Assembly: GCA_000632805.1 (NCBI GenBank)
Contig: CP007444.1
Location: 1,984,001-2,048,000 of the forward strand
Length of the DNA: 64,000 nucleotides
Source of the DNA: Dyella jiangningensis
Lineage (GTDB): Bacteria > Pseudomonadota > Gammaproteobacteria > Xanthomonadales > Rhodanobacteraceae
Reading direction: 5' to 3'
The position numbers and the translations under genes are program-made. Shown here one piece after another: positions 1-64,000 of the stretch (position 1 is its first letter; each line of letters opens with the position of its first letter). The notes below the pieces were generated by a model. It was not told where the DNA came from. It searched no databases and saw only the letters and a list, made by a program, of their open reading frames with translations.

Positions 1-1
1 C

Positions 2-928
2 GCAGTTAGACTCGGTGTGGGCAGGTCGGCGGTGAGCCGCAGCGTACAAAAGCTGGAAGCTCAGCTAGATGCGCGCCTTTTCTTGCGCACCACCCGCAGC
101 ACCTCACTCACGCGCGAAGGTGAACTGTTCTATCGAAACTGCAACCCCGGCGTGCAGCGGATCGTCCAGGCCTTGGAAGACATGCGCGAGCTTCGTTCCG
201 GGCCACCACGGGGCCATCTGCGGATCAGCGCGACTATGGGGTTCGGACGTCAGATCATCGCGCCGCTACTAGCGGGCTTCCGTACCCACTATCCGGATAT
301 TGCCATCGATTTGCTGCTGGACGAACGGCCCACGGATTTCACTTCGGACCGCGTGGACGTAGCTATTCGCGATGGGCAACTGGAAGACAGCCAGATCATC
401 GCCAAACGCCTCGTGCCTATGCAGATGCTAGTGTGCGCGTCGCCCACTTACGCCCTGAAGAATGGCCTACCCAAGCTTGTTGACGAGCTTTCATCGCACA
501 CGTGCATCAGTTACCGAACAAGCTCCGGCCGAATAGCTGACTGGGAATTCAAGATTGAAGGGCGAAAGCACAAACTCGTGCCGTCCTCCATCTACACCTT
601 CAACGATGCCGACCTGGTCACCCAAAGCGTCTTGGCCGGCGAAGGCATCGCGCAACTGGCAGGCTACCAGGTGACAGAACATCTGCGTGCTGGACGGCTG
701 GTCGCCTGCCTGGAGCAGTATGCACCGGAGGATCGCGGGCACTACCTCTGTTACCTGAGCCGGCAGCAGCTGCCAGCGCGCATCCGCGTGTTCATTGACT
801 ACGTGACCGAGGCTGTGCGCGCCTTAGATCTGCAGTACATCACCGGCCTAGGTCCCATGAAAGATGAGACGCATATGGAGGCACGGAGGGCGGACCTGCT
901 GCCATTCCACCGGAAGCAGGCTAATTGA
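2..928 (+). CDS. LysR-family transcriptional regulator, 5' end outside window
   Basis: The frame is open from base 2, so the start codon and first helices lie upstream of the window. What remains begins in the recognition helix (RLGVGRSAVSRSVQKLE), continues through the wing (RTTRSTSLT) and runs into the periplasmic-binding-protein-like effector domain (GFGRQIIAPLL, DFTSDRVDVAIRDG). LysR proteins of this subgroup bind DNA as dimers or tetramers and often control an adjacent oxidoreductase. Here the next gene in the same direction is an NAD(P)-binding protein 111 bp downstream. It is a close paralogue of the regulator at 4771-5814: many stretches are near-identical (GRSAVSR, PPRG, DFTSDRVD, PMQM.VCASP). 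The effector is unknown. A GTG at 17 is not the real start because homology extends upstream of it. Confidence 0.92.
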   Translation, partial: AVRLGVGRSAVSRSVQKLEAQLDARLFLRTTRSTSLTREGELFYRNCNPGVQRIVQALEDMRELRSGPPRGHLRISATMGFGRQIIAPLLAGFRTHYPDIAIDLLLDERPTDFTSDRVDVAIRDGQLEDSQIIAKRLVPMQMLVCASPTYALKNGLPKLVDELSSHTCISYRTSSGRIADWEFKIEGRKHKLVPSSIYTFNDADLVTQSVLAGEGIAQLAGYQVTEHLRAGRLVACLEQYAPEDRGHYLCYLSRQQLPARIRVFIDYVTEAVRALDLQYITGLGPMKDETHMEARRADLLPFHRKQAN

Positions 929-1039
929 TGCATCCGAAGCAACACGGTGAGCCCCTCACGAGGCCTACTCGCCGCTGCTGGCGAAACCTAGCATGGAACA
1001 AAACGCGCTATCGGCGCGCTTTCTGGATGGAGGTGTCCC

Positions 1040-1801
1040 ATGAAGATAGTTGTTATTGGCGGAACCGGCTTGATCGGTAGCAAGGTGGTCTCCCGGTTGC
1101 GCGCACGCGGCCACGAGGTCGTAGCAGGCTCCCCCTCCTCGGGCCTTAACACCATGACTGGCGAAGGCCTAGACGATGCCATGGCCGGTGCCAGCGTCGT
1201 TATCGACTTGGCCAATTCGCCATCGTTCGAGGATCAGGCGGTTCTCGATTTTTTCCAGACTGCAGGCCGAAATATCGCACATGCCGAGACGACGGCGAGC
1301 GTGAAGCACCACGTGGCCCTCTCTGTCGTCGGTACCGATCGACTGTCAGCCAGTGGCTATTTTCGCGGCAAGATCGCGCAGGAGAAGATCATCCGCGAAT
1401 CCGGCATCCCCTATACGATCATTCACTCGACGCAGTTCTTCGAGTTTCTCGGCAGCATCATCAAGTCAGCTTCCAAGGGGGAGGCAGTTCACGTCTCCCC
1501 AGCACTTATGCAGCCCATCGCTTCGTACGATGTGGCGGACGCTGTGACTACCTACGCGCTTCGTGAGCCGGAAAACGGTATCGTCGAGATCGCCGGCCCC
1601 AACAAAGTGAGCCTTTCGGCATTGGTGCGAAAGTTCCTTTCTCTCACCAACGATCCCCATGAAATCGTCGAGGACATCAACGCGCCCTATTTCGGCGCGA
1701 TTCTCCAGAACGATACGCTGCTCCCATCGAGCGGCGCACGACTCGCTCCGACGGACTTCAAGACCTGGTTCGATCGATCGGAATACGCACAGGCCGCGTA
1801 A
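1040..1801 (+). CDS. NAD(P)-binding NmrA/SDR-like protein
   Basis: A 253-residue Rossmann-fold protein. The N-terminus has the dinucleotide-binding loop GGTGLIGSKV (residues 7-16), followed by a short second strand (GHEVVAGSPSSG). There is no canonical YxxxK SDR active site; the segment SGYFRGKIAQEKIIRESGIPYTIIHSTQF matches 'atypical' NmrA/NAD(P)H-azoreductase-like members, which use the fold as a redox sensor or as a reductase. The start is supported by GGAGG about 10 bases upstream (1028). It follows a LysR regulator in the same direction and may be its target. The substrate cannot be read from the sequence. Confidence 0.88.
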   Translation: MKIVVIGGTGLIGSKVVSRLRARGHEVVAGSPSSGLNTMTGEGLDDAMAGASVVIDLANSPSFEDQAVLDFFQTAGRNIAHAETTASVKHHVALSVVGTDRLSASGYFRGKIAQEKIIRESGIPYTIIHSTQFFEFLGSIIKSASKGEAVHVSPALMQPIASYDVADAVTTYALREPENGIVEIAGPNKVSLSALVRKFLSLTNDPHEIVEDINAPYFGAILQNDTLLPSSGARLAPTDFKTWFDRSEYAQAA

Positions 1802-1889
1802 GTCCGAAGCCCACAGTGGCTAGAACAGTCACGCGAACCGTGAACCCTCTCAAGCGTGCTTCCAGCATTGGAGGCACGCGCATTCGTCG

Positions 1890-3218
1890 ATGCGAGACAT
1901 CGACCGGAAGACCTTCTTTATGCCAGTGGTGACGCGTATACGCCAGTGGATGGATGAACGGGCCCCCGGATTGGGCGTCTTGGTTCGAAAGCACTACACA
2001 CAGTACTACGCCCCGAAGAACCTCAACTTCTGGTACTTCTTCGGCGGCCTGAACCTCGTCGTGCTCGCCAATCAGATCATCACCGGTCTGTTCCTCGCCA
2101 TGAACTACAAGACAAGCGCGAAAGAGGCCTTTAGCTCCGTCGAGTACATCATGCGCGACGTACCGTGGGGATGGCTGATCCGATACATGCATTCCACTGG
2201 TGCATCGCTGTTTTTTGTCACGGTATTTTTGCACATGTTCCGCGGCATCATGTATGGCTCGTTCAAGCGGCCACGGGAGCTGGTGTGGATCCTCGGCATG
2301 CTGATCTTCCTCCTATTGATGGCGGAGGCGTTCATGGGCTACGTGTTGCCCTGGGGCAACATGTCCTTCTGGGGCGCCAAGGTAATCATTTCCCTCTTCG
2401 GGACGATACCGGTCATCGGCCATGACCTCGTCGAGTGGATCATGGGGGACTACCTACCCGCAGATGCGACGCTCAATCGCTTCTTCGCGTTGCACGTCAT
2501 TGCCCTCCCCTTGGCGCTGTTGCTCCTAGTCGTTCTGCATATCTTCGCGTTACACGAGATGGGTTCGAACAATCCCGATGGTGTCGACGTCAAGCACGGG
2601 CCAAAGGGTAACCCGTGGGATCCCGCCAAACCCATCGACGCCATACCGTTTCATCCGTATTACACAGTTCACGACGTGTTTGCGACGCTCTTCTTCCTCA
2701 CCATCGCCGCTTTTATTGTTTTCTATACCCCGACCTTCGGTGGCTGGTTTCTTGAGCACGACAACTTCGCGCCAGCTGACAACCTGGTAACGCCAAGTCA
2801 CATCAAACCGCAGTGGTACTTCACGCCGTTCTACGCCATCCTGCGCATGGTTCCATCCTATTTCGGCACGCCCATCTGGGGTGTCATCGCCATGTTCGGC
2901 TCCATCCTTCTACTCATGCTTTTGCCATGGATAGACCACGGAAAGGTGCGTTCCGTGCGCTACAGAGGCCTCGGCTTCAGAATCGCTCTAGGTGTGCTCG
3001 TGGCAAGTTTCCTTGGCCTCGGTGCCGTTGGGGCAGGCCTGGTCGGAGAGTTCATTCCCGTATGGTTTCCACGCGCAGACGTGACCCTCTGGGAGAACGC
3101 CTTTGGTCGCCTGATGACAGCCGGTTACTTCGGCTTCTTCGTATTTCTGTGGGTATATACGCGTTTCGACCTGGAAAGGACCAACCCAATGCCCGAGCGC
3201 GTGAGTTCCGAGACATGA
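1890..3218 (+). CDS. Stand-alone cytochrome b of the bc1 family
   Basis: A 442-residue integral membrane protein, the usual length for a full bacterial cytochrome b (quinol oxidation and reduction, two b haems). Visible marks: haem ligand pairs in RYMHSTGAS...VFLHMFRG and FFALHVIAL...VVLHIFALHE, the Qo-site cd loop PWGNMSFWGA, and the ef loop as PQWYF where PEWY is the textbook form. Transmembrane helices run to the C-terminus. The Rieske and cytochrome c1 partners that normally flank petB are absent; the next gene (16 bp on) is a peroxidase. It may therefore be a paralogue serving another electron chain. The start is uncertain: ATG 1890 lacks a well-spaced ribosome site, and ATG 1920 (VTRIRQW form) is an alternative. 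Confidence 0.93.
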   Translation: MRDIDRKTFFMPVVTRIRQWMDERAPGLGVLVRKHYTQYYAPKNLNFWYFFGGLNLVVLANQIITGLFLAMNYKTSAKEAFSSVEYIMRDVPWGWLIRYMHSTGASLFFVTVFLHMFRGIMYGSFKRPRELVWILGMLIFLLLMAEAFMGYVLPWGNMSFWGAKVIISLFGTIPVIGHDLVEWIMGDYLPADATLNRFFALHVIALPLALLLLVVLHIFALHEMGSNNPDGVDVKHGPKGNPWDPAKPIDAIPFHPYYTVHDVFATLFFLTIAAFIVFYTPTFGGWFLEHDNFAPADNLVTPSHIKPQWYFTPFYAILRMVPSYFGTPIWGVIAMFGSILLLMLLPWIDHGKVRSVRYRGLGFRIALGVLVASFLGLGAVGAGLVGEFIPVWFPRADVTLWENAFGRLMTAGYFGFFVFLWVYTRFDLERTNPMPERVSSET

Positions 3219-3234
3219 TCCCCAGAGTTCCACT

Positions 3235-3726
3235 ATGAGCAAACTGCAGCGCCCTCCCACCTCACTGCTCGACAAATACGTCGGTGCAGAGTTCCAGCCA
3301 CTCTACACCGCCACCGTGCGAGTCACGGGCGGCGAGTGCAGGCACGCCCGCACGTCCGGTGTCGCCCGCTCTGATGACGGGATGCTGGATGTCAATTTGC
3401 GGCTACCTACAGAGCTGGGCGGACAAGGCGAAGGCACCAATCCGGAGCAGCTGTTCGCGGCGAGCTATGCTGCTTGCTTCCAGGGTGCGCTCAGTCTTCT
3501 GGCTGCCCGTGCAAAAGTGGAGATTCCTGATGCCGAAGTTACCGCTTCAGTCACGTTCGGCAGGGATCCGGTCGACGGACTATTCACACTAATCACTAAG
3601 ATTCGAATCAGCCTGCCTGGCGTGGACCGTGTGCTGGCTGCGGAGTTGGTGCGGAACACCGAGCGAATCTGCCCCTACGCGAAGATGGCCAGGGAAGGTA
3701 TCGAATGCGTCGTCTCGCTCGCGTGA
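3235..3726 (+). CDS. Ohr/OsmC-family organic hydroperoxide reductase
   Basis: A 163-residue protein. Ohr enzymes reduce organic hydroperoxides in the cytoplasm with a pair of cysteines. Both are here in the expected settings: the peroxidatic Cys in SYAACFQGAL (about residue 81) and the resolving Cys in ERICPYAKMAR (about residue 144). The N-terminal strand region LYTATVRVTGG and the central TNPEQLFAASYAA are typical of Ohr. The protein is somewhat longer than the usual ~140 residues because of an N-terminal extension (MSKLQRPPTSLLDKYVG). It lies 16 bp after the cytochrome b gene and is probably cotranscribed, which hints at a membrane-linked oxidative-stress role. No OhrR repressor is adjacent. 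Confidence 0.92.
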   Translation: MSKLQRPPTSLLDKYVGAEFQPLYTATVRVTGGECRHARTSGVARSDDGMLDVNLRLPTELGGQGEGTNPEQLFAASYAACFQGALSLLAARAKVEIPDAEVTASVTFGRDPVDGLFTLITKIRISLPGVDRVLAAELVRNTERICPYAKMAREGIECVVSLA

Positions 3727-3760
3727 GCGTAGCCACACCCTCTCCTGGATCACCCCTTCT

Positions 3761-3787
3761 GGCTGGCCGGCCCGTTACCGGCCGGCC
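3761..3787. terminator. Hairpin between convergent genes
   Basis: A 10-bp stem with one G-T wobble and a 7-base loop: GGCTGGCCGG / cccgtta / CCGGCCGGCC. It sits between the ends of the ohr gene (3726) and the convergent SDR gene (3816), where a bidirectional terminator is expected. There is no run of T on either side, so the call rests on stem strength and position. Confidence 0.55.
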
Positions 3788-3815
3788 CAGTTGCCGTCGC
3801 TTCCGAACCGACGAC

Positions 3816-4565
3816 TCATGCCAGAGACATGCCGCCGTCCACCAAGAGTTCCGCACCATTGACGTATCGGCTTTCATCAGATGCTAGATAGAGCGCCGCA
3901 TGAGCCAACTCATCCGCCTCACCCAATCGGCCAGCGGGGATGCGCTCGGTCATGGAACGCAGAAAGGCAGGGCGCTCCGCTTCCGACACCCCGAGCTTCT
4001 CGATGATGGTTGTATCGACCGGCCCTGGGCTCAGCACGTTGACGCGCACTCGCCGCTGCCTAAACTCCAAGGCCCAGCTACGAGCAAATGCTTCGATCGC
4101 CGCCTTGGATCCAGCATACACGGCGTGCCCCTCGAGAACTTTGGAGGACGCGAGTGAACTCGTAACGATGATGCTGGCTCCTTCGCGAAGAATCGAGGAC
4201 ACCGCCTGCACTCCAAAGAACACGCCACGTGTGTTGACCCCGAACTGAGCATCATACTCATCGGGAGTAACCTGTGCGGAATGTGCGACTGTGAGAACCC
4301 CGGCGTTTGCCATATAGACATCTAATCCGCCATAGCGTCGGCGAACCTCATCGGCAACTGCGGCATGATGCGCGACGTCAGCAACGTCACCTTGAATACC
4401 TAGCGCATCATGACCGATCAGTCTTACGGCCTCATCGAGCGCTTCTTTCCGCCGCGCGGTCACAATCACCTTCGCTCCATGCCTGGCAAACAGCCGCGCC
4501 GTAGCCAGCCCAATGCCACTGTTACCACCCGTGATTAGAGCAACCTTTTGGTCAAGCCGTTTCAT
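3816..4565 (-). CDS. Classical SDR-family oxidoreductase
   Basis: About 249 residues. Classical short-chain dehydrogenase marks are in order: nucleotide-binding GGNSGIGLA near residue 12, NAG motif (YMANAGVL), the catalytic Ser in IIVTSSLAS, YAGSKAA with the catalytic Tyr and Lys, and LSPGPVDT after the last strand. The C-terminus (YVNGAELLVDGGMSLA) is the usual SDR ending. The start chosen is the internal ATG at 4565, preceded by AGGGGCG; an upstream in-frame start at 4622 adds residues without homology. It lies downstream of, and in the same direction as, the LysR gene at 4771-5814, which may regulate it. The substrate is unknown. Confidence 0.92.
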   Translation of the reverse strand: MKRLDQKVALITGGNSGIGLATARLFARHGAKVIVTARRKEALDEAVRLIGHDALGIQGDVADVAHHAAVADEVRRRYGGLDVYMANAGVLTVAHSAQVTPDEYDAQFGVNTRGVFFGVQAVSSILREGASIIVTSSLASSKVLEGHAVYAGSKAAIEAFARSWALEFRQRRVRVNVLSPGPVDTTIIEKLGVSEAERPAFLRSMTERIPAGRLGEADELAHAALYLASDESRYVNGAELLVDGGMSLA

Positions 4566-4770
4566 CTTCGCCCCTATGCGCCAGGACACTTTGACGCGAA
4601 GAAGAAGTGTCTTTCGAGACACAAGAGCTCGGTAGATCCCGATGTTGACTCACCGTGTTGTCACCCAGACATCAGTCAGGAGTATTGAAAAGCTCATGTG
4701 TTGCAGGGGATCCCGTCTGACACAAGCCACACGACGGTGCGGCAAGCCTGGGCAGCTCGCACCGTTGCGG

Positions 4771-5814
4771 CTACTTGACTGGAAGGAACGCCACATTCTC
4801 CCCATAGGGGCGCCCGTCGCGTGCTTCAGTTCGCATCTGATCCGGCAAATGTGTTGCCTGTTGAAGATCAGCAGCTCTGATCGCCTGCGTCATGTAGTCT
4901 ATGAAGACCCGCATGCGTGTAGGCATATGCTGCCTGCTTTGGAAACAGATGTAGTGACCTTGGTCGTCTGGTGCATGCTGCGCCAGACAAGTCACTAATG
5001 CACCGCTAGCTATGGATTCGCAAGCCAGATAGCCCGGAATCTGTGCGATCCCGTTGCCTTCGATTACTGCCCCCAGCACAAGCTCTGGATCGTTGTAGGT
5101 AAGCTTTGCTCGTGGCAGGAAGCGCTGCAGCTTGCCACCGACTTTGAACTCCCATTCGAAAATGCGCCCCATGCCGGTGCGTAGGTTGATGCACTCGTGA
5201 TGTGAGAGCTCCTCAATCGTGGCAGGAAGCCCACGATCTTCGCGGTATTGAGGAGAGGCACATACCATCATCTGCATGGGGATGATCTGCCTTGCAATGA
5301 TCTGGGCGTCTTCCAACTGTCCGTTTCGGAACGCGATATCCACTCTGTCCGACGTGAAATCGACGGGCTTGTCCGTCAGAACCAGATCAACGGACACTTC
5401 GGGGTAAGCTGCCTGGAACCCACCCAGCAACGGTGCCACCAACTTTCGGCCAAAACCCACAGGAGAGCTCACACGGACCGGGCCCCGGGGTGGACCATTC
5501 CGAAGGTCCCTCATCTCCTCAACAGCCTGGACAATCCGATCAACGCCGGGGTGGCAGCTCCTGTAAAACAGTGCACCCTCGCTGGTGAGAGTCGTACTGC
5601 GCGTGGTTCGATGAAACAAACGGACGTTCAGCTGCCCCTCGAGCTTCTGGACGTTTCGACTCACCGCAGAGCGGCCAATCCCAAGGCGATCCGCCGCACG
5701 GGCAAAGCTGCCTTCCGCCACTACCGCAATGAAGGCGACGACGCCGGCATAAGTCGTGGCAAAACTTGCGGAAAGCGGATCGGCAGGTGAACTCAGGGAC
5801 AGTGATGAGGTCAT
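4771..5814 (-). CDS. LysR-family transcriptional regulator
   Basis: A 347-residue protein. A winged helix-turn-helix lies at about residues 25-85 (AEGSFARAADRLGIGRSAVSRNVQKLE), after a Ser-rich N-terminal tail. The effector-binding domain then follows (VGFGRKLVAPLL, DFTSDRVDIAFRNG). The C-terminal tail beyond the usual ~300 residues contains MRTEARDGRPYGENVAFLP and has no recognised domain. It is clearly paralogous to the truncated regulator at the left edge. Its own upstream region (5815-6000) contains dyads described separately. The SDR gene downstream on the same strand (205 bp gap) is the most likely nearby target. Confidence 0.93.
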   Translation of the reverse strand: MTSSLSLSSPADPLSASFATTYAGVVAFIAVVAEGSFARAADRLGIGRSAVSRNVQKLEGQLNVRLFHRTTRSTTLTSEGALFYRSCHPGVDRIVQAVEEMRDLRNGPPRGPVRVSSPVGFGRKLVAPLLGGFQAAYPEVSVDLVLTDKPVDFTSDRVDIAFRNGQLEDAQIIARQIIPMQMMVCASPQYREDRGLPATIEELSHHECINLRTGMGRIFEWEFKVGGKLQRFLPRAKLTYNDPELVLGAVIEGNGIAQIPGYLACESIASGALVTCLAQHAPDDQGHYICFQSRQHMPTRMRVFIDYMTQAIRAADLQQATHLPDQMRTEARDGRPYGENVAFLPVK

Positions 5815-5910
5815 GACGGCAGTTCCCGGCTTCTATGGGGCAAAGTGCTGGCGTCCAGCGACGCGGAACACTCGGCCACCCTGCCTGCTCATGGCAACAG
5901 AGGCCAGTTA

Positions 5911-5952
5911 TTACATGTAAAGGCTTGTTATCGGTTGGCTTGAACACCAACC
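5911..5952. promoter_or_regulatory. Dyad symmetries upstream of LysR gene
   Basis: A perfect 10-bp palindrome TTACATGTAA (5911-5920) and, 12 bases further, GGTTGG/CCAACC with an 8-base spacer (5933-5952) lie about 100-140 bp upstream of the LysR start. Either could be an autoregulatory operator; the second could also be a weak terminator for the regulator gene ending at 6039. No consensus promoter was assigned. Confidence 0.3.
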
Positions 5953-6038
5953 CGAACAGCACCCCATACCCAATGCCCCGGTGAAAATCCTTGGCTCAAA
6001 GCAAACGAGATTGACGCCTTTAGAGCACCCCTGCTCGC

Positions 6039-8903
6039 TCAGATCAGTTCCTGGGCGATCTTTTCGCGTAGGTCCCTCGCCTTTGCGGCTGCGCGATCAT
6101 GTCCGTCAAATGCGACTTTGCCGAGCGCGTCATCGAGCAGCTGTATCGCTTGCTTCCTCCGGCCCATGCTCGCCCACAAGGTCGCCAGATTGGGCGCGGC
6201 CCGCAACTCCCAACCGATCGCTCTTTGCCGCGCGCACGTTTCTAGTGCGCGGAGATAGAATGCCTCCGCCTCCGCTGCCATACCGCGCCTCTCGCTGCGA
6301 ACGCCGAGGGCTCGCCAAGTCTCCGCAGCGCACCAAAGGCCCTCTCCTTTTTCGACACGGGCGGCCATCTCGTCGTCCACCCAGTCCGCGCAGAAAGTTA
6401 CAAGCATCTCCTTGCGCGGGGATTCATAACCCGAAAATCGCTCGAACACCTGGCGTACATGCGGCTTGGGATCGTCGTCAAAAGCAAGCTGGAGCCCTTG
6501 AAGGAACGACTCGGCATATCGTAGCCACGTCACTAAACCCTTACGCTGCGCTTCGCCGATCATCTTATGAATCCACCTGTCGGCAAGCTCAAATTCTCCT
6601 GACCACAAGGCAACTGGACAAGCACCATAGAGTGCAGAGCACAGCGACGCGGCGTGACCGGCCATCTCGGCACGCTCCACCGCCTCGGCAGCCGTCTTTA
6701 AGGCCCTCGTCGTTTCACCCCGAATCCATAGCGTTCGAGATAGCACAGCTTTGGCGGCAACGACAGGATCTACGCCAACCATATTGGTGCGTGTGCGTCC
6801 GGGACCGCTCAAGCGTAGCGACGCCTCACAGTGGAAAATCGACGTGTCGAATCGCCCGGAGAAATGGTTGGCCATTCCGCTTACACGGTGCGCAAGATTA
6901 AGTGCGGCAGGATCGGACCATGACTCCGCAGTGGCAAGAAGCGTCTCGGAGTGCGGTAGCGCGGCAGCGTATTCACCGCTGAACATGTCGTGCGTGCACC
7001 TTCCCCAACGAGCTTGTAGCTCAAGCACGCGCACGCCAGTCGCCAACGCTCCGGCGAGAGCCCTGTCGCAAACGGCATTGAGGTAACTTCGAGATCCGGC
7101 GGTATGCAGCAGGGCGATCATCAACTGGGTCGCAAGCCAAGTCGCCGTTTCTATATTCGGCTCGGCCTGCTCGTCGACCAATTTCAGCGCCGCAGCAATC
7201 CAGTCGCGATACTCAGCGACCAGCGATAGATGAAACCATAAGGGTGCGGACGCTATGACCAATGATGCAGCAGCCTTTGCGTCGGGCTGACTCGTCAGAG
7301 AAATCTCCAAAGCAAAGCGCACATCATCAAGCACGTGATCATACCGATCACCCCAGGCCAGCTCCGTCAGCTTTGGAAGTTCCGCCGTCGCTGCATTCAT
7401 GAGAGCAAGCATCAGGCTTCCATGGCGTTGACGCAGCGCCGCTTGTTCATCACTCTCCGCAAGGAGGTTTCCCGCATAACTCCTGGTGGTATCGAGTAGG
7501 CGATAAGGTGCCGCAGCTTCGCTTCGTTCGAATAGCACCAGCGACTTGTCCACTAGCGAAACCAGCGCGTCGAACGCCACTTCCGGGTCTATTTCACCCG
7601 CAACGACCTGGAGCGCGTGCTCGGCTCCAAAGTGTCCTCTGAAGACGGATAGCCTGCGAAACACCCGCAGCTCGTTATCACTCAAAAGATCGACGCTCCA
7701 GTTGAGCGCCGCCGCCAAAGACTGATGCCGCGCTGACGCGGAACGGCTATCGATGGAAAGAAGCCGCATGTGGTTATTCAGCCTGGAGGCCAGATCGTTG
7801 ACGGACTGAGATCCCAGGCGAGCGGCCACCAGCTCAATCGCCAGAGGGATGCCATCGAGCTGCCGTGAAATCTTTACCAGGGACGGACCATCCAGCTCAT
7901 CGAAAGCACCAGCGCCAGCAGCCTGTGCACGCTCGACCAGCAACTCCACAGATGGCCATTGCATAGCCTGGGCCAGGAGAAAATGATCAGCGCTTGGAAC
8001 AGCCAAGGTCGGAAGGCGATAAACGTGCTCGCCGAATATGTGGAGTGTTTCGCGACTTGTCGCCAGGATTCGCAATCCAGGTAATGCAGAAAGCAGTCTT
8101 GTGATGGGGAACGCGAGAGAATCGATGACCTGCTCGCAGTTGTCGATCAGTACAAGTACGTTGCGCCCCGCCAGGGATTGCGTCATTGCCTGCAGCGGGT
8201 CAGGCAGGTCGGCGGAGCCTCCAAGTGCTCGCGCCATCGTGGCGAGCACATGTTCCGAAGAGATCAGTGGCGAAAGATCCACAAAGGCGACTTCCGTCGC
8301 TGACTTCGCTTGGCGACGCTCTACGACCACCAGTGCAACACTGGTCTTGCCGATGCCACCCGGGCCGACGATAGTGACAAGTCGATGGTTGTCAATTGCC
8401 TTGAGAACATAGTCAACGTCGGTCTGGCGACCGACTAGTTCGGTAAGGCGCGACGGGGGCTTGGTGAACGAGGCCCCCGACTTTGCTTTGATCTTGGCCG
8501 GCGGACCAATGAGTTCGCGCAAAACTCGGCCGTTGAAGCGATAGCCCCGCAGCGGAACATTCGATATCCACTCCCTGCAGCCCTCGCCATCTCCAGGCAC
8601 TCCCAGTGCCTTGCGAAGCTGGGACATATGGACGCGTACGCTAGTTTCCTCAACTACGACGGAACCCCAGACTGCGAGCAAGAGCTCGTCTTTGCTGACT
8701 ATCTCACCTGCGCGCTTGAGCAGCTGCAGGAGTAAATCAAAAGAGCGGGAACCCAACTTAATCTCTTGCCCGGACGACTCAATCCTTCGCTGACCTTCCC
8801 AAAGAATGAAAGACCCGAAGCCCCAACGCATCTCGGAAGAAGCCTCGGAGGCGCCGCGGGTACTAGGAGAGAGATCGGGATGTTCGTCGGGCTGTCTTTT
8901 CAT
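6039..8903 (-). CDS. Winged-helix / NB-ARC ATPase / TPR transcriptional regulator
   Basis: A 954-residue multidomain regulator. Residues ~30-125 form an OmpR/PhoB-type winged helix (RSFDLLLQLLKRAGEIVSKDEL, SVRVHMSQLRKAL, GYRF). Residues ~165-450 form an NTPase module with P-loop VGPGGIGKTS, Walker B LVLIDNCEQV and sensor ATSRETL, as in SARP/AfsR- and MalT-like STAND proteins. The C-terminal half is helical and repeat-like, resembling TPRs that bind an inducer or partner. The expected mechanism is nucleotide-dependent oligomerisation with DNA binding through the N-terminal domain. No target can be assigned; the gene stands alone between a LysR gene and a divergent hydrolase gene. The long plus-strand frame at 5981-6901 is a shadow of it. 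Confidence 0.92.
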   Translation of the reverse strand: MKRQPDEHPDLSPSTRGASEASSEMRWGFGSFILWEGQRRIESSGQEIKLGSRSFDLLLQLLKRAGEIVSKDELLLAVWGSVVVEETSVRVHMSQLRKALGVPGDGEGCREWISNVPLRGYRFNGRVLRELIGPPAKIKAKSGASFTKPPSRLTELVGRQTDVDYVLKAIDNHRLVTIVGPGGIGKTSVALVVVERRQAKSATEVAFVDLSPLISSEHVLATMARALGGSADLPDPLQAMTQSLAGRNVLVLIDNCEQVIDSLAFPITRLLSALPGLRILATSRETLHIFGEHVYRLPTLAVPSADHFLLAQAMQWPSVELLVERAQAAGAGAFDELDGPSLVKISRQLDGIPLAIELVAARLGSQSVNDLASRLNNHMRLLSIDSRSASARHQSLAAALNWSVDLLSDNELRVFRRLSVFRGHFGAEHALQVVAGEIDPEVAFDALVSLVDKSLVLFERSEAAAPYRLLDTTRSYAGNLLAESDEQAALRQRHGSLMLALMNAATAELPKLTELAWGDRYDHVLDDVRFALEISLTSQPDAKAAASLVIASAPLWFHLSLVAEYRDWIAAALKLVDEQAEPNIETATWLATQLMIALLHTAGSRSYLNAVCDRALAGALATGVRVLELQARWGRCTHDMFSGEYAAALPHSETLLATAESWSDPAALNLAHRVSGMANHFSGRFDTSIFHCEASLRLSGPGRTRTNMVGVDPVVAAKAVLSRTLWIRGETTRALKTAAEAVERAEMAGHAASLCSALYGACPVALWSGEFELADRWIHKMIGEAQRKGLVTWLRYAESFLQGLQLAFDDDPKPHVRQVFERFSGYESPRKEMLVTFCADWVDDEMAARVEKGEGLWCAAETWRALGVRSERRGMAAEAEAFYLRALETCARQRAIGWELRAAPNLATLWASMGRRKQAIQLLDDALGKVAFDGHDRAAAKARDLREKIAQELI

Positions 8904-9391
8904 GGCGGGCCAACTTCGGCTTGCTAAGATGCGATCGTCCTGAACCTATTCCCTTTTGACATGGGTGAGGTCGCGGTCAAAGGTTGGACCATTAGCACCA
9001 GCCGCCCAATGTTCCAGGTAGAAATCGAGCAATGCCGTTCAAGGCCTCGATTTTTTGCAGCGTTCTTGGCTTGACGGTTACTTGCCTGACGCGACATCGA
9101 TCGCAGCATTGACGACGTGTCTAGCAGAGCATTCGCGCACAGTGCGATAGCCTCTCATGCCTTCCGGCACACTACTCCCAGATCAGCATTGGTGTGCATT
9201 CAACAACACCGTGCTTACCGGCACATCCCTACTGTCGCTGAGTTTTCAGGCCTAGGCTTGTTCCTAAGCCCAGCCACACGCGTTGCCGCATGTGACGTCA
9301 GTGGCTTGATCCTGGCGTCCACCAATCGAACTGTCATTACTCCAACGACAGGCGAAAATCCTTTTGATATCCAGCAAAAGCGAGTAGCCAA
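8904..9391. other. Intergenic region without convincing gene
   Basis: This 488-bp divergent spacer must hold the promoters of the NB-ARC regulator (minus) and the hydrolase (plus). Short frames here on both strands show no recognisable domain and no good ribosome site. I see no tRNA, repeat array or clear operator. Confidence 0.6.
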
Positions 9392-10369
9392 ATGCACAAT
9401 CCAAACGACATGGCACCTATTGACCCTCGTCGCCGACAGCTGATGGCGACGGGCTTGATCGCTGCTGCTGCGATTTCGTTGCCGCTGTCTGCTGCCCAGA
9501 GGCCGGCAAAACAACTCCCTACCACCAAGCAAGGAAACGCTAACATGAACTCGATTACCACGAAAGACGGAACGGAGATCTTCTACAAGGACTGGGGCTC
9601 GGGTCAGCCCGTCGTTTTCCATCATGGTTGGCCGCTTTCCAGCGATGACTGGGACGCCCAGATGCTGTTCTTCCTGCACCAGGGATATCGCGTCATCGCA
9701 CATGATCGCCGTGGCCACGGCCGTTCATCACAAGGCAACATTGGCCACGACATGGATCACTACGCCGCAGATGCCGCTGTTGTGGTCGAGCATCTTGATC
9801 TACGCGATGCGATTCATGTCGGCCACTCCACCGGTGGCGGTGAAGCAGCGCGATACGTGGCTCGCCACGGCGCAGGCCGTGTTGCCAAGCTGGTACTCAT
9901 GAACGCCGTGCCTCCGCTCATGGTCCAAACCCCCGCCAATCCGGGTGGCCTTCCGATCAAGGTCTTTGACGAACTCCGCGCCGCGCTGGCCAGCAACCGT
10001 TCTCAGTTCTACCGAGACCTAGCATCGGGGCCGTTCTACGGTTTCAATCGCCCAGGCGCGAAGACAATCCAGGGCTGTGTCGACAACTGGTGGCGCCAAG
10101 GCATGATGGGCGCAGCCAACGCGCACTACGACGGCATTAAAGCGTTCTCGGAAACCGACTTTACCGATGACCTAAAGGCCATCAGCGTACCTACGCTGGT
10201 GATGCACGGTGACGACGATCAGATTGTCCCGCTTGCCGACTCTGCGCCTCTCTCGGCGAGGCTTCTTAAACACGCCACGCTGAAGGTTTACCCGAGCTAT
10301 CCCCATGGCATGTTCGCCGTCCATCCCGACGTCATCAATCGCGACCTTCTGGCATTCTTTCGCAGCTAA
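9392..10369 (+). CDS. Alpha/beta hydrolase (non-haem chloroperoxidase/esterase type), probably Tat-exported
   Basis: A 325-residue alpha/beta hydrolase. The catalytic triad is visible: nucleophile Ser in [12 protein letters not shown], Asp in [10 protein letters not shown] and His in [11 protein letters not shown]. The oxyanion region is [11 protein letters not shown]. The pattern [19 protein letters not shown] at the core start is typical of cofactor-free haloperoxidase/arylesterase proteins, whose physiological role is usually ester hydrolysis. The long form starts at 9392 and carries an RRRQLM-plus-hydrophobic segment resembling a Tat signal. A second ATG at 9545, with AAGGAAA well spaced before it, would give the usual cytoplasmic form of about 274 residues. 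The long form is listed, but both may be used. Confidence 0.9.
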
Positions 10370-10622
10370 GCGTCGTTGGCATCCTGTCTAGGCCAGCAAC
10401 AAGGTCCATCGAGGACGGCATCGGAACATCAAGATCACAGAGGCTGCACGTCTCTCTTCCACGAAGAGGACAACCAGGACCAGTCGCCCGTTTGGCAGCC
10501 TCTCTATCTGCGTGCCGCGGACACGGCGTGCCCCCAGACCCAAAAGGGGAACGTCCGTTCGCTTCCACCGTTGCCGGTGCCGCGAGCATTCGATCCCTAT
10601 TCGAGTGCAGGAGGCTCTAACC

Positions 10623-10952
10623 ATGATTGAGGCTACATCGACCAACGCTTTGGTCCCGACGACGCTGAACTCCCTGGTGACTGCGGCGTATCTTGCCGAT
10701 CCTTCGGACATGCTGATTTCGCCGATCGGCGAACACAGCTACAGCACACTGTTCGGTCTGATACCGGCCACTCTGGCGGTATTGCGGGTCGCCGCCGCGG
10801 TGGAACCCGATCCCTCGGCCCTGCTGACCTGGTATCTGCATACGCCCATTGCAGAACTGGGTCACCTCAACGCAGCACAGCTCATAGAGCTGGGGCGCGC
10901 GGAGGCAGTCATCTCCTTTCTCCTCTCCGTCCTTGAGGGCGACCGCGACTGA
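10623..10952 (+). CDS. Small protein with Xre/MbcA/ParS-like C-terminal segment
   Basis: A 109-residue protein starting at ATG 10623 with AGGAGG about 10 bases upstream. The C-terminal half (WYLHTPIAELGHLNAAQL followed by IELGRAEAVISFLLSVLEG) follows the pattern of the antitoxin/toxin-binding domain of Xre-MbcA-ParS proteins (W..TPI..L.......L...GRAE.VI.FL). The N-terminal half has no clear helix-turn-helix. In complete systems a RES-domain toxin lies next to such a gene; none is present here. It could be an orphan antitoxin or an unrelated regulator. The family call is by pattern only. Confidence 0.6.
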   Translation: MIEATSTNALVPTTLNSLVTAAYLADPSDMLISPIGEHSYSTLFGLIPATLAVLRVAAAVEPDPSALLTWYLHTPIAELGHLNAAQLIELGRAEAVISFLLSVLEGDRD

Positions 10953-11303
10953 TGGCCGGTCAAGGCTACCGCCCTTATCCGGCACCACTACATTAGCCGT
11001 AACACCGCGGGCTGATTGTTGCGTAAATGGCAACACCCAAATTCCCTCAGCGGGTGTACCGCGCAATACAGGCGACTCCTAGCATGATGACGACATCGAC
11101 CATGGCCTGTTTCATGTGAAATGCGCCAAGGCGGTGGTGGTGACGATGCCTGCTTCTTATCCATTGCGCCGTGTTTGTCCATTTACGTCACGTGCGCGAG
11201 GCCCCGTCTCAAAGTCTCGCCCGCGCCTGGACTACCCCAGATCACTGCACCTGTAATACCCATTCCTTTTGCGCAGGCGCGCTTGCTTCCTATAGGAGCC
11301 ACC
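10953..11303. other. Intergenic region
   Basis: In this 351-bp spacer the only structure I can point to is a small hairpin (TGTTGC / GCAACA, 11017-11035). The acyltransferase frame stays open through part of it but lacks family homology before 11304. Confidence 0.55.
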
Positions 11304-12317
11304 ATGCCATACAACCCCGCGCTCGATGGCGTTCGCGCACTGGCGATCCTCGCCGTCCTCGCATTCCATTGCGGCGTGCCCCTGAGCGGCGGTGGATACC
11401 TCGGTGTAGACGTGTTCTTCGTCCTCTCGGGCTACCTCATCACGTCACTCCTTCTCGCGGAGCATCAGATCGGGGGCATCCAAGTCTGCTCTTTCTACAT
11501 CAGACGTGCGCTAAGACTCTACCCCACACTTCTGATCCTGATCGCCACATACCTTTTGGCAGCCCCTACGTTATGGCCCGCCAACCAGCGATGGCTAAAC
11601 GCTGCATTCGCCAGCTTCTACGTGATGGATTACGCGATGGCCTTCAGGTATGCGTCCAAGACCATCGGACATACCTGGTCACTGGGAGTGGAGGAAAAGT
11701 TCTATTTGCTCTGGCCGCTCGTTCTACCGCTTGTTCTGAGGGCACGACGGCCAGTCGCTTGGCTACTCTTAGCCTTTGCCTGCCTTAGTGCCTGGCGATG
11801 CTTCGTGACCATGTCCTGGGGCTGGGTCCAGGCATATTTCTCCTTCGACACCCGTATGAGTGGCATCGTGCTCGGCGCGATAGCTGCTTTCGTCCCGCAA
11901 CGTGTTTCGGGGCGAGTGGCCCTCATCGCCGGTGCGGCCCTCGCCATTTGCATCACCAGTTCGTTTATGCCGTCGCTACCGGCTCATCTGGCTGTGGAGG
12001 CCGTAACGTTGGAGGTTACCCTCGCCGAACTATCGGCCTTCCTAATCATTTGTTACCTAGCGCAGCATCGCCATTGCCCACTCCTCGCATCCCCGGCCAT
12101 GGTCTACATCGGCCGGCTCTCTTACGGCATCTATCTCTGGCACTTTCCGCTGATTGTTCTACTTAGGGACAGCTACTCCCTGCCCTGGTGGATCGTCCTG
12201 CCGGCAGCAGTCGTTTTCTCATTCGCAATGGCGGCGATCTGCTTGCACATGGTGGACATACCCATCAAACGTTGGCGCATGGAGCGCCCTCTAGGACGCA
12301 GTGTCATCGTTACGTGA
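11304..12317 (+). CDS. Acyltransferase family 3 (OafA/YrhL-like) membrane protein
   Basis: 337 residues. These multi-helix inner-membrane enzymes transfer acyl groups to cell-surface sugars or small molecules. The N-terminus shows the family signature: NPALDGVRALAILAVLAFH with the conserved Arg and His, then GYLGVDVFFVLSGYLI. The second signature, WSLGVEEKFYLLWPL, is in the middle. About ten hydrophobic segments follow. ATG 11304 is chosen because AGGAG lies 8 bases upstream and the family begins here; an upstream in-frame start at 11121 is not supported. No polysaccharide genes are nearby, so the acceptor is unknown. Confidence 0.92.
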   Translation: MPYNPALDGVRALAILAVLAFHCGVPLSGGGYLGVDVFFVLSGYLITSLLLAEHQIGGIQVCSFYIRRALRLYPTLLILIATYLLAAPTLWPANQRWLNAAFASFYVMDYAMAFRYASKTIGHTWSLGVEEKFYLLWPLVLPLVLRARRPVAWLLLAFACLSAWRCFVTMSWGWVQAYFSFDTRMSGIVLGAIAAFVPQRVSGRVALIAGAALAICITSSFMPSLPAHLAVEAVTLEVTLAELSAFLIICYLAQHRHCPLLASPAMVYIGRLSYGIYLWHFPLIVLLRDSYSLPWWIVLPAAVVFSFAMAAICLHMVDIPIKRWRMERPLGRSVIVT

Positions 12318-12369
12318 TCGTGACCTCGACTCGCCCGCGTAACCTCCCAACCATGCGAGGACACCTACC

Positions 12370-13926
12370 GTGAAACGCTATCGCATGATGTTCGGACTGA
12401 TGATGACGATCGCATTGGTCGCGCTTCATGCCCCGCGTGCCAATGCAAACCAGTGCGAAAGGATCAAGGACATCAAGATCGCCGATACCGAGATTAAACT
12501 TGCCGCGGTCATCGATGCGGGCGCATTCGTACCACCAACCCAAGGGTCGAATGGCTCCCAGCCCCGTCCGTACGCACGACTTCCTTCTTTCTGCCGCGTT
12601 GCGGGCGTTCGTCACCCAACGCCCGACTCGAACATAGGGTTCGAAATCTGGATGCCGGTATCTAGTTGGAACGGCAAGCTCGTCGGGATTGGTAACGGGG
12701 CTTGGGCAGGCTCCGTCACGTATCCAGCGATGATCGCCCCCCTTTCCAAGGGGTATGCGACAGTGGCGAGCGACAGCGGGCACCAAGGCAGCCCCCTCGA
12801 CGCCAGCTTTGCGGCGGGCCATCCCGAGCGGCTTGTCGACTTCGGCTCCCGTGGCATTCACGAAATGACGGTGGCCGCAAAGGAGATCATCGAAGCGTTC
12901 TATGGGAGAAAAACGGAACGCTCGCTATTCGCGAGCTGCTCTACCGGTGGCCGCCAGGGCCTGATGGAGGCATCTCGCTATCCAGACGACTACGACGGCA
13001 TCTCATCAATGGCGCCGGCAAACCCAACAGTTCCTCTCATGGTGGGCTCGCTGTGGACTAGTTCGGCAACCGCAAAGAGCCCTGAAAGCCAAATCTCGCC
13101 AGCCGCGTTCGACCTAGTGCACAAGGCCGCGATGGAGAGCTGCGATGCCAACGATGGCGTGAGAGACGGCATCATCTCTGCACCTGATCGGTGCCATTTC
13201 GATCCCGGCTCGCTTCAGTGTAAGGGCGTGACCAACAGGTTACCCAGCGATAGTGCTCGCTGCCTGACCGAGCCGCAGGTTGCCGCGCTGCGCGCGATCT
13301 ATCAGGGGCCACACAACCCTCGGACGGGGGAATCCATCATTCCAGGCTTCGAACCTGGCAGCGAGGCATTGCTTTCGATCCAGACATCCGGCTCTGGACC
13401 CATTCCTCCGGTTCTCAGCTATTTTCGTGATCTCGTCTTCAAGAATCCCCGATGGGAATTCCGGACTTTCGACTACGATGAGAACGTCAGCCAAGCGTTG
13501 TCCTTGCACAGTCGACAAGTTGATGTTGCTCCCGCAAGCGTTGCGGACTATCTCAAGGGTGGTCGCAAACTGCTCATTTCACATGGCTGGGCGGACCCAC
13601 TCGTTCCACCGTTGGCGAGCGTCCACTTTTACGACGCACTGACCACCGCTACCGGGACCAGCGCAGGGGAGAATGCGCGCCTATACATGGTTCCAGGCAT
13701 GGGCCACTGCACGGGTGGCGATGGTCCCTTTTTGTTCGATGCCATCAGTACCATCGACGAATGGGTAGCGACCGGTCGAGCACCCGACCGCATCGTAGTG
13801 AGCAACCCTCCTAGCGCGGCCGCTCGAACGAGGCCTATATGCCCATACCCGAAAGAAGCTGTGTACGCCGGCACAGGCAGCACCGACGACGAGAAGAACT
13901 TCCGTTGCGAGGCTGTGACGCACTAG
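12370..13926 (+). CDS. Tannase/feruloyl esterase family protein, exported
   Basis: 518 residues with a cleavable signal peptide (MFGLMMTIALVALHAPRANA). The serine esterase core shows nucleophile Ser in SCSTGGRQGLMEASRYP (about residue 185), acid residue in HGWADPLVPP and His in VPGMGHCTGG. Cysteines suited to the family's disulphide next to the triad are present. Such enzymes hydrolyse ester bonds of tannins, feruloylated or related aromatic plant esters in the periplasm or outside the cell. It is 52 bp downstream of the acyltransferase gene. The substrate among aromatic esters cannot be assigned. Confidence 0.92.
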   Translation: MKRYRMMFGLMMTIALVALHAPRANANQCERIKDIKIADTEIKLAAVIDAGAFVPPTQGSNGSQPRPYARLPSFCRVAGVRHPTPDSNIGFEIWMPVSSWNGKLVGIGNGAWAGSVTYPAMIAPLSKGYATVASDSGHQGSPLDASFAAGHPERLVDFGSRGIHEMTVAAKEIIEAFYGRKTERSLFASCSTGGRQGLMEASRYPDDYDGISSMAPANPTVPLMVGSLWTSSATAKSPESQISPAAFDLVHKAAMESCDANDGVRDGIISAPDRCHFDPGSLQCKGVTNRLPSDSARCLTEPQVAALRAIYQGPHNPRTGESIIPGFEPGSEALLSIQTSGSGPIPPVLSYFRDLVFKNPRWEFRTFDYDENVSQALSLHSRQVDVAPASVADYLKGGRKLLISHGWADPLVPPLASVHFYDALTTATGTSAGENARLYMVPGMGHCTGGDGPFLFDAISTIDEWVATGRAPDRIVVSNPPSAAARTRPICPYPKEAVYAGTGSTDDEKNFRCEAVTH

Positions 13927-14288
13927 CCTTCGCATCCTATTGGAGACTCTGCTCTTCCTAGAGGGCACTCATTACCATTCCTAGGTTCGCCACTGGTGAC
14001 GCCCCACGGGCAATTCCCAAATGCGCGCTTGCGGTATACCGGCCGGCAAGCCAAGCAGCAACTCCGGCAGATGAGGCATCAGGCGGCATTGGTGCGCGAC
14101 CAACACGATGGTGATTCTCTTCGTGAGGCTACCGGTCCCTCGCGATCTCGCTGACCCTATATGCGAAAGATCAAAAGGTTCTTGCAGATCGGTCGTCGGG
14201 AAGACTGGTTTGACCATTCATGGCTTCCAAACGAATGGATCGATCTGCATTCCTAAAGAGTGCACCCATCATCTCGCCGGAGGAATTC
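13927..14288. other. Intergenic region
   Basis: In this 362-bp spacer a minus-strand frame at 13981-14217 (78 codons) has no recognisable domain and no ribosome site. The region between 14220 and 14288 is open in the frame of the next gene but precedes its signal peptide. Confidence 0.5.
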
Positions 14289-15296
14289 ATGGTGTCCCGA
14301 ACGCATAGTTTTGCTCGAAAACTCTTGGTCAGTGCGCTCGTCATGGCCTCGGGGTCGACCTTCGTTGCGGAGACCGCATCGGCCGGCGCTCCGATTGTCC
14401 AAACCCAGGCGCCGGGCTATTACCGTCTGGTGCTGGGAGCCTTCGAGGTGACGGCCTTGAACGACGGTACGATCGACTTTCCCATGGACAAGCTGCTGAT
14501 CGGAGAGTCTCCAGACGAAATAACCGCTGACTACCGGAAGGTGTTTCAGAAACTCCCGGCGGAGTCCTCAATGAACCAGTTTCTGATCAACACCGGCGAC
14601 CGGCTGGTGCTGGTTGACACGGGCGCGGGCAGTTTCTACGGCCCAACCCTGGGAAATACGGTCAACAACCTACGGGCAGCGGGCTACACACCTGAGCAGG
14701 TCGATGACGTGGTGATCACCCACATGCATGTCGATCATATTGGCGGCCTGGCTAAAAATGGGCAACGGTTCTTTCCAAACGCCGTACTTCACGTCGATAA
14801 GGCTGAGTACAACTACTGGATGAACCAGGCGAACAGCGCCGGTGCTTCTGAGGCGGTACGGATTTGCTTCGAGGTCGCCCCGAAGATGTTTAACCCTTAT
14901 CTCGCAGCCGGCAAGTTGAAACTCTTCCAGGGCGACACCCAGATCGCCCCTGGCATCCGCGCCACTCCCGAAGCCGGCCATACCCCCGGCCACAGCTTTT
15001 TCGTCGTGGAGAGCAAGGGAGCTAAGCTGGTTCTGTGGGGCGATGTGGTGCACTCGGCCCCCGTACAGTTTCACGATCCGTCCGTCCGTATCGTGTGGGA
15101 CAGCGATGACAAAAGGGCAGAGCATGTGCGCGAGATCGCGTTCGCCGATGCAGCGGCGCGCGGATATCTCATCGGCGCGGCTCACCTTCCGTTCCCTTCT
15201 TTCGGACACATCACGAAGGCTGATAGCGGCAAAGGCTATCTGTACGTGCCGTTGAACTACACGAAGAACCGGTCAGTCGAGAATGGTGGGCACTGA
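14289..15296 (+). CDS. Metallo-beta-lactamase-fold hydrolase, exported
   Basis: 335 residues from ATG 14289, which has GGAGGAA spaced about 5 bases before it. The N-terminus is a signal peptide (KLLVSALVMASGSTFVAETASAGA). The dinuclear metal site is clear in THMHVDHIGGL (HxHxDH), with further ligands in TPEAGHTPGHSFF and LWGDVVHSAP and a final AAHLPFPSFGH. This pattern is shared with N-acyl-homoserine-lactone lactonases and related periplasmic MBL proteins. No neighbour indicates a substrate. A longer start at 14220 would bury the signal peptide and is rejected. Confidence 0.92.
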   Translation: MVSRTHSFARKLLVSALVMASGSTFVAETASAGAPIVQTQAPGYYRLVLGAFEVTALNDGTIDFPMDKLLIGESPDEITADYRKVFQKLPAESSMNQFLINTGDRLVLVDTGAGSFYGPTLGNTVNNLRAAGYTPEQVDDVVITHMHVDHIGGLAKNGQRFFPNAVLHVDKAEYNYWMNQANSAGASEAVRICFEVAPKMFNPYLAAGKLKLFQGDTQIAPGIRATPEAGHTPGHSFFVVESKGAKLVLWGDVVHSAPVQFHDPSVRIVWDSDDKRAEHVREIAFADAAARGYLIGAAHLPFPSFGHITKADSGKGYLYVPLNYTKNRSVENGGH

Positions 15297-15606
15297 TGCG
15301 CCTCACGCGGCCAGGGTCATGATGGCTACCGTCCTTGCGTTTCTTGAACGCCGGAAAACCTGACTAGTCTTGGCAAAGTGGCCATCTTCATGAACGAAGA
15401 TGGCCGCGCGGTGGCGGATGAAACGCTTCCGCGGTCGACACAATTTAAGCCAGTCCAGCCTTGTCGACACCAAAGGCCTTATCCAGCTGACCCTGACCCA
15501 CCCCCGGACTCTAATTCGCTCCGCTACTGAAAGCGGGGGCGTCGTAGCAGCCCCTACTGCTCGGTCTGTCTTCGATTTTGAGATGCCGCGCCGTTAGGTT
15601 GGCGCC
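15297..15606. other. Intergenic region with inverted repeat
   Basis: This 310-bp spacer between the MBL gene and the SRAP operon contains the perfect hairpin listed separately and presumably the operon promoter; no gene seen. Confidence 0.6.
15380..15405. repeat. Perfect 10-bp inverted repeat
   Basis: GGCCATCTTC / atgaac / GAAGATGGCC lies 84 bp after the MBL stop. The stem is strong and the loop short, but no T-run follows. It may be a terminator, a mobile repeat copy or an operator of the downstream operon. Confidence 0.55.
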
Positions 15607-15816
15607 ATGAACCCACGCGCCGAACTCCAGAAAGGCCTAAACCGGATAGAAGGCCAACTGCCGCGGTTGCTTGACGAACTGCCGGACCCAGCTGACTTTT
15701 GGCCGGCTTTCGCTGGGGAGGCTGACGCGATTCTTGAGGGTGCCGGGCTGGAGCACGACTGGGTGGCCGACAGGCTGGAGAGTATGCTGGCCTTCCATGG
15801 GGCACCCGCGCCCTGA
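15607..15816 (+). CDS. Small acidic protein, first gene of the SRAP operon
   Basis: 69 residues, acidic and probably helical (AELQKGLNRIEGQLPRLLDELP...). It has no motif I recognise. It ends 10 bp before the GTG start of the SRAP gene, and GAGGAG overlapping its end serves as that gene's ribosome site, so the two are almost certainly cotranscribed. Codon use looks like a real gene. It may be a partner or regulator of the SRAP protein; this is inferred from linkage alone. Confidence 0.7.
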   Translation: MNPRAELQKGLNRIEGQLPRLLDELPDPADFWPAFAGEADAILEGAGLEHDWVADRLESMLAFHGAPAP

Positions 15817-15826
15817 GGAGCCTGCC

Positions 15827-16843
15827 GTGTGCTACTCCGCGCAGATCTATTCCGACTTCCGGAAGTATCAGCGGCTTGGTGGCAAGCTCGATATCGACGC
15901 GTATGTGAAGCTGGCGGGCTGGACCAAGGCAAAGGGGATCTGGATCAAGTTAGTTCCCAAGAGCACGCGCATCGCGCTGCTTGAGGTCTCGGAGCAACCC
16001 GAGTTTCAGGACGAACACGGTGCTCTCCTGTTCCATGCCGTATCCGACGCGGAGGTGTCAGCGATCGCTGACCTCGATGCCGAGGTGGCCAAGCAGGAAC
16101 AGCGCATCGCGGACGCCGAGGCGAAGCTAGCCTCGGCTCGCCCGACCAAGGCCGCGGAGAAAGAACTTAGCGCCGCCAAGAAGAAACGCGACGCCGCCCT
16201 GGAGAAAATTGAAACCGAGAAGCGTCTCGTTCAACCGCGGGAGACGGAACGCATCTATCCGGGCCACTTCGCCCCGGTCCTCATTCGCGACCCAGCTACC
16301 GGCGAACGCATGGTGGTTCCCATGCGCTACCGTTGCCGCCTGCCTGGCTGGACTGAGGCCATGGAGCGTCTCAAGCCGGGCACCTACAACGCCCGCCGGG
16401 ACAAATTGTCGACCGTGTGGAAGCAGCTCTTCGGCCATAACCACGGCATCATCGCAGCCAACCACTTCTACGAGAGCGTGTCGCTTCATCGCCTCCAGCA
16501 GCGCGAGTTGGTGCCCGGCGAGCGCGACATTGCCGTCGAAGTCCGCTTCACCCCCGACCCGCCTCAAGAAATGTACCTGGCCTGCCTATGGCGGTACGTC
16601 GAACCCGAGAGAGAAGAGCCCGGCTTCTATACCTTCGCTGTCATTACTCGCGATCCGCCACCCGAGGTTCTGGCGGCAGGGCACGACCGGTGTGTCATAC
16701 CTATTCGGGAAGAGAACCTGGATGCTTGGCTCAATCCTGACACGGCAAGCCCGTCGTCTTCGTATGCGATTCTCGATGACCCCATCGATGCGTACTACCG
16801 GCACGAGCTAGCCAAGAAGAGTGAGGCGGGAGAGGAAACATGA
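15827..16843 (+). CDS. SRAP (YedK/HMCES-like) DNA-protein crosslink protein, coiled-coil subfamily
   Basis: 338 residues. SRAP proteins form a thiazolidine crosslink to abasic sites in single-stranded DNA through a cysteine at position 2. The GTG start at 15827 is chosen because it places that Cys directly after the initiator (MCYSAQIYSDF) and has GAGGAG upstream; the longer ATG frame from 15671 would abolish the active site. The active-site Asn lies in GIIAANHFYES (about residue 212) and the His in AAGHDRCVIPI (about residue 286). Between the first strand and the core is an Ala/Lys/Glu-rich helical insert of about 60 residues (AKQEQRIADAEAKLASARP region), probably a coiled coil, absent from YedK. 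It lies between two small genes with tight spacing. Confidence 0.9.
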   Translation: MCYSAQIYSDFRKYQRLGGKLDIDAYVKLAGWTKAKGIWIKLVPKSTRIALLEVSEQPEFQDEHGALLFHAVSDAEVSAIADLDAEVAKQEQRIADAEAKLASARPTKAAEKELSAAKKKRDAALEKIETEKRLVQPRETERIYPGHFAPVLIRDPATGERMVVPMRYRCRLPGWTEAMERLKPGTYNARRDKLSTVWKQLFGHNHGIIAANHFYESVSLHRLQQRELVPGERDIAVEVRFTPDPPQEMYLACLWRYVEPEREEPGFYTFAVITRDPPPEVLAAGHDRCVIPIREENLDAWLNPDTASPSSSYAILDDPIDAYYRHELAKKSEAGEET

Positions 16844-17154
16844 CCGACGCCGTTCGCCCTACCGAAGAAGGCAAGCTCCGATATCCTGGTTACACCGACA
16901 ACGACGTCGACCCGCCGGAGCATTACGCCGCCGGCTTCAACCATTCCTTCAATCCACCGATTCCCTGCACCTGCACGCCGACCTGCCAGGCGCGATGCGC
17001 GGGCGAGTGCGGCTGCGCAGCCTGCAGAATGGCATTTGCCGATTACGCCAATATGCGGGGATGGTTTTGGCCAAAGGGCGAACCGCAAGAGCCGGCCCTG
17101 GATCAGCAGCTCGAGGAATATCGCCGCGCGCTCGGCCCCCAGAAGCGGCCATGA
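16840..17154 (+). CDS. Cysteine-cluster small protein, last gene of SRAP operon
   Basis: 104 residues; its ATG overlaps the SRAP stop codon (ATGA). A dense cysteine cluster, PCTCTPTCQARCAGECGCAACRMAF (positions ~43-67; eight Cys), suggests a zinc or other metal site. It is followed by an aromatic segment (GWFWPKGEP) and a helical acidic tail. I do not recognise the family. Translational coupling to an abasic-site-binding protein suggests a joint role in DNA damage handling, but this is inference. Confidence 0.72.
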   Translation: MTDAVRPTEEGKLRYPGYTDNDVDPPEHYAAGFNHSFNPPIPCTCTPTCQARCAGECGCAACRMAFADYANMRGWFWPKGEPQEPALDQQLEEYRRALGPQKRP

Positions 17155-17410
17155 AGCGCCAGTGGATGTAACTGTCCTCATTCGAAGCAGACTCACCCTA
17201 CCCTCGATAACGCGTCCTAATCGCCTTACTCGGCCGGCAATGTTGACGGAACGCCGTGGTTGAGGCGGTGGCTGATAAAAAGCTCTAGTCTTCATCGAGC
17301 CAGTCAACCAATAGACTCGCGCCTTGCGCGCGCTTGGCACTCCACGGCTAAGCTGCAATCCTCAAGTCGGGCCATGCATAGGCCGTCAGGGCATGACAAC
17401 CCTCATGGCG

Positions 17411-18136
17411 TTAAGGTTTTCCATAGAATTGAATGGCCCGCTGATAGAATCGCGAAGCCCCCTCTTCGGGCTCAATGACCGTCATTATTAGCGGAAGCGC
17501 CAAGTCGTCTATGTGCGGACGGACGCGCTGCATGCTCGTTCGGCTAACTCGTTCCGCTACCTGCTTTGGAGCCGCAATGGCCACCAAGAGTGACGCTTCC
17601 TGCTGATTGTCGCCACGCAGGACTTCCACAATATAGCCAGCCGTCACGTCCGAGTCGATCTCGCAAAACGCCCTTAGCACAGCGATCAGTTCATCTACGG
17701 GAACGGTAGGTACGCGGACCGCCACCGTTTCGGGCGCTGAAAGCTCTTCTCGCCCGAACGCCACGAGTGGCTGACCGGTCAACAGGGCAGCGACTTCCTC
17801 CGGATACAACATCACCTGGTCATCATTGGGATCCAGCATCAGTGTCGCGCCCTGGGTCAACTCAAACATTTGGCGCCCATCCAATGCGATGACGCTCACT
17901 TGCTTGCTCGAGCCCAAAGCACGCTGAGCCTTCGCTTGGTCAGAGAAGAAAGGCAGCACGGTCTGTCCGTTGTCCGGCCGATTGAACTGTATGAAACGAA
18001 TACGCCCTGGTACTTGATGTACAGGGACATGAGCGTAGACAGTGGCAGTCAGCAAGGCCTCGAAAAACTGCGGCTCAGCAAGAGGATTATTCCGAACAGC
18101 TCTCAGCAACTCCTGCAACTGCGATCGCGTAGTCAT
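17411..18136 (-). CDS. SseB-family protein
   Basis: About 241 residues from ATG 18136. The N-terminal half has the SseB pattern (EPQFFEALLTATVYAHVP, FIQFNRPDNGQTVLPFFSD, then LTQGATLMLDP near the usual NPGS-like loop). The C-terminal half (PVDELIAVLRAFCEIDSDV, SLLVAIAAP) matches the SseB C-terminal domain. SseB-type proteins are cytoplasmic and poorly understood; the E. coli name refers to enhanced serine sensitivity. It lies 66 bp downstream of an XRE regulator on the same strand, so it may be the second gene of that repressor's operon. An upstream in-frame start at 18193 adds residues of no clear meaning. Confidence 0.8.
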   Translation of the reverse strand: MTTRSQLQELLRAVRNNPLAEPQFFEALLTATVYAHVPVHQVPGRIRFIQFNRPDNGQTVLPFFSDQAKAQRALGSSKQVSVIALDGRQMFELTQGATLMLDPNDDQVMLYPEEVAALLTGQPLVAFGREELSAPETVAVRVPTVPVDELIAVLRAFCEIDSDVTAGYIVEVLRGDNQQEASLLVAIAAPKQVAERVSRTSMQRVRPHIDDLALPLIMTVIEPEEGASRFYQRAIQFYGKP

Positions 18137-18202
18137 CGACGAGCTCTCTTCTGGGGCGGCAAAACGAGGCAGACCTCCGCTATCCAGGCCCAAGAAAGCG
18201 AT

Positions 18203-18520
18203 CTATCGCGCTTCGAGCTTTTTCAGGAGCAGGTCCTTCTCCGCGATGGACAGTTGGTCAAATGCCAAAATCGCGCGTGCCAGCCGTTCGTCGCCCGCGA
18301 AGAGGTAAGCCGTCGGCACCTCCAACACGTCCGCCAATCGTTGAACGGTCGCCAAGTCGGGCTGGTGAACGCCCAGTTCATAGCGATTGATACGCGTACT
18401 GGCCACGAACGGGTCCATTCCTGCCTGAATGCCAAGCTGCTTCTGGGACAGGGCTTTTAGCTCCCGCGCCGCTTTGAGGCGGTGCTGAAAGATCGCCTGG
18501 ATGTCGGTCTTGCGCGGCAT
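18203..18520 (-). CDS. XRE-family helix-turn-helix repressor
   Basis: 105 residues from ATG 18520. The helix-turn-helix spans RLKAARELKALSQKQLGIQAG, then the recognition region FVASTRINRYELGVHQPD and LATVQRLADVLEVPTAYLFAGDE, a classical lambda-Cro/P22-C2-like fold, with a helical C-terminal tail likely to dimerise. Two dyads with the same core lie 24-73 bp upstream of the start (18544-18593), which strongly suggests autoregulation. It is just outside the left end of the large transposon. It could belong to an older mobile element or be a housekeeping regulator of the SseB gene. Confidence 0.9.
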   Translation of the reverse strand: MPRKTDIQAIFQHRLKAARELKALSQKQLGIQAGMDPFVASTRINRYELGVHQPDLATVQRLADVLEVPTAYLFAGDERLARAILAFDQLSIAEKDLLLKKLEAR

Positions 18521-18543
18521 GGCACGAACCTTGTAGGGGTGCC

Positions 18544-18593
18544 TACGAGATTCGTAACTTTGCCTTGCTCGCGATACTACGAGTTTCGTAGTA
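18544..18593. promoter_or_regulatory. Twin operator dyads for the XRE repressor
   Basis: Two inverted repeats share the core TACGA-N3-TCGTA: 18544-18556 (TACGA GAT TCGTA) and 18575-18593, where the arms extend to TACTACGA GTT TCGTAGTA. Their centres are 34 bp apart, close to three helical turns, and they sit directly upstream of the repressor start. The arrangement fits cooperative repressor binding over the promoter. Confidence 0.75.
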
Positions 18594-18647
18594 TTGAAGG
18601 CAAGCTGTTTCCGCTGACTAGCGAGGCACCTCGGCATGTCACTACAA

Positions 18648-18685
18648 GGCTATTTGTGCCCATCCCCCGACTCTATAAAATAAGC
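18648..18685 (+). repeat. Left terminal inverted repeat of the transposon
   Basis: Reads inward GGCTATTTGTGCCCA...ATAAAATAAGC (38 bp). It differs from the right copy at positions 24 and 25 only. Its last base is also the last base of the tnpA stop codon on the opposite strand. Confidence 0.88.
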
Positions 18686-21600
18686 TATAAAAAGCTTTTT
18701 ACATCAATGCCTTGGCGGGAGTTCTGGCCCGTATTGAACTCATTGGTGCCATGCCCCGCCTCGTTCCAGTTGACCAAGTCCACCAGCCGCGCCGCTAACG
18801 CATCCAGATCGACGCTCGTTTTGCCGGGAGTGAACTCGAAGGTGCCAAACAGATTGATGTTTTGCCAAGCCACCGGCGACATGCCCTTGAGTATTTCGAT
18901 GGCTCCCTCGTCTTCCACTGCACGCTTTTGATCATAGATACGGGACAGCAACGCGGTGTTGTAGTAGATGATCGCATTGGCGATCAGGCGCGAGCAGTCG
19001 TTCCAGATCTGCTGCTCTGCTTCCGTTTGTACGCGGAATTTTCCGCTATTGACGTAGGCGATCGCCCGGCGGAAACGATGGTAGGCCTCGCCTCGATTGA
19101 GTGCCTTCTGGACGCTCTGGCGCAATCCGACATCGTCGATGAAATCGAGGATATAGAGCGTCCGGTAGATGTTGTCCAGCTCCCACAGGGCTTTCTTGGT
19201 CTGATTTCGACGGGCATAACTACTCAGCTTGCGGATGATCGTGGCCTGGGTCACCTCCTTCTGTCCCAGTGACGCCATGATCCGCTGGATATTGGGCCAT
19301 TCGGCCACGATCAGCGCCTCATTGACCTTGCGTGCTGGCTTGATGAGCGCACTGCCGTACTGATTCGGTGACTTGAAACCGACCAACGAATCGACCTTCG
19401 TTCGCAGATCGCGGTAGCGCGGCGCGAAGCGATAGCCGAACGCGTGCAACACCCAGAAATTGACCTGGTTGGTGCCGTGGGTGTCGGTCGAATGCTGTTC
19501 GGGCTTGACCTCGGACGTATTGTTGAACAACAAGTCGAACACGTAATGGCTCTCGTGCTCGTGGGCACCGATGACCTGCCCGTTGATCGGGACATGATTG
19601 GCCACCACCGTGCACACGCTGACACCCTTTTTCATGCCGAAATACTTCGGTGAGTGCCGTGCATTGATCGTGTCGATTTGAGTTTCGATCCGCTGACCGT
19701 CGCTGCTCGAATGCAAATGGTTGCCGATATTGAAAAGATGGAACGCCGACAACCGAGCGGTGGCGTTGCTGATGGCATCGTTAGCGCCGCGTACGGTTTC
19801 CTGGCGCAGGAAGCTACGGGCGGTGGACAGCAACGAGGCGTGACTGAGACCGGAGACTTCGGCCATCTTCCACAACCCCATGTTGGTACCCATCGCGACA
19901 ATGCAGGCAAGAATCTCGCGAGGATCCGGCGCCTGTTTGACGTAGCGCTCCAGCACGTGCGAAAACGCATCCAGAAACCCGGTATTTCCCGCCACAAACC
20001 AGAGTAGATCGGCAATGCCGATGCCCGGCATTTGCGCGTAGAACGGGTTGTTGAGGGACTCGTCAAGCGCGGGATAGATCAGATTCCAGCGCCGCTTGTC
20101 GCCTTTGCCACGCACCGTGATATGCGCATTGTCACCCTCGGCAATGCGGGCGTTCACCGCTTGATACTTCGCTTCCAGCTGAGTGCGTAGCGCCGTCAAG
20201 GTATCCTCAATAGGGGCTTGCAGAATGGGGGCATCGAGGTCACGTAACACCGCCTCCTTGTCGTTCCAGCGCTCATCGCTGATCAAATCATCCTCGAAGC
20301 GACGAAATTCGTTGCTGTCCTTGACGAACACATCCCCCGCTTCCATCGCCTCGTAGAGCAGGCGATAGACGAGAAACTCGTAGCGATCGACGTCGAGTCG
20401 CTTGGCGCGGCCCTTGCCCTCTTCGGCGACGAACAGATAACCACGCAATCGTTTGGGGATCAGGTCGACCGGAAACGTGGCCCGATCGATCTGTCGCGGG
20501 GTATGCCCCAGTCGCAGGTGGCCTTGCAGGAAGTCGACGGCCGCCATGAGTGGCGCATGTTCGACCCGGCCAGCGAAATCCAGATCGGTGAACAAGTGGC
20601 GCAGGTTTCGCTTGAAGGTTGGCGACAGCGTGGTGTAGTACGCCCACTGGAAACCCACCTTGTCGAAGGCGATGTTCCGCATGTAGTCGGCCACCAGCGG
20701 AATGCGTTCGGGACCAAGATAGCTGAACGCCTTGGCTTTCACCGTCGCGAACACTGCATCGTCAGGAATCGTGTCGTCGACAAACAGGTGAAGCACCTCA
20801 CCGGCGGCCTTGAGGTGTTCGCTCGCGTCCGTCAGTGCTTGCCGCATCGCTTCTTCACTGGCCAGCTTCGCCTGCTTGCCGTAGCCATCGACGCGAACCA
20901 TGAAGGCTTCGATCAAATGGTCGTTGATCTGCCGGTAGCGGTGATAGGCGAAACACAACAGGTACAGCCGCGTGGTGGCCGGTGCCATACGCTGAAGCTT
21001 GTAGACGGTGTAGTACATCACCAGGGAAGAAAAGTACTTACCGCTCTCCTGCGAGATGCCTGCCGCTGCCAGGAACTGCTGAGCAAACGTATGCAACGGC
21101 TGAAAGAGCTGACGTCGTTCAACTTCTTGTTTGAGCGCCTTGTAACTGAAATCGTTGGGTTCGTGCTTGAGCGCGCTGATCCGATACACGGATTCATCGG
21201 CCTGCAGCAAGGTGTCGAGCTGAGTGCGTATATCGGGCGTCAGCGCCTGTTCCAGTAAGCGCGCTAATCGCGTGCGCTCGTGGGTGACCACCCAACCGAT
21301 GATGTCCTGAAAGGTACTGTACGCGGGTGTGGCGAAGCGCTCTCGTTCCACGTAATGGAGCGCTTCGCGCAGCAGGTAGCGAGGTTGCGTCGAGCGCATG
21401 GCCAGATGCTGGAGGCGCTCGACCAGTGCTCCTCGCGCAGACCGGCTCCATGGGTGAACATCCAACAACTGCAGAATGAGCTTCTGCAGCGCGGCACGCG
21501 TCGGTTGCGTGGGGGATCGAACGGTCTTCCAGGCAATATCCGGAAAATGCCGGGTGACGATATGCTGCACATCCTCGCGCACCGCTTCCGGCTCAACGTC

Positions 21601-21807
21601 GAAAAACTGCCTCTTGGCTTTGAAATAGCCTAATTGCAGTACCAGATACACGCCGGTTGTACCGCGGCGCATCGCTACCGCCGCTTGTTCGGCGGCACTC
21701 AGGTCGAAGTACAGAAGCCGCTCGTCGTCAGTGAATTGTGGCAGGCCGTAGAGGTCATCGATTTCTTCGCTGGCGAGGATGGCCAGTCGGTGTGGATTAG
21801 TCGTCAT
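18685..21807 (-). CDS. tnpA: Tn3-family transposase TnpA
   Basis: 1040 residues, in the usual 950-1050 range for Tn3-family transposases, which cut and join the 38-bp ends during replicative transposition. The DUF4158 N-terminal region (FTDDERLLYFDLSAAEQA) and the C-terminal DDE domain are visible. Marks include HSTDTHGTNQVNFWVLHAFGY, FAPRYRDL and the Glu region LNRGEAYHRFRRAIAYVNSGKFR. The frame is uninterrupted, so the enzyme is likely active. The start codon overlaps the end of the tyrosine recombinase gene by 11 bp, giving a recombinase-transposase operon. The stop codon touches the left terminal repeat. Confidence 0.97.
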   Translation of the reverse strand: MTTNPHRLAILASEEIDDLYGLPQFTDDERLLYFDLSAAEQAAVAMRRGTTGVYLVLQLGYFKAKRQFFDVEPEAVREDVQHIVTRHFPDIAWKTVRSPTQPTRAALQKLILQLLDVHPWSRSARGALVERLQHLAMRSTQPRYLLREALHYVERERFATPAYSTFQDIIGWVVTHERTRLARLLEQALTPDIRTQLDTLLQADESVYRISALKHEPNDFSYKALKQEVERRQLFQPLHTFAQQFLAAAGISQESGKYFSSLVMYYTVYKLQRMAPATTRLYLLCFAYHRYRQINDHLIEAFMVRVDGYGKQAKLASEEAMRQALTDASEHLKAAGEVLHLFVDDTIPDDAVFATVKAKAFSYLGPERIPLVADYMRNIAFDKVGFQWAYYTTLSPTFKRNLRHLFTDLDFAGRVEHAPLMAAVDFLQGHLRLGHTPRQIDRATFPVDLIPKRLRGYLFVAEEGKGRAKRLDVDRYEFLVYRLLYEAMEAGDVFVKDSNEFRRFEDDLISDERWNDKEAVLRDLDAPILQAPIEDTLTALRTQLEAKYQAVNARIAEGDNAHITVRGKGDKRRWNLIYPALDESLNNPFYAQMPGIGIADLLWFVAGNTGFLDAFSHVLERYVKQAPDPREILACIVAMGTNMGLWKMAEVSGLSHASLLSTARSFLRQETVRGANDAISNATARLSAFHLFNIGNHLHSSSDGQRIETQIDTINARHSPKYFGMKKGVSVCTVVANHVPINGQVIGAHEHESHYVFDLLFNNTSEVKPEQHSTDTHGTNQVNFWVLHAFGYRFAPRYRDLRTKVDSLVGFKSPNQYGSALIKPARKVNEALIVAEWPNIQRIMASLGQKEVTQATIIRKLSSYARRNQTKKALWELDNIYRTLYILDFIDDVGLRQSVQKALNRGEAYHRFRRAIAYVNSGKFRVQTEAEQQIWNDCSRLIANAIIYYNTALLSRIYDQKRAVEDEGAIEILKGMSPVAWQNINLFGTFEFTPGKTSVDLDALAARLVDLVNWNEAGHGTNEFNTGQNSRQGIDVKSFL

Positions 21808-22774
21808 CGTGCCCTATATACAAAGGGATAGGCTCGTTGAGCCCGCGTTCGATGCGGGCTTGCGCGAAGGGATCGTCTCCATCGATATAGCGCATGGCCG
21901 AATGCACATCCTTCCAGCCGACGTACTCCATCAGGGCTTTGACATCCCATCCGTTGGTATTGGCCCATCCCGCAAACCCGCGGCGCAGCGAATGGCCGCT
22001 GTAAACCTCGACGGCGGCGAGGCCCGCACGCGTGAACAGGCGGCGAAGCATCGGCACCACGCTATTCTCGTGCAAGGCGCGGACGGACACCGTACCTGTC
22101 CGCGTGATCGCGCGAAATAGCGGCCCCGTCGTCAGGCCTGCATATCCGATCCAATCCAGCGTCGCGGTCACCGGGCACCACCGGCTCAAGGCGGGAACGC
22201 GATACGTGGTGCCTACCTGTTGGCGATCGGTCTTGGTGCGCGTGAGAAAACACGTGAGCCCCTGACCAGGCACCACGGCGACGTGTTCGGTCTGCAAGCT
22301 CACCAAATCGTCGATGCGAAAACCGCGCCAGAAACCGAGCAGCAACAGGGCGCGATCGCGCCGACAGCGGAGCGCTTCAGGGGCGTCGCCGTGCGCATCC
22401 GCTGCGACAATGGCGGCATCGAGCCAGTCTGCGACCCGGGCAAGGACAGTCAGCTGCAGAGGTTCGGCGCGTTTCTCCCTGGCCGGATGGAGTGCCTGAA
22501 TGCCCTTCATGGTCTTCTTGACGAGGTCCGCAGTCGTCGGATCGACGAACCCGTGGGTAGCGTGCCATTGCGCCAAGGCGGCCAGGCGCAGGCGAAGTGT
22601 GTTGATCGATAGCGATGTGGCGTAGGTGACGAGATAGTCCGCCACGGTCTGCGATGTGGCCGGCAGAAGCCCCCCCCACGTCACTTCGAAATGACGTACC
22701 GCCGAGGCGTAGCTTCGCTGCGTGTTGGGCCGCTGCGCCGCCTTCAGATACTGTTCGAGCGAATGTGATGACAT
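21797..22774 (-). CDS. Tyrosine recombinase, probable cointegrate resolvase (TnpI-like)
   Basis: 325 residues. The N-terminal SAM-like core-binding domain (SLEQYLKAAQRPNTQRSYASAV, then TLRLRLAALAQWH) precedes a catalytic domain. Active-site residues: Arg in LLLGFWRGFRIDDL, His-x-x-Arg in SGHSLRRGFAGWA, the His/Trp position in YVGWKDVHSAMRY, where the final Tyr is the nucleophile. Tn3 elements that lack a serine resolvase use such enzymes (TnpI of Tn4430, TnpS of Tn4651) to resolve cointegrates. Its overlap with tnpA supports that role. A candidate core site lies 97 bp upstream of the start. Confidence 0.92.
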   Translation of the reverse strand: MSSHSLEQYLKAAQRPNTQRSYASAVRHFEVTWGGLLPATSQTVADYLVTYATSLSINTLRLRLAALAQWHATHGFVDPTTADLVKKTMKGIQALHPAREKRAEPLQLTVLARVADWLDAAIVAADAHGDAPEALRCRRDRALLLLGFWRGFRIDDLVSLQTEHVAVVPGQGLTCFLTRTKTDRQQVGTTYRVPALSRWCPVTATLDWIGYAGLTTGPLFRAITRTGTVSVRALHENSVVPMLRRLFTRAGLAAVEVYSGHSLRRGFAGWANTNGWDVKALMEYVGWKDVHSAMRYIDGDDPFAQARIERGLNEPIPLYIGHDDD

Positions 22775-22870
22775 GGGTCGTCACGCACCTCTCAATGACG
22801 GTATAGCGGTGATGGGCCCCAAGCCGAGGCCACAGCTCTTTCAAAACGCCGAGTCCGCAGCCTATGGTGA

Positions 22871-22897
22871 TTGCCAGTCCAGTGCAAAACCTGGCAA
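22871..22897. promoter_or_regulatory. Candidate resolution site next to the recombinase gene
   Basis: TTGCCAG (22871-22877) and CTGGCAA (22891-22897) form a perfect 7-bp inverted repeat around a 13-base spacer, in the 193-bp gap upstream of the tyrosine recombinase gene. In Tn4430 the internal resolution site lies at the same place and is built of short inverted repeats. The call is by position and symmetry only. Confidence 0.4.
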
Positions 22898-22967
22898 GCG
22901 CCGTATCCTCCACATATACGCATGCGAGTTTCCCATCAAGCGTTAGCCTTGGTTTGCACAGGCTGAC

Positions 22968-24242
22968 TCAAAGCGGCATGGCAATGGCGTCAAGCCCCTT
23001 CATGCCCGTGCCAAAACGCGCTATGGCCTCGCGATGGGCCATTAGGGCGCCATAAGGTAGATAACGTAGATCCAGCTCGTGCACGCGACTGAAAGCCGGG
23101 CGTGCGAATTGCGCGCGAACATCGCTTTCACGAGCATCCGGTGCCACCAGGAAGTAGCGCGCGTCCGCGTGATCCGGCGCACCGAGCGCAAGATCAAGCA
23201 TCCGCACAATGCCCGAGTAAATACTCGTAGTGTGTTCGACTTCAAAAGCCGCCGCGACACGCTTCGTGCCTCGGTCCAGCCATAGCACGTCGATCAAGCG
23301 AATCGCATCTGCGGCGCGATGTTCTTCTAACGCGAGTGGCAAACAATGCAGACAACCGTCGTCAAGCCGGCTCTCCCCGTGAGTTCGGCTACGGTCATTG
23401 GCAGCAATCCATACGTCGTAACCCAGGGCCCGCCCTAAATCGCGCAACCAACCCTGCACCTGGGTATGGGTGTGATCCTGATCGCGAGCCAGCTCCATCG
23501 CCTTACGGTGAGCGGCGTTTTCCTCCCTGATGCGCGCCAAATCGGCTTCCCATCGGCTGAGCGCGTCCGGCGCATCATCTGCCAGTGGCAAGGGGTAGCG
23601 TCCGCTACCCATGTCAAAGAGAAAGCCAGCGATCGCCCCCAGGTCGTTGGACAAGCGCGTGCGGTGCGCGGCGTTGAGCGCGAGCACGCCCTCGCGCATG
23701 GCCAAGTAGGCATCCCAGCGACCGAGCTTCACCTTGGCGCCAGTCAGCGCGTTGTAACCGTTGACGATGGCGGTATTGAATGGCACAGCCAAGGTGGGAT
23801 GCAGAAAGTACAGAAGGTTGGCGACCGCAGGCCCCAGACCCTTGATGCCCTGCCGATCCAGCGCATGAACCGCCTGGATGAGTTCGGCCTCGTCGTTGCC
23901 GCATAGGCAGGTGTTGAGAAAGCGGCCGAACGCCTGCTGATTGCCGCGATGCTCATAGATGTCGGGAATACGCAGTTTGGGTTTCCACAGGAACGCATGG
24001 TCGGCCCCGCGAAAAATCTGTCGTTGCTCGGCGATCGAGTGAACCACGGTTTCCAGGGAGGAGCCACGGTAGGCGTTGCCGAAGGTGTCGGTCTCGATCT
24101 CCGCGACCACGGCTTGCAGCCCGCGCCGGATGGCCCGGAAGTTCTTCAGTCGCTGATCCCATAGGAACCAGCTTTGGTAGGTACCGCCCGCGTCCTCCCG
24201 CCAACGCTCGATCAGCCGAACCACGATCTCATGCGATGCCAT
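22968..24242 (-). CDS. Putative nuclease: HhH-like N-terminus with PD-(D/E)XK-like C-terminus
   Basis: 424 residues. The middle segment LDRQGIKGLGPAVANLLYFLHPTLAVPFNTAIVNGYNAL resembles a helix-hairpin-helix DNA-binding unit of glycosylase type. The C-terminal part has LIDVLWLDRGTKRVAAAFEVEHTTSIYSGIVRMLDL, where Asp followed by FEVE and TTS recalls the catalytic core of PD-(D/E)XK nucleases (Asp ... Glu-x-Glu/Lys), and then YFLVAPDARESDVRAQ. I do not recognise a named family. It is on the same strand as the recombinase and transposase (193 bp gap) and is separated from the divergent copper genes by 96 bp. It could be an accessory defence nuclease of the element or a type II-like restriction enzyme without a methylase. 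Confidence 0.75.
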   Translation of the reverse strand: MASHEIVVRLIERWREDAGGTYQSWFLWDQRLKNFRAIRRGLQAVVAEIETDTFGNAYRGSSLETVVHSIAEQRQIFRGADHAFLWKPKLRIPDIYEHRGNQQAFGRFLNTCLCGNDEAELIQAVHALDRQGIKGLGPAVANLLYFLHPTLAVPFNTAIVNGYNALTGAKVKLGRWDAYLAMREGVLALNAAHRTRLSNDLGAIAGFLFDMGSGRYPLPLADDAPDALSRWEADLARIREENAAHRKAMELARDQDHTHTQVQGWLRDLGRALGYDVWIAANDRSRTHGESRLDDGCLHCLPLALEEHRAADAIRLIDVLWLDRGTKRVAAAFEVEHTTSIYSGIVRMLDLALGAPDHADARYFLVAPDARESDVRAQFARPAFSRVHELDLRYLPYGALMAHREAIARFGTGMKGLDAIAMPL

Positions 24243-24338
24243 GCTTGCTCCCTAAGGCGGCCTTATCACGATATTCAACCATCCTACACACCGGTCGGCG
24301 CAGGCTCTTGATGGTTTGCCACTTTCATGGAGGTCGCG

Positions 24339-24695
24339 ATGAAGACCATCAACGTAACGGGATATGGGCGGTTCGGCCCCCTGGCGTTGGGCCTGATGTT
24401 GGCGAGTGGTCTGGCGACGGCCCAGGATATGCCGCCAGGGGCACCGCAGACGCCCGCTCCCACCGGCGCCATGCACGATCAGCAAGGAATGGAGGGGATG
24501 AAAGGCATGCATGATGCCCATATGCAGGGCATGCACACCATGCCGGCTACCGTGTCGGCGGTCGATGCCAAGACGGGCGTGGTGGATGTCACCGCAGCCG
24601 GCATGCCATTAAAGGTCCATTTTCCGCCGTCAAGCGTCGCGTCGCTGAAAGCCGGGGACCAGATCACTCTGCACCTGGGTTTCAGTAAACCCTGA
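24339..24695 (+). CDS. Periplasmic Met/His-rich copper-binding protein
   Basis: 118 residues from ATG 24339, with GGAGG upstream. A signal peptide (LALGLMLASGLATAQ) is followed by a Met/His-rich stretch (GAMHDQQGMEGMKGMHDAHMQGMHTM), a typical Cu(I) ligand array. A small beta-rich domain resembling CusF-like folds follows (ATVSAVDAKTGVVDVTAAG, LKAGDQITLHLGF). It is the first gene of the rightward copper cluster. Its probable role is to buffer copper in the periplasm or pass it to efflux or oxidase proteins. Confidence 0.8.
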   Translation: MKTINVTGYGRFGPLALGLMLASGLATAQDMPPGAPQTPAPTGAMHDQQGMEGMKGMHDAHMQGMHTMPATVSAVDAKTGVVDVTAAGMPLKVHFPPSSVASLKAGDQITLHLGFSKP

Positions 24696-24754
24696 GACAG
24701 CTACACCCACCTCCAGAGTTGAGGGGTGGTATAGCGAAGGGTAAGCTGGCCCTT

Positions 24755-25168
24755 ATGACGGCATCCTTGCGCCCCTTTGCACGCTCCCGTGGCCTTCGCG
24801 TCATGGCGGTGTGGGCGTGGCTGATGCTGATCATCACCTCCTTATCCGCCGCCCCTTTGGCTGGAAGCACGGTCGCTGCACCATCCCATCACCACCACGC
24901 CGTCACGGCCATGGCCGGTGATCATTGCCACCATGGCGTGGCAGCAACCGCTAAGACGTCATTCGATTGTTGCTCTTCCAGGGCAGGCTGCTGTGGTGGT
25001 CCTGTGGGCCACACCTGCAGCTGCGCGGCCATGTGCGGCACGGCGTTACCGCCTGACTCCGCCACCGTCACGGCCGCTACCACGATCACCGCGGCTTACG
25101 GCCGTGTGGCGAGGCCCAACACCCCCTCTTTGGCGGCCGCGCCGCCGTTACGACCACCGTCCGCCTGA
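24755..25168 (+). CDS. copL: CopL-like Cys/His-rich protein
   Basis: About 137 residues. A signal or anchor helix (VMAVWAWLMLIITSLSAAPLAG) is followed by HHHH and a Cys/His cluster (DHCHHGVAATAKTSFDCCSSRAGCC, then HTCSCAAMC). The ending PLRPPSA resembles Xanthomonas CopL, encoded immediately upstream of copA and needed for copper-dependent induction of the operon. The order here (copL, copA, copB, copM, copG) is the same. The start is uncertain: ATG 24755 is listed; a TTG at 24719 is an in-frame alternative. Confidence 0.72.
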   Translation: MTASLRPFARSRGLRVMAVWAWLMLIITSLSAAPLAGSTVAAPSHHHHAVTAMAGDHCHHGVAATAKTSFDCCSSRAGCCGGPVGHTCSCAAMCGTALPPDSATVTAATTITAAYGRVARPNTPSLAAAPPLRPPSA

Positions 25169-25275
25169 CACTCCCTGTCGATGAGCCTTGCTCGCGTGTC
25201 GCCGTATCGGTGACGTATGGCAAGTGGCAGTGATTGGCGACGACGCACGACGTCGTTCGCCTTGGAGAGTTGGCA

Positions 25276-27042
25276 ATGAAACGTTTTCCCCCGCCCGCGA
25301 TCGATGTGTCGCGGCGCCGCTTCGTTCAAGGTATTGCTCTGGGCGGCGCCGGCGCCGGACTGGGGCTGTGGCGTCCAAACAACGCCTGGGCGCTGCCCAG
25401 TCCGGGCCAACCCACGGCGCTGAGCGGCACCGAGTTCGATTTGGCCGTGGCCGAGACACCGGTCAATTACACCGGCGTGGCGCGACCTGCCGTGACCGTC
25501 AACGGTGGTGTTCCCGCGCCGATCCTGCACTGGAAGGAAGGCACGACGGTCACCCTGCGCGTTAGCAACCGGCTACGTACCCCCACCTCGATCCACTGGC
25601 ACGGCATCCTGCTGCCGGCCCACATGGACGGGGTGCCTGGCCTGAGTTTTGACGGCATCGCACCCGGCGAAACCTTTGTTTATCGCTTCCAAGTTCGCCA
25701 GGCTGGCACCTACTGGTACCACTCGCACTCGGGCTTTCAGGAGCAGACCGGTCTCTATGGTCCGCTGGTGATCGCGCCGGCGGGTCCGGAGCGTTATCCG
25801 ACCGATCGCGATTACGTTGTGATGCTTAGCGACTGGACCGATGAGGACCCGGATCGCATCTACGCCAAGCTCAAGAAGCAGAGCGATTACTACAACTTCG
25901 CCCAGCCGACGGCTCCGGATTTCTTCCGCGATGTTCGCGAGAAGGGGCTGAGTCAGGCACTGGACAGGCGCAAGATGTGGAACCAGATGCGCATGAACCC
26001 GACGGACCTGGGTGACGTCTCCGGTTACACCTACACCTATCTGATGAACGGCACCGCGCCGGCCGGGAACTGGACGGGCCTCTTCCGGCCCGGTGAAAAG
26101 GTTCGCCTGCGTTTCATCAACGGCTCGGCGTCGACGCTCTTCGATGTGCGCATTCCTGGGCTGAAGATGACCGTGATTGCCGCCGACGGACAGGATGTCG
26201 ACCCGGTGCCGGTCGACGAATTCCGCATTTCGGTGGCCGAAACCTATGACGTGATCGTCGAGCCGCAGGAGGATCGCGCCTTCACCGTCTTCGCGCAGTC
26301 CATCGATCGCACCGGCTATGCGCGCGGCACCTTAGCGCCGCGCGCCGGCCTGGAAGCGGAGGTGCCCGCCATGGATCCACGCTTGTGGCTGAGCATGCAG
26401 GACATGATGGGCGCAATGGGTCGCGATCATGGCGACATACACGACATGTCAGGCATGGCCGGCATGGATATGAATGACATGCCGGGCATGGACATGACTG
26501 GTATGGCGATGGGTGCGGCGCCCCCGGTCCATCACGCCAGGACCGAATACGGCCCCGGCGTGGACATGCACGTCGACACGCCGCGCACCAATCTGGACGA
26601 TCCCGGCATCGGGCTGCGCGACAACGGCCGGCGCGTGTTGACCTACGCCGATTTGCACACGATCGGCGGTTCCATCGATCCGCGCGAACCCAGCCGCGAG
26701 ATCGAGCTGCACTTGACCGGCAACATGGACCGTTTCATGTGGTCGTTCGACGGGGTGAAGTTCTCCGACGCCACGCCCGTGCACTTCAACCATGGGGAGC
26801 GCCTGCGCATCGTGCTGGTCAACGACACCATGATGAACCATCCGATCCACCTGCATGGCATGTGGAGCGAGCTGGAGAACGCCGAAGGCCAGTTCCAGGT
26901 GCGCAAGCACACCATCAACGTGCAGCCGGCGCAGCGCATCACCTACGGCGTGACGGCCGATGCCCTCGGCCGCTGGGCCTACCACTGCCATCTGCTGTAC
27001 CACATGGAGGCGGGCATGTTCCGCGAGGTGGTGGTGTCATGA
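25276..27042 (+). CDS. copA: Copper resistance multicopper oxidase CopA
   Basis: 588 residues from ATG 25276 (GGAGAG upstream). A Tat signal (SRRRFVQGIALGGAGAG) sends the folded enzyme to the periplasm, where CopA-type oxidases oxidise Cu(I) and bind copper. Copper ligands are in HWHGI, WYHSHSGFQEQ, HPIHLHGMW and AYHCHLLYHMEAGMF, covering the type 1 and trinuclear sites. Before the last domain is a Met-rich insert (HDMSGMAGMDMNDMPGMDM) characteristic of CopA. The stop overlaps the copB start (ATGA). A longer frame starting at 25234 is rejected because it precedes the Tat signal. Confidence 0.96.
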   Translation: MKRFPPPAIDVSRRRFVQGIALGGAGAGLGLWRPNNAWALPSPGQPTALSGTEFDLAVAETPVNYTGVARPAVTVNGGVPAPILHWKEGTTVTLRVSNRLRTPTSIHWHGILLPAHMDGVPGLSFDGIAPGETFVYRFQVRQAGTYWYHSHSGFQEQTGLYGPLVIAPAGPERYPTDRDYVVMLSDWTDEDPDRIYAKLKKQSDYYNFAQPTAPDFFRDVREKGLSQALDRRKMWNQMRMNPTDLGDVSGYTYTYLMNGTAPAGNWTGLFRPGEKVRLRFINGSASTLFDVRIPGLKMTVIAADGQDVDPVPVDEFRISVAETYDVIVEPQEDRAFTVFAQSIDRTGYARGTLAPRAGLEAEVPAMDPRLWLSMQDMMGAMGRDHGDIHDMSGMAGMDMNDMPGMDMTGMAMGAAPPVHHARTEYGPGVDMHVDTPRTNLDDPGIGLRDNGRRVLTYADLHTIGGSIDPREPSREIELHLTGNMDRFMWSFDGVKFSDATPVHFNHGERLRIVLVNDTMMNHPIHLHGMWSELENAEGQFQVRKHTINVQPAQRITYGVTADALGRWAYHCHLLYHMEAGMFREVVVS

Positions 27043-28211
27043 GCGGATCACGTTTCCATCGTCCCGCCGCATACTCACACCCCGTGTTGATAGGTGCGCT
27101 CTGTCTCGCACTTCCCTTGGCGGTCGCTGCCCAGCAAGCCGCTCCGGCACCGGCCAGCAGTGCCGCCCCCATGGACATGAGCGCCATGCCGGGCATGGAT
27201 CACGGTGCGATGCCGGGTATGTCCATGCCAACGCGGCAGACCGATACGCCCATCACGCCAGCTCCCACCCCAACGAAGGCAGCGGCCTCGTCCATGCCCG
27301 TGGCGCCCACATCGAGCCCGTCGGCGGTGGACCCGCACGCGGGCATGGATCACTCGACCATGCCCGGCATGGCCCCCATGGCCTCACCCGCACCGGCGGA
27401 TCACGATCAGAGCATGTCGCACGACACCATGCCCGGGATGGATCACGGCGCCATGTCTAGCATGGGTAGTGGGATGACGATGGGGCCCATGCAAGGTGGC
27501 CATGCGCCGCCCGATGCACGCAGTCCCGACTATTCCGATGGCATCGCCCCAAGCCACATGAAGGGCATGGACATGCGGGATAACGCCCCACTGGGCATGC
27601 TGTTGATCGATCAGCTCGAAGCCTTCCACAGTCGTGACGCCCATGGGCAGAACTGGGAGGCCGAGGGCTGGTATGGCAACGACGCCAACAAGCTATGGGT
27701 CCGCACCGAAGGCGAACGCAGTGGCGGCAAACTGGAGGACGCGAACCTCGAGGCTTTCTGGAATCGCCCCGTCGCCACGTACTGGAGCACCCAACTGGGG
27801 GCACGGCAGGATTTCGGCCAGGGGCCTCATCGCACCTGGGCCGCTGCCGGCATCCAGGGATTGGCACCGTATTGGTTCGAGCTGGAGGCAACCGGCTACG
27901 TGGGCAGCAACGGCCGCACAGCAGCACGCTTGCGCGCCGAGTACGAGTTGCTGTTTACCCAGCGCCTGATCCTGCAGCCCGAAGCGGAGATGAACCTCTA
28001 CGGCAAAGACGATCCGGCGCGCCGGATCGGTAGTGGCGTGTCGGACGTGCAGTTTGGCTTGCGGCTGCGTTACGAGATCCGGCGCCAGTTCGCGCCCTAC
28101 ATCGGTATCAACTGGGTGCGTCGCATCGGCACGACGGCCGACTACGCCCGCCAGGATCATCAACCCGTTCTTGACCGGCAGATTATGGCCGGCATCCGTC
28201 TCTGGTTCTAA
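27039..28211 (+). CDS. copB: Copper resistance outer-membrane protein CopB
   Basis: 390 residues, coupled to copA by an ATGA overlap. A signal peptide (VLIGALCLALPLAVAAQQ) leads into ~140 residues rich in Met, His and Asp (MPGMDHGAMPGM, MDHSTMPGMAPM, MDHGAMSSM) that bind copper. The C-terminal ~230 residues are the CopB beta-barrel-like domain (LLIDQLEAFHSRDAHGQNWEAEGWYG, ending DRQIMAGIRLWF). CopB proteins sit in the outer membrane and sequester or help export copper together with CopA. The Met-rich region is longer than in many CopB proteins. Confidence 0.95.
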   Translation: MSGSRFHRPAAYSHPVLIGALCLALPLAVAAQQAAPAPASSAAPMDMSAMPGMDHGAMPGMSMPTRQTDTPITPAPTPTKAAASSMPVAPTSSPSAVDPHAGMDHSTMPGMAPMASPAPADHDQSMSHDTMPGMDHGAMSSMGSGMTMGPMQGGHAPPDARSPDYSDGIAPSHMKGMDMRDNAPLGMLLIDQLEAFHSRDAHGQNWEAEGWYGNDANKLWVRTEGERSGGKLEDANLEAFWNRPVATYWSTQLGARQDFGQGPHRTWAAAGIQGLAPYWFELEATGYVGSNGRTAARLRAEYELLFTQRLILQPEAEMNLYGKDDPARRIGSGVSDVQFGLRLRYEIRRQFAPYIGINWVRRIGTTADYARQDHQPVLDRQIMAGIRLWF

Positions 28212-28223
28212 GGGGAATCCATC

Positions 28224-29279
28224 ATGAACAAGCACACCAAAATCGTGGTCGGGATCGTGGCGGCCGTCGGCGTGGTCGCCGTGGTCACAGGCGCCTTCAT
28301 CTATTCGGGCATCTACAACATCGGCGCCGACGATCACCACACCAAGCCGATGTATGCCGCGCTGAACGCGTTGCGTGAGCGGTCCATCGAAGTGCGCGCA
28401 CGCAATATTCCGGTGCCGAACCTGGACGATCCAAAGATGATTGCCGAGGGCGCCGAGCACTACACGGCCATGTGCACGGGGTGCCATCTCGCGCCCGGCA
28501 TGAAGGAGAGCGATTCGGAAATTCGCCCGGGCCTCTACCCCCAACCACCGAACCTGGTCGAGCACGGCGTGCATGATCCCCGCGAAGCGTTCTGGGTCAT
28601 CAAGCATGGCGTGAAGATGAGCGGTATGCCGGCGTGGGGCACCACGCACAGCGACGAAGCGATCTGGAACATGGTCGCGTTCATTCGCAAGATGCCGGGC
28701 ATGACGCCCGAGCAGTACAAGGCCCTGGCGGGCGACAGCGCCGGCGAAGGGCATGCGCATGGCCATGAACATGGCGGTGAAGCGCACGACCATGGTGTGG
28801 CACCGGAAGCCGGGCACGACCATGGCGACGAGGATCACGAGCATACGCACGACGAAGCGGCCGAAACGCCGCTGTCACTGGACGGACTGACACCCAAGGC
28901 AGTGCCAGCCGCCGAGGCGGTCGCCGAAGCGTTCCATGCGGCACTTCAGCGGGGTGATCGTCAGGCGGCACTGGCCGTACTGGCACCGGAGGTCACGATC
29001 AGCGAAGGCGGCGAAACCCAGTCGCGCGACACGTACGCCGGCGGGCACTTGGGTGAGGACATCGCATTCCTCAAGAGCGCCAAGGTCACCCCCGTGTCGC
29101 TCGGTTCGATGGCCATGGGGGATACCGCCATGGTCGGCAGCGAGACGCAGATCCTCACCACCCTCAAAGGCAAGCCGGCCACGATTCGCAGTCGCGAAAT
29201 GCTCAACCTCAAGAAGGATGGGGCCACCTGGAAGATCGTGTCCATCCAGTGGCAGTCCGCGCCGGTGACGGAGCCATGA
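28224..29279 (+). CDS. copM: CopM-like cytochrome c with NTF2-like C-terminal domain
   Basis: 351 residues, 12 bp after copB. An N-terminal membrane anchor or signal (IVVGIVAAVGVVAVVTGAFIY) precedes a monohaem cytochrome c domain with CTGCH at about residue 84 and distal Met candidates in HGVKMSGMPAW. A His-rich linker (HAHGHEHGGEAHDHG, HDHGDEDHEHTHDE) follows. The C-terminal ~130 residues (AVAEAFHAALQRGDRQAALAVLAPE ... WKIVSIQWQS) resemble an NTF2/DUF4440-like domain. In Xanthomonas copLABMG clusters copM lies at this position. Electron transfer linked to CopA is a reasonable guess. The copG start overlaps its stop. Confidence 0.88.
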   Translation: MNKHTKIVVGIVAAVGVVAVVTGAFIYSGIYNIGADDHHTKPMYAALNALRERSIEVRARNIPVPNLDDPKMIAEGAEHYTAMCTGCHLAPGMKESDSEIRPGLYPQPPNLVEHGVHDPREAFWVIKHGVKMSGMPAWGTTHSDEAIWNMVAFIRKMPGMTPEQYKALAGDSAGEGHAHGHEHGGEAHDHGVAPEAGHDHGDEDHEHTHDEAAETPLSLDGLTPKAVPAAEAVAEAFHAALQRGDRQAALAVLAPEVTISEGGETQSRDTYAGGHLGEDIAFLKSAKVTPVSLGSMAMGDTAMVGSETQILTTLKGKPATIRSREMLNLKKDGATWKIVSIQWQSAPVTEP

Positions 29280-29731
29280 GCATGAAGCCATGGCTTTCCC
29301 GTCTGTATGGCCTGGCCTTGATGGCCGCCGCATGCGCTCCGGCGGCAATGGCGGCGAACGCCATTGAGGTGTATCGCGATCCCTCGTGCGGCTGCTGTGC
29401 AGCGTGGGTGCGCTACCTGCGCAACCAGGGCTACACCGTCTCGATGCACCAGGACGAGCCGATGGCTCGCGTGAAGGCACGCTTTGGCGTGCCGGACCGC
29501 GCGGTGTCCTGCCATACCGCCGTGGTGGACGGCTACGTGATCGAAGGCCATGTGCCGGCGAAGGACATTCGTCGGTTGTTGGCCGAGCATCCCGATGTCC
29601 GCGGTCTGGCGGCGCCGGGCATGCCGATGGGTTCTCCTGGCATGGAGATGGGCAACTCCGAGCGCTACAACGTCCTGCTGATCGCGCGAGACGGCAGCAC
29701 GAGGGTGTTTGCGACCCACGGCCCCGCTTAG
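29276..29731 (+). CDS. copG: CopG-like DUF411 copper protein
   Basis: 151 residues, ATGA overlap with the preceding gene. A signal peptide (GLALMAAACAPAAMAANA) is followed by a thioredoxin-like DUF411 domain whose CxCC motif lies in YRDPSCGCCAAWVRYL. Conserved downstream signatures are FGVPDRAVSCHTAVVDGYVIEGHVPA and IRRLLAE. CopG proteins are periplasmic, bind a copper cluster through the Cys residues and are thought to be redox-active in copper resistance. The Met-rich tail MPMGSPGMEMG is typical. Confidence 0.93.
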   Translation: MSMKPWLSRLYGLALMAAACAPAAMAANAIEVYRDPSCGCCAAWVRYLRNQGYTVSMHQDEPMARVKARFGVPDRAVSCHTAVVDGYVIEGHVPAKDIRRLLAEHPDVRGLAAPGMPMGSPGMEMGNSERYNVLLIARDGSTRVFATHGPA

Positions 29732-29790
29732 CCGCGAATCACGGATACGCCACACCGATTCTTCAATGACTGATGGAAAGGAATAACTCA

Positions 29791-30153
29791 ATGAAACCGA
29801 TAAATCTCTCCGTCCTGATGCTTGCGAGCATCAGCGCTGTACTCACCGTACCAGCACTGGCCGCTCCGCAGTCGACGGACGCTGCCATGCAGAACATGCC
29901 CGGCATGACGCACGCTGCGGCGCCCACGGATCCGCAAGCTGTCGGCATCGTCAAAGCGATCGATACCGCGAAAGGCACGGTGACCTTGCAGCATGAGGCG
30001 ATCAAGGCGATTGGCTGGCCAGCCATGACCATGCCGTTCAAGGTCGCCTCGCCCGACCTGCTCAAGAACCTCAAGGTGGGCGACAAAGTGCAGTTCACGC
30101 TGCGCCCGGCCGGCACGAACACCACGGTGACGGCCATCACGCCCATGCCCTAA
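29791..30153 (+). CDS. cusF: CusF-like periplasmic copper chaperone
   Basis: 120 residues from ATG 29791 (AAGGAA upstream). A signal peptide (LMLASISAVLTVPALAA) precedes a small OB-fold domain. The CusF metal site is present in order: His in LQHEAIKAIG, then WPAMTMPF, giving the His, Trp and two Met that bind Cu(I)/Ag(I). CusF hands the metal to the CusCBA pump, whose genes lie 14 kb downstream in the same transposon. It is the last gene before a strong hairpin. Confidence 0.92.
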   Translation: MKPINLSVLMLASISAVLTVPALAAPQSTDAAMQNMPGMTHAAAPTDPQAVGIVKAIDTAKGTVTLQHEAIKAIGWPAMTMPFKVASPDLLKNLKVGDKVQFTLRPAGTNTTVTAITPMP

Positions 30154-30159
30154 ACCTCA

Positions 30160-30192
30160 GTCGCCGGTCCGTTGAACACACGGACCGGCGAC
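30160..30192 (+). terminator. Hairpin terminator after the cusF-like gene
   Basis: A perfect 13-bp stem, GTCGCCGGTCCGT / tgaacac / ACGGACCGGCGAC, begins 6 bases after the stop codon. The stem is very strong; the T-run after it is poor (TTGG). Confidence 0.75.
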
Positions 30193-30381
30193 TTGGTCGC
30201 GCTGTCTTTGCGCGAACGCCAAAGAGTTATGGATCGCGGCTTGCCGGAAGCGAGTCATTGCAAATCAGGACAAATCGATAAAGGAGAGGTTGCCTATAAC
30301 GTAAGAAATACGCGAAGCACAGATAAGAATTTACCAAGAAGCCAATGATTATCTTGGACGGGCTTTTTTCGCCTTTTCGCC

Positions 30382-30404
30382 CTAGCAGGCTGTCGAGAAA
30401 CTCC
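30382..30404 (+). repeat. Left inverted repeat of the IS
   Basis: Reads CTAGCAGGCTGTCGAGAAAC and continues CTCC. It differs from the right copy at two positions (C/T and A/G). Confidence 0.85.
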
Positions 30405-30454
30405 CGCACCTCGGAGAGGTCATAGTTTGCCTCAATCGCAGAGCCCTCGAACCG

Positions 30455-31528
30455 ATGCGTAGCCCCGACGTCCAGCAGCTTGGCATGTTCTCGTATGTGT
30501 CCGTGGAAAACCGCGTGCCGAGCGATCATCCGATTCGCAAGTTGCGAATCCTGGTCGATACGATCCTGGGGGAGCTCGACGACGTGCTGGCCGCGCGTTA
30601 TGCCCAAGGCGGACGGCCGTCGATTCCACCGGAGCGCATACTTCGCGCCTCGCTGTTGCAGGTCGTCTACAGCGTACGCAGTGAGCGGTTGCTGATGGAA
30701 CAGCTCGACTACAACCTGCTGTTCCGCTGGTTTGTCGGGCTCAATGTGGATGATCCGGTGTGGGATCACTCGACATTCTCGTTCAATCGCGAGCGGCTGT
30801 TTGATGAAGCGATCGCCCAACAGTTCTTCGAGCACACGGTGCTGCTAGCGCGGATGCGCGAACTGACCAGCGACGAGCACTTCTCGGTCGATGGCACGCT
30901 GTTGGAAGCATGGGCCTCGCACAAGAGTTTCCGGCCGAAAGGCGGCAGCGGGGACGGCGGTGACGACTTTCACGGCGAGAGGCGCTGCAACGACACGCAC
31001 GCCTCCACCACCGATCCGGACGCGCGGCTGATCCGCAAAGGCAAGGGCAAGGAGGCGAAACTCAGCTACTTGGCAAACGCTCTAATGGAAAATCGCAACG
31101 GTCTGCTGGTAGCGGTGGACGTGCGACACGCCAGCGGCACCGGCGAACGCGATGGGGCACTGCATCTGCTCGCCTCGGCCGGTGTGAAGGCCGGCGCCAC
31201 GCTCGGAGCGGATAAAGGTTACGACACACAGGACTTCGTCGTGGCGCTGAAACAGCTCGGTATCAAACCTCACATCGCCCGCCACACTAAGGGGCGGCGC
31301 AGCGCCATCGACGGACGCACGGCTCGTAGTAAGGGCTATGCGATGAGCCTGCAGGTCCGCAAGCGCATCGAACAGGGCTTCGGTTGGATCAAGACCATCG
31401 GCGGCTTGCGCAAATTGCCGATGGTCGGTCTGGCCGCCGTGCGTGGCTGGGTGACGTGGACCCTCGCCGCTTACAACCTGGTTCGACTCGGTGGCATCGG
31501 TGCGTGGTGGAATCCGTCACCGACATGA
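30455..31528 (+). CDS. IS5-family transposase
   Basis: 357 residues. The DUF772-type N-terminal region (SDHPIRKLRILVDTIL, GRPSIPPERILRASLLQVVY) is followed by the DDE domain: SVDGTLLEAWASHKSF (first Asp), TLGADKGYDTQDFV (second Asp) and RKRIEQGFGWIKTIGG (Glu). The frame is complete and framed by inverted repeats, so the IS may still be mobile. The start is placed at ATG 30455; nothing longer is supported. Confidence 0.95.
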   Translation: MRSPDVQQLGMFSYVSVENRVPSDHPIRKLRILVDTILGELDDVLAARYAQGGRPSIPPERILRASLLQVVYSVRSERLLMEQLDYNLLFRWFVGLNVDDPVWDHSTFSFNRERLFDEAIAQQFFEHTVLLARMRELTSDEHFSVDGTLLEAWASHKSFRPKGGSGDGGDDFHGERRCNDTHASTTDPDARLIRKGKGKEAKLSYLANALMENRNGLLVAVDVRHASGTGERDGALHLLASAGVKAGATLGADKGYDTQDFVVALKQLGIKPHIARHTKGRRSAIDGRTARSKGYAMSLQVRKRIEQGFGWIKTIGGLRKLPMVGLAAVRGWVTWTLAAYNLVRLGGIGAWWNPSPT

Positions 31529-31630
31529 CTCATCACAAGAGACGTGCGTCCAAAACGGTAGCAACGGGGTCATCGACACCGTTTAGGCGGCGCGATCCAT
31601 AGATCGAATCTATGGCCAGGTCGCCGAAAT

Positions 31631-31653
31631 GGAGCTTCTCAACAGCCTGCTAG
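31631..31653 (-). repeat. Right inverted repeat of the IS
   Basis: The complement of the left repeat with two mismatches, ending GCCTGCTAG on the plus strand. Confidence 0.85.
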
Positions 31654-31786
31654 GCCGACCAATACCCACGGTGAGTGATCGTTGGAATTTCTCGCAAAGT
31701 CACTGGCAATTGACTAATATCAGCTTCAGCAGAATCTCTGAAGTCTAAGGTGACTAGACTGGAACCCGTCGTTCGCGGGAGGGGCT

Positions 31787-32098
31787 ATGAACCACGCAAC
31801 GAAATGCTGTGAGCAAGCCCATGCTAGCCACTATTCGCGAGTGCACCATATTGCGATCGGCACGCTGGGGATGGCCTTAAGTTTGTCTTTTGCCCTTTCA
31901 TTTGCGCTATGTATTTTGGGCTATCTCCTCTTTCCTGCCCTGCCGATCGCCCATTCAGCGCTCTCCCTTTTTCTCCCTGGTTTCACGTTGCTTAGCTGGA
32001 CTAGCTTCCTACTCGGTCTCATCGAGAGCGTGTTTTTGGGGTGGTATATCGCGATAGTCTTCGGCGCGATTTACAACTTCATTGCATCGCGGCGCTAG
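31787..32098 (+). CDS. DUF5676-type small membrane protein
   Basis: 103 residues with two hydrophobic helices (GMALSLSFALSFALCILGYLL and LLSWTSFLLGLIESVFLGW) and a central LPIAHSALSLFLPGF loop that is the DUF5676 signature. The function is unknown; the family is frequent in copper and silver resistance islands. It is the first gene after the IS, and the 133-bp gap must hold the promoter for this half of the cluster. The N-terminus carries His and Cys (CCEQAHASHYSRVHH). Confidence 0.82.
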   Translation: MNHATKCCEQAHASHYSRVHHIAIGTLGMALSLSFALSFALCILGYLLFPALPIAHSALSLFLPGFTLLSWTSFLLGLIESVFLGWYIAIVFGAIYNFIASRR

Positions 32099-32137
32099 TT
32101 CTCTCCCGGAATTCTCACTCCGATGAGGTGGTGGCTT

Positions 32138-32455
32138 ATGCATTCCGACCATTCTGTTTCGACCAATTCGAATGACGCGCATCACCATGAGGCCGAACCG
32201 CGGAGAATGGATCCCCTGCGCATCGCATTTTGGCTGTTCCTTGGCGCCGCTGCGTTCTACCTGATTGTGGAGCACCGTGCCCACGTACTTGCCGGAGTGC
32301 CTTGGCTTCCTTTTCTAATTTTGGCGGCTTGTCCGTTGATACACGTATTTGGCCATGGCGGGCATGGCCATCACCACCGTGGCAGCGGCGTGGGCTCGCC
32401 TCCACCATCACTCCACCAGGATCGCCCCCCGGGTTCGAGTAACACACCAGAGTGA
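32138..32455 (+). CDS. DUF2933-type His-rich membrane protein
   Basis: 105 residues from ATG 32138. His-rich ends (SNDAHHHEAE and FGHGGHGHHH) surround two short hydrophobic segments (IAFWLFLGAAAFYLIVEHRAHVLAG and LPFLILAACPLIHVF), the DUF2933 layout. It is a probable inner-membrane metal-binding accessory. It is followed after 7 bp by an isoprenylcysteine-methyltransferase-like gene, a pairing seen in metal-resistance islands. An ATG at 32123 adds five residues and is less likely because AGGTGG would then lie inside the gene. Confidence 0.8.
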   Translation: MHSDHSVSTNSNDAHHHEAEPRRMDPLRIAFWLFLGAAAFYLIVEHRAHVLAGVPWLPFLILAACPLIHVFGHGGHGHHHRGSGVGSPPPSLHQDRPPGSSNTPE

Positions 32456-32462
32456 GGACACC

Positions 32463-33122
32463 ATGCACACGTCCATTCCTGGCTATGGCCTGTGGGGCTT
32501 GGCCATCATCAACGCCGTATTCTTCATCTTCTTCGCCTGGAGCTTTTTTAAGCCGCTCAACGCGAGAGATTGGCGGAGTTTTGGCATGTTCTCCGCCTTT
32601 CTGGTGGCTCTGTTTGCCGAGATGTACGGCTTTCCGCTGACCCTGTTTCTGTTATCTGGCTGGCTCTCTTCGCACTATCCATCGGTCAACTGGCTCAGTC
32701 ACGATGCGGGGCATCTGTTCGAGATGCTATTTGGCTGGCGCGCCAATCCACACTTCGGCCCATTCCATCTCGCCAGTTTCCTGCTCATCGGTGCAGGCTT
32801 CTGGTTGCTTGCCATCGCCTGGCCAGTCCTGTATCGCGCACAAAAGCGCCACGAAGTAGCGCGTGAAGGCCCCTATGCGCGCATACGCCATCCTCAATAT
32901 GTCGGCTTCTTTCTCATCCTGACCGGCTTCCTGTTGCAGTGGCCTACGCTGCTGACGCTGGCGATGTATCCCATTTTGGTGTGGATGTACGCTCGGCTGT
33001 CCACTACGGAGGAACGTGAGAGCCTCAAACAATTCGGGGAGACCTATCGACGCTACATGGAAAGCGTGCCCCGTTTCATCCCACGCTGGACATCAGGCGC
33101 TACGCTGAAGGGTAGGTCATGA
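32463..33122 (+). CDS. Isoprenylcysteine methyltransferase-like (ICMT/PEMT) membrane protein
   Basis: 219 residues with about five membrane segments. The family marker is at the C-terminal side: [22 protein letters not shown], then [23 protein letters not shown], the S-adenosylmethionine-binding part of ICMT/phospholipid-methyltransferase-like proteins. The biochemical role in bacteria is unknown; no prenylated protein is evident here. The stop codon overlaps the ATPase start by four bases, so it is tightly coupled to metal export. ATG 32463 is preceded by GAGGA. Confidence 0.85.
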
Positions 33123-35554
33123 TAGAGCGACTGCGCACTCACGTCTGGCCCGTCGGCGGCATGTGCACTTGTGGATGTGCCACGACGCTTGAACAGGCGA
33201 TTCGCCACCTGAATGGCGTTGAGTCGGTTTTGGCCAACTTCGCGGCAGGAACGCTGCGGGTCGACTATGATCCTTCGCGGCTTCAACCCGGCCAGATCGC
33301 GGAACAGATTCGCCGCTTGGACTTTGCGTGCGGTGCAGGGGATGACCTGCCGGCACACGGCGTCACCGACATGGCGACTTGCAAGGAGCGCGCTTCGGCC
33401 GCCGCGCCGATGGCGGCGCAGCATGCGGCACGCCCGTCCGAACCACCTATCACGCATCACCCTGAAAGCCATCATGCTCACCGCAGTATGCCGCAAGGCA
33501 TAGCGTCGTCACCGCACCAGGTCGCAGCCGATGTCCAGGACATGCATGAAGGCATGCACCATGGCGGGGATCTTCATGCCGCAGCTAATGACATGCGGCG
33601 TCGTTTCCTGGTGGCCTTGGCCTTTGCCGTCCCACTCTTCCTGTGGTCCCCAATGGGTTTGAGGACGGCGCCGCTCGCGCCGCCGCTCGGCCTTCCGTAT
33701 GATCTCTGGCTACTTATTCTTGCCTCGGGTGCCGTCCTGTATCCCGGATGGCCCTTTTTCACGGCAGCCGTCCGATCGTTGCGTCATGGCGTGCTGGATA
33801 TGGCGGTTCTCGTGTTGTTGAGCGTGGGTACCGGCTATGGCTTCAGCGTCGGCAGCACCTTCTTTTTCACCGGGCCGAACTTCTACGAGCCCTCGGCGGT
33901 CCTGTTGACGTTCATCCTGCTCGGCCATTGGCTCGAGATGCGCGCCCGCGCAGGTGCGTCCGATGCCATGAAGTCGCTGCTCAAGTTGTCGCCGCCACGC
34001 GCCGTGGTGCGCCGCGGCGACAAGGAGATCGACATATCTACCGCTGAAGTCTTGGCTGGCGATCTGGTGGTCATCCGCCCAGGGGGCAAACTTCCGGTGG
34101 ACGGTGAGGTGGTGGAGGGGCACTCGCTGGTGGACGAGTCCATGCTGACTGGCGAGTCGATGCCGGTGCGCAAAGATCCGGGTAGCGTCGTCGTGGGTGG
34201 CACGATCAACCAAAGCGGCGCTTTTACCTATCGCGCCACCAAAGTGGGCTCGGAAACCGCCTTGGCGCAGATTATCCAGTTGGTCCAGGCAGCTCAAAAT
34301 TCCAAGGCGCCGTCACAACTCTTGGCCGACCGCGCTTCTCAATGGCTGGTGATGGCCGCTATCGCAATTGGCGCGCTCACCTTTGTAGCTTGGTATGGCT
34401 GGCTGGGCCAGTCCCTTCTCTTCGCTTTGACGCTGACCATTACTGTGTTTGTCATTGCCTGTCCGGATGCCTTGGGGTTAGCCACACCGATGGCGATCAT
34501 GATTGGCACCGGTCTGGGCGCGAAGCACGGCATTCTGTTCAAGCACGCGGCTGCGATTGAGCAGAGCGCTCAGCTGGATGTGGTTGTCTTCGACAAGACC
34601 GGTACTTTAACCGTGGGGGCGCCCGAGGTCGTCGACATAGCGGTGGCTCCCGGCTGGACGTCGGAGCACCTCTTAGCAACGGCCGCCGCGGTGGAGGCGC
34701 ATTCGGAGCATCCCCTAGCCCGAGCCATTCTTAAACGGACAGCGCCGGTCCCGGTGCGCGCCACCGCATTTACCAACATCGATGGTCAGGGCACGACCGG
34801 CATCGTGGACGGCTTGTCCGTGTTGCTGGGCAATCGCACGTTGATGGCGAGTCGCCATATTGAGCTGGGCGCTCTGCAGGATCAGTCCGACCGTCTTACC
34901 GGCGCGGGCCGTACGGTGATCTATGTAGGAGTGGGTGACACGCTGGTTGGTCTGATCGCGATCGCAGATGCCATCCGAGAAACCTCCCGCGCGACGATCG
35001 ACGAATTGCACCGCCGCCGCGTGCGCGTGGCCATGATCACCGGCGACAACCGCCCCACCGCCGAGCGCGTCGCTCGCGATCTGGGTATCGATATTGTGCT
35101 GGCGGATGTTCTTCCCGGTGGCAAAGCGCAGGAAGTCCAGAAGCTGCAGCAGCAAGGACTCAAGGTGGGCATGGTGGGGGATGGCATCAATGATGCGCCC
35201 GCGCTTACCCAAGCGGACGTGGGGTTTGCGATTGGTGCGGGCACAGACGTTGCGATTGAGAGTGCCGATGTCGTCCTCATGCGTAGCGATCCGTACGACG
35301 CGGTCCGTGCCATTGCTATCGCTCGCGCCACGTTGCGTAAGATGCACCAAAACCTCGGATGGGCGGTGGGGTACAACCTTCTGGCGTTTCCGCTGGCTGC
35401 TGGCCTGGCATACCCCTTCACACTTTCCCCGGAAATCGCTGCGCTCTCGATGTCCGGTAGTTCCGTCATCGTGGCATTGAATGCGCTCATGTTGCGCCGG
35501 ACACGGCTGGAACCAAGCGACCGTATCGCTTCGACGGCGGTACTTGCTCCGTGA
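33119..35554 (+). CDS. copF: Heavy-metal (copper-type) P1B ATPase with CPD motif
   Basis: 811 residues. The N-terminal HMA-like domain has [14 protein letters not shown] in place of the usual GMTCxxC. A His/Met-rich segment follows (residues ~110-160, [21 protein letters not shown]). Then come eight membrane helices, TGES at about 344, the intramembrane metal motif CPD ([12 protein letters not shown], about 448) instead of CPC, the phosphorylation site DKTGTLT (about 492) and [10 protein letters not shown]. It pumps Cu(I)/Ag(I) or a related ion from the cytoplasm to the periplasm. It is translationally coupled to its neighbours on both sides. The symbol copF follows its place in cop clusters and is tentative. 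Confidence 0.93.
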
Positions 35555-37254
35555 CACGCAATCCGGCTCACCACCAGCGGTTAGCAGCGACCGGCGGGGG
35601 AGCATCGCCGTCTGTGCATCGCTTGGGCACCATCAAGCTAGCCGGAAAGCTCCCTGCAGCGCGCTCAACAGAAACCTTTCTGCGCGGGATGCAGATCACG
35701 GTCGCTGCCCTACATTGGGCATGGGATGCTTGGTGGTTGCATCGCCGGGCGCCCCAGCGACTACCTGAACGACTGCAAGTCACCTTGACTCGTCTGGGAA
35801 CCACCTTCATCAAGCTGGGCCAAGGATTAAGTCTGCGCTGGGACCTGTTACCCGCCAACTATCGCGAGGCACTTTCACATCTGAGCGATGACGTGCCGCC
35901 GTTTCCTCCCGCGGAGGCGATTCGCGCCATCGAACGGGCTTTTGGTGCATCGGTGGAGCATCTCTTTTTGGTGTTTGACCCGACCCCCTTGGCGGCCGCT
36001 TCCGTCGCCCAAGTACGTGCGGCGAAGTTGCCGGATGGACGCGATGTCGTCATCAAAGTCATTCGACCAGGCATTGAGTTACAAATTCAGACGGACCTTC
36101 GCCTCTTGCGTCGCGCTGTCCATATCGCCCAATGGTTCTGGCCTTCTCTTCGAGCGCAACAACCGTTGGAGCTGGTGGATGAACTGGAACAGTACCTGAT
36201 CGCCGAAATCGACATGCGTCATGAGGCCCAGAACATGCGCCGCATGGCACCGATACTCGATGGCCTGCCGAACGTCGCCATGCCGCATGTGATCGAATCT
36301 TTCGCCACCCGTGATGTGCTTGTACAGGAGTGTAGCGAAGGGCGACGACTGAACCTATTCTACGGTACGCCTGCTGCACCAGGTCTCGCGATGGCCCTAT
36401 TGGATGCCTATGTCAGGCAGATTTTCGGCGCTGGGGTGTTCCATGCCGATCCGCATCCGGGCAATCTCTTCGTGCTGCAAGATGGGCGCCTGTGCCTCCA
36501 TGATTTCGGCTCGATCGGTTTGATCGATCCGGCCTCGCGGCTTGCATTGGGTGGATTGATCGAGGCCATCGTGGCGGATGATCCGACCGCCGTCCTGGAT
36601 GCATCGATGGCGTTGGGGTTCGTTGAGCCACAGGCCGATCGGCGCCGATACGAGCGGAAAATCCACCTGATTCTCACGGAGATGGCCAGTCGTGCGATCG
36701 CCGAGTGGTCCGTCGCTGAAGCCATCTGGCGCGTTGCGCGTCTTGACCATGGTGAGCAATTCCGGCTGCCGCCCCATCTTCTGGTACTCCTGCGCGCGCT
36801 CTTTTTGGTCGAGAGTACGGTGCGATCCCTCGATCCCGACCTTGATCTGCTCGGTGTGCTCCGGGAGCGTGGCCCAGAGGTGGCGCGCCTGATCGATGCC
36901 ACACGCATGCAAGGTCGACCGCTGGGGAGCCGTCTGGCGCACACCGCGCGTCAATTGCCCCAATTGGCCGAGGAATTCTTGCGTCAGGCGGCGCTCAGTG
37001 ATGGCCGTCCCGCGATCACCGTTCATCACCGTGGCCTTAATGCGGCACAGGACGCGCTCGCACGCACGGGAAATCGCTTGGCCATCGCGCTGGTCATCCT
37101 GGGGTTATACGTCAGCGGTGCCGTCCTTTCCTTGCACAACACGGGCCCTCAGTTCTTGGGGCATGTACCGGTCGTGGCAGTCCTAGCGTTTCTGGCAGCC
37201 ACGGCTCTTGCCCTGCGACTCGTCGTCGGAGTTAGTCGGTCTGGCCATCTGTGA
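35551..37254 (+). CDS. ABC1/UbiB-family atypical kinase
   Basis: 567 residues; the GTG start overlaps the ATPase stop (GTGA). UbiB-family marks: [13 protein letters not shown] (KxGQ), the Ala-rich loop [31 protein letters not shown] and HDFGSIG. The C-terminus has two hydrophobic helices ([39 protein letters not shown]) anchoring it in the membrane. UbiB proteins use ATP to help ubiquinone or other prenyl lipids move or be modified. This copy lies outside any ubi operon and is coupled to a metal pump, so its role is open. Confidence 0.92.
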
Positions 37255-37374
37255 GGGACCGGCCGGCCGGCTTTTGCAACCCACCGAGACGGACTTCGAC
37301 TCTTGGCTTGGATCGACGTGGCCAGAGGTCAGGTCCGAAACTTCGAAAGCTCCCATCTTCCATGGAGATGCCAC

Positions 37375-37881
37375 ATGAAAACGCTAATTGCTGTGATCTA
37401 CAAACATCAACCGGAGGCTGCTGCACAAACCCTGGCAAGACTGCAGGATATGGAGAGGGAGTACCTCATTGAACTGCAAGATACGGTGATTGTTCGTCGC
37501 AACGACAAGGGCAAGCTGTTTCTCCAGCAATCCGTCAACCTCGCCGCCGCCGGCGCCTGGTCTGGTGCATTTTGGGGCACGTTTATCGGCCTGATCTTTG
37601 CCGGCCTGCCGGGCATGGTGATCGCCGGCCTGGCCGGCGCGGGCATGGGTGCACTGAGTGGGCGCTTGAGCGACTACGGTATTGATGACAATTTTGTCCG
37701 CGAGCTTAGCTCCGAGGTTGAGCCGTGCTGCTCGGCGCTCTTCGTGCTCGCGGATACGATGACGACTGACCGGGTGATTCAGGAACTGCAAGGCACCGGT
37801 GGCCGGATTCTGCGTACCTCACTGCCGGCCGATGTGGAGGCGCGTTTGCAACAGTCGATTGCCGCACATCCTGCGACCTGA
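37375..37881 (+). CDS. DUF1269 membrane-associated protein
   Basis: 168 residues from ATG 37375 (GGAGA upstream). A cytoplasmic alpha/beta start (MKTLIAVIYKHQPEAAAQTLARLQDM) is followed by a Gly-rich hydrophobic hairpin (GAFWGTFIGLIFAGLPGMVIAGLAGAGMGAL), then SDYGIDDNFVRELSSEVEPCCSALFVLAD, the DUF1269 signature. The function is unknown. A GC-rich palindrome (CCGGCCGGCCGG) followed by CTTTT between this gene and the kinase gene might end the upstream operon. Confidence 0.87.
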   Translation: MKTLIAVIYKHQPEAAAQTLARLQDMEREYLIELQDTVIVRRNDKGKLFLQQSVNLAAAGAWSGAFWGTFIGLIFAGLPGMVIAGLAGAGMGALSGRLSDYGIDDNFVRELSSEVEPCCSALFVLADTMTTDRVIQELQGTGGRILRTSLPADVEARLQQSIAAHPAT

Positions 37882-37956
37882 TGACTAGCGCGGTAGGCCA
37901 GCACGATAGCCGATGCACCACCGCTGCGAGGCCAAGCCTTTCTCTGGAGTGATCAC

Positions 37957-39342
37957 ATGAGTGCACCCATTCCGATGACCCTACAGTTCCTTGGCGCCGC
38001 CGGCACCGTCACTGGCTCCCGCTACCTGATTGAAGCCGAGGGGCGTCGTGTGTTGGTCGACTGCGGCCTCTTCCAAGGCTACAAGCAGCTGCGCGAACGC
38101 AATTGGGCTCCTTTTCCGGTGCCACCGGCCTTCCTTGATGCGGTCGTGCTGACGCACGCTCATTTGGACCATTCCGGCTACTTGCCGGCCCTTGTTCGGC
38201 AGGGATTTCAAGGGCGTATTCACGCCACTACGGGCACCGTCGACCTGTGCGGTCTATTGCTACCCGACAGCGGCCACCTGCTCGAGGAAGAAGCACGATT
38301 TGCCGCGCGCCGTGGGTACTCCAAGCACAAAACGCCCTTGCCGCTGTACACCGCACAGGATGCGCAGCGCTGTCTGGAGTCCCTGGTACCCCACGCTTAC
38401 CAGGAGGAGATTCCCCTCGTACCAGGGATCACCGCGCGCTTTTTGCCCGCGGGCCACATTCTTGGGGCCGCGCACATCGCCCTGACCGTACACGGTCAAC
38501 GGGTACATTTCAGCGGTGACTTGGGGCGTCAGCATGATTCTCTGATGAATCCGCCTTCACCCTTGCCGGCCTGCGACATCCTGCTGTGCGAGTCGACCTA
38601 CGGCAATCGCATCCATGATGCGGTGGATCCGGAGCAGGAATTGGGCGAGGTGGTCCGGCGCGTAGCAGCGCGCGGGGGTATCGTCGTGATCCCGGCGTTC
38701 GCGGTGGGCCGAGCCCAAGCGCTCATGTTGCATCTGGCGCGCCTGCAGCAGCGCGGCGACATTCCGAAACTGCCAGTGTTCCTCAATAGTCCGATGGCGG
38801 CGAATGCCACGCAGCTGTACCACGCACACCATGAGGAACACCACATATCAGCGGACGATTGCCTGCGCATGTTTGACATTGCCACGGTCGTCAACAGCGT
38901 CGAGGAGTCCAAAGCACTCAATGAGCGTCATGGCCCCATGGTGATCATCTCCGCCAGTGGGATGGCCACCGGTGGACGGGTATTACATCACATTGAGGCC
39001 TTCGGTCCGGACGAGCGCAACGCGATCGTCTTGGCCGGTTACCAGGCCGGTGGCACCCGAGGCGCGGCTCTGGCCAATGGCGCGCGCAGCCTGCGCATGT
39101 TTGGTCATGACGTATCAATTCGGGCGGAGGTGGTCCAATTGCATGCCTTCTCCGCTCACGCAGACGCCGATGAGTTGTTGGCGTGGATGCGAACCGCGCC
39201 GCAGGCTCCACGCCAGGTGTACGTCACCCACGGCGAAGCCGAGGCGGCCGACGCGTTACGCGTACGCATAGAACGGGAGCTGGGCTGGTCGGCGCGGGTA
39301 CCCGAACACCTGGAGCGCGTGGCGCTCGATGCGTTGGACTGA
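37957..39342 (+). CDS. MBL-fold beta-CASP RNA/DNA nuclease
   Basis: 461 residues. The metallo-beta-lactamase core shows HAHLDHSGYLP (about residue 67), PAGHILGAAHIAL, FSGDLGR and a beta-CASP part (CESTYGNRIH, IPAFAVGRAQ, NSPMAANATQLY, ISASGMATGGR). The last His is in LHAFSAHADADELL and the C-terminal KH-like strand is YVTHGEAEAADALR. This is the CPSF73/RNase J-like architecture, so it probably cuts or trims RNA in the cytoplasm. It begins a run with an AMP-phosphorylase-like gene (4-bp gap) and a PRPP synthetase. Confidence 0.93.
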   Translation: MSAPIPMTLQFLGAAGTVTGSRYLIEAEGRRVLVDCGLFQGYKQLRERNWAPFPVPPAFLDAVVLTHAHLDHSGYLPALVRQGFQGRIHATTGTVDLCGLLLPDSGHLLEEEARFAARRGYSKHKTPLPLYTAQDAQRCLESLVPHAYQEEIPLVPGITARFLPAGHILGAAHIALTVHGQRVHFSGDLGRQHDSLMNPPSPLPACDILLCESTYGNRIHDAVDPEQELGEVVRRVAARGGIVVIPAFAVGRAQALMLHLARLQQRGDIPKLPVFLNSPMAANATQLYHAHHEEHHISADDCLRMFDIATVVNSVEESKALNERHGPMVIISASGMATGGRVLHHIEAFGPDERNAIVLAGYQAGGTRGAALANGARSLRMFGHDVSIRAEVVQLHAFSAHADADELLAWMRTAPQAPRQVYVTHGEAEAADALRVRIERELGWSARVPEHLERVALDALD

Positions 39343-39346
39343 AACG

Positions 39347-40858
39347 ATGCTTATCACTGCTTCCACGCCGCTTCATGTGATCCGCGCGGGGATCGACACT
39401 TACCAACAACCGGTGGTGTATATGCATCGGGACTGCGAGGTCTGCCGCGCAGAGGGCTTCAGCGCCTTGACGCGCATTGAGATGCATCTCGCAGGCCAAG
39501 TTCTGGTTGTGACGCTCAATGTCGTTACGGATGATCGGGTCACGCCGGAGCAGGTCGCTCTGTCGGAAGCGGCTTGGCGGATGCTGCAGCCGCGACCAGG
39601 GAGCGTGGCCACGTTTCGTCACGCACCACCGCCTACGTCCGCAGCTGCTTTGCGCGCTAAGGTCTTTGGCGAACGGCTTGATTCGGCTCAGTATCTGGCG
39701 CTGATGAAAGATGCCTTGGCCAGCCGCTTGTCGGATCTGGAATTGGCCGCCTTCGTGACCGCTTGTGCAGGCGATCGTCTGGACGACGCTGAGACCCTCG
39801 CCTTGACTCATGCAATGATCGCAGTCGGGGAGCGACTGGACTGGGGCGGCGGTGTCGTTCTCGACAAGCATTGCGTGGGTGGCCTGCCAGGCAACCGAAC
39901 CACACCAATTGTGGTGGCCATCCTCGCAGCGCTTGGTTACCGCATTCCCAAGACGTCCTCGCGCGCCATTACCTCGCCAGCCGGCACGGCCGATACCATG
40001 GAGGTGATGGCGCCCGTCTCGCTCGACCTCCCGGCTATGCGCCGAGTCGTCGAACAGGAGGGGGGGTGCGTCGTGTGGGGCGGCACGGTCCGCCTGAGCC
40101 CCGCCGATGACGTGCTGATTCGGGTAGAGCGCCCCTTGGATTTCGACAGCGATGGTCAGCTCGTCGCGAGCGTCCTTTCCAAGAAGGCGGCAGCAGGTTC
40201 CAATCACGTATTAATCGACCTGCCGGTGGGGCTGACTGCGAAGGTCCGTTCGAACGTCTCTGCCGAACGTTTGGCAGCCCGGTTACGGACCACGGCTGCG
40301 GCACTAGGCATGACCTTGGCGGTACATCGATCGGACGGTCGCCAACCCGTGGGCCTGGGGATCGGACCCGCGCTTGAGGCCCGTGATGTGCTGCGCGTGC
40401 TCCGTGGTGCTGCGGATGCCCCGGCAGACCTGCGCGAACGAGCCGTGGCTTTGGTCGGCGCACTCCTGCAACTCGTTACCGGCATGCCAATGGATCGTGG
40501 ACGTGCCCAGGCTGAGGCCACTTTGGCCACAGGTGCCGCTTGGACGAAGTTTCATCGCATCTGTGAAGCCCAGGGTGGGTTTCGCGAACCTTCACAGGCC
40601 ACGCTCCGGCATCCAATCATCGCCACCGAAACGCAACGCGTGATCGACATCGACAACCGGCGCCTCGCACGGCTGGCAAAGCTGGCCGGGGCACCGTCGT
40701 CTCCGACGGCCGGTTTGGAGACCGCGTTGCGAATCGGTGCCGTAGTGGAGACTGGCCAACCGTTGCTCACTTTGCATGCGCAGACCCGCGGCGAACTGGC
40801 GTATGCCTTGGACTACGCTGCCGCCTATCCCCCCTTCACGCTGGAGCGCATGGCATGA
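39347..40858 (+). CDS. Thymidine-phosphorylase-family / AMP phosphorylase-like enzyme
   Basis: 503 residues. The C-terminal ~400 residues are a nucleoside phosphorylase of the DeoA/TrpD fold: KHCVGGLPGNRTTPIVVAIL (phosphate loop), GYRIPKTSSRAITSPAGTADTMEV, then VHRSDGRQPVGLGIGPALEARDVL. The N-terminal ~85 residues (LHVIRAGIDTYQQPVVYMHRD) form the extra domain of archaeal-type AMP phosphorylases, which convert AMP and phosphate to adenine and ribose-1,5-bisphosphate. The length matches that subgroup, not DeoA (~440). ATG 39347 lies 4 bp after the nuclease stop; the stop overlaps the PRPP synthetase start. Confidence 0.88.
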   Translation: MLITASTPLHVIRAGIDTYQQPVVYMHRDCEVCRAEGFSALTRIEMHLAGQVLVVTLNVVTDDRVTPEQVALSEAAWRMLQPRPGSVATFRHAPPPTSAAALRAKVFGERLDSAQYLALMKDALASRLSDLELAAFVTACAGDRLDDAETLALTHAMIAVGERLDWGGGVVLDKHCVGGLPGNRTTPIVVAILAALGYRIPKTSSRAITSPAGTADTMEVMAPVSLDLPAMRRVVEQEGGCVVWGGTVRLSPADDVLIRVERPLDFDSDGQLVASVLSKKAAAGSNHVLIDLPVGLTAKVRSNVSAERLAARLRTTAAALGMTLAVHRSDGRQPVGLGIGPALEARDVLRVLRGAADAPADLRERAVALVGALLQLVTGMPMDRGRAQAEATLATGAAWTKFHRICEAQGGFREPSQATLRHPIIATETQRVIDIDNRRLARLAKLAGAPSSPTAGLETALRIGAVVETGQPLLTLHAQTRGELAYALDYAAAYPPFTLERMA

Positions 40859-41769
40859 ACCTGGTCCTGTTGCCCTTTCCTGCTGATATCCCGTTGGCAC
40901 AGGCGATGGCTGTAGCTGATGGCGCCGCAGTGACCCCTGTGAAGTGGCATCATTTCCCAGACAAGGAATCGCTGGTAACTCTGGAGGGGGCGATAGAGAA
41001 TCAAGATGTGGCAGTAGTCGCCTCGCTGCACCCGGTCGACCAGTTGGCCCTGCCGGTGCGTTTCGCGGCAGCCACCGCCCGTGAACTGGGCGCGCGATCG
41101 GTCGGCCTGGTCGCGCCCTACTTGGCCTATATGCGACAGGACCGGCGATTCCAACCAGGACAAGCCGTGAGCGCCCGGTTGTTCGCGGTGTTTCTCGAGG
41201 AAACCTTTGATTGGCTGCTTACAGTGGACCCCCACCTGCACCGCATCGCACGTTTGGATCAGCTGTACTGCATTCCGGCGACGGTGGTATCGGCGACGCC
41301 GCTCATTTCGGCCTGGATCGCATCCTACATGCCGCGAGCGGTGGTGATCGGCCCCGATAGCGAGAGTGCACAATGGGTCGCTCAGGTCGCTAACACGGCG
41401 GGCGTGCCCTACCAAATTCTGATCAAGGAGCGCCGAGGCGATCGCGATGTAAGTGTCAGCTTGCCCGATCCCGGGCAGATGCTAGGGCGTATCCCAGTGA
41501 TCGTGGATGACATCGTATCCTCCGGTCATACCGTGCTAGAAACAGTCCGGCAGCTACGCTCTATGGGCTTGCCGGCGCCGGTGGTGATCACCATCCATCC
41601 GGTGTTTGCCCAGGATGCCTACCAAGCCCTGCTGGCCGAGGGCGTTACACAAATAGTGAGCACAGACACTATCGCCCATCCGTCCAACGCCATTTCGATC
41701 GCTCCCCTCCTCATGCAGGTGATCCGGCAACGGGCCATGACCCGTCCGGCATCGGAGATGGCGCCATGA
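40855..41769 (+). CDS. Ribose-phosphate diphosphokinase-like protein
   Basis: 304 residues, starting with an ATGA overlap. PRPP synthetase marks: VAPYLAYMRQDRRFQPGQAVSARLFA (ATP and ribose-phosphate contacts), LLTVDPHLHR (metal site, DxHxx) and the PRPP loop VIVDDIVSSGHTVLE. It makes PRPP from ribose-5-phosphate and ATP. It diverges from the housekeeping PrsA (~315 residues), for example in the N-terminal strand, and is probably a specialised second copy. Coupling to an AMP-phosphorylase-like enzyme suggests recycling of ribose from nucleotides. Confidence 0.9.
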   Translation: MNLVLLPFPADIPLAQAMAVADGAAVTPVKWHHFPDKESLVTLEGAIENQDVAVVASLHPVDQLALPVRFAAATARELGARSVGLVAPYLAYMRQDRRFQPGQAVSARLFAVFLEETFDWLLTVDPHLHRIARLDQLYCIPATVVSATPLISAWIASYMPRAVVIGPDSESAQWVAQVANTAGVPYQILIKERRGDRDVSVSLPDPGQMLGRIPVIVDDIVSSGHTVLETVRQLRSMGLPAPVVITIHPVFAQDAYQALLAEGVTQIVSTDTIAHPSNAISIAPLLMQVIRQRAMTRPASEMAP

Positions 41770-41853
41770 ACCTTTCCCTGTCGGCCAGCGTGGCCGGTGA
41801 ACGGGATCCGCGCGAGCGGCAACCACCTCGACTCTCGGCTACATCAACCACGG

Positions 41854-41872
41854 GGCACGCTTGGCGTGCCCG
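41854..41872 (+). terminator. Hairpin after the PRPP synthetase gene
   Basis: A perfect 8-bp stem GGGCACGC / ttg / GCGTGCCC, 85 bp after the stop codon, without a clear T-run. A 56-codon frame overlapping the preceding stop (41766-41936) covers it, but its product is low-complexity and not supported. Confidence 0.5.
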
Positions 41873-42068
41873 GCCTGCTGTTTACCAACCGCTGCACCTG
41901 AGCGCATGCCGTTGCCGCTGCGGCAGACGTGCTTAACCAGCCACGCGGGCAACGCTGAGCACAGGAGTGTCTGGCCATCGATGGTCATGGGGATCCGGCT
42001 CTGTCGTTCACTGGCATAACCGCTTCGGTGTCCACGTCACCCATTCACTTGCATATCGGAGGCGTGTC

Positions 42069-42572
42069 ATGAAATACCTCGCCTGGTGCTTACTTGGCAT
42101 CGGCTCGCTCACGAGTTGTTCGTTCTCACATCAGCCTGATGAGCAAGTGGCAGGCGTAGAGGGTAATGCGGTGCAGGTCGTCGGCGGCCTTCGGCTTTAC
42201 TTTGGCGTGGTACCCGCGCCGGTCATACCCACCGCCGTACAGGCCCTTCACACGCCGCTACCTAGGGAGGGGATCGAGTCCTCGATGCAGCTCACTGATA
42301 GAGAGCACCATCTCCTCGTGGCCGTGTTCGATGCGACTACCGGCGAGCGTATTGAGCAGGCGGAGGTCGCGGTTGACAGCACCATTGGCGGGCGAGCCGT
42401 GCATCGCTCGTTGGTACCCATGCGCATCAATGGCACGACGAGCTTTGGTGGCATGTTCACCCTGGAGCCTGACCAGACCTATCGCTTCAAGACGACGGTG
42501 CGCCATCCGGGTCATGCCGATCCCGTGGTCGCCACCTATGTTTATACGACGGCACATCCGATGCATCAGTGA
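42069..42572 (+). CDS. Lipoprotein with YtkA/FixH-like beta domain
   Basis: 167 residues from ATG 42069. The lipobox LTSCS (Cys at about residue 18) follows a short hydrophobic signal, predicting a lipid anchor. The mature part is beta-rich (LYFGVVPAPVI, EHHLLVAVFDATTGERIEQAEVAVDSTIGG, MFTLEPDQTYRFKTTVRHPG), which resembles YtkA/FixH-like domains of copper-related proteins. The closing HPGHADPVV and AHPMHQ supply His/Met ligands. The stop overlaps the MFS gene start. The function is inferred from context only. Confidence 0.72.
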   Translation: MKYLAWCLLGIGSLTSCSFSHQPDEQVAGVEGNAVQVVGGLRLYFGVVPAPVIPTAVQALHTPLPREGIESSMQLTDREHHLLVAVFDATTGERIEQAEVAVDSTIGGRAVHRSLVPMRINGTTSFGGMFTLEPDQTYRFKTTVRHPGHADPVVATYVYTTAHPMHQ

Positions 42573-43831
42573 CAGCCACGATGCTTCCCCTGTCACGTAT
42601 CCTTTCGATTGGCTCTAGCTTGGGGATGGCTCCCACCTCGCTATCGAGCCCTTCGCCCCGGGCGCTACCTGCGCTCATGGGGGCTGCGGCAGCCACCGCG
42701 ATGGCGTATGGCGCGCTTCTGCCGGCACTCCCGTGGCTGATCGGTCGAGCGGGCGTGCCACCTACGCGCGTGGATGCTTGGACCGGTTGGCTGATGGCGG
42801 CCTATAGTCTGGCTGCGGTGCTCACTAGCCCGCTCTGGGGATGGGCGTGTGGACGTATTCGCCCTTTGTTCGTTATGAGTTGGGGTCTCGTAGGGCAAAT
42901 GGTTGCGTTGACGGTCTTCTGGACAGCCACCACATTGCCCAGCCTATGGATGGGACGCATGCTATTGGGTGGTGCCGGTGCGGCCGTGGTGCCTGCGGCG
43001 CTATCGATCCTCGCGGTAGCCGAGGTCACTGAAGCGGATCGCTCGACCCTGTTTGCCCACATCTCGCGCGCCGCCCTGGCCGGCGCACTGTTGGGCCCCG
43101 CGCTCGGCGGTTGGTTGACGCGCGGCGCCCAGATCAGGCCAGCGCTCGTAGCGGCATTCACTATCCTTCTAGTGAGTTTGGCTTGGCTCTTGAGATCGCG
43201 TGCGATTCCGATAGCCCCCTCGTTGGCTGCGAAGATGTTTTCACCGACCTTAGATCGAAGGCATCGGATGGCGCTCCTGGCGCTCAGCACACTTGCTGCG
43301 TTGGCGATGAGTGTTTATGAGCTGGGGCTGGTTACCCGGGGACGCACAGTTCTGGGTTTGAGTCCGCAAGGCATTGGCGCAATGTTCACCAGTTGTGGCG
43401 TGATCATGCTGCTGGTGCAACTGTGGGTATTTCGGCGCGGTCGCGACCCACTAATGATTTTTCGTTGGGTGAGCCCATCCTTCGTTCTAACCGGCATCGG
43501 GCTCTTGGCCCTGAGTGTGCTGCAATCCGAGCGAAGCTTGGGGGTGGGCGTGCTGTTGGTGGCTAGCAGCGCTGGAGTGTTGCAACCGTCCTTGACCTAC
43601 TGGACCTCGCGTGGGGCGGGTCGCGCGGCCGGCACGGCGCTCGGTTGGCGTGCTGCACTGACCACGACCGGTCAGGTCATCGGGAGCGTGATCGGTGGCT
43701 ATGCCTTTGCAGGGACCTGGTTAGGCTGGTCCGCACTATTTCTGATCGTCGGTGCCTTGATCACGGCGGCCTTCATCGCGAACCATCTGTCCGGTCCATG
43801 CCTCGCGGCCCTTTCATCAAGGGACCGTTGA
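42569..43831 (+). CDS. MFS transporter
   Basis: 420 residues, about 12 membrane helices. Family marks: WTGWLMAAYSLAAVLTSPLWGWACGRI (motif A region between helices 2 and 3), MGRMLLGGAGAAVVPAALSILA, and LGPALGGWLTR after helix 5, as in drug/metal efflux members. The start is GTG 42569 overlapping the lipoprotein stop (GTGA); ATG 42581 is an alternative. The substrate is unknown; its place between metal genes suggests a role in metal or metallophore export. Confidence 0.88.
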   Translation: MTATMLPLSRILSIGSSLGMAPTSLSSPSPRALPALMGAAAATAMAYGALLPALPWLIGRAGVPPTRVDAWTGWLMAAYSLAAVLTSPLWGWACGRIRPLFVMSWGLVGQMVALTVFWTATTLPSLWMGRMLLGGAGAAVVPAALSILAVAEVTEADRSTLFAHISRAALAGALLGPALGGWLTRGAQIRPALVAAFTILLVSLAWLLRSRAIPIAPSLAAKMFSPTLDRRHRMALLALSTLAALAMSVYELGLVTRGRTVLGLSPQGIGAMFTSCGVIMLLVQLWVFRRGRDPLMIFRWVSPSFVLTGIGLLALSVLQSERSLGVGVLLVASSAGVLQPSLTYWTSRGAGRAAGTALGWRAALTTTGQVIGSVIGGYAFAGTWLGWSALFLIVGALITAAFIANHLSGPCLAALSSRDR

Positions 43832-43876
43832 CTTAGGTCATCGCCATTCGTTCCCCCCGCACGCTAGGATGAGAGC

Positions 43877-44299
43877 ATGATTTGCCTGGGTGCCTTCCGC
43901 TATACCACCCGACGCCGCTTGAGCTGGCTCATTGCGGTGTTGCTGCTATGGCAACAGTTTACGGTGGCCGCGTATGCCTGCGCCATGACCCCAGAGCTTA
44001 TGGATCAGGTGATGGCTATGCCGGGCCCCGCCGCCATGGCGACCACGGATGGCACCTGCCCGGAAATGCGCGGCCATACCGATCAGGCACTGTGCCAGAA
44101 GCATTGCCTGCCGGACCGCACCACCCTGGCTGATAGCCGCGCCGGGACGGTGCCTCCCTCCCTGCTGCCCGCGCTGTCACCGGCTACCGTATCTCTGAGC
44201 GTGGAGCGTATGCCCACACGCGTCGTTCTGGATTGTCAGGATCGACGACGATCTGGCAATACGCCACCTACCTTGCTGTTCTGCTCCCTGTTGATCTAG
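43877..44299 (+). CDS. Exported Cys/His/Met-containing protein upstream of cusCBA
   Basis: 140 residues. A hydrophobic signal (SWLIAVLLLWQQFTVAAYACAM) precedes a Met-rich part (DQVMAMPGPAAM) and a Cys/His pair region (GTCPEMRGHTDQALCQKHCLPD). It has no named domain. It resembles other small exported copper-locus proteins (CopL-like or DUF2946-like) in layout. It lies 78 bp upstream of the RND outer-membrane gene and may sense or bind metal for that operon. Confidence 0.65.
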   Translation: MICLGAFRYTTRRRLSWLIAVLLLWQQFTVAAYACAMTPELMDQVMAMPGPAAMATTDGTCPEMRGHTDQALCQKHCLPDRTTLADSRAGTVPPSLLPALSPATVSLSVERMPTRVVLDCQDRRRSGNTPPTLLFCSLLI

Positions 44300-44377
44300 C
44301 CCGCCGCGGTATCCGCCGAGGCGGTGGCGCGCGCGTATGAGCACGCCACTTGTGCAACTTCCACGGAGTATCCCTTC

Positions 44378-45649
44378 ATGTCATTGCATCTGTTCGCCCG
44401 GAGCCGTGTGGCGCTGGGCTTGGCGGCCGTCCTGTGGAGTCTGGTCGCTGTGGGGGCGGAAGCCGTCCCATCTCCTTTGAGCCTTGAGGCTGCGGTTCGT
44501 CAGGGCCTGACGCACGCTCCGTTGCTGGAATCCCGCCAACTGACTCTTGATGCCATGCGCGAGGAAGCGGTACGCGCCGGGCGTCTGCCCGATCCGACCT
44601 TGACCACCGGGCTCGCCAATTTCCCGGTGACCTCGCCGGGCGCATTTAGTCTCACCTCGGATTCCATGACGATGCGCACGCTGGGGGTCACACAGGCCTT
44701 GCCGTCCCGCGCTGCCCGCCAAGCCGAACGCCGTCTGGCCGATGCGCAAATCGATGCGGCTGAAGCCGATCACGTCGCCACCGTCCAGACCGTGCAAGAA
44801 CGTATTGCGGATGCCTGGATTGAGGTTTGGGCCGCCGAGCAGGCACGTATGCAGCTGGATGCGTTGCGCGAGGAGAGTGCGTTGGCAACCCGGCTCACCG
44901 AAGCTCGATTGCGCGGGGGCACCGGTAATGCCGCCGATCCGCTGGCTGCCCGTTCCGAGGCGGCCGCCTTGGCCAACCGGGTGACCGCGATCGAGGCTGA
45001 TCTGGCCGCGGCACGGGCCAGCCTGGCGCGATGGTTGCCCGATGCTCCCAGCACGTTGGCCGACGCACCGGATTTCGGTCAACTCCCCGTGCCGACGGAG
45101 CAACTGCAGCGGCGTATCGATCAGCAAGCGTCAATGCAGACTTGGCAGGCTCGCGAAAAGGTCGCCGAGGCGGTCCTTGAGCAGGCGCGTGCCAGCAAAC
45201 ATCCCGACTGGAGCATCGGCCTCACCTACGGGCAGCGTGCACGCGGCTTGTCGGACATGGTGATGGTGGAGGTGGGCGTCAGCCTGCCGCTATTCACGCG
45301 CAACCGACAGGATCGCAGCATCAGCGCCAAACAGTCGCAATGGGATGCCGTGCAGGCCGATCACGAAGACGCCCGGCGCGCGCAGCAGGAAGCCATTAGC
45401 CGCGCGCTGGCCGTGTGGCAAGGCTGGGGGACACAGATTCAGCAGTACCGAGATCATCTCCTGCCACTGGCACGCGATCGTGCCGCCACGGCATTGGCCG
45501 GCTATCGCGGCGGTGGTGAGCTGGACCCGTGGTTGCAAGCCCGTCGCGATGAGATCGAACTGCGCCTGGCCTACGTCAATGCGCTGGCCAGCCGGGCACG
45601 CCTGTGGGCGGCCATGGCCTACCTGCTGCCTTCGGAGACGACACCATGA
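44378..45649 (+). CDS. cusC: RND efflux outer-membrane factor (CusC/CzcC type)
   Basis: 423 residues from ATG 44378 (CGGAGT upstream). A signal peptide (VALGLAAVLWSLVAVGAEA) is followed by the TolC-like repeat of long helices (SLEAAVRQGLTHAPLLESRQLTLDAM, and later ISRALAVWQGWGTQIQQYRDHLLP). CzcC/CusC-type proteins form the trimeric outer-membrane duct of metal efflux pumps. The stop overlaps the adaptor gene start. The frame extends upstream to 44324 without homology. Confidence 0.9.
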   Translation: MSLHLFARSRVALGLAAVLWSLVAVGAEAVPSPLSLEAAVRQGLTHAPLLESRQLTLDAMREEAVRAGRLPDPTLTTGLANFPVTSPGAFSLTSDSMTMRTLGVTQALPSRAARQAERRLADAQIDAAEADHVATVQTVQERIADAWIEVWAAEQARMQLDALREESALATRLTEARLRGGTGNAADPLAARSEAAALANRVTAIEADLAAARASLARWLPDAPSTLADAPDFGQLPVPTEQLQRRIDQQASMQTWQAREKVAEAVLEQARASKHPDWSIGLTYGQRARGLSDMVMVEVGVSLPLFTRNRQDRSISAKQSQWDAVQADHEDARRAQQEAISRALAVWQGWGTQIQQYRDHLLPLARDRAATALAGYRGGGELDPWLQARRDEIELRLAYVNALASRARLWAAMAYLLPSETTP

Positions 45650-46920
45650 AACGTTGGGGCTATGTCATCGCTATCGTGGCGCTTGCCACGGGCTTGCTGA
45701 TCGTGGGCTACCTGGCCGGTCACCACGGCGCGCCCAACGAGATGGCCGCATCGCCGTCACCTGCTGCCGACGCGAACGCCGAGAAGAAAGTGCTCTATTG
45801 GTATGATCCGATGATTCCGGATCAGCACTTCGCCAAGCCGGGCTTATCGCCCATGGGTATGCAGATGGTGCCCAAGTACGCCGATAGCACCGACCGTTCC
45901 GGTACTCGGATTGACCCGGCCACGTTGCAGAATCTGGGCGTGCGTACCGCAACCGTCGAGCGACGCGTTTTGGCGGAATCCATCATCGTTCCGGGCACGG
46001 TCACTTGGGATTTGCGACAGGCCATCACCGTGAGTGCGCGAGTGGATGCCGTGGTGGCCCGGCTCGACGTGCGGGCACCCTACACAACCGTCGAGGCTGG
46101 CACCCCGTTAGTCGCCCTTCTGGCTCCGCAATGGAGCGGCGCACTGGCCGAATACCAGGCGCTGCAACAGGCCACCTCAGTCGATGCACGTGCCTTGCGT
46201 GCCGCCGCTCGCGAACGGTTGCGGATCCTGGGACTTAGCGACGCCGATCTCCGTGCTGCTGGTCGTGATGGCGCGTCGATCACCGTTCATGCGCCTCAGA
46301 CGGGTATCGTGACCTCGCTGGAGGTTCGTGAAGGCCAGCGCATTAACGCGGGACAGACTCTTATGACACTCAACGGATTGAGTACGGTCTGGGTCGAGGC
46401 CGCCTTACCGCAGGCGGTGGTCGGCACTGTCGGTCCGGACACACCAGTGGCCGTGACGGTCAGTGCGGCGCCCGGCCGGACCTTCCAGGGACGTGTCGAA
46501 ATGTTGTTACCCGACATCGATCCGGCGACGCGCACCCAGCGCGCTCGCATCGTGTTAACCAACTCGGACGGTGCCTTGAGCCCTGGCATGTTCGCCACGG
46601 TGACTTTGGCGCCTGAGCGCGGAGCACCAGTGCCCGTGATCCCGGACCAGGCGTTGATCACCACCGGCAACCATACGCGTGTGATCGTGGCCGATGGCGA
46701 TGGGCGCTTCCACCCCGTGGCCATACGGGCTGGCCGATCCACTGGCGGTATGACCGAGGTGCTCGAAGGGCTGCGAGGGAACGAAAAGGTGGTGGTGTCA
46801 GGGCAATTCCTGATCGACTCGGAAGCCAGCCTGTCGGGTGGGCTGGAGCGCCTGGATGCCCGTGCGACGCCGCCGACACCGGCCAGCACCGCCTCCATGC
46901 CGATGGGAGAGGGTCGATGA
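45646..46920 (+). CDS. cusB: RND efflux periplasmic adaptor (CusB type)
   Basis: 424 residues, ATGA overlap with cusC. A membrane anchor ([19 protein letters not shown]) precedes a heavy-metal-binding domain ([27 protein letters not shown]) as in CusB, then the barrel-sandwich/lipoyl part ([20 protein letters not shown]), helical hairpin and beta-barrel ([15 protein letters not shown]). The Met residues fit Cu(I)/Ag(I) transfer from CusF to the pump. The last codons overlap the cusA start. Confidence 0.94.
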
Positions 46921-49900
46921 TCGCCGCGCTGATCCGTACCGCGATCATCTATCGCGTGTTTGTTCTATTGGCTGCGTTGGTCTTGGCCACGCTCGGCGTG
47001 TGGTCGCTGCAGCGCACACCGATCGACGCCCTGCCGGACCTTTCCGACACTCAGGTGATCATTCGCACCAATTGGCCCGGTCAGTCGCCGCAGATCGTGG
47101 AAGACCAAGTGACCTATCCGCTGGCCACCACGATGTTGTCGGTGCCGGGCGCCCGCACCGTCCGCGGTTACTCCTTCTTTGGCGACTCCTACGTTTACGT
47201 GCTGTTCGACGAGCACACCGACCTGTACTGGGCACGCTCGCGCGTGCTGGAGTACTTGAGTCAGGTGCGCGATCGCCTGCCGGCCGGCGTCAATCCCGCG
47301 TTGGGGCCTGACGCGACCGGCTTGGGGTGGATCTACGAGTACGCGCTGGTCGATCGCACCGGCCGACACGATCTGGGGCAGTTGCGCGGCCTGCAGGACT
47401 GGTTCCTGCGCTATCAGCTCAAGACCGTTCCGGATGTCGCCGAAGTGGCCAGCCTGGGTGGCATGGAGCGCGCCTGGCAGATCACCCCCGACCCGCAGGC
47501 ATTGGCAGCCCGGAGTCTGACCGTGGCCCAAGTCGTCGAGGCGGTGCGCGCCGCCAATGGCGCCAACGGTGGCTCGGTGATCGAGCAAGGCGAGGCAGAG
47601 CTCATGGTGCGCAGCGAGGGCTATCTCCGCAGCCAGCAGGATTTTGAGAACATCCCCCTCGGAACGAATAAAGATGGCGTGCCGGTTCGGTTGCGCGATG
47701 TGGCCTCGGTACGGCGCGGACCGACGTTCCGACGCGGCATCGCCGAACTGGATGGCCAGGGGGAAGTGGCCGGCGGCGTCATCGTGCTGCGTTCAGGCAA
47801 GAACGCGAAAGCGGCGATCGAGGCAGTCAAGGTCAAGCTCGGCGAACTGCAGCGCAGCCTGCCCGACGGCGTGACGATTGTTCCCACTTACGATCGCGCG
47901 CAGTTGATCGATGCTGCTGTCGACAACCTGCGGGGCAAGCTGCTGGAGGAATTCCTGGTTGTCGCCTTGGTATGCGTGCTGTTCCTCAGCCATCTGCGCT
48001 CGGCTCTGGTGGCAGTGATCACGCTGCCCTTGGGGGTGTTGGCCGCCTTCATCGTGATGCATTTGCAAGGCGTATCGGCGAACTTGATGTCGCTGGGCGG
48101 CATCGCCATCGCCATCGGCGCCATGGTGGATGCCGCCGTCGTCATGATCGAAAACGCACATAAGCATCTGGAACACTGGCGTGACGCACATGACGGCCAG
48201 GAACCGCAAGGACCGGCGCGTTGGTCGCTGATGGCGGAAGCGGCGGCGGAAGTCGGCCCAGCGCTGTTCGTTAGCCTACTGATCATCGCGCTCTCGTTTG
48301 TACCCGTGTTTGCGCTGGAAGCGCAGGAAGGGCGGCTGTTCAAACCCTTGGCCTTCACCAAGACCTATGCCATGGCGGCCGCCGCAGGCTTGGCCATCAC
48401 CCTGGTGCCGGTGCTGATGGGGTACCTAGTGCGTGGACGCATTCGTGCAGAGCGTGACAACCCGCTCAACCGCGGCTTGATCGCGTTATACCGGCCGATT
48501 CTAGAACGGGTCTTGCGCTATCCGAAAGTCACCCTGGCGCTAGCTGGTGTGCTGCTGGTGAGCGCGTGGTGGCCGCTGAGCCGTCTCGGTAGTGAGTTCA
48601 TGCCGCCGATGGCGGAAGGAACCCTCCTGTATATGCCCACCGCCTTACCCGGGCTCTCCGCCGGCAAAGCCGCGCAACTACTGCAGCTCACCGATCGCAT
48701 GATCAAGACAGTGCCGGAAGTTGACCACGTGTTCGGCAAGGTCGGGCGAGCCGAAACTGCGACAGACCCGGCGCCGCTGGAGATGTTCGAAACAACCATC
48801 ACCTTCAAGCCCAAAAACCAGTGGCGCCCAGGGATGACCATGGACAAGCTCAAGGCCGAACTCGATCGGGCGGTGAAAGTGCCGGGGTTGACCAATCTGT
48901 TCGTGCCACCGATCCGCAACCGCATCGATATGCTCGCTACCGGCATCAAGAGCCCGATCGGTATCAAGGTGCTTGGTTCGGATGCCACGACTTTGCAGAC
49001 GGTTGCGGACCAGATCGAAACCGTGGCGCATGGCGTGCCCGGTGTCAGCTCCGCCATCGCGGAACGGGCGGCCAGCGGTCGTTATGTCGACGTCCGGATC
49101 CGTCGAGACGATGCGGCGCGCTATGGGCTGACCCAGCAGGAAGTCCAAGAGTTGATCGCCACCGTGGTTGGCGGTGATGCCATCGGGCAGACCGTCGAAG
49201 GCCTGGAACGCTATCCGATCGTGGTGCGCTATCCGCGAGCGGCGCGTGATTCTCTGGCTGCGCTGAAAGCCTTGCCGATCGTGGCAGCCAATGGCGCGCA
49301 ATTGACACTCGATCAGGTGGCCGATATCCAGGTCGCGGCCGGACCGCCCATGCTCAAGAGCGAAAATGGCCGCTTGGCCACGTACGTCTATGTCGATACT
49401 GCTGGCCGCGATTTGGGTGCCGTGGTCACCGACCTGCAGCATGCGGTTGCGCAACAGGTCACCTTGCCGCCTGGCACGACCATCGCCTGGTCAGGTCAGT
49501 TCGAGTACCTGGCGCGCGCGATGAACCGATTGGCATTGGTGGTACCCACTGCGCTGGTAATCATCTTCGGCTTGATCTACGCCGTGTTCCGCCGAATGAG
49601 CGAAGCGGCGTTGATCATGGCCAGCGTACCGCTTGCCCTGGTCGGCGGGCTCTGGCTGATTTGGGGCCTGGGCCATGCGGTCTCAGTGGCCACCGCGATC
49701 GGGTTCATTGCGCTCGGTGGCGTCGCGGCGGAGTTCGGAGTAGTCATGCTGCTGTACCTTCATCACGCCTGGGATCGGCGATGTGCGATCGATCCGCATG
49801 CCGGCGTGGTGGCGCTGGATGACGCGATCCGCGAAGGGGCTGTCCAGCGCGTGCGGCCCAAGGCTATGACGGTCGCAGTGATCCTCGCGGGCCTGTTCCC

Positions 49901-50054
49901 GATCCTGCTGGGCCATGGTGCCGGATCGGAGGTCATGCAGCGCATTGCCGCGCCAATGGTCGGTGGCATGGTGACCGCGCCGTTGCTCTCGATGCTTGTG
50001 ATTCCTGCGGCGTTCCAGCTTCTCGTGCGGCGACGTCTCCAACAGAGCCGCTGA
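46917..50054 (+). CDS. cusA: Heavy-metal RND efflux pump (CusA type)
   Basis: 1045 residues, the standard length for HME-RND pumps. TM4 shows [19 protein letters not shown], the proton-relay motif of the HME group. Copper/silver pumps carry three Met residues in the periplasmic cleft; matching positions appear in [23 protein letters not shown] and [15 protein letters not shown], supporting Cu(I)/Ag(I) rather than Co/Zn/Cd. With CusC and CusB it forms a tripartite pump through the cell envelope driven by the proton gradient. The frame is intact. Confidence 0.95.
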
Positions 50055-50139
50055 TGCAGTACCCAGGAGGCAAGACGATCTGCAGAAGAAGAGAGAGACG
50101 TTGAGGCCGGCGCTCCCGTCGGCGAGACACTTGGCGCAA

Positions 50140-51006
50140 TCAACGGCGTTCGAAATAGTAGCCGCCGTAGTTTTCAACAGCGTGGTCCCACTCGAACGGT
50201 ATTCGCATGCACCTGTCCAGTTTCCAGCTATCCCGTACTCGGTAACCTCGAGCCTCCATGTCGGAAGTCAAACGGCCTATGGACTCGATGCGATAAGGGC
50301 AAATAGCGATCCCCAGGTTCTGTAGGGTAAAGAAAGATTTGTCGGCGTGCAGTGGAATCAGATTGAGAAGTACGTGACGCGGCGGCTCTGGAAGCTGGTC
50401 AATTAACCAGGGGAGTCGATACGGCAGGTATTGGAGGGCGCCGGTACTAAAGACCAGGTCGCACCCGCTTGCGGCCTGAGGCCTATCGGCAAATGTCAGG
50501 GTGCCATCCACCCCACGTGCACTGGCCAGTGCACGGCCCGCTGTCACAACGTGCGGCAAGTCGTGCACGCACCACGCCAGATCCGTCGGGTATTGGATGT
50601 GATGGCTGAATCCGTAGTAAGCCAATCCCAGATGGCCGCCGAGGTCAAAAACCTTTCGTCCACCGGACTCCATAATGTGCTTCAGCCAGAACATCGCGGG
50701 ATAATCGCACGCGCGGAGCGATTGGATCTGATCGAGGTATTTGCCCGCCGCCTCTTGGACATCGTAGGTGGCCGGTAGCTTAGCCGATGCCAAGTGCCGA
50801 GCTTTTGCCAAGGCCTGCTCATACGATGGATAGACGCCGAAGTACAGATTTCCACGACGGAATGGGCGCCGAAAATACCGCTCGTAAAGCGGTTTGGCAA
50901 AAATCCTGATAACCGGCAGCTCCATGGTTTCGCCCACGACACGGGCAAGAGCTTCACGTACCTGGTAAGGCTGCCCTCCGAGAAATTTTGTGCTAACGCC
51001 CACCAT
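50140..51006 (-). CDS. TIGR04325-like putative methyltransferase
   Basis: 288 residues. The SAM-binding signature is in GRKVFDLGGHLGLAYYGF, followed by WCVHDLPHVV and CDLVFSTGALQYLPY and a C-terminal WDHAVENYGGYYFERR. N-terminal ARYFGVYPSY-like context (RGNLYFGVYPSYEQALAKARH) matches TIGR04325 proteins, which occur in polysaccharide or O-antigen loci. It is the second gene of a leftward pair, 31 bp after the adenylate-forming ligase gene, and converges on cusA. It is not related to metal resistance as far as can be seen. Confidence 0.83.
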   Translation of the reverse strand: MVGVSTKFLGGQPYQVREALARVVGETMELPVIRIFAKPLYERYFRRPFRRGNLYFGVYPSYEQALAKARHLASAKLPATYDVQEAAGKYLDQIQSLRACDYPAMFWLKHIMESGGRKVFDLGGHLGLAYYGFSHHIQYPTDLAWCVHDLPHVVTAGRALASARGVDGTLTFADRPQAASGCDLVFSTGALQYLPYRLPWLIDQLPEPPRHVLLNLIPLHADKSFFTLQNLGIAICPYRIESIGRLTSDMEARGYRVRDSWKLDRCMRIPFEWDHAVENYGGYYFERR

Positions 51007-51037
51007 GCCTCCTTTGCCAAGCGGACAGCATGCTTGC

Positions 51038-52396
51038 CTAAGCCAGCTCAGATACCGTTACACGTCGTTTGCCGCTACGTGTGAGCGGTATATCGTCGAC
51101 GAAATGGCAATCTAGCGAAATCTGCTCGCCCAGCACCTTGCTGGTTTCATACCGAATGACTTCAATGGCGCTGTCGTCAAAGTTCGTGCCGCGCACGATC
51201 GACAGATCCAGTCGATCCAGGCGTCGCTGGATGACCTGAAAACGTTCAATGCCAGGAATGTCTTTCAGTAAGTGAGGGAAAAACTCTCCCGGCAGACAGC
51301 GCCCGTCGACTGTGCGAATCGCATCCAGCACGCGGCCATCTACACGACTGAGCAAGGGAAGTCCACGGCCACACGAGCATGCGCCGTTAACCGCAGTGGC
51401 CAGATCGCCGTTAACATATCGCAACAGCGGCATGCCGTAGTTGAATAAGTCGGTAATGGCCACCTCACCGGGCTGGCCGGTCTGCACGAGGCCTTGCGGC
51501 CCTATCAACTCAACCACCAGATGATCGGCATTCACGTGCAAGCCCTGGCGTTGCGCGCACTCAGCCGCAATCAGCATGACCTCGCGGCAGCCATAGGTGT
51601 TGTATACAGGGCAGCCAAAGGCTTCCTCAATGAGTGTTCGCTGAAATTCATGCAAGGCTTCCGCCGCGCCGAGAATGGCCTGGGGGCGATGAATGGTGCG
51701 GTTGTTGTCCAACATCCACTGGGCGAGTCGCATCAGTGGCCCGACATAGGACACGATGATCTCAGGCCGGTATCGGTCCACGGCCTCGGCATAGTCTGCC
51801 AGCGTGGCTTCGCTCAACTGAAAGCTGTCGAGCATGGTTCTGGCGAACACCCGGTTGTAGAGTCGATCCTTGATTTGCTGCGCGCGCACCGGCTTTCCCC
51901 CCACCATGCCGGCCCACAAGTAGAGCGTGCGGCGACCCATGCGCGAACCGGCCCAACCGTAGCCGCGCCACATCACGGCGGTGCGACGATCATTGCTTTC
52001 GCGGGTGTAGCCGAAGCGTAGCGGTTCTCCCGTAGATCCGCCGGTCGCCTTGTAGAGCAGGCGATCACGCCAGGATGCCGCCTTGAGGTCCTCAAAATGA
52101 TGGCGAATGTCGGCTTTGGTGAGCGGAGGCAGCCTGGCGTAGTCATCCAGGTTGCGGATATCGGCGACGGAGATGCCCAGTTCGCGCCAGCGGCGCTGGT
52201 AGAAGGGAACCTCACGTTCGCAGTGCACCAACAGCTGCTTCAACCGGGTCCATTGCAACGCCATTATTTTTTCGGGCGCTAACCATTGGTCACGTTCGTA
52301 GTCGGCGAGCCAGCTCAAGGTGTGGCGACGCCGCAGACCGGTCTCATAGGCGGGATAGAGAACACGCTGAAAAAGGGTTTCGTATAAGCGACCCAC
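51038..52396 (-). CDS. Adenylate-forming ligase of the phenylacetate-CoA ligase/CapK family
   Basis: 452 residues. ANL-superfamily marks: the phosphate-binding loop YKATGGSTGEPLRFGYTRES, YGCREVMLIAAEC (A5-like region), YVNGDLATAVNGACSCGRGLPLL (Cys-rich signature typical of PaaK/CapK) and the C-terminal GKRRVTV. It would activate a carboxylic acid as an acyl-adenylate and transfer it to CoA or another acceptor. No aromatic-degradation genes accompany it; the partner is a methyltransferase on the same strand, so a biosynthetic role is more likely. Confidence 0.9.
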   Translation of the reverse strand: MGRLYETLFQRVLYPAYETGLRRRHTLSWLADYERDQWLAPEKIMALQWTRLKQLLVHCEREVPFYQRRWRELGISVADIRNLDDYARLPPLTKADIRHHFEDLKAASWRDRLLYKATGGSTGEPLRFGYTRESNDRRTAVMWRGYGWAGSRMGRRTLYLWAGMVGGKPVRAQQIKDRLYNRVFARTMLDSFQLSEATLADYAEAVDRYRPEIIVSYVGPLMRLAQWMLDNNRTIHRPQAILGAAEALHEFQRTLIEEAFGCPVYNTYGCREVMLIAAECAQRQGLHVNADHLVVELIGPQGLVQTGQPGEVAITDLFNYGMPLLRYVNGDLATAVNGACSCGRGLPLLSRVDGRVLDAIRTVDGRCLPGEFFPHLLKDIPGIERFQVIQRRLDRLDLSIVRGTNFDDSAIEVIRYETSKVLGEQISLDCHFVDDIPLTRSGKRRVTVSELA

Positions 52397-52661
52397 GGAT
52401 ACCCCTCAGGACCTTGCGGCCATTCCTAGAGATGCCGCCGATTGTCGGTCATCGCGGCTGGCATTTAACTAAGGAATCCTGCCTATGCCCTTAGGCCTGT
52501 CTCCTTGTCCTTCTGAGCCCATGGGTGCGCTTTTTGGGGCATGATTTCGATCAAGCCAATGAACTCCCTGAGGTTGCGCCTGGGATTGGCGCTCGATGAC
52601 CAGGGGCGACGCATGACGGAACGCGCTACAGCCGCATGGCCTCTCAAATTTGGGGATTCGC

Positions 52662-53576
52662 GTGGATAAACAGGTCGCCACTACCGGTTTTCTCGGCGAT
52701 ACCAAGCGTCGGGACTACGCGCGCAAGCTGTCTCAGTTCAACCGCTTCGCGGCGGCGGAATTGCATGGCGCGATAGCCAGCTTGGCCATCACGCCGGGTG
52801 CACGCATCCTGGATGCGGGGTGCGGCACCGGAGAGGCACTCCTGTGGTTACGGGAGGCGGCAGGCGATACGGGCGTGATCGTCGGCGTCGACTTGGCCGC
52901 GCCACATCTGGCCATGGCGCAGAGGCAGGTACCGATGAGCGTCCCTGTGATTCAGGCGGATCTGACTATGCCGCCATTTCAGGAAGGGGCCTTTGATCTC
53001 ATCTGGTCGATCAACACTCTGAACCATCTGCGCGACCCATTGGTGGGCGTGAAGGTGCTGGCACGCCTGCTACGACCAGGTGGTCGAGTGGCCTGGGGGC
53101 AAAGCACACTCCTACCGGACAAGTATTTTGCGTGGGACGCGCGGTTGGAGCGGGTGATCAATGAAGCCGTTCGGCAGTACTACCGCGACAAATATGGCCT
53201 GACCGAACAGGATCTGACCGCGACACGGGCACTGGTGGGCGTGCTCCGACGGGCAGGCTTGCGCGACGTACATGTGCGAACAATCGCTATTGAGCGAACG
53301 TTTCCCTTGGAGGTGAGCCATGAGGCTTACGTGCTGGAAACCATTTTTCGCGGGACGTGGGGCGAGCGATTGCGTCCGTATCTAGCCGCCCGGGATTACG
53401 CGGAGCTAGCACAGCTGTGCGATCCCTGCCATGCGCGTTTCGCGCTTCGACGGCCCGTTTTCATTTTCTACAAACCTTCACATTGGCTGTTGGGCGGGTC
53501 TAAGGGCGCCTATCCGGAGCTGGGCACGGACCATGTCGCGAATGGGCTGATTCATAGTCTGAAAGAGGGTTCCTAG
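52662..53576 (+). CDS. Class I SAM-dependent methyltransferase
   Basis: 304 residues from GTG 52662 (GGGG upstream). The Rossmann core is clear: ITPGARILDAGCGTGEALLWL (motif I), VIVGVDLAAPHLAMAQ, FDLIWSINTLNHLRDP and VLARLLRPGGRVAWGQS. The extended C-terminal part (TFPLEVSHEAYVLETIF) is unlike UbiE. It is transcribed divergently from the ligase gene across a 265-bp gap, so the three may form one divergent unit. A TTG at 52650 is an alternative start. The substrate is unknown. Confidence 0.88.
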   Translation: MDKQVATTGFLGDTKRRDYARKLSQFNRFAAAELHGAIASLAITPGARILDAGCGTGEALLWLREAAGDTGVIVGVDLAAPHLAMAQRQVPMSVPVIQADLTMPPFQEGAFDLIWSINTLNHLRDPLVGVKVLARLLRPGGRVAWGQSTLLPDKYFAWDARLERVINEAVRQYYRDKYGLTEQDLTATRALVGVLRRAGLRDVHVRTIAIERTFPLEVSHEAYVLETIFRGTWGERLRPYLAARDYAELAQLCDPCHARFALRRPVFIFYKPSHWLLGGSKGAYPELGTDHVANGLIHSLKEGS

Positions 53577-53586
53577 GTTGATATCG

Positions 53587-53826
53587 CTACAACTTTAGGT
53601 AATCGCCACAGGTGGCGATCAGCTGCTGCAAGTCTGGATCTGCGATGTCAGTACGCGCTGTGAGCATCGCGTGGAGCGCGACAACGTGGTGATGAGCCGG
53701 GCGCAAGGAAGGTGGATTCCCCCATAACCAGTCGATCACGATCGGATAGAGCTCAGCGGCAGACCGTGTCGCCAATTCGTGTGGCTGCACGAGCGAAACT
53801 ACAAAGTGACGCTCCGTCTTCTTCAA
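53587..53826 (-). CDS. Small protein of unknown function
   Basis: 79 residues with a TTG start (AGAGGG upstream). The sequence (LVQPHELATRSAAELYPIVIDWLWGNPPSL) looks like a folded helical protein with regular codon use. I recognise no family. It converges on the methyltransferase gene, with only 10 bp between their ends, and lies beside the KfrA-like gene at the right end of the transposon. Confidence 0.5.
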   Translation of the reverse strand: MKKTERHFVVSLVQPHELATRSAAELYPIVIDWLWGNPPSLRPAHHHVVALHAMLTARTDIADPDLQQLIATCGDYLKL

Positions 53827-54087
53827 GCCGAGGCCCTCTCAAGCCGGGGGCGACGAAGCGGCGTTGTAAGGCGATGTTTGCGTAAGTGGGTCATGGCGAA
53901 TCCTTGCGAGATGAACGCGATCGTCTTTAGGTGCAGTCGCTCCGCTGCTTGGTAGCCGAAAGACGCCGGGAGCCATCCGGTTGAATTGCGGCATCCTTGC
54001 CGACGGGGGCGGCGCGCGGCCATGGAAGCAGATCTGCCTTTTTTCGTACTGATTTCCACGCTCCGTGCCGGCAATGGACCCCTGAGG

Positions 54088-54110
54088 CGGGATAATCCAA
54101 CATTATCCCG
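54088..54110. promoter_or_regulatory. 9-bp perfect inverted repeat, candidate recombination or operator site
   Basis: CGGGATAAT / ccaac / ATTATCCCG. The geometry (9-bp arms, 5-bp spacer) suits a tyrosine-recombinase core site like the rst sites of TnpS/TnpT transposons, or an operator; it lies 96 bp upstream of the KfrA/TnpT-like gene. Confidence 0.5.
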
Positions 54111-54153
54111 TGTCACTTTCCCTGTCTTGAAATCTGAATGTACGCTGTTGAGT

Positions 54154-54190
54154 ATTACGTAATTACATGGTATGTAATACATTACGTTAT
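54154..54190. promoter_or_regulatory. Palindromic operator cluster of the KfrA/TnpT-like gene
   Basis: Three related sites are packed just before the gene: ATTACGTAAT (54154-54163), ATTACAT GGT ATGTAAT (54162-54178) and ATTACGTTAT (54181-54190). KfrA proteins bind palindromic repeats at their own promoter and repress it; this cluster is the likely target. Confidence 0.65.
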
Positions 54191-54205
54191 TCGCAGGAGA
54201 GGTCT

Positions 54206-55225
54206 ATGGCGCGCGCCGGCCTGTACAAAACGGAAGTCCAGAAAGCCCGCAACAGCCTCATCGCGCAGGGCAAGCACCCCTCGGTGGACGCGATTCGCGT
54301 CGCCCTGGGCAACACCGGTTCCAAGAGCACCATCCACCGCTACTTGAAGGAGCTGGAGGCGGAGGCCGCAGCACCGCCCTCCGCCGGCGTGGCGATCAGC
54401 GACGCGCTGCGGACGCTGGTGGCCCAGCTGAGTGCCCAGCTGACCGGGGAGGCCGACACGCGGATCGCCGAAGCCCAAGCCCGTTGCGATGCCTCCGTGC
54501 AGAAAGCCACCGAAGCGCTGGCCACCCAAGAGCGCGAAGGCCGAGCGCTGAGCGATCGCCTGCAGCGCACGGAGACCGCTTTGCAGCAGGAGGCACAGGC
54601 TCATCAGGTTACGACCGGTGCGCTGCAGGAGCGCCATACGCAGGTAAAGGCCCTGGAAGAGCGGGTCGCGGGCCTGGAGGCGCGGTTGGCGGAACAGGCG
54701 ACCCACATTCAGTCCCTCGAGCAGAAGCACAGCCAGGCGCGCGAGGCGCTGGAGCATTTCCGGCAGTCCGCGAAGGAGCAAAGGGATACGGAATCGCGCC
54801 GCCACGACCATCAGGTGCAGACCTTACAGGCGGAACTGCGCCAAGCCCAGGAGCTGGTGAACGGCAAGAATCAGGAGCTTTTGCAGCTCAATCGCGACAA
54901 CGCGCGACTCACCGAGCTGCATGGCCACAGCGACCACGCGCTGCGCACGCTACGACGAGAGCACGAGCAACTGGCCAAGGTCGCCCAGGAGGTGCCGGGC
55001 CTACAGCGGCAGGTGGAGGCACTTGGCCAGCAGGTCGTCCAGGTGACTTCAGAACGGGATCAGCTCCGCGACGAAGTGGATCGCTGCCTCACCGACTTGG
55101 CGGCCGAACGGAACGCCCGTCTCGCCGAAGTCGAGGAACGCCGGCGTGGCGAAACACGCCTACAAGCCATTGAGGAACTGCTGGCCCAACTCAGGCCCAA
55201 AGAGCCATCGCCGGAGGAGCCATGA
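54206..55225 (+). CDS. KfrA/TnpT-like DNA-binding coiled-coil protein
   Basis: 339 residues from ATG 54206 (AGGAGAGG upstream). Residues 1-55 form a KfrA_N-type DNA-binding domain (LYKTEVQKARNSLIAQGKHPSVDAIRVALGNTGSKSTIHRYL). The rest is a long coiled coil rich in Glu, Gln, Ala and Leu (LEERVAGLEARLAEQATHIQSLEQKH). Proteins of this build act as plasmid regulators (KfrA) or as the TnpT helper of tyrosine-recombinase resolution in Tn4651-type transposons. Its place at the right end of an element with a tyrosine recombinase favours the second role. Confidence 0.87.
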   Translation: MARAGLYKTEVQKARNSLIAQGKHPSVDAIRVALGNTGSKSTIHRYLKELEAEAAAPPSAGVAISDALRTLVAQLSAQLTGEADTRIAEAQARCDASVQKATEALATQEREGRALSDRLQRTETALQQEAQAHQVTTGALQERHTQVKALEERVAGLEARLAEQATHIQSLEQKHSQAREALEHFRQSAKEQRDTESRRHDHQVQTLQAELRQAQELVNGKNQELLQLNRDNARLTELHGHSDHALRTLRREHEQLAKVAQEVPGLQRQVEALGQQVVQVTSERDQLRDEVDRCLTDLAAERNARLAEVEERRRGETRLQAIEELLAQLRPKEPSPEEP

Positions 55226-55746
55226 AACATTCTGATTTCCACATCGGCCTTGAATTCGTGGGCAGCGCCGGCTTTCATTGGCGTTGCACCGATGTAGGCA
55301 CCCGGACCATTCTGGCTATCCAGCTCGATCGCAAGGATCCGCATTGGTACCGGGGACCGCCGTACATCGCTAAGGAGACGGTATTCGATGAGCATGAGAT
55401 CGAGCGCTGTCACTTGACCGAAACGGACGCGATCACGGCGGCGGCCCGTGAGCATAAAACGTCAGGCCATCCAGGCTATCCCAGCGAGGTTGTCGCGCAT
55501 ATGTTGAAGGCACGTCACCAGGACAAGGGAGGCCGTTATCCGTATGGAGGTGTGCTGCGTTTCGATCGGTGCCGGCCGGATGGCGAAATCCTCCATCCGT
55601 ATGCGGGACGCAAGGAAGGGGATGCCTGGGTGGTCGACCTATACCTACCGTTCCAGAACATCTACGACGTTATGGCAGAGCGGGATTTCATCGCTTTGCC
55701 CAGGGCCTCCGCGGAGGACATTCGTGTTCGAGCAGATCGGGATTGA
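55222..55746 (+). CDS. Conserved-looking protein of unknown function at transposon right end
   Basis: 174 residues, start overlapping the previous stop (ATGA). It is rich in aromatic, His and charged residues (GFHWRCTDVGTRTILAIQLDRKDPHWYRGPP, RYPYGGVLRFDRCRPDGEILHPYAGRKEGDAWVVDLYLPFQ). I recognise no catalytic motif. Translational coupling to the KfrA/TnpT-like gene and its position 92 bp from the right terminal repeat suggest a backbone gene of the transposon. Confidence 0.75.
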   Translation: MKHSDFHIGLEFVGSAGFHWRCTDVGTRTILAIQLDRKDPHWYRGPPYIAKETVFDEHEIERCHLTETDAITAAAREHKTSGHPGYPSEVVAHMLKARHQDKGGRYPYGGVLRFDRCRPDGEILHPYAGRKEGDAWVVDLYLPFQNIYDVMAERDFIALPRASAEDIRVRADRD

Positions 55747-55837
55747 TAGTGGGGCTTGATGGGGATCCGGCATGATCGAATGTCCGACGCCGTCAGTTGC
55801 GACGAAGATAAGCCATGGTTTTATAAGCTGTTTTATC

Positions 55838-55875
55838 GCTTATTTTATAGCATCGGGGGATGGGCACAAATAGCC
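55838..55875 (-). repeat. Right terminal inverted repeat of the transposon
   Basis: Plus strand reads GCTTATTTTATAGCATCGGG to GGCACAAATAGCC; 36 of 38 bases match the complement of the left end. Weak similarity continues inward (AT-rich ATAAAA blocks on both sides). Confidence 0.88.
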
Positions 55876-56229
55876 TATTTCGAGGACTTCGCGAGGCCTT
55901 GCTCCCTTTGTTTTATATGGGTCAAGTTCCGTGGGCGCGCCTGCGGCGCGCCCCTCGCTCGCTTCGCTCGCAATGTGCGCGTCACAGGCACGCCCGTGGC
56001 TTTCACCCATAAAAAACGCATCACGCGCCATCTCGCGGAACGGCGCATCCATCGCGTTCTGCTGATCGACGTACTCACGTGCCTGACGTACGCCAATGGC
56101 GCGCAGAGAGCGCATGGCAGGATTCGCCCACGCTCGCGTGCGCCCCGACATGCGTAACGGCCTCTCGGCGAGCGCACATGTCCCGTTCGGCATTGCATAG
56201 AAGTCGACAGGCTTGCCGTCCGCGATCAC
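55840..56229 (-). pseudogene. Phage-like gene truncated by the transposon end
   Basis: The frame runs 129 codons, but its last dozen codons (EIGYLCPSPDAIK) are read from the transposon's terminal repeat, so the native 3' end is lost. It starts with an ATGA overlap with the stop of the previous minus-strand gene. The product (DGKPVDFYAMPNGTCALAERPLRM, VDQQNAMDAPFREMARDAFFMGESHG) is not one I can name. By position it is the fifth gene of a tightly packed inovirus-like operon. Confidence 0.65.
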
Positions 56230-56420
56230 AGCTCCACCCCGAAGCCATCGCCCAGCATGTCGAGGTCAAGCTCGACGCCATCATCGACAGCCGCATCGAG
56301 AAGCACCATTGCGCACGTGGCGTAGGCGGCCTCCAAACTCACGAAGCCAGCCTGCCCTGCCTGCTCGCCCAGTACGCGCATCGCATTGATGCGCGCGGTC
56401 AAATCCAGATCAGCCGCCAT
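56226..56420 (-). CDS. Small inovirus-like protein
   Basis: 64 residues from ATG 56420: acidic and helical (LTARINAMRVLGEQAGQAGFVSLEAAYATCAMVLLDAAVDDG). It overlaps its neighbours on both sides by 4-11 bases. No family is recognised; it is counted as real because of the unbroken chain of start/stop overlaps. Confidence 0.6.
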   Translation of the reverse strand: MAADLDLTARINAMRVLGEQAGQAGFVSLEAAYATCAMVLLDAAVDDGVELDLDMLGDGFGVEL

Positions 56421-56658
56421 GCTCGCGCTCCTTGCGCAGACGCAGCTGGTTTTCCCAGCGCGCGAGGTAATCAATCAGCCGCTCGCGCCTTTGCAGCGCG
56501 GCTACGCACAACGAAATGCCGGCGACCACGCCTTCCGCGTACACAACAGACGCATCGCGCATGACGGATTCGCCCTGGCTTATGCGCGACACGTGCAAAT
56601 TGAGGCGACGCTCAAAGCCGCTTGCCGATTCAGAGATCGAGCGCACTGGGCCACTCAT
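56410..56658 (-). CDS. Small inovirus-like protein
   Basis: 82 residues from ATG 56658, which overlaps the stop of the preceding gene (ATGA). The central part (YAEGVVAGISLCVAALQRRERLIDYLARWENQLRLRKE) is an amphipathic or weakly hydrophobic helix with a basic end. The family is unknown. The longer frame from 56685 is not used because the coupled start fits better. Confidence 0.58.
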   Translation of the reverse strand: MSGPVRSISESASGFERRLNLHVSRISQGESVMRDASVVYAEGVVAGISLCVAALQRRERLIDYLARWENQLRLRKEREHGG

Positions 56659-56825
56659 TGCCGCTTGCGCCAATTGAACTCCCACCAGACCGCCAACAGC
56701 AGCAGCACAAACATCATCACGCCGCCGGCAATGTCGGCCAGATCACCAGCGGTCACGCCATGCGGCATGGCCTCAATCTGGGACCGGCTCACGGCCTGAT
56801 ACATCGGGTCGTGGCCCGTGCTCAC
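56655..56825 (-). CDS. Single-span membrane protein, inovirus-like
   Basis: 56 residues from GTG 56825, which overlaps the stop of the upstream gene. One transmembrane helix (GGVMMFVLLLLAVWWEF) is followed by a short basic tail (NWRKRQ), with an acidic/amphipathic N-terminus (MYQAVSRSQIEAMPHG). This resembles the small membrane or coat-like proteins of filamentous phages. An internal ATG at 56804 is an alternative start. Confidence 0.6.
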   Translation of the reverse strand: MSTGHDPMYQAVSRSQIEAMPHGVTAGDLADIAGGVMMFVLLLLAVWWEFNWRKRQ

Positions 56826-56941
56826 GTCGTCACCCCAACCAGCGAGGCCCTGCCCTGCTCGCTAAGGTCGCGGAGGCCGCGAACGAGGTAGCCAGCCCAG
56901 AAGGCGGCGAGAACGAACGGGAGTGCAGCTGGAGCGGTCAT
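56822..56941 (-). CDS. Very small membrane protein, inovirus-like
   Basis: 39 residues (MTAPAALPFVLAAFWAGYLV, then RGLRDLSEQG and a short tail). It has one hydrophobic helix and a Ser/Gly-rich tail. It heads the minus-strand operon, whose promoter must lie in the 83 bp between it and the divergent regulator. The TGA/GTG overlap with the next gene supports that it is translated. Confidence 0.5.
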   Translation of the reverse strand: MTAPAALPFVLAAFWAGYLVRGLRDLSEQGRASLVGVTT

Positions 56942-56960
56942 CCATGGCCCTTGTCAGTCC

Positions 56961-57002
56961 GAGACTCTCAGACTCGACGCGGAGTAAAGTACCCTCAGAC
57001 TC
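56961..57002. promoter_or_regulatory. Direct-repeat operator region between phage regulator and operon
   Basis: CTCAGACTC occurs at 56967-56975 and 56994-57002, with further GACTCTC-type overlaps at 56961-56969. The spacing is 27 bp. It sits between the divergent starts of the phage operon and the DUF3693-like regulator, where a lysogeny-type switch would be expected. Confidence 0.5.
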
Positions 57003-57024
57003 TCCAGTCAAGGGCCCTCATACC

Positions 57025-57480
57025 GTGAATGCGACAATTCGATTGCTTGACAAGTACGCGCATGCCTGCGGCATCAAGCAGGACAAGGATTTGGCGGCAC
57101 GCCTACGCGTTACGAAGCAAGCCGTGAGTGGCTGGAGAAATGAGCGCGCCCACCCGGACGCGGACAGCGTGGCACGCATGTGCGAAGCAACGGGAGAGTC
57201 AGTGGCGCACTGGCTGCCGCTAATTGAGGCTGAGCGCGCGCGCAATCCGGAAGCTCGCAAAGTATGGCTTCGACTCGCTCAGATGGCGGCAGCAATCACG
57301 CTGACGGTTGGCGTTTTTGGCCCCTCTTCCGCTCACGCGGATGCACCCGTTTCTTCGCGAAATCAGCCAACTCTGTATATTATGTCAAATTACATATGGC
57401 CATTCGCCGCATCGGCAATCGGTTCGTTTCGTGCTGCTCGCCGCCCAACTTTTGCTGCCCTTCCGGCAGAACTGATGTGA
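57025..57480 (+). CDS. DUF3693-like filamentous-phage regulator
   Basis: 151 residues from GTG 57025. The N-terminal helix-turn-helix (TIRLLDKYAHACGIKQDKDL, RVTKQAVSGWRNERAHPD, DSVARMCEATGESVAHWLP) and the following LIEAERARNPEARKVWLRLA match the DUF3693 regulators of Xanthomonas and Stenotrophomonas filamentous phages. A hydrophobic segment follows (MAAAITLTVGVFGPSSAHA). The C-terminal tail differs from what I expect; another frame reads ANSVYYVKL here, so a frameshift near 57350 is possible. It faces away from the minus-strand phage operon. Confidence 0.75.
   Translation: MNATIRLLDKYAHACGIKQDKDLAARLRVTKQAVSGWRNERAHPDADSVARMCEATGESVAHWLPLIEAERARNPEARKVWLRLAQMAAAITLTVGVFGPSSAHADAPVSSRNQPTLYIMSNYIWPFAASAIGSFRAARRPTFAALPAELM
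57363..57390 (+). promoter_or_regulatory. dif-like phage attachment sequence
   Basis: TGTATATTATGTCAAAT (57374-57390) matches the central region and XerD arm of E. coli dif (TGTATATTATGTTAAAT) at 16 of 17 positions. The XerC arm (57363-57373) is divergent, as in attP sites of dif-integrating filamentous phages. It overlaps the end of the phage regulator gene. Confidence 0.65.
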
Positions 57481-57623
57481 CTTCGCTGAGCCCTTAATGG
57501 GACATGTCGTCCCAACGGCAGATGTTCTGATGCTTTCCGATCGAGCGTCAAAACATTGGTGACCGTTTGATCCGGGATATACGATGCCGCTCTTTCAAGG
57601 TCGCCGATAGAACGGCGTCAGGC

Positions 57624-57872
57624 CTATCCGGCGATCCCTGCGCAATGCGATGGCTCATCAGGAAGAAATCGAACCACGAACGCGTCTGGACCGGCGCCGG
57701 CAGCCACGGCGATAGTCGTCAGCGTTTCCGCTAGCGTTGGATCCGCTGGTAGATCGAGGCCGAGCACCACCACGTGTGGCGCGCTTCCCCGTGTAAGTTC
57801 ATACATGTAGACGCTATCGACACGCCCGTTGGCGTTGAACCAAGTCATCAGTGCCACTGCGACGGGATACAA
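57624..57872 (-). pseudogene. SseB C-terminal-domain-like fragment
   Basis: The frame DGLYPVAVALMTWFNANGRVDSVYMYE, then APHVVVLGLDLPADPTLAETL and AFVVRFLPDEP resembles the C-terminal domain of SseB-type proteins. No N-terminal part is found: upstream the frame runs into Rhs-like sequence. It is best read as a fragment joined by rearrangement. It is not a copy of the intact SseB gene at 17411-18136. Confidence 0.4.
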
Positions 57873-57876
57873 ACCG

Positions 57877-58201
57877 TCATCCGGAAACTGGAATGCCCAG
57901 GGGCGTCACGCGTGGGCTCCGCACCGTCCCCTGCAGGCTGGATTCCCCGGTCAGATGGCTCAGGTCGTCGTAGCTGCGCGAGATCGCGCCGTTTACTGAG
58001 TCGGTGAACTTCAAGGAGGCGGTTGCCGTTGTCGTAGGTGTCCGCAGTGATCGTGCTGCCGTCGGCATAGGTCACCTCGGCGAAGCGGCCGAGTGCATCA
58101 CGCGGCGTATAGGTCGTGGTCTGGTCTTTGCGATCGGTGTAGGTGAGCATGTTGCCCGTGCCATCGCAGGTCCAACCATTAGAAACCCACAGGAAGGTCA
58201 A
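57877..58201 (-). pseudogene. Rhs/YD-repeat core fragment
   Basis: YD-repeat sequence: WTCDGTGNMLTYTDRKDQTTTYT, DALGRFAEVTYADGSTITADTYDNGNRL in one frame, then SVNGAISRSYDDLSHLTGE in another, so it carries a frameshift. Both ends are missing. It lies just downstream of the immunity-gene remnant, as orphan rhs modules often do. Confidence 0.75.
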
Positions 58202-58203
58202 GG

Positions 58204-58522
58204 CTATTTCGAGGCGATCGTGGCAAGCCGATTAATGAAGGAGTTCATCAAAAGCACAAGCTCAGATTCACTATGGAACTCAAAATTATTAACCTCGATC
58301 TCTTTTTCAGGATTTACATCAAATAAAATCCACTCACCAGTCCCGTTACCCCACACGGTGAGGCTGGCAAGATATGCGCCCACTATCAAAGAATGCAGCA
58401 GACTTATTAATCGAACTTTCTTCAGATGGCAAGCGCAATTCGCATTTAAATGCGTGGCTTTTTAAGGCCAAATCTTTAAACCATGCAGACATGACTTTAG
58501 GGGATGAAATGAAGTTTTCCAT
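58204..58522 (-). pseudogene. Rhs immunity gene, frameshifted
   Basis: Starts at ATG 58522, whose first base is the last base of the toxin's TGA stop, the usual toxin-immunity coupling. The product reads MENFISSPKVMSAWFKDLAL and continues to SAAFFDSG. There one extra G (near 58384) shifts the frame; the other frame continues AYLASLTVWGNGTGEWILFD and ends FINRLATIASK. With the G removed it gives about 106 residues, a normal size for an immunity protein. It could be a true lesion or a sequencing error. Confidence 0.65.
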
Positions 58523-59055
58523 CAGTAAATCTTCGATAGAGTGTGGGAAATATTCGTTGCTGACGGCATTTCAGTAATGCCTAAGCGCGGGGCAAAAATA
58601 CTGTTAGGCCCATATATTTTTCCTGTTACACCATCAGATGCCCTGATAGCTGACTGTGGAGCGTCAAATTCCACGAAATTGCCCTTCTGTTTGCGCCATC
58701 CATGCCATTGCATCATGTGGGCTTGTAACGCTCGTTACTCCATTCAAACTGCTTTCAACCACCATTCCAGTGTCTTGCATCTCACCAAGTTCCGTATCTG
58801 ACATCCAGCGCCCCACGCGCACTGTTTCTTCAACTAATTCATTCTCTACCCTTAACTCATTAAAAATTCGCCTGCAAATTCGCCAACAGCCCCCATGGCC
58901 ATTGACCCGCCAACCTCCCACCAATCTACGCAACCCCAATTTCCGTGATTCTGATAAAGCTGAATGCCTAGGTCAATGCCACCTGAGACAAGAGCCGCTA
59001 TACACCACGGACAATTACCGCTCGGATCTCTCATCGAGATCGGATTCCCGCTGCA
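58522..59055 (-). pseudogene. Rhs C-terminal toxin module, frameshifted
   Basis: Begins in the Rhs hyperconserved junction (GNPISMRDPSGN, at 59055-59005). A hydrophobic hinge (CIAALVSGGIDLGIQLYQNHGNWGC) and then the toxin region follow: ENELVEETVRVGRWMSDTELGEMQDTG, VVESSLNGVTSVTSPHDAMAWM, FVEFDAPQSAIRASDGVTGKIYGP and APRLGITEMPSATNI. The first frame breaks near 58860 and the second near 58690. The WMS..EL..M..TG plus VEFD..Q pattern recalls ADP-ribosyltransferase-type polymorphic toxins, but that is tentative. Confidence 0.65.
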
Positions 59056-59182
59056 ACAGAAAATATGTCGTGAGCAGCAGCAGTGCCCAAGATACCGTCA
59101 AATGGAAGCCATGAAAGTCAATGTCTTATGGTCCAAAAGAAGTCACGGAAGTTGGGCGGCGCACACGTGCTTTCGTGCGGCC

Positions 59183-59488
59183 TTATGCAGGATGCTTCTC
59201 ATGCGGTTTGAATGGGCTTTTGACCCCCAGAATTGCGTCGCAAATCGTCACGACCTGTCCGGGCCCTGGGCCGGCTGGCGTGTTCGCGGACAATACCTGA
59301 CAGGCTCTAAAGGCCGGTGTTGGACGCCCGCCGGCTTCTTCAGGCGTTGCCAAATGAATCTCGGCGTACGGAGCCGTCGCCTGGCCGCAACGATCAACCG
59401 CCACCGACCCACCCGAATCCTGCCGATACAGACGTCCGCGAATGCACACCTGAGCCGCAGGCGACGCAGCCTGAGGACTGCTCGCCAC
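59183..59488 (-). CDS. Small unknown protein or Zot C-terminal remnant
   Basis: 101 residues from GTG 59488. It contains PAAQVCIRGRLYRQDSGGSVAV, RCGQATAPYAEIHL and TPEEAGGRPTPAFRACQVL. A short Cys-containing beta module of this type is found at the C-terminus of some inovirus Zot proteins, and the frame begins seven bases after the truncated zot stop, so it may be the tail of the same gene after an internal deletion. No separate function is evident. Confidence 0.4.
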   Translation of the reverse strand: MASSPQAASPAAQVCIRGRLYRQDSGGSVAVDRCGQATAPYAEIHLATPEEAGGRPTPAFRACQVLSANTPAGPGPGQVVTICDAILGVKSPFKPHEKHPA

Positions 59489-59494
59489 GAATGC

Positions 59495-59765
59495 TCACTG
59501 GCTTGCTGACACAGCGAGCCTTTCGATGAACTCGGGCACCTTGGCAGTGCCGCCGTCCTTCGGAAAAACGGTGTAGCACTCGTCAATGAAAATGAAGGCG
59601 CCATCGGGCAAGTCCTGCCATTTGGTCGGGTCCGGCGACTCGCGAAGCCGGCTTCCGCGTAGTTCAGGCCGCGCACACCATGCGCGTACACCTCCCTGCC
59701 CTCGGCTTTGAACTCAAGCGCCATTTGCACGGCGCGCAGTATCTTGCCGTGGCCCGGCGGGTCAA
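59495..59765 (-). pseudogene. zot: Truncated zot (inovirus assembly ATPase)
   Basis: Reads PPGHGKILRAVQMALEFKAEGREVYAHGVRGLNYAEAGFAS (Walker A with GHGK), then after a one-base shift SPDPTKWQDLPDGAFIFIDECYTVFP (Walker B with DE) and VPEFIERLAVSAS, where it stops. The intact Zot of Xanthomonadales inoviruses is about 350-450 residues; only the first ~90 remain. It has also lost its N-terminal start. It marks a second filamentous-phage remnant on this side of the dif-like site. Confidence 0.8.
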
Positions 59766-59779
59766 AATCATGCGGAGTT

Positions 59780-59805
59780 GGGCCTGCCGCTGAGGCGGCA
59801 GGCCC
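59780..59805. terminator. Strong hairpin before the SDR gene end
   Basis: A perfect 11-bp stem GGGCCTGCCGC / tgag / GCGGCAGGCCC, located 7 bp beyond the end of the minus-strand SDR gene. It probably ends that transcript, although no T-run is present. Confidence 0.6.
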
Positions 59806-59811
59806 ACGCGC

Positions 59812-60555
59812 TCACCACGGATGCCGGTTCTGGTGGCTGTGGCCGTCATGAAAGAAGCCGCCCGTTGGCCCCATGACATTGAAGGCTGCGAGTTCAACGA
59901 TCACCTTCGCGGCCGCCTCCACTGTTCGATAGCCCTTGTGGTCATTGAGATCGGTGGCGGTGTACCCGGGATTCACCGCGTTCACTCTGATGCCTTCGGG
60001 CAACAACTCTTTAGCCAGCTTCGCGGTAAGCATGTTGAGCGCACTCTTGGTCGCCGAATATCCGCCATAGCCGGCGTTCCATATCGGGCTTGCCGTGTCC
60101 ATGGTGTCGGAAATGGATCCAAGCGTGCTGCTTACCATCACGATGCGCGCTGCTTTTGAACGCCGCAGCAGCGGCAAAAACGCCTGCGTGACACGCATCG
60201 GTCCAAGCGTATTCACCTCGAACATCGCGCGCATGTCATCCACGGTTTCTTCCGTAACACGCACGGGCACGCCGCCAAGGCTGATGCCTGCGTTGTTGAT
60301 CAGCACGTCCAGCGTGCCGGTTTGCTCCTGAAATTTCTCTTTGGCTGCGGCCACGCTTTGCGTGTCGGCGACATCCAGAACCAAAAGGTGCGCGTCGACC
60401 CCTGTGTTGCGCAGGTCGGACACCGCCGACTCGCCACGCGCCGCATCCCGGCACCCCAGCCAGACGGTGTAGCCCTGTTCGCCGAGCTGGCGAGCAGCCG
60501 CCAAGCCAATACCTTTGTTTGCGCCCGTGATGAGCGCGACTTCTTTGGAAGACAT
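59812..60555 (-). CDS. Classical SDR-family oxidoreductase
   Basis: 247 residues. Marks in order: GANKGIGLAAARQLGEQG, DVLINNAGI (NNAG), IVMVSSTLGS (catalytic Ser), YGGYSATKSALNMLT (Tyr-x3-Lys) and VNPGYTATDL. It resembles carbonyl-reductase-like members. It is divergent from an AraC-family regulator gene 131 bp away, a common arrangement for regulated oxidoreductases. The substrate is unknown. Confidence 0.93.
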   Translation of the reverse strand: MSSKEVALITGANKGIGLAAARQLGEQGYTVWLGCRDAARGESAVSDLRNTGVDAHLLVLDVADTQSVAAAKEKFQEQTGTLDVLINNAGISLGGVPVRVTEETVDDMRAMFEVNTLGPMRVTQAFLPLLRRSKAARIVMVSSTLGSISDTMDTASPIWNAGYGGYSATKSALNMLTAKLAKELLPEGIRVNAVNPGYTATDLNDHKGYRTVEAAAKVIVELAAFNVMGPTGGFFHDGHSHQNRHPW

Positions 60556-60686
60556 GAAAGCCTCGTTGAGTGGGAGTGCCGAATAACTATCGGCTGACGC
60601 CGCTCAAGCGGCATCCGTCATCACTCCAGAGGCTTGCCTGATCCTACCAATCGGGCTAGTTTGCAAGCCCGGACATCGAGGTTGCC

Positions 60687-61556
60687 GTGCTTACCAGACT
60701 CATCGAGACCGCCGGTCGCCACCTCAGCTCGTCAGGAAAGCCCTCGATCGTGCCCAGCCTGACGATCAGGTCGGCGCGCGAGCCCGGCGCCTATGCTCCG
60801 GGCCTCTTTGAAGCCTCGTTTTATCTCTTGCTTCAAGGCGAAAAGCGCCTGACGTTCGCCGGACTGGACTACATCTTCCGGCCCGGGATGTGCGCGGCCG
60901 CCCTGGTGGGATTGCCGTTCTCGCACGAGGTTGTCGAGGCCTCGGCGGACGAACCCTATATTGGCCTCGTACTGAGGCTCGATGCTGGGGTCATCGCGAG
61001 CCTGCTGATCGACATGCCTGATCCCCCCACTACCTCGCCGGCCAAAACCATTACGGTGATGCAATCCGATGAGCGTACGCTGGACCCCCTGGCTCGTCTG
61101 CTTTCCCTGCTCGACACACCCTCCGACATTGCGGTACTCGCTCCGCAATTTGAGCGCGAGTTTTGCTATCGGCTCCTGCAGGGGCCCATGGGGACTCAGC
61201 TTCGCCAAATAGGCGGCCATGGCGCGCGGCTTGGGCAAATCAGGAAAGCGGCCGAGTGGATCGCCGATCACGCCGACCAACCCATGCGCATTGATCGCCT
61301 GGCCGAATCCGTCAGCATGAGCGTCACTTCGTTCCATCGCCACTTCAAAGCCATCACCGGCCATGCCCCACTGGCGTATCAGCGCTACATCCGCCTTCTG
61401 GATGCGCGCCGGCTACTCGCATCGGGATCCAGCAACGTGACGTCGATTGCATTCGCCACCGGGTATGCGAGCGCTTCGCAGTTCAGTCGCGAATATAAGA
61501 AGTGCTTTGGCGTTGCGCCGAGCAACGATCTGACATTGCTGCGGCCTTCGGCTTGA
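60687..61556 (+). CDS. AraC-family transcriptional regulator
   Basis: 289 residues. An N-terminal AraC_N-type domain (PGLFEASFYLLLQGEKRLTFAGLDYIFRPG) precedes two C-terminal helix-turn-helix units (PMRIDRLAESVSMSVTSFHRHFKAITGHAPLAYQRYIRLLDARRLL and NVTSIAFATGYASASQFSREYKKCFGVAPSND). It faces the divergent SDR gene across 131 bp and probably controls it. The start is at GTG 60687 and a slightly different start is possible. Confidence 0.93.
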   Translation: MLTRLIETAGRHLSSSGKPSIVPSLTIRSAREPGAYAPGLFEASFYLLLQGEKRLTFAGLDYIFRPGMCAAALVGLPFSHEVVEASADEPYIGLVLRLDAGVIASLLIDMPDPPTTSPAKTITVMQSDERTLDPLARLLSLLDTPSDIAVLAPQFEREFCYRLLQGPMGTQLRQIGGHGARLGQIRKAAEWIADHADQPMRIDRLAESVSMSVTSFHRHFKAITGHAPLAYQRYIRLLDARRLLASGSSNVTSIAFATGYASASQFSREYKKCFGVAPSNDLTLLRPSA

Positions 61557-61926
61557 TGCCGAAGCCCTGCCCATCCCTTCAAGCCAGCTCTGCCTCGGCA
61601 GACCATCGTCAACAACCGTCTGGATCTGCCAGCCAGGGGCCTGGCAACCGGGGTGGCTGAGCAAAAGCCGTGACGCAAGCAGAAGTCGAACGTGATTTCA
61701 TTGCCACTCATCGACCCTGCATCACTCATCAAGCGGTTGGCGACCGTAGAAGAAGTGGTCAACCTGAGCGCGCATGCTGCGTCAGAGCAAGCATCCGCCA
61801 CGACGGGCGCTGCCTCGCGCGTGGATGGAAGAGTGGTGCGTTCGATTGTTTGACTTTGTTTTTCTTGGGTTGGGGTGAATACGCGCCCCACCCTCGACAA
61901 CTGGCCCTAATCATCGCCGCTTCATA
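61557..61926. other. Intergenic region
   Basis: A 370-bp spacer between convergent genes. Short frames on both strands show no domain. No clear hairpin was found. Confidence 0.55.
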
Positions 61927-62340
61927 TCACTGCGGGGTAAACCGAAACTCTACGCGCGTTCCACCCGGCTCACGCAGCATGCAATGCATATTCGGACCAT
62001 TGCCAACGAGTTGCGGCGGGAACTCTACTTGTACCCCCGGCCAAGCCGAAGCGAGTGCAAAGACATCGGAAAGGTCCGCCTCGCTCGACACTTTCAGTGC
62101 AAAGTGGTGCAGGCCTAGATTTTTGCGGCGATCAAAGGCGACGTAACCGCCTTCCAGGTCGGCCTGCCACAGAGTCAATCGGATATAGCCATCCGAAACA
62201 AACACGGCTGGATACGCCGGGGCTTCGCCAACCACGGACCAACCGAGGCATTCGACGAAGAACCGGCGCGATAATTCGATATCGCTTACGGTGAGGCCTA
62301 AATGATCAATGCCCTTGGTCAACTTGACGGGATCTTGCAT
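61927..62340 (-). CDS. VOC-family (glyoxalase/bleomycin-resistance fold) protein
   Basis: 137 residues from ATG 62340 (GAGGAG upstream). The vicinal-oxygen-chelate fold is shown by DHLGLTVSDIELSRRFFVECLGW (metal His and helix), LGLHHFALKVSS (second His) and the final CMLREPGGTRVEFRF with the metal Glu. The enzymatic role is unknown; members include glyoxalases, dioxygenases and resistance proteins. The frame extends upstream to 62415 without homology. Confidence 0.9.
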   Translation of the reverse strand: MQDPVKLTKGIDHLGLTVSDIELSRRFFVECLGWSVVGEAPAYPAVFVSDGYIRLTLWQADLEGGYVAFDRRKNLGLHHFALKVSSEADLSDVFALASAWPGVQVEFPPQLVGNGPNMHCMLREPGGTRVEFRFTPQ

Positions 62341-62602
62341 GGCGTAACTCCTCAACGAGTGCCAATACGACGGCGGCTTGGACCCTGGTTGAAAATATGG
62401 CTGCCACGCATCCATTTTCCTGTGTCACATCGAAAGGAAGGACGTCAAATCGCTTCGATGCGGATGTGTGCCGGGAATCATCGTGGACTGGCGAGATAGC
62501 CGCCGCGTTTTAGTTGTTCGCAATCATAGATCCAGCCCTGGTCCAGCCTGGCAGCTACACGCCGCTCACGTAACCGCCACATTTGAGGCGTCCTTGGCTC
62601 TT

Positions 62603-63115
62603 TCAGAGTACGAGTCTAGCCTCGCACTCCTCTCCCGCGCAGCGGAGAGAGAAGCCGCACTTCATTAGCAAGCGTCGCGCCGGCGTGTTCTCAAGAAGTG
62701 TTGTGGCGCGCACGTCTGTCGCTGAAGAACGTCTCGCGACGTCTATCAGCCGGCTGACGAGTGCGCGGCCGATTCCGCGCCTGCGAGCCGCCACGTCGAC
62801 ACTGATGGCCAATTCGGCAGTCGGGCTGCCGGGGGAAACGTATAGCTCCGCCACCGCCAGCGTCCTCCCTTCATATACAGCCAAACCGACCGCATGGGCT
62901 TTGGACATGAGCTGCAACGCATATTGCCGAAGGTCATGCACTTCCATTCGGCGCATGAAGCGCAGCAGCCGATCGTCTTTCGGTAGCGCGAGGAAATGCC
63001 TGGCCACGTCGGAACAATCCAGTTCCGATAGCGTTCGATGATCAAGCAACTTCAGCTGGATGGCAGTGTCGTCACCGACGAAGGTCAAGCGACCGCGGAT
63101 TTGCTCGGCTTGCAT
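62603..63115 (-). CDS. GNAT-family N-acetyltransferase
   Basis: 170 residues from ATG 63115. The acetyl-CoA binding site is ISVDVAARRRGIGRALVSRLIDVA (R/Q-x-x-G-x-G/A), followed by LLENTPARRLLMKCGFS. The N-terminal part (LSELDCSDVARHFLALPKDDRLLRF) is typical of a GNAT subgroup with an extended start. The acceptor is unknown. An upstream ATG at 63160 would add 15 residues and lies close to the divergent promoter; the choice is uncertain. Confidence 0.85.
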   Translation of the reverse strand: MQAEQIRGRLTFVGDDTAIQLKLLDHRTLSELDCSDVARHFLALPKDDRLLRFMRRMEVHDLRQYALQLMSKAHAVGLAVYEGRTLAVAELYVSPGSPTAELAISVDVAARRRGIGRALVSRLIDVARRSSATDVRATTLLENTPARRLLMKCGFSLRCAGEECEARLVL

Positions 63116-63173
63116 GTTTGACACCCACAGGCGGTGCGGTGGGCTTATTTTATACAACATTGCACAAAAATGC

Positions 63174-63216
63174 TTGACTCCTGCTGCCGTCAAGAATATT
63201 GTACGCGTCGGTACAA
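63174..63216 (+). promoter_or_regulatory. Candidate promoter with overlapping palindromic operator
   Basis: TTGACT (63174) is followed about 17 bases later by an AT-rich AATATT, and directly after it TTGTAC GCGTCG GTACAA forms a perfect 6-bp dyad (63199-63216). The dyad would cover the start site of the rightward transcript and lies about 85 bp from the GNAT start, so one repressor could control both directions. Confidence 0.45.
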
Positions 63217-63300
63217 AAACAGGTGCGCAGCTATCGGAGGCGCACCCAAGGCCAAAGGACCCTGAAGGCAGGCATCACCGAACCCACCGAGAGCATAGTC

Positions 63301-63636
63301 ATGAGCATCCGACGCTTCCCTACCCTAGTCCCCCGACCCCAGCGCGCGGTCGCAACCGCATTGGCCGTGGCGCTCGCCCTGGCCAGCCAGACACCTCTCG
63401 CCAGAGAGGCCCCTCAGCCCGGCACATCCCCTCAACTGGTAACAAGAGCCGGAACTCCAGAGACCTCGCCCAACCGCATCAATGGCCGCGTCGACTGGGA
63501 TGTGGATTACCCTTCTCAGATTGCCCCGCAGGCGGTGCAGCCACGACCCCCATCGACGCGCGGCGCAGCCGTTGACGCGACATCGACATCGCCTGTGGCT
63601 CAGAATCATGCAGGCACGCAGGTGCCCGCACCCTGA
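63301..63636 (+). CDS. Small exported Pro/Ala-rich protein
   Basis: 111 residues from ATG 63301. An N-terminal signal (RAVATALAVALALASQTPLA) is followed by a Pro/Ser/Thr/Gln-rich low-complexity chain (SPNRINGRVDWDVDYPSQIAPQ). No domain is recognised. A secreted or envelope-associated role is likely from the signal alone. Confidence 0.55.
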   Translation: MSIRRFPTLVPRPQRAVATALAVALALASQTPLAREAPQPGTSPQLVTRAGTPETSPNRINGRVDWDVDYPSQIAPQAVQPRPPSTRGAAVDATSTSPVAQNHAGTQVPAP

Positions 63637-63712
63637 CGGTCCACGGCGCACCGTGTTCCCGTGCAGAGAGGCAAGCCGTACTTGACGACCATGCAAGCAA
63701 GAGGAGTCAGCC

Positions 63713-63961
63713 ATGATTTCCATCATTTATTTGGTTGCACCGCATGTCGTCGAAAGGGAGCGACGGGCTGAGGCGCCGGAGCTGATCGATCGTGATGGCG
63801 TCGTATTTTCGCTGCGCGGCGGGCCCAGGCAGCCGAAGCGTACCGACCGCGACTGGGACAGCGTGGCGGTGTACGCGCCCGACGAGTTGAGCGAGGAAGA
63901 GTTCCAGGAACTGTACGAACTCAATCGTCCCGGCGTCCCTGAATTGAATCTGCATTACTGA
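63713..63961 (+). CDS. Small acidic protein of unknown function
   Basis: 82 residues from ATG 63713 with GAGGAG spaced 7 bases before it. The sequence alternates charged and beta-prone segments (MISIIYLVAPHVVERERRAEAP, DRDWDSVAVYAPDELSEEEFQELYELN). I do not recognise it. The good ribosome site and codon use support translation. Confidence 0.6.
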   Translation: MISIIYLVAPHVVERERRAEAPELIDRDGVVFSLRGGPRQPKRTDRDWDSVAVYAPDELSEEEFQELYELNRPGVPELNLHY

Positions 63962-64000
63962 TCTCGATCCATCAGCAAAGGTGGCGCAGGCCACCCGAGG

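What the first reader, a model, noticed from the sequence alone, without database searches (positions are those of the whole stretch)
18648..55875. Previously unframed 37.2-kb Tn3-family transposon delimited by 38-bp inverted repeats
The sequence at 18648-18685 reappears inverted at 55838-55875 with 36/38 identity, the standard Tn3 repeat length, and the left copy touches the tnpA stop codon. The interval holds backbone genes at both ends and copper/silver resistance plus unrelated cargo between. Tn3 elements this large with a tyrosine recombinase and a KfrA/TnpT-like gene at opposite ends are uncommon. The repeat does not begin with the textbook GGGG, which suggests a less studied branch.
Basis: partly seen in the sequence, partly recalled or inferred. 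Interest (0 to 1): 0.8.

Follow-up and report, generated by a model that had tools for sequence, protein, structure and literature searches.

The report
Chimeric copper-resistance Tn3 transposon, two copies

Summary
The repeats at 18648-18685 and 55838-55875 match 36/38 and are the only such pair in the window. The interval is a complete Tn3-family transposon. The genome holds a second copy, identical over 37,228 bp and inverted, 59,944 bp away. Neither copy has a direct target duplication, but their 5-bp flanks are reverse complements crosswise (TTGTA/TACAA, AAATA/TATTT): the published mark of intramolecular replicative transposition with inversion, which later recombination or misassembly would also leave. 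At one site, three related loci show the two flanks contiguous with a 5-bp overlap, so those ends are exact. The 'KfrA' gene is TnpT and the tyrosine recombinase is TnpS (Tn4651/TnXax1 type), with a conserved rst site. Cargo between tnpS and rst-tnpT is already published (TnXocp1). Less expected is the transposase: 22% identical to the TnXax1-family and Tn4651 ones, 58-66% to a branch with similar GGCTATTTTTGCCC-type ends, seen beside serine resolvases in 10 of 37 loci. TnpS/TnpT outside the Tn4651 subgroup is, however, mentioned in print. Related elements with other cargo occur in Rhodanobacteraceae. A new variant of a known kind.

The parts
18643..18647 (+). 5-bp flank TACAA, reverse complement of the TTGTA left of copy A (G000:C1:1905471-1905475)
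18648..18685 (+). left terminal inverted repeat, at the tnpA end (similarity continues to 18692)
   Evidence: 36/38 to the right repeat; 43/46 ungapped; 4 genome-wide matches forming two pairs
18685..21807 (-). tnpA, 1040 aa, Tn3-family transposase; D703, D775 and E907 align with the DDE triad of Tn4430 TnpA
   Evidence: NF033527 E=2.6e-231; PF01526 and PF13700; alignment to Tn4430 TnpA, whose triad D679/D751/E881 is given in PMC9579193 (passage); residue numbers
21797..22774 (-). tnpS, 325 aa, tyrosine recombinase overlapping tnpA; aligns with Cre through its catalytic residues (their roles recalled)
   Evidence: PF00589; 64% to the TnXax1-family TnpS, 56% to the pWW0 (Tn4651) TnpS; Cre alignment; motif positions
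22968..24242 (-). orf424, type II restriction-enzyme-like passenger upstream of tnpS
   Evidence: PADLOC REase_II E=1.1e-16; no Pfam match above cut-off
24327..29731 (+). copper operon: multicopper oxidase CopA, CopB, c-type cytochrome-like protein, DUF411 protein, two small unassigned proteins
   Evidence: TIGR01480 and weak cytochrome matches; CopB PF05275 and DUF411 PF04214
30455..31528 (+). IS5-family transposase gene inside the cargo
   Evidence: NF033581
32349..41769 (+). isoprenylcysteine-methyltransferase-like protein, metal P-type ATPase, UbiB-like kinase, DUF1269 protein, beta-CASP nuclease, thymidine/AMP phosphorylase, PRPP synthetase
42569..43831 (+). MFS transporter; similarity to tetracycline efflux models is weak and far below their cut-off
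   Evidence: 45 bits against a cut-off of 475
44324..50054 (+). CusCBA-type copper/silver efflux system (outer membrane protein, adaptor, RND pump)
   Evidence: OEP PF02321; NF007303 below cut-off and TIGR00914 above it
50140..53576 (.). TIGR04325 methyltransferase (-), PaaK-like ligase (-), methyltransferase (+)
54086..54110 (+). rst core: inverted repeat GGCGGGATAAT-N5-ATTATCCCG
   Evidence: only in the two element copies in the whole genome
54153..54186 (+). probable rst accessory site
   Evidence: aligned in the 6 elements compared; position counted from the start codon in that output
54206..55225 (+). tnpT (the 'KfrA-like' gene); conserved start ATG 54206, inside the longer ORF from 54167
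   Evidence: KfrA_N PF11740; 49% to the TnXax1-family TnpT, 44% to the pWW0 TnpT; start
55222..55746 (+). orf174, unknown, overlaps the end of tnpT; tnpT runs to within about 65 bp of the repeat in G039 and G471, so it is absent there
   Evidence: no match
55838..55875 (-). right terminal inverted repeat, at the tnpT end
55876..55880 (+). 5-bp flank TATTT, reverse complement of the AAATA right of copy A

Best explanation
The interval 18648-55875 is a complete Tn3-family unit transposon that moves by replicative (paste-and-copy) transposition: TnpA pairs the GGCTATTTGTGCCC... ends, joins them to a staggered 5-bp target and leaves a copy behind; TnpS, helped by TnpT, resolves cointegrates at the rst site in front of tnpT. 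The element is modular: transposase and ends of one Tn3 branch, a TnpS/TnpT/rst module of the Tn4651/TnXax1 type, and copper/silver cargo between tnpS and rst-tnpT. In this genome it most likely transposed within the chromosome, leaving two identical inverted copies and flipping the 60 kb between them, which accounts for the crosswise inverted 5-bp flanks. Shown: the ends, the two copies, the flank pattern, one exact uninterrupted site, gene relationships, the rst sequence. Inferred: that the proteins are active, that one intramolecular event made both the copy and the inversion (about 0.5; the first two rivals dispute only this step), and that the pairing arose by module exchange. The confidence below is for identity and mode of action, not for that history.
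For: Unique 36/38 terminal repeats. Copy A equals the reverse complement of copy B over 37,228 bp, with 59,944 bp between. Flanks: A TTGTA/AAATA, B TACAA/TATTT, the inverted pattern described for intramolecular transposition in trans in PMC5142620 (passages). The flanks right of A and right of B map next to each other with a 5-bp overlap in 3 of 3 related loci tested (own paralogue, G078, G198); the own paralogue was printed and shows TATTT once. Direct 5-bp duplications at relatives: G039 ACATA/ACATA, G471 TACAT/TACAT. TnpS 64% and TnpT 49% to a TnXax1-family element, TnpA 22%. rst aligned in 6 elements. TnpA tree: window with G471, G039 and Dyella 100/100, in a 19-row clade apart from the TnXax1-family and Tn4651 rows. 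10 of 37 related loci have a serine TnpR match about 160-200 bp upstream of tnpA; 1 of 37 (Dyella) has TnpS.
Against: The swapped flanks would look the same after recombination between two independently inserted copies, or if the assembler laid the 60-kb segment the wrong way round. No empty site was found for the TTGTA insertion: its left flank (725 bp) matched none of the other 19 genus genomes. Tn3-family target immunity (PMC9579193 passages) would be expected to disfavour a second insertion nearby. The tree has very long reference branches, and no ISfinder or TnCentral library was at hand, so the TnpA's named subgroup is not fixed. 26 of 37 related loci, several of them short contigs, show neither TnpR directly upstream of tnpA nor TnpS (2 of these, L044 and L068, have a TnpR match farther away). 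7 of 24 loci scanned show no similar end at 21/38. PMC7157771 (passages) says that several Tn163-subgroup members carry TnpS+TnpT and lists a Tn4651-subgroup element with TnpR, so swaps of resolvase between subgroups are known. The G066 match and the weaker G036 match to the end sequence had no tnpA of this kind in the 40 kb read.
Confidence: 0.85

Rival explanations
1. History only: two independent insertions, each with its own direct 5-bp duplication (TTGTA and TATTT), were followed by an inversion of the 60 kb through homologous recombination between the copies, or by TnpS/TnpT acting on the two inverted rst sites.
For: It gives the same end structure; 37 kb of perfect identity is ample for recombination; the two rst cores are inverted relative to each other.
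Against: It needs at least two events where intramolecular transposition needs one. No sequence feature found here tells them apart.
Confidence: 0.3
2. History only: the two copies are real with ordinary direct duplications, but the assembler chose the wrong orientation for the 60-kb segment, or the culture holds both orientations.
For: The identical repeats are 37 kb long, longer than many long reads; turning the segment round gives TTGTA/TTGTA and TATTT/TATTT (from the flanks). The genome is flagged with 8.39% contamination.
Against: The genome is a single contig. No reads were available either way.
Confidence: 0.2
3. The two 38-mers are unrelated repeats and the cargo is an ordinary genomic island.
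For: The window copy alone lacks a direct 5-bp duplication.
Against: The repeats occur only at the ends of two identical 37,228-bp blocks; related elements in G039 and G471 have the same ends and 5-bp duplications; one exact uninterrupted site was found.
Confidence: 0.01
4. It is an ordinary member of the Tn4651/TnXax1 subgroup, and its transposase is merely a divergent Tn4651-type TnpA; or it belongs to a subgroup in which TnpS/TnpT is already known.
For: TnpS, TnpT and rst are of that type. PMC7157771 reports TnpS+TnpT in several Tn163-subgroup members (passage).
Against: TnpA is 22% identical to the TnXax1-family and Tn4651 ones, but 58-66% (best segment) to most members of a branch with similar ends, 10 of 37 of them beside serine TnpR. 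The second half could not be tested: no Tn163-subgroup reference was at hand.
Confidence: 0.15

Closest known systems
TnXocp1 (TnXo19), with TnXop1, TnSml1 and TnPsd1
   Same: tnpA linked to tnpS, metal-resistance passengers between tnpS and rst-tnpT, rst core and accessory palindromes; 5-bp duplications at TnXocp1 and TnXop1 (PMC4619425 section 19 read)
   Different: TnXocp1 and TnXop1 ends begin with GGGG, and no ends were found for TnPsd1 and TnSml1 (same section); here they begin GGCTATT. The paper gives TnXocp1 TnpA as 41% identical to TnXax1's, ours is 22% to a TnXax1-family TnpA. TnXocp1's own sequence was not compared here.
TnXax1 (a TnXax1-family element on a Xanthomonas euvesicatoria plasmid, L072)
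   Same: TnpS 64%, TnpT 49%, same rst core and accessory site, divergent tnpT-tnpS
   Different: No cargo between tnpS and tnpT; transposase only 22% identical; TnXax1 ends begin GAGG (PMC4619425)
Tn4651 (genes taken from pWW0; that Tn4651 lies there is recalled)
   Same: TnpS 56%, TnpT 44%, rst layout, large cargo between backbone parts
   Different: tnpT-rst-tnpS kept together, tnpA about 49 kb away next to tnpC; transposase 22% identical
Unnamed Tn3-family elements on Klebsiella pmS2H7-GES24 and Rhodanobacter plasmids
   Same: TnpA 64-65% identical; a similar end behind tnpA in the Rhodanobacter one
   Different: No TnpS/TnpT of this type found in them; pmS2H7 has a serine recombinase about 1.2 kb upstream of tnpA and no similar end at 22/38 or better; no resolvase was identified in the Rhodanobacter stretch
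IS3000 and Tn4401
   Same: Nearest named transposases among the 60 rows listed of 5000, 34-35% identical
   Different: Outside the 19-row clade of this TnpA

Membership tests
Tn3 family | Large (about 1000 aa) DDE transposase | tested here: met
   1040 aa, NF033527 770 bits over a cut-off of 500; PF01526 over its full length; DDE triad aligned to Tn4430
Tn3 family | Terminal inverted repeats of about 38 bp bounding the element | tested here: met
   36/38, unique pair
Tn3 family | 5-bp target duplication | tested here: met
   Not direct at either copy as assembled; inverted 5-bp pairs across the two copies; direct duplications in G039 and G471; 5-bp overlap of the flanks in 3 uninterrupted loci
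Tn3 family | Replicative transposition through a resolvable cointegrate | not testable with these tools
   Needs experiment; two identical copies are consistent with it
TnpS/TnpT/rst resolution system (Tn4651 type) | TnpS tyrosine recombinase and TnpT helper, divergently transcribed | tested here: met
   64%/49% to a TnXax1-family element, 56%/44% to pWW0; divergent, but about 31 kb apart
TnpS/TnpT/rst resolution system (Tn4651 type) | rst site with core and accessory inverted repeats between tnpS and tnpT | tested here: met
   Aligned in 6 elements; core only in the two copies genome-wide. Activity not tested.
Tn4651 subgroup (by transposase) | TnpA groups with Tn4651 and TnXax1 | tested here: not met
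   22% identity; separate clade in a 29-row tree with long branches
Branch with GGCTATTTTTGCCC-type ends | TnpA clade plus similar ends | tested here: met
   100/100 clade of 19 rows; a similar end behind tnpA in 17 of 24 loci scanned, 12 beginning GGCTA
Named ISfinder/TnCentral subgroup of this TnpA (e.g. Tn163, Tn3000) | Placement among curated references | not testable with these tools
   No ISfinder or TnCentral library was available; two accessions tried for references were not held

The most novel reading that the evidence does not exclude
A Tn3 lineage of the Rhodanobacteraceae is a stable hybrid of two major branches: transposase and ends from a branch otherwise seen beside serine resolvases, resolution from TnpS/TnpT. 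The gap next to rst serves as a loading bay in which cargo is swapped wholesale while both ends stay fixed, possibly by TnpS/TnpT recombination between rst sites of different elements.
Probability: 0.3. Interest if true: 0.5.

Novelty: new variant of a known kind. Interest (0 to 1): 0.32.

Why it matters
It suggests that transposase and resolvase modules can be exchanged between distant Tn3 branches and still spread, and gives a defined hybrid for testing whether TnpS/TnpT works with a foreign transposase. It also documents a large metal-resistance transposon that copied itself within a chromosome, apparently flipping 60 kb, with 5-bp flank signatures that can be looked for in other genomes.

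Tried and rejected
Direct target duplication at the window copy: tested and absent; explained only once the second copy was found. A cointegrate with two direct copies was considered and rejected because the copies are inverted. Empty site of the TTGTA insertion: the flanks were searched separately in 20 genus genomes (own included); the A-left flank matched only its own genome, the B-left flank gave partial matches in 5 others, within the stretch that holds the HTH gene; undecided. GC skew as a test of the segment's orientation was uninformative. A literature search for four forms of the end sequence found 0 papers; one for Tn3, Rhodanobacter, transposon and copper found one paper, whose listing looked unrelated and which I did not open. 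I claim absence from print only for those searches. No structure prediction was run.
Full report
Observation. The repeats at 18648-18685 and 55838-55875 match in 36 of 38 positions, and no other 38-mer in the window reaches 24 of 38 to either of them. An ungapped comparison extends the match to 43 of 46 and finds no other inverted repeat of at least 30 bp and 90% identity in the window, and none in 20 mononucleotide shuffles. In the whole 5,396,991-bp genome the outer 23 bases, with up to 3 mismatches, occur four times as two head-to-head pairs, with no control matches.

Second copy. The other pair bounds G000:C1:1905476-1942703. This block is the exact reverse complement of the window element over all 37,228 bp, and 59,944 bp lie between the two. 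The 5-bp flanks are TTGTA and AAATA for copy A, TACAA and TATTT for the window copy B. Neither copy has a direct duplication, but the left flanks are reverse complements of each other, and so are the right flanks. Turning the 60-kb segment round would give each copy a perfect direct duplication. PMC5142620 (passages seen) describes this pattern for intramolecular replicative transposition in trans: the DNA between is inverted, the new copy is inverted and the target duplication is inverted. Recombination between two inverted copies, or a misassembled orientation across 37-kb repeats, would leave the same pattern and cannot be excluded from the sequence.

Exact ends. The DNA right of copy A and right of copy B was mapped separately. 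In the three related loci tested (a paralogue in the same genome near 1953861-1953865, G078 and G198) the two flanks lie next to each other and overlap by exactly 5 bp by alignment coordinates; the own paralogue was printed and shows TATTT once. The ORF beside copy A matches positions 122-345 of a 346-position phage replication-initiation family, so the element appears to interrupt a prophage gene; the one window ORF tried beside copy B gave no match. For the other site, the left flank matched no other genome of the 20 searched in the genus, so that site rests on the 5-mers alone.

Backbone. tnpA (18685-21807, minus) is a full Tn3-family transposase. Its D703, D775 and E907 align with the catalytic triad of Tn4430 TnpA. 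tnpS (21797-22774, minus) overlaps it and is 64% identical to the TnpS of a TnXax1-family element and 56% to the pWW0 (Tn4651) TnpS; it aligns with Cre through the catalytic residues (their roles are recalled). The 'KfrA-like' gene is TnpT: 49% and 44% to the same two elements, with its conserved start at 54206. In front of it lies an rst site. The core at 54086-54110 and the accessory site at 54153-54186 align in all six elements compared: window, G039, G471, G036, the TnXax1-family element and pWW0. The core, with up to 2 mismatches, occurs only in the two copies genome-wide.

Layout. tnpS and tnpT are divergent, as in TnXax1, but about 31 kb separates them, with the rst site at the tnpT side. 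This is not new: PMC4619425 section 19 (read) reports passengers between tnpS and tnpT in TnXocp1 (18,767 bp) and similar structures in TnXop1, TnSml1 and TnPsd1.

Transposase branch. TnpA is 22% identical to the TnXax1-family and pWW0 (Tn4651) transposases. Its best plasmid relatives outside the family's own genomes are 64-65% identical. Of 37 genome loci, Dyella is 91%, most others 58-66% by best segment, two short pieces 71%, two 43% and one 27%. In a 29-row tree it forms a 100/100 group with G471, G039 and Dyella ginsengisoli inside a 19-row clade apart from the TnXax1-family and Tn4651 rows; several reference branches are very long, so deep joins are unsure. Of 24 loci scanned for the end sequence, 17 show a similar end close behind tnpA (12 of them beginning GGCTA), including loci titled Pyrinomonadaceae, Edaphobacter, Sulfopaludibacter, Chloroflexota and Cytobacillus; 7, the Klebsiella pmS2H7 locus among them, show none there. 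Of the 37 genome loci, 10 carry a serine TnpR match about 160-200 bp upstream of tnpA, 1 (Dyella) carries TnpS, and 26 show neither (2 of these have a TnpR match farther away). The element thus joins a transposase of one branch with a resolution module of the Tn4651 type. Such swaps are not unheard of: PMC7157771 (passages) says that several Tn163-subgroup members carry TnpS+TnpT and lists a Tn4651-subgroup element with TnpR. I could not place this TnpA in a named subgroup.

Relatives. The outer 23 bases occur in 5 of 197 family genomes (up to 3 mismatches) and in 5 of 398 order genomes (up to 2 mismatches); the two samples overlap. G039 carries an 18,628-bp element with duplication ACATA, and G471 a 37,865-bp element with duplication TACAT. 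Both have tnpA-tnpS at one end and tnpT at the other, and outside the backbone no DNA match to the window's cargo was found (for G471 rows above 150 bp were printed). G058 is Dyella ginsengisoli LA-4 by its matching 54,282-bp contig, family Rhodanobacteraceae; the window's host is placed in the same family by the tool but is unnamed. The contig stretch read from G058 holds tnpA and tnpS and one end. G036 has tnpS and tnpT 2.7 kb apart and no tnpA match in the stretch read; G066, and the second G036 place, showed no tnpA of this kind in the 40 kb read.

Cargo. A restriction-enzyme-like gene, a copper operon, an IS5-family transposase, a metal P-type ATPase cluster, CusCBA-type efflux, and three enzymes of unknown role. 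Of 66 plasmid records matching a 24,901-bp cargo query, none covers 80%; the top one covers 12%, at the copper operon of a Rhodanobacter plasmid.

Verdict. A real, complete and probably recently active Tn3-family transposon. It is filed as a new variant of a known kind because of its transposase/resolvase pairing and ends; its layout and size are not new. Interest is moderate to low.

Noticed in passing
G471:C1:2002202-2281090 (loci L102-L109; the middle was not read): The outer ends of a second element share the duplication CACTT although 279 kb apart. A 16.6-kb direct repeat with its own inverted termini inside suggests an unresolved cointegrate made by a nested Tn3 transposon.
   Followed up: partly
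L024 (Paraburkholderia pOLGA1), 9847-15262: A transposase of the same branch next to a DNA-binding gene and a tyrosine recombinase that give no match to the window's TnpT and TnpS: possibly another resolution system.
   Followed up: no
G000:C1:1942704-1943589 and 1952992-1954644; window 55876-56651: Two related segments with a phage-type replication-initiation gene in one genome, one of them interrupted by the transposon.
   Followed up: partly
window 22968-24242: A type II restriction-enzyme-like gene in the passenger position next to tnpS; no methyltransferase partner was searched for beside it.
   Followed up: no
window 33119-41769: Metal P-type ATPase, UbiB-like kinase, beta-CASP nuclease (best NCBIfam match Cas14 of type VII CRISPR, far below cut-off), thymidine/AMP phosphorylase and PRPP synthetase in one apparent operon.
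   Followed up: no
L020 9924-11068 (Xanthomonas campestris plasmid): A TnpT-like gene with an rst-like core in front of it and a copper operon behind it, suggesting a copper-carrying relative.
   Followed up: no
G000: The host genome is one contig but is flagged with 8.39% contamination.
   Followed up: no
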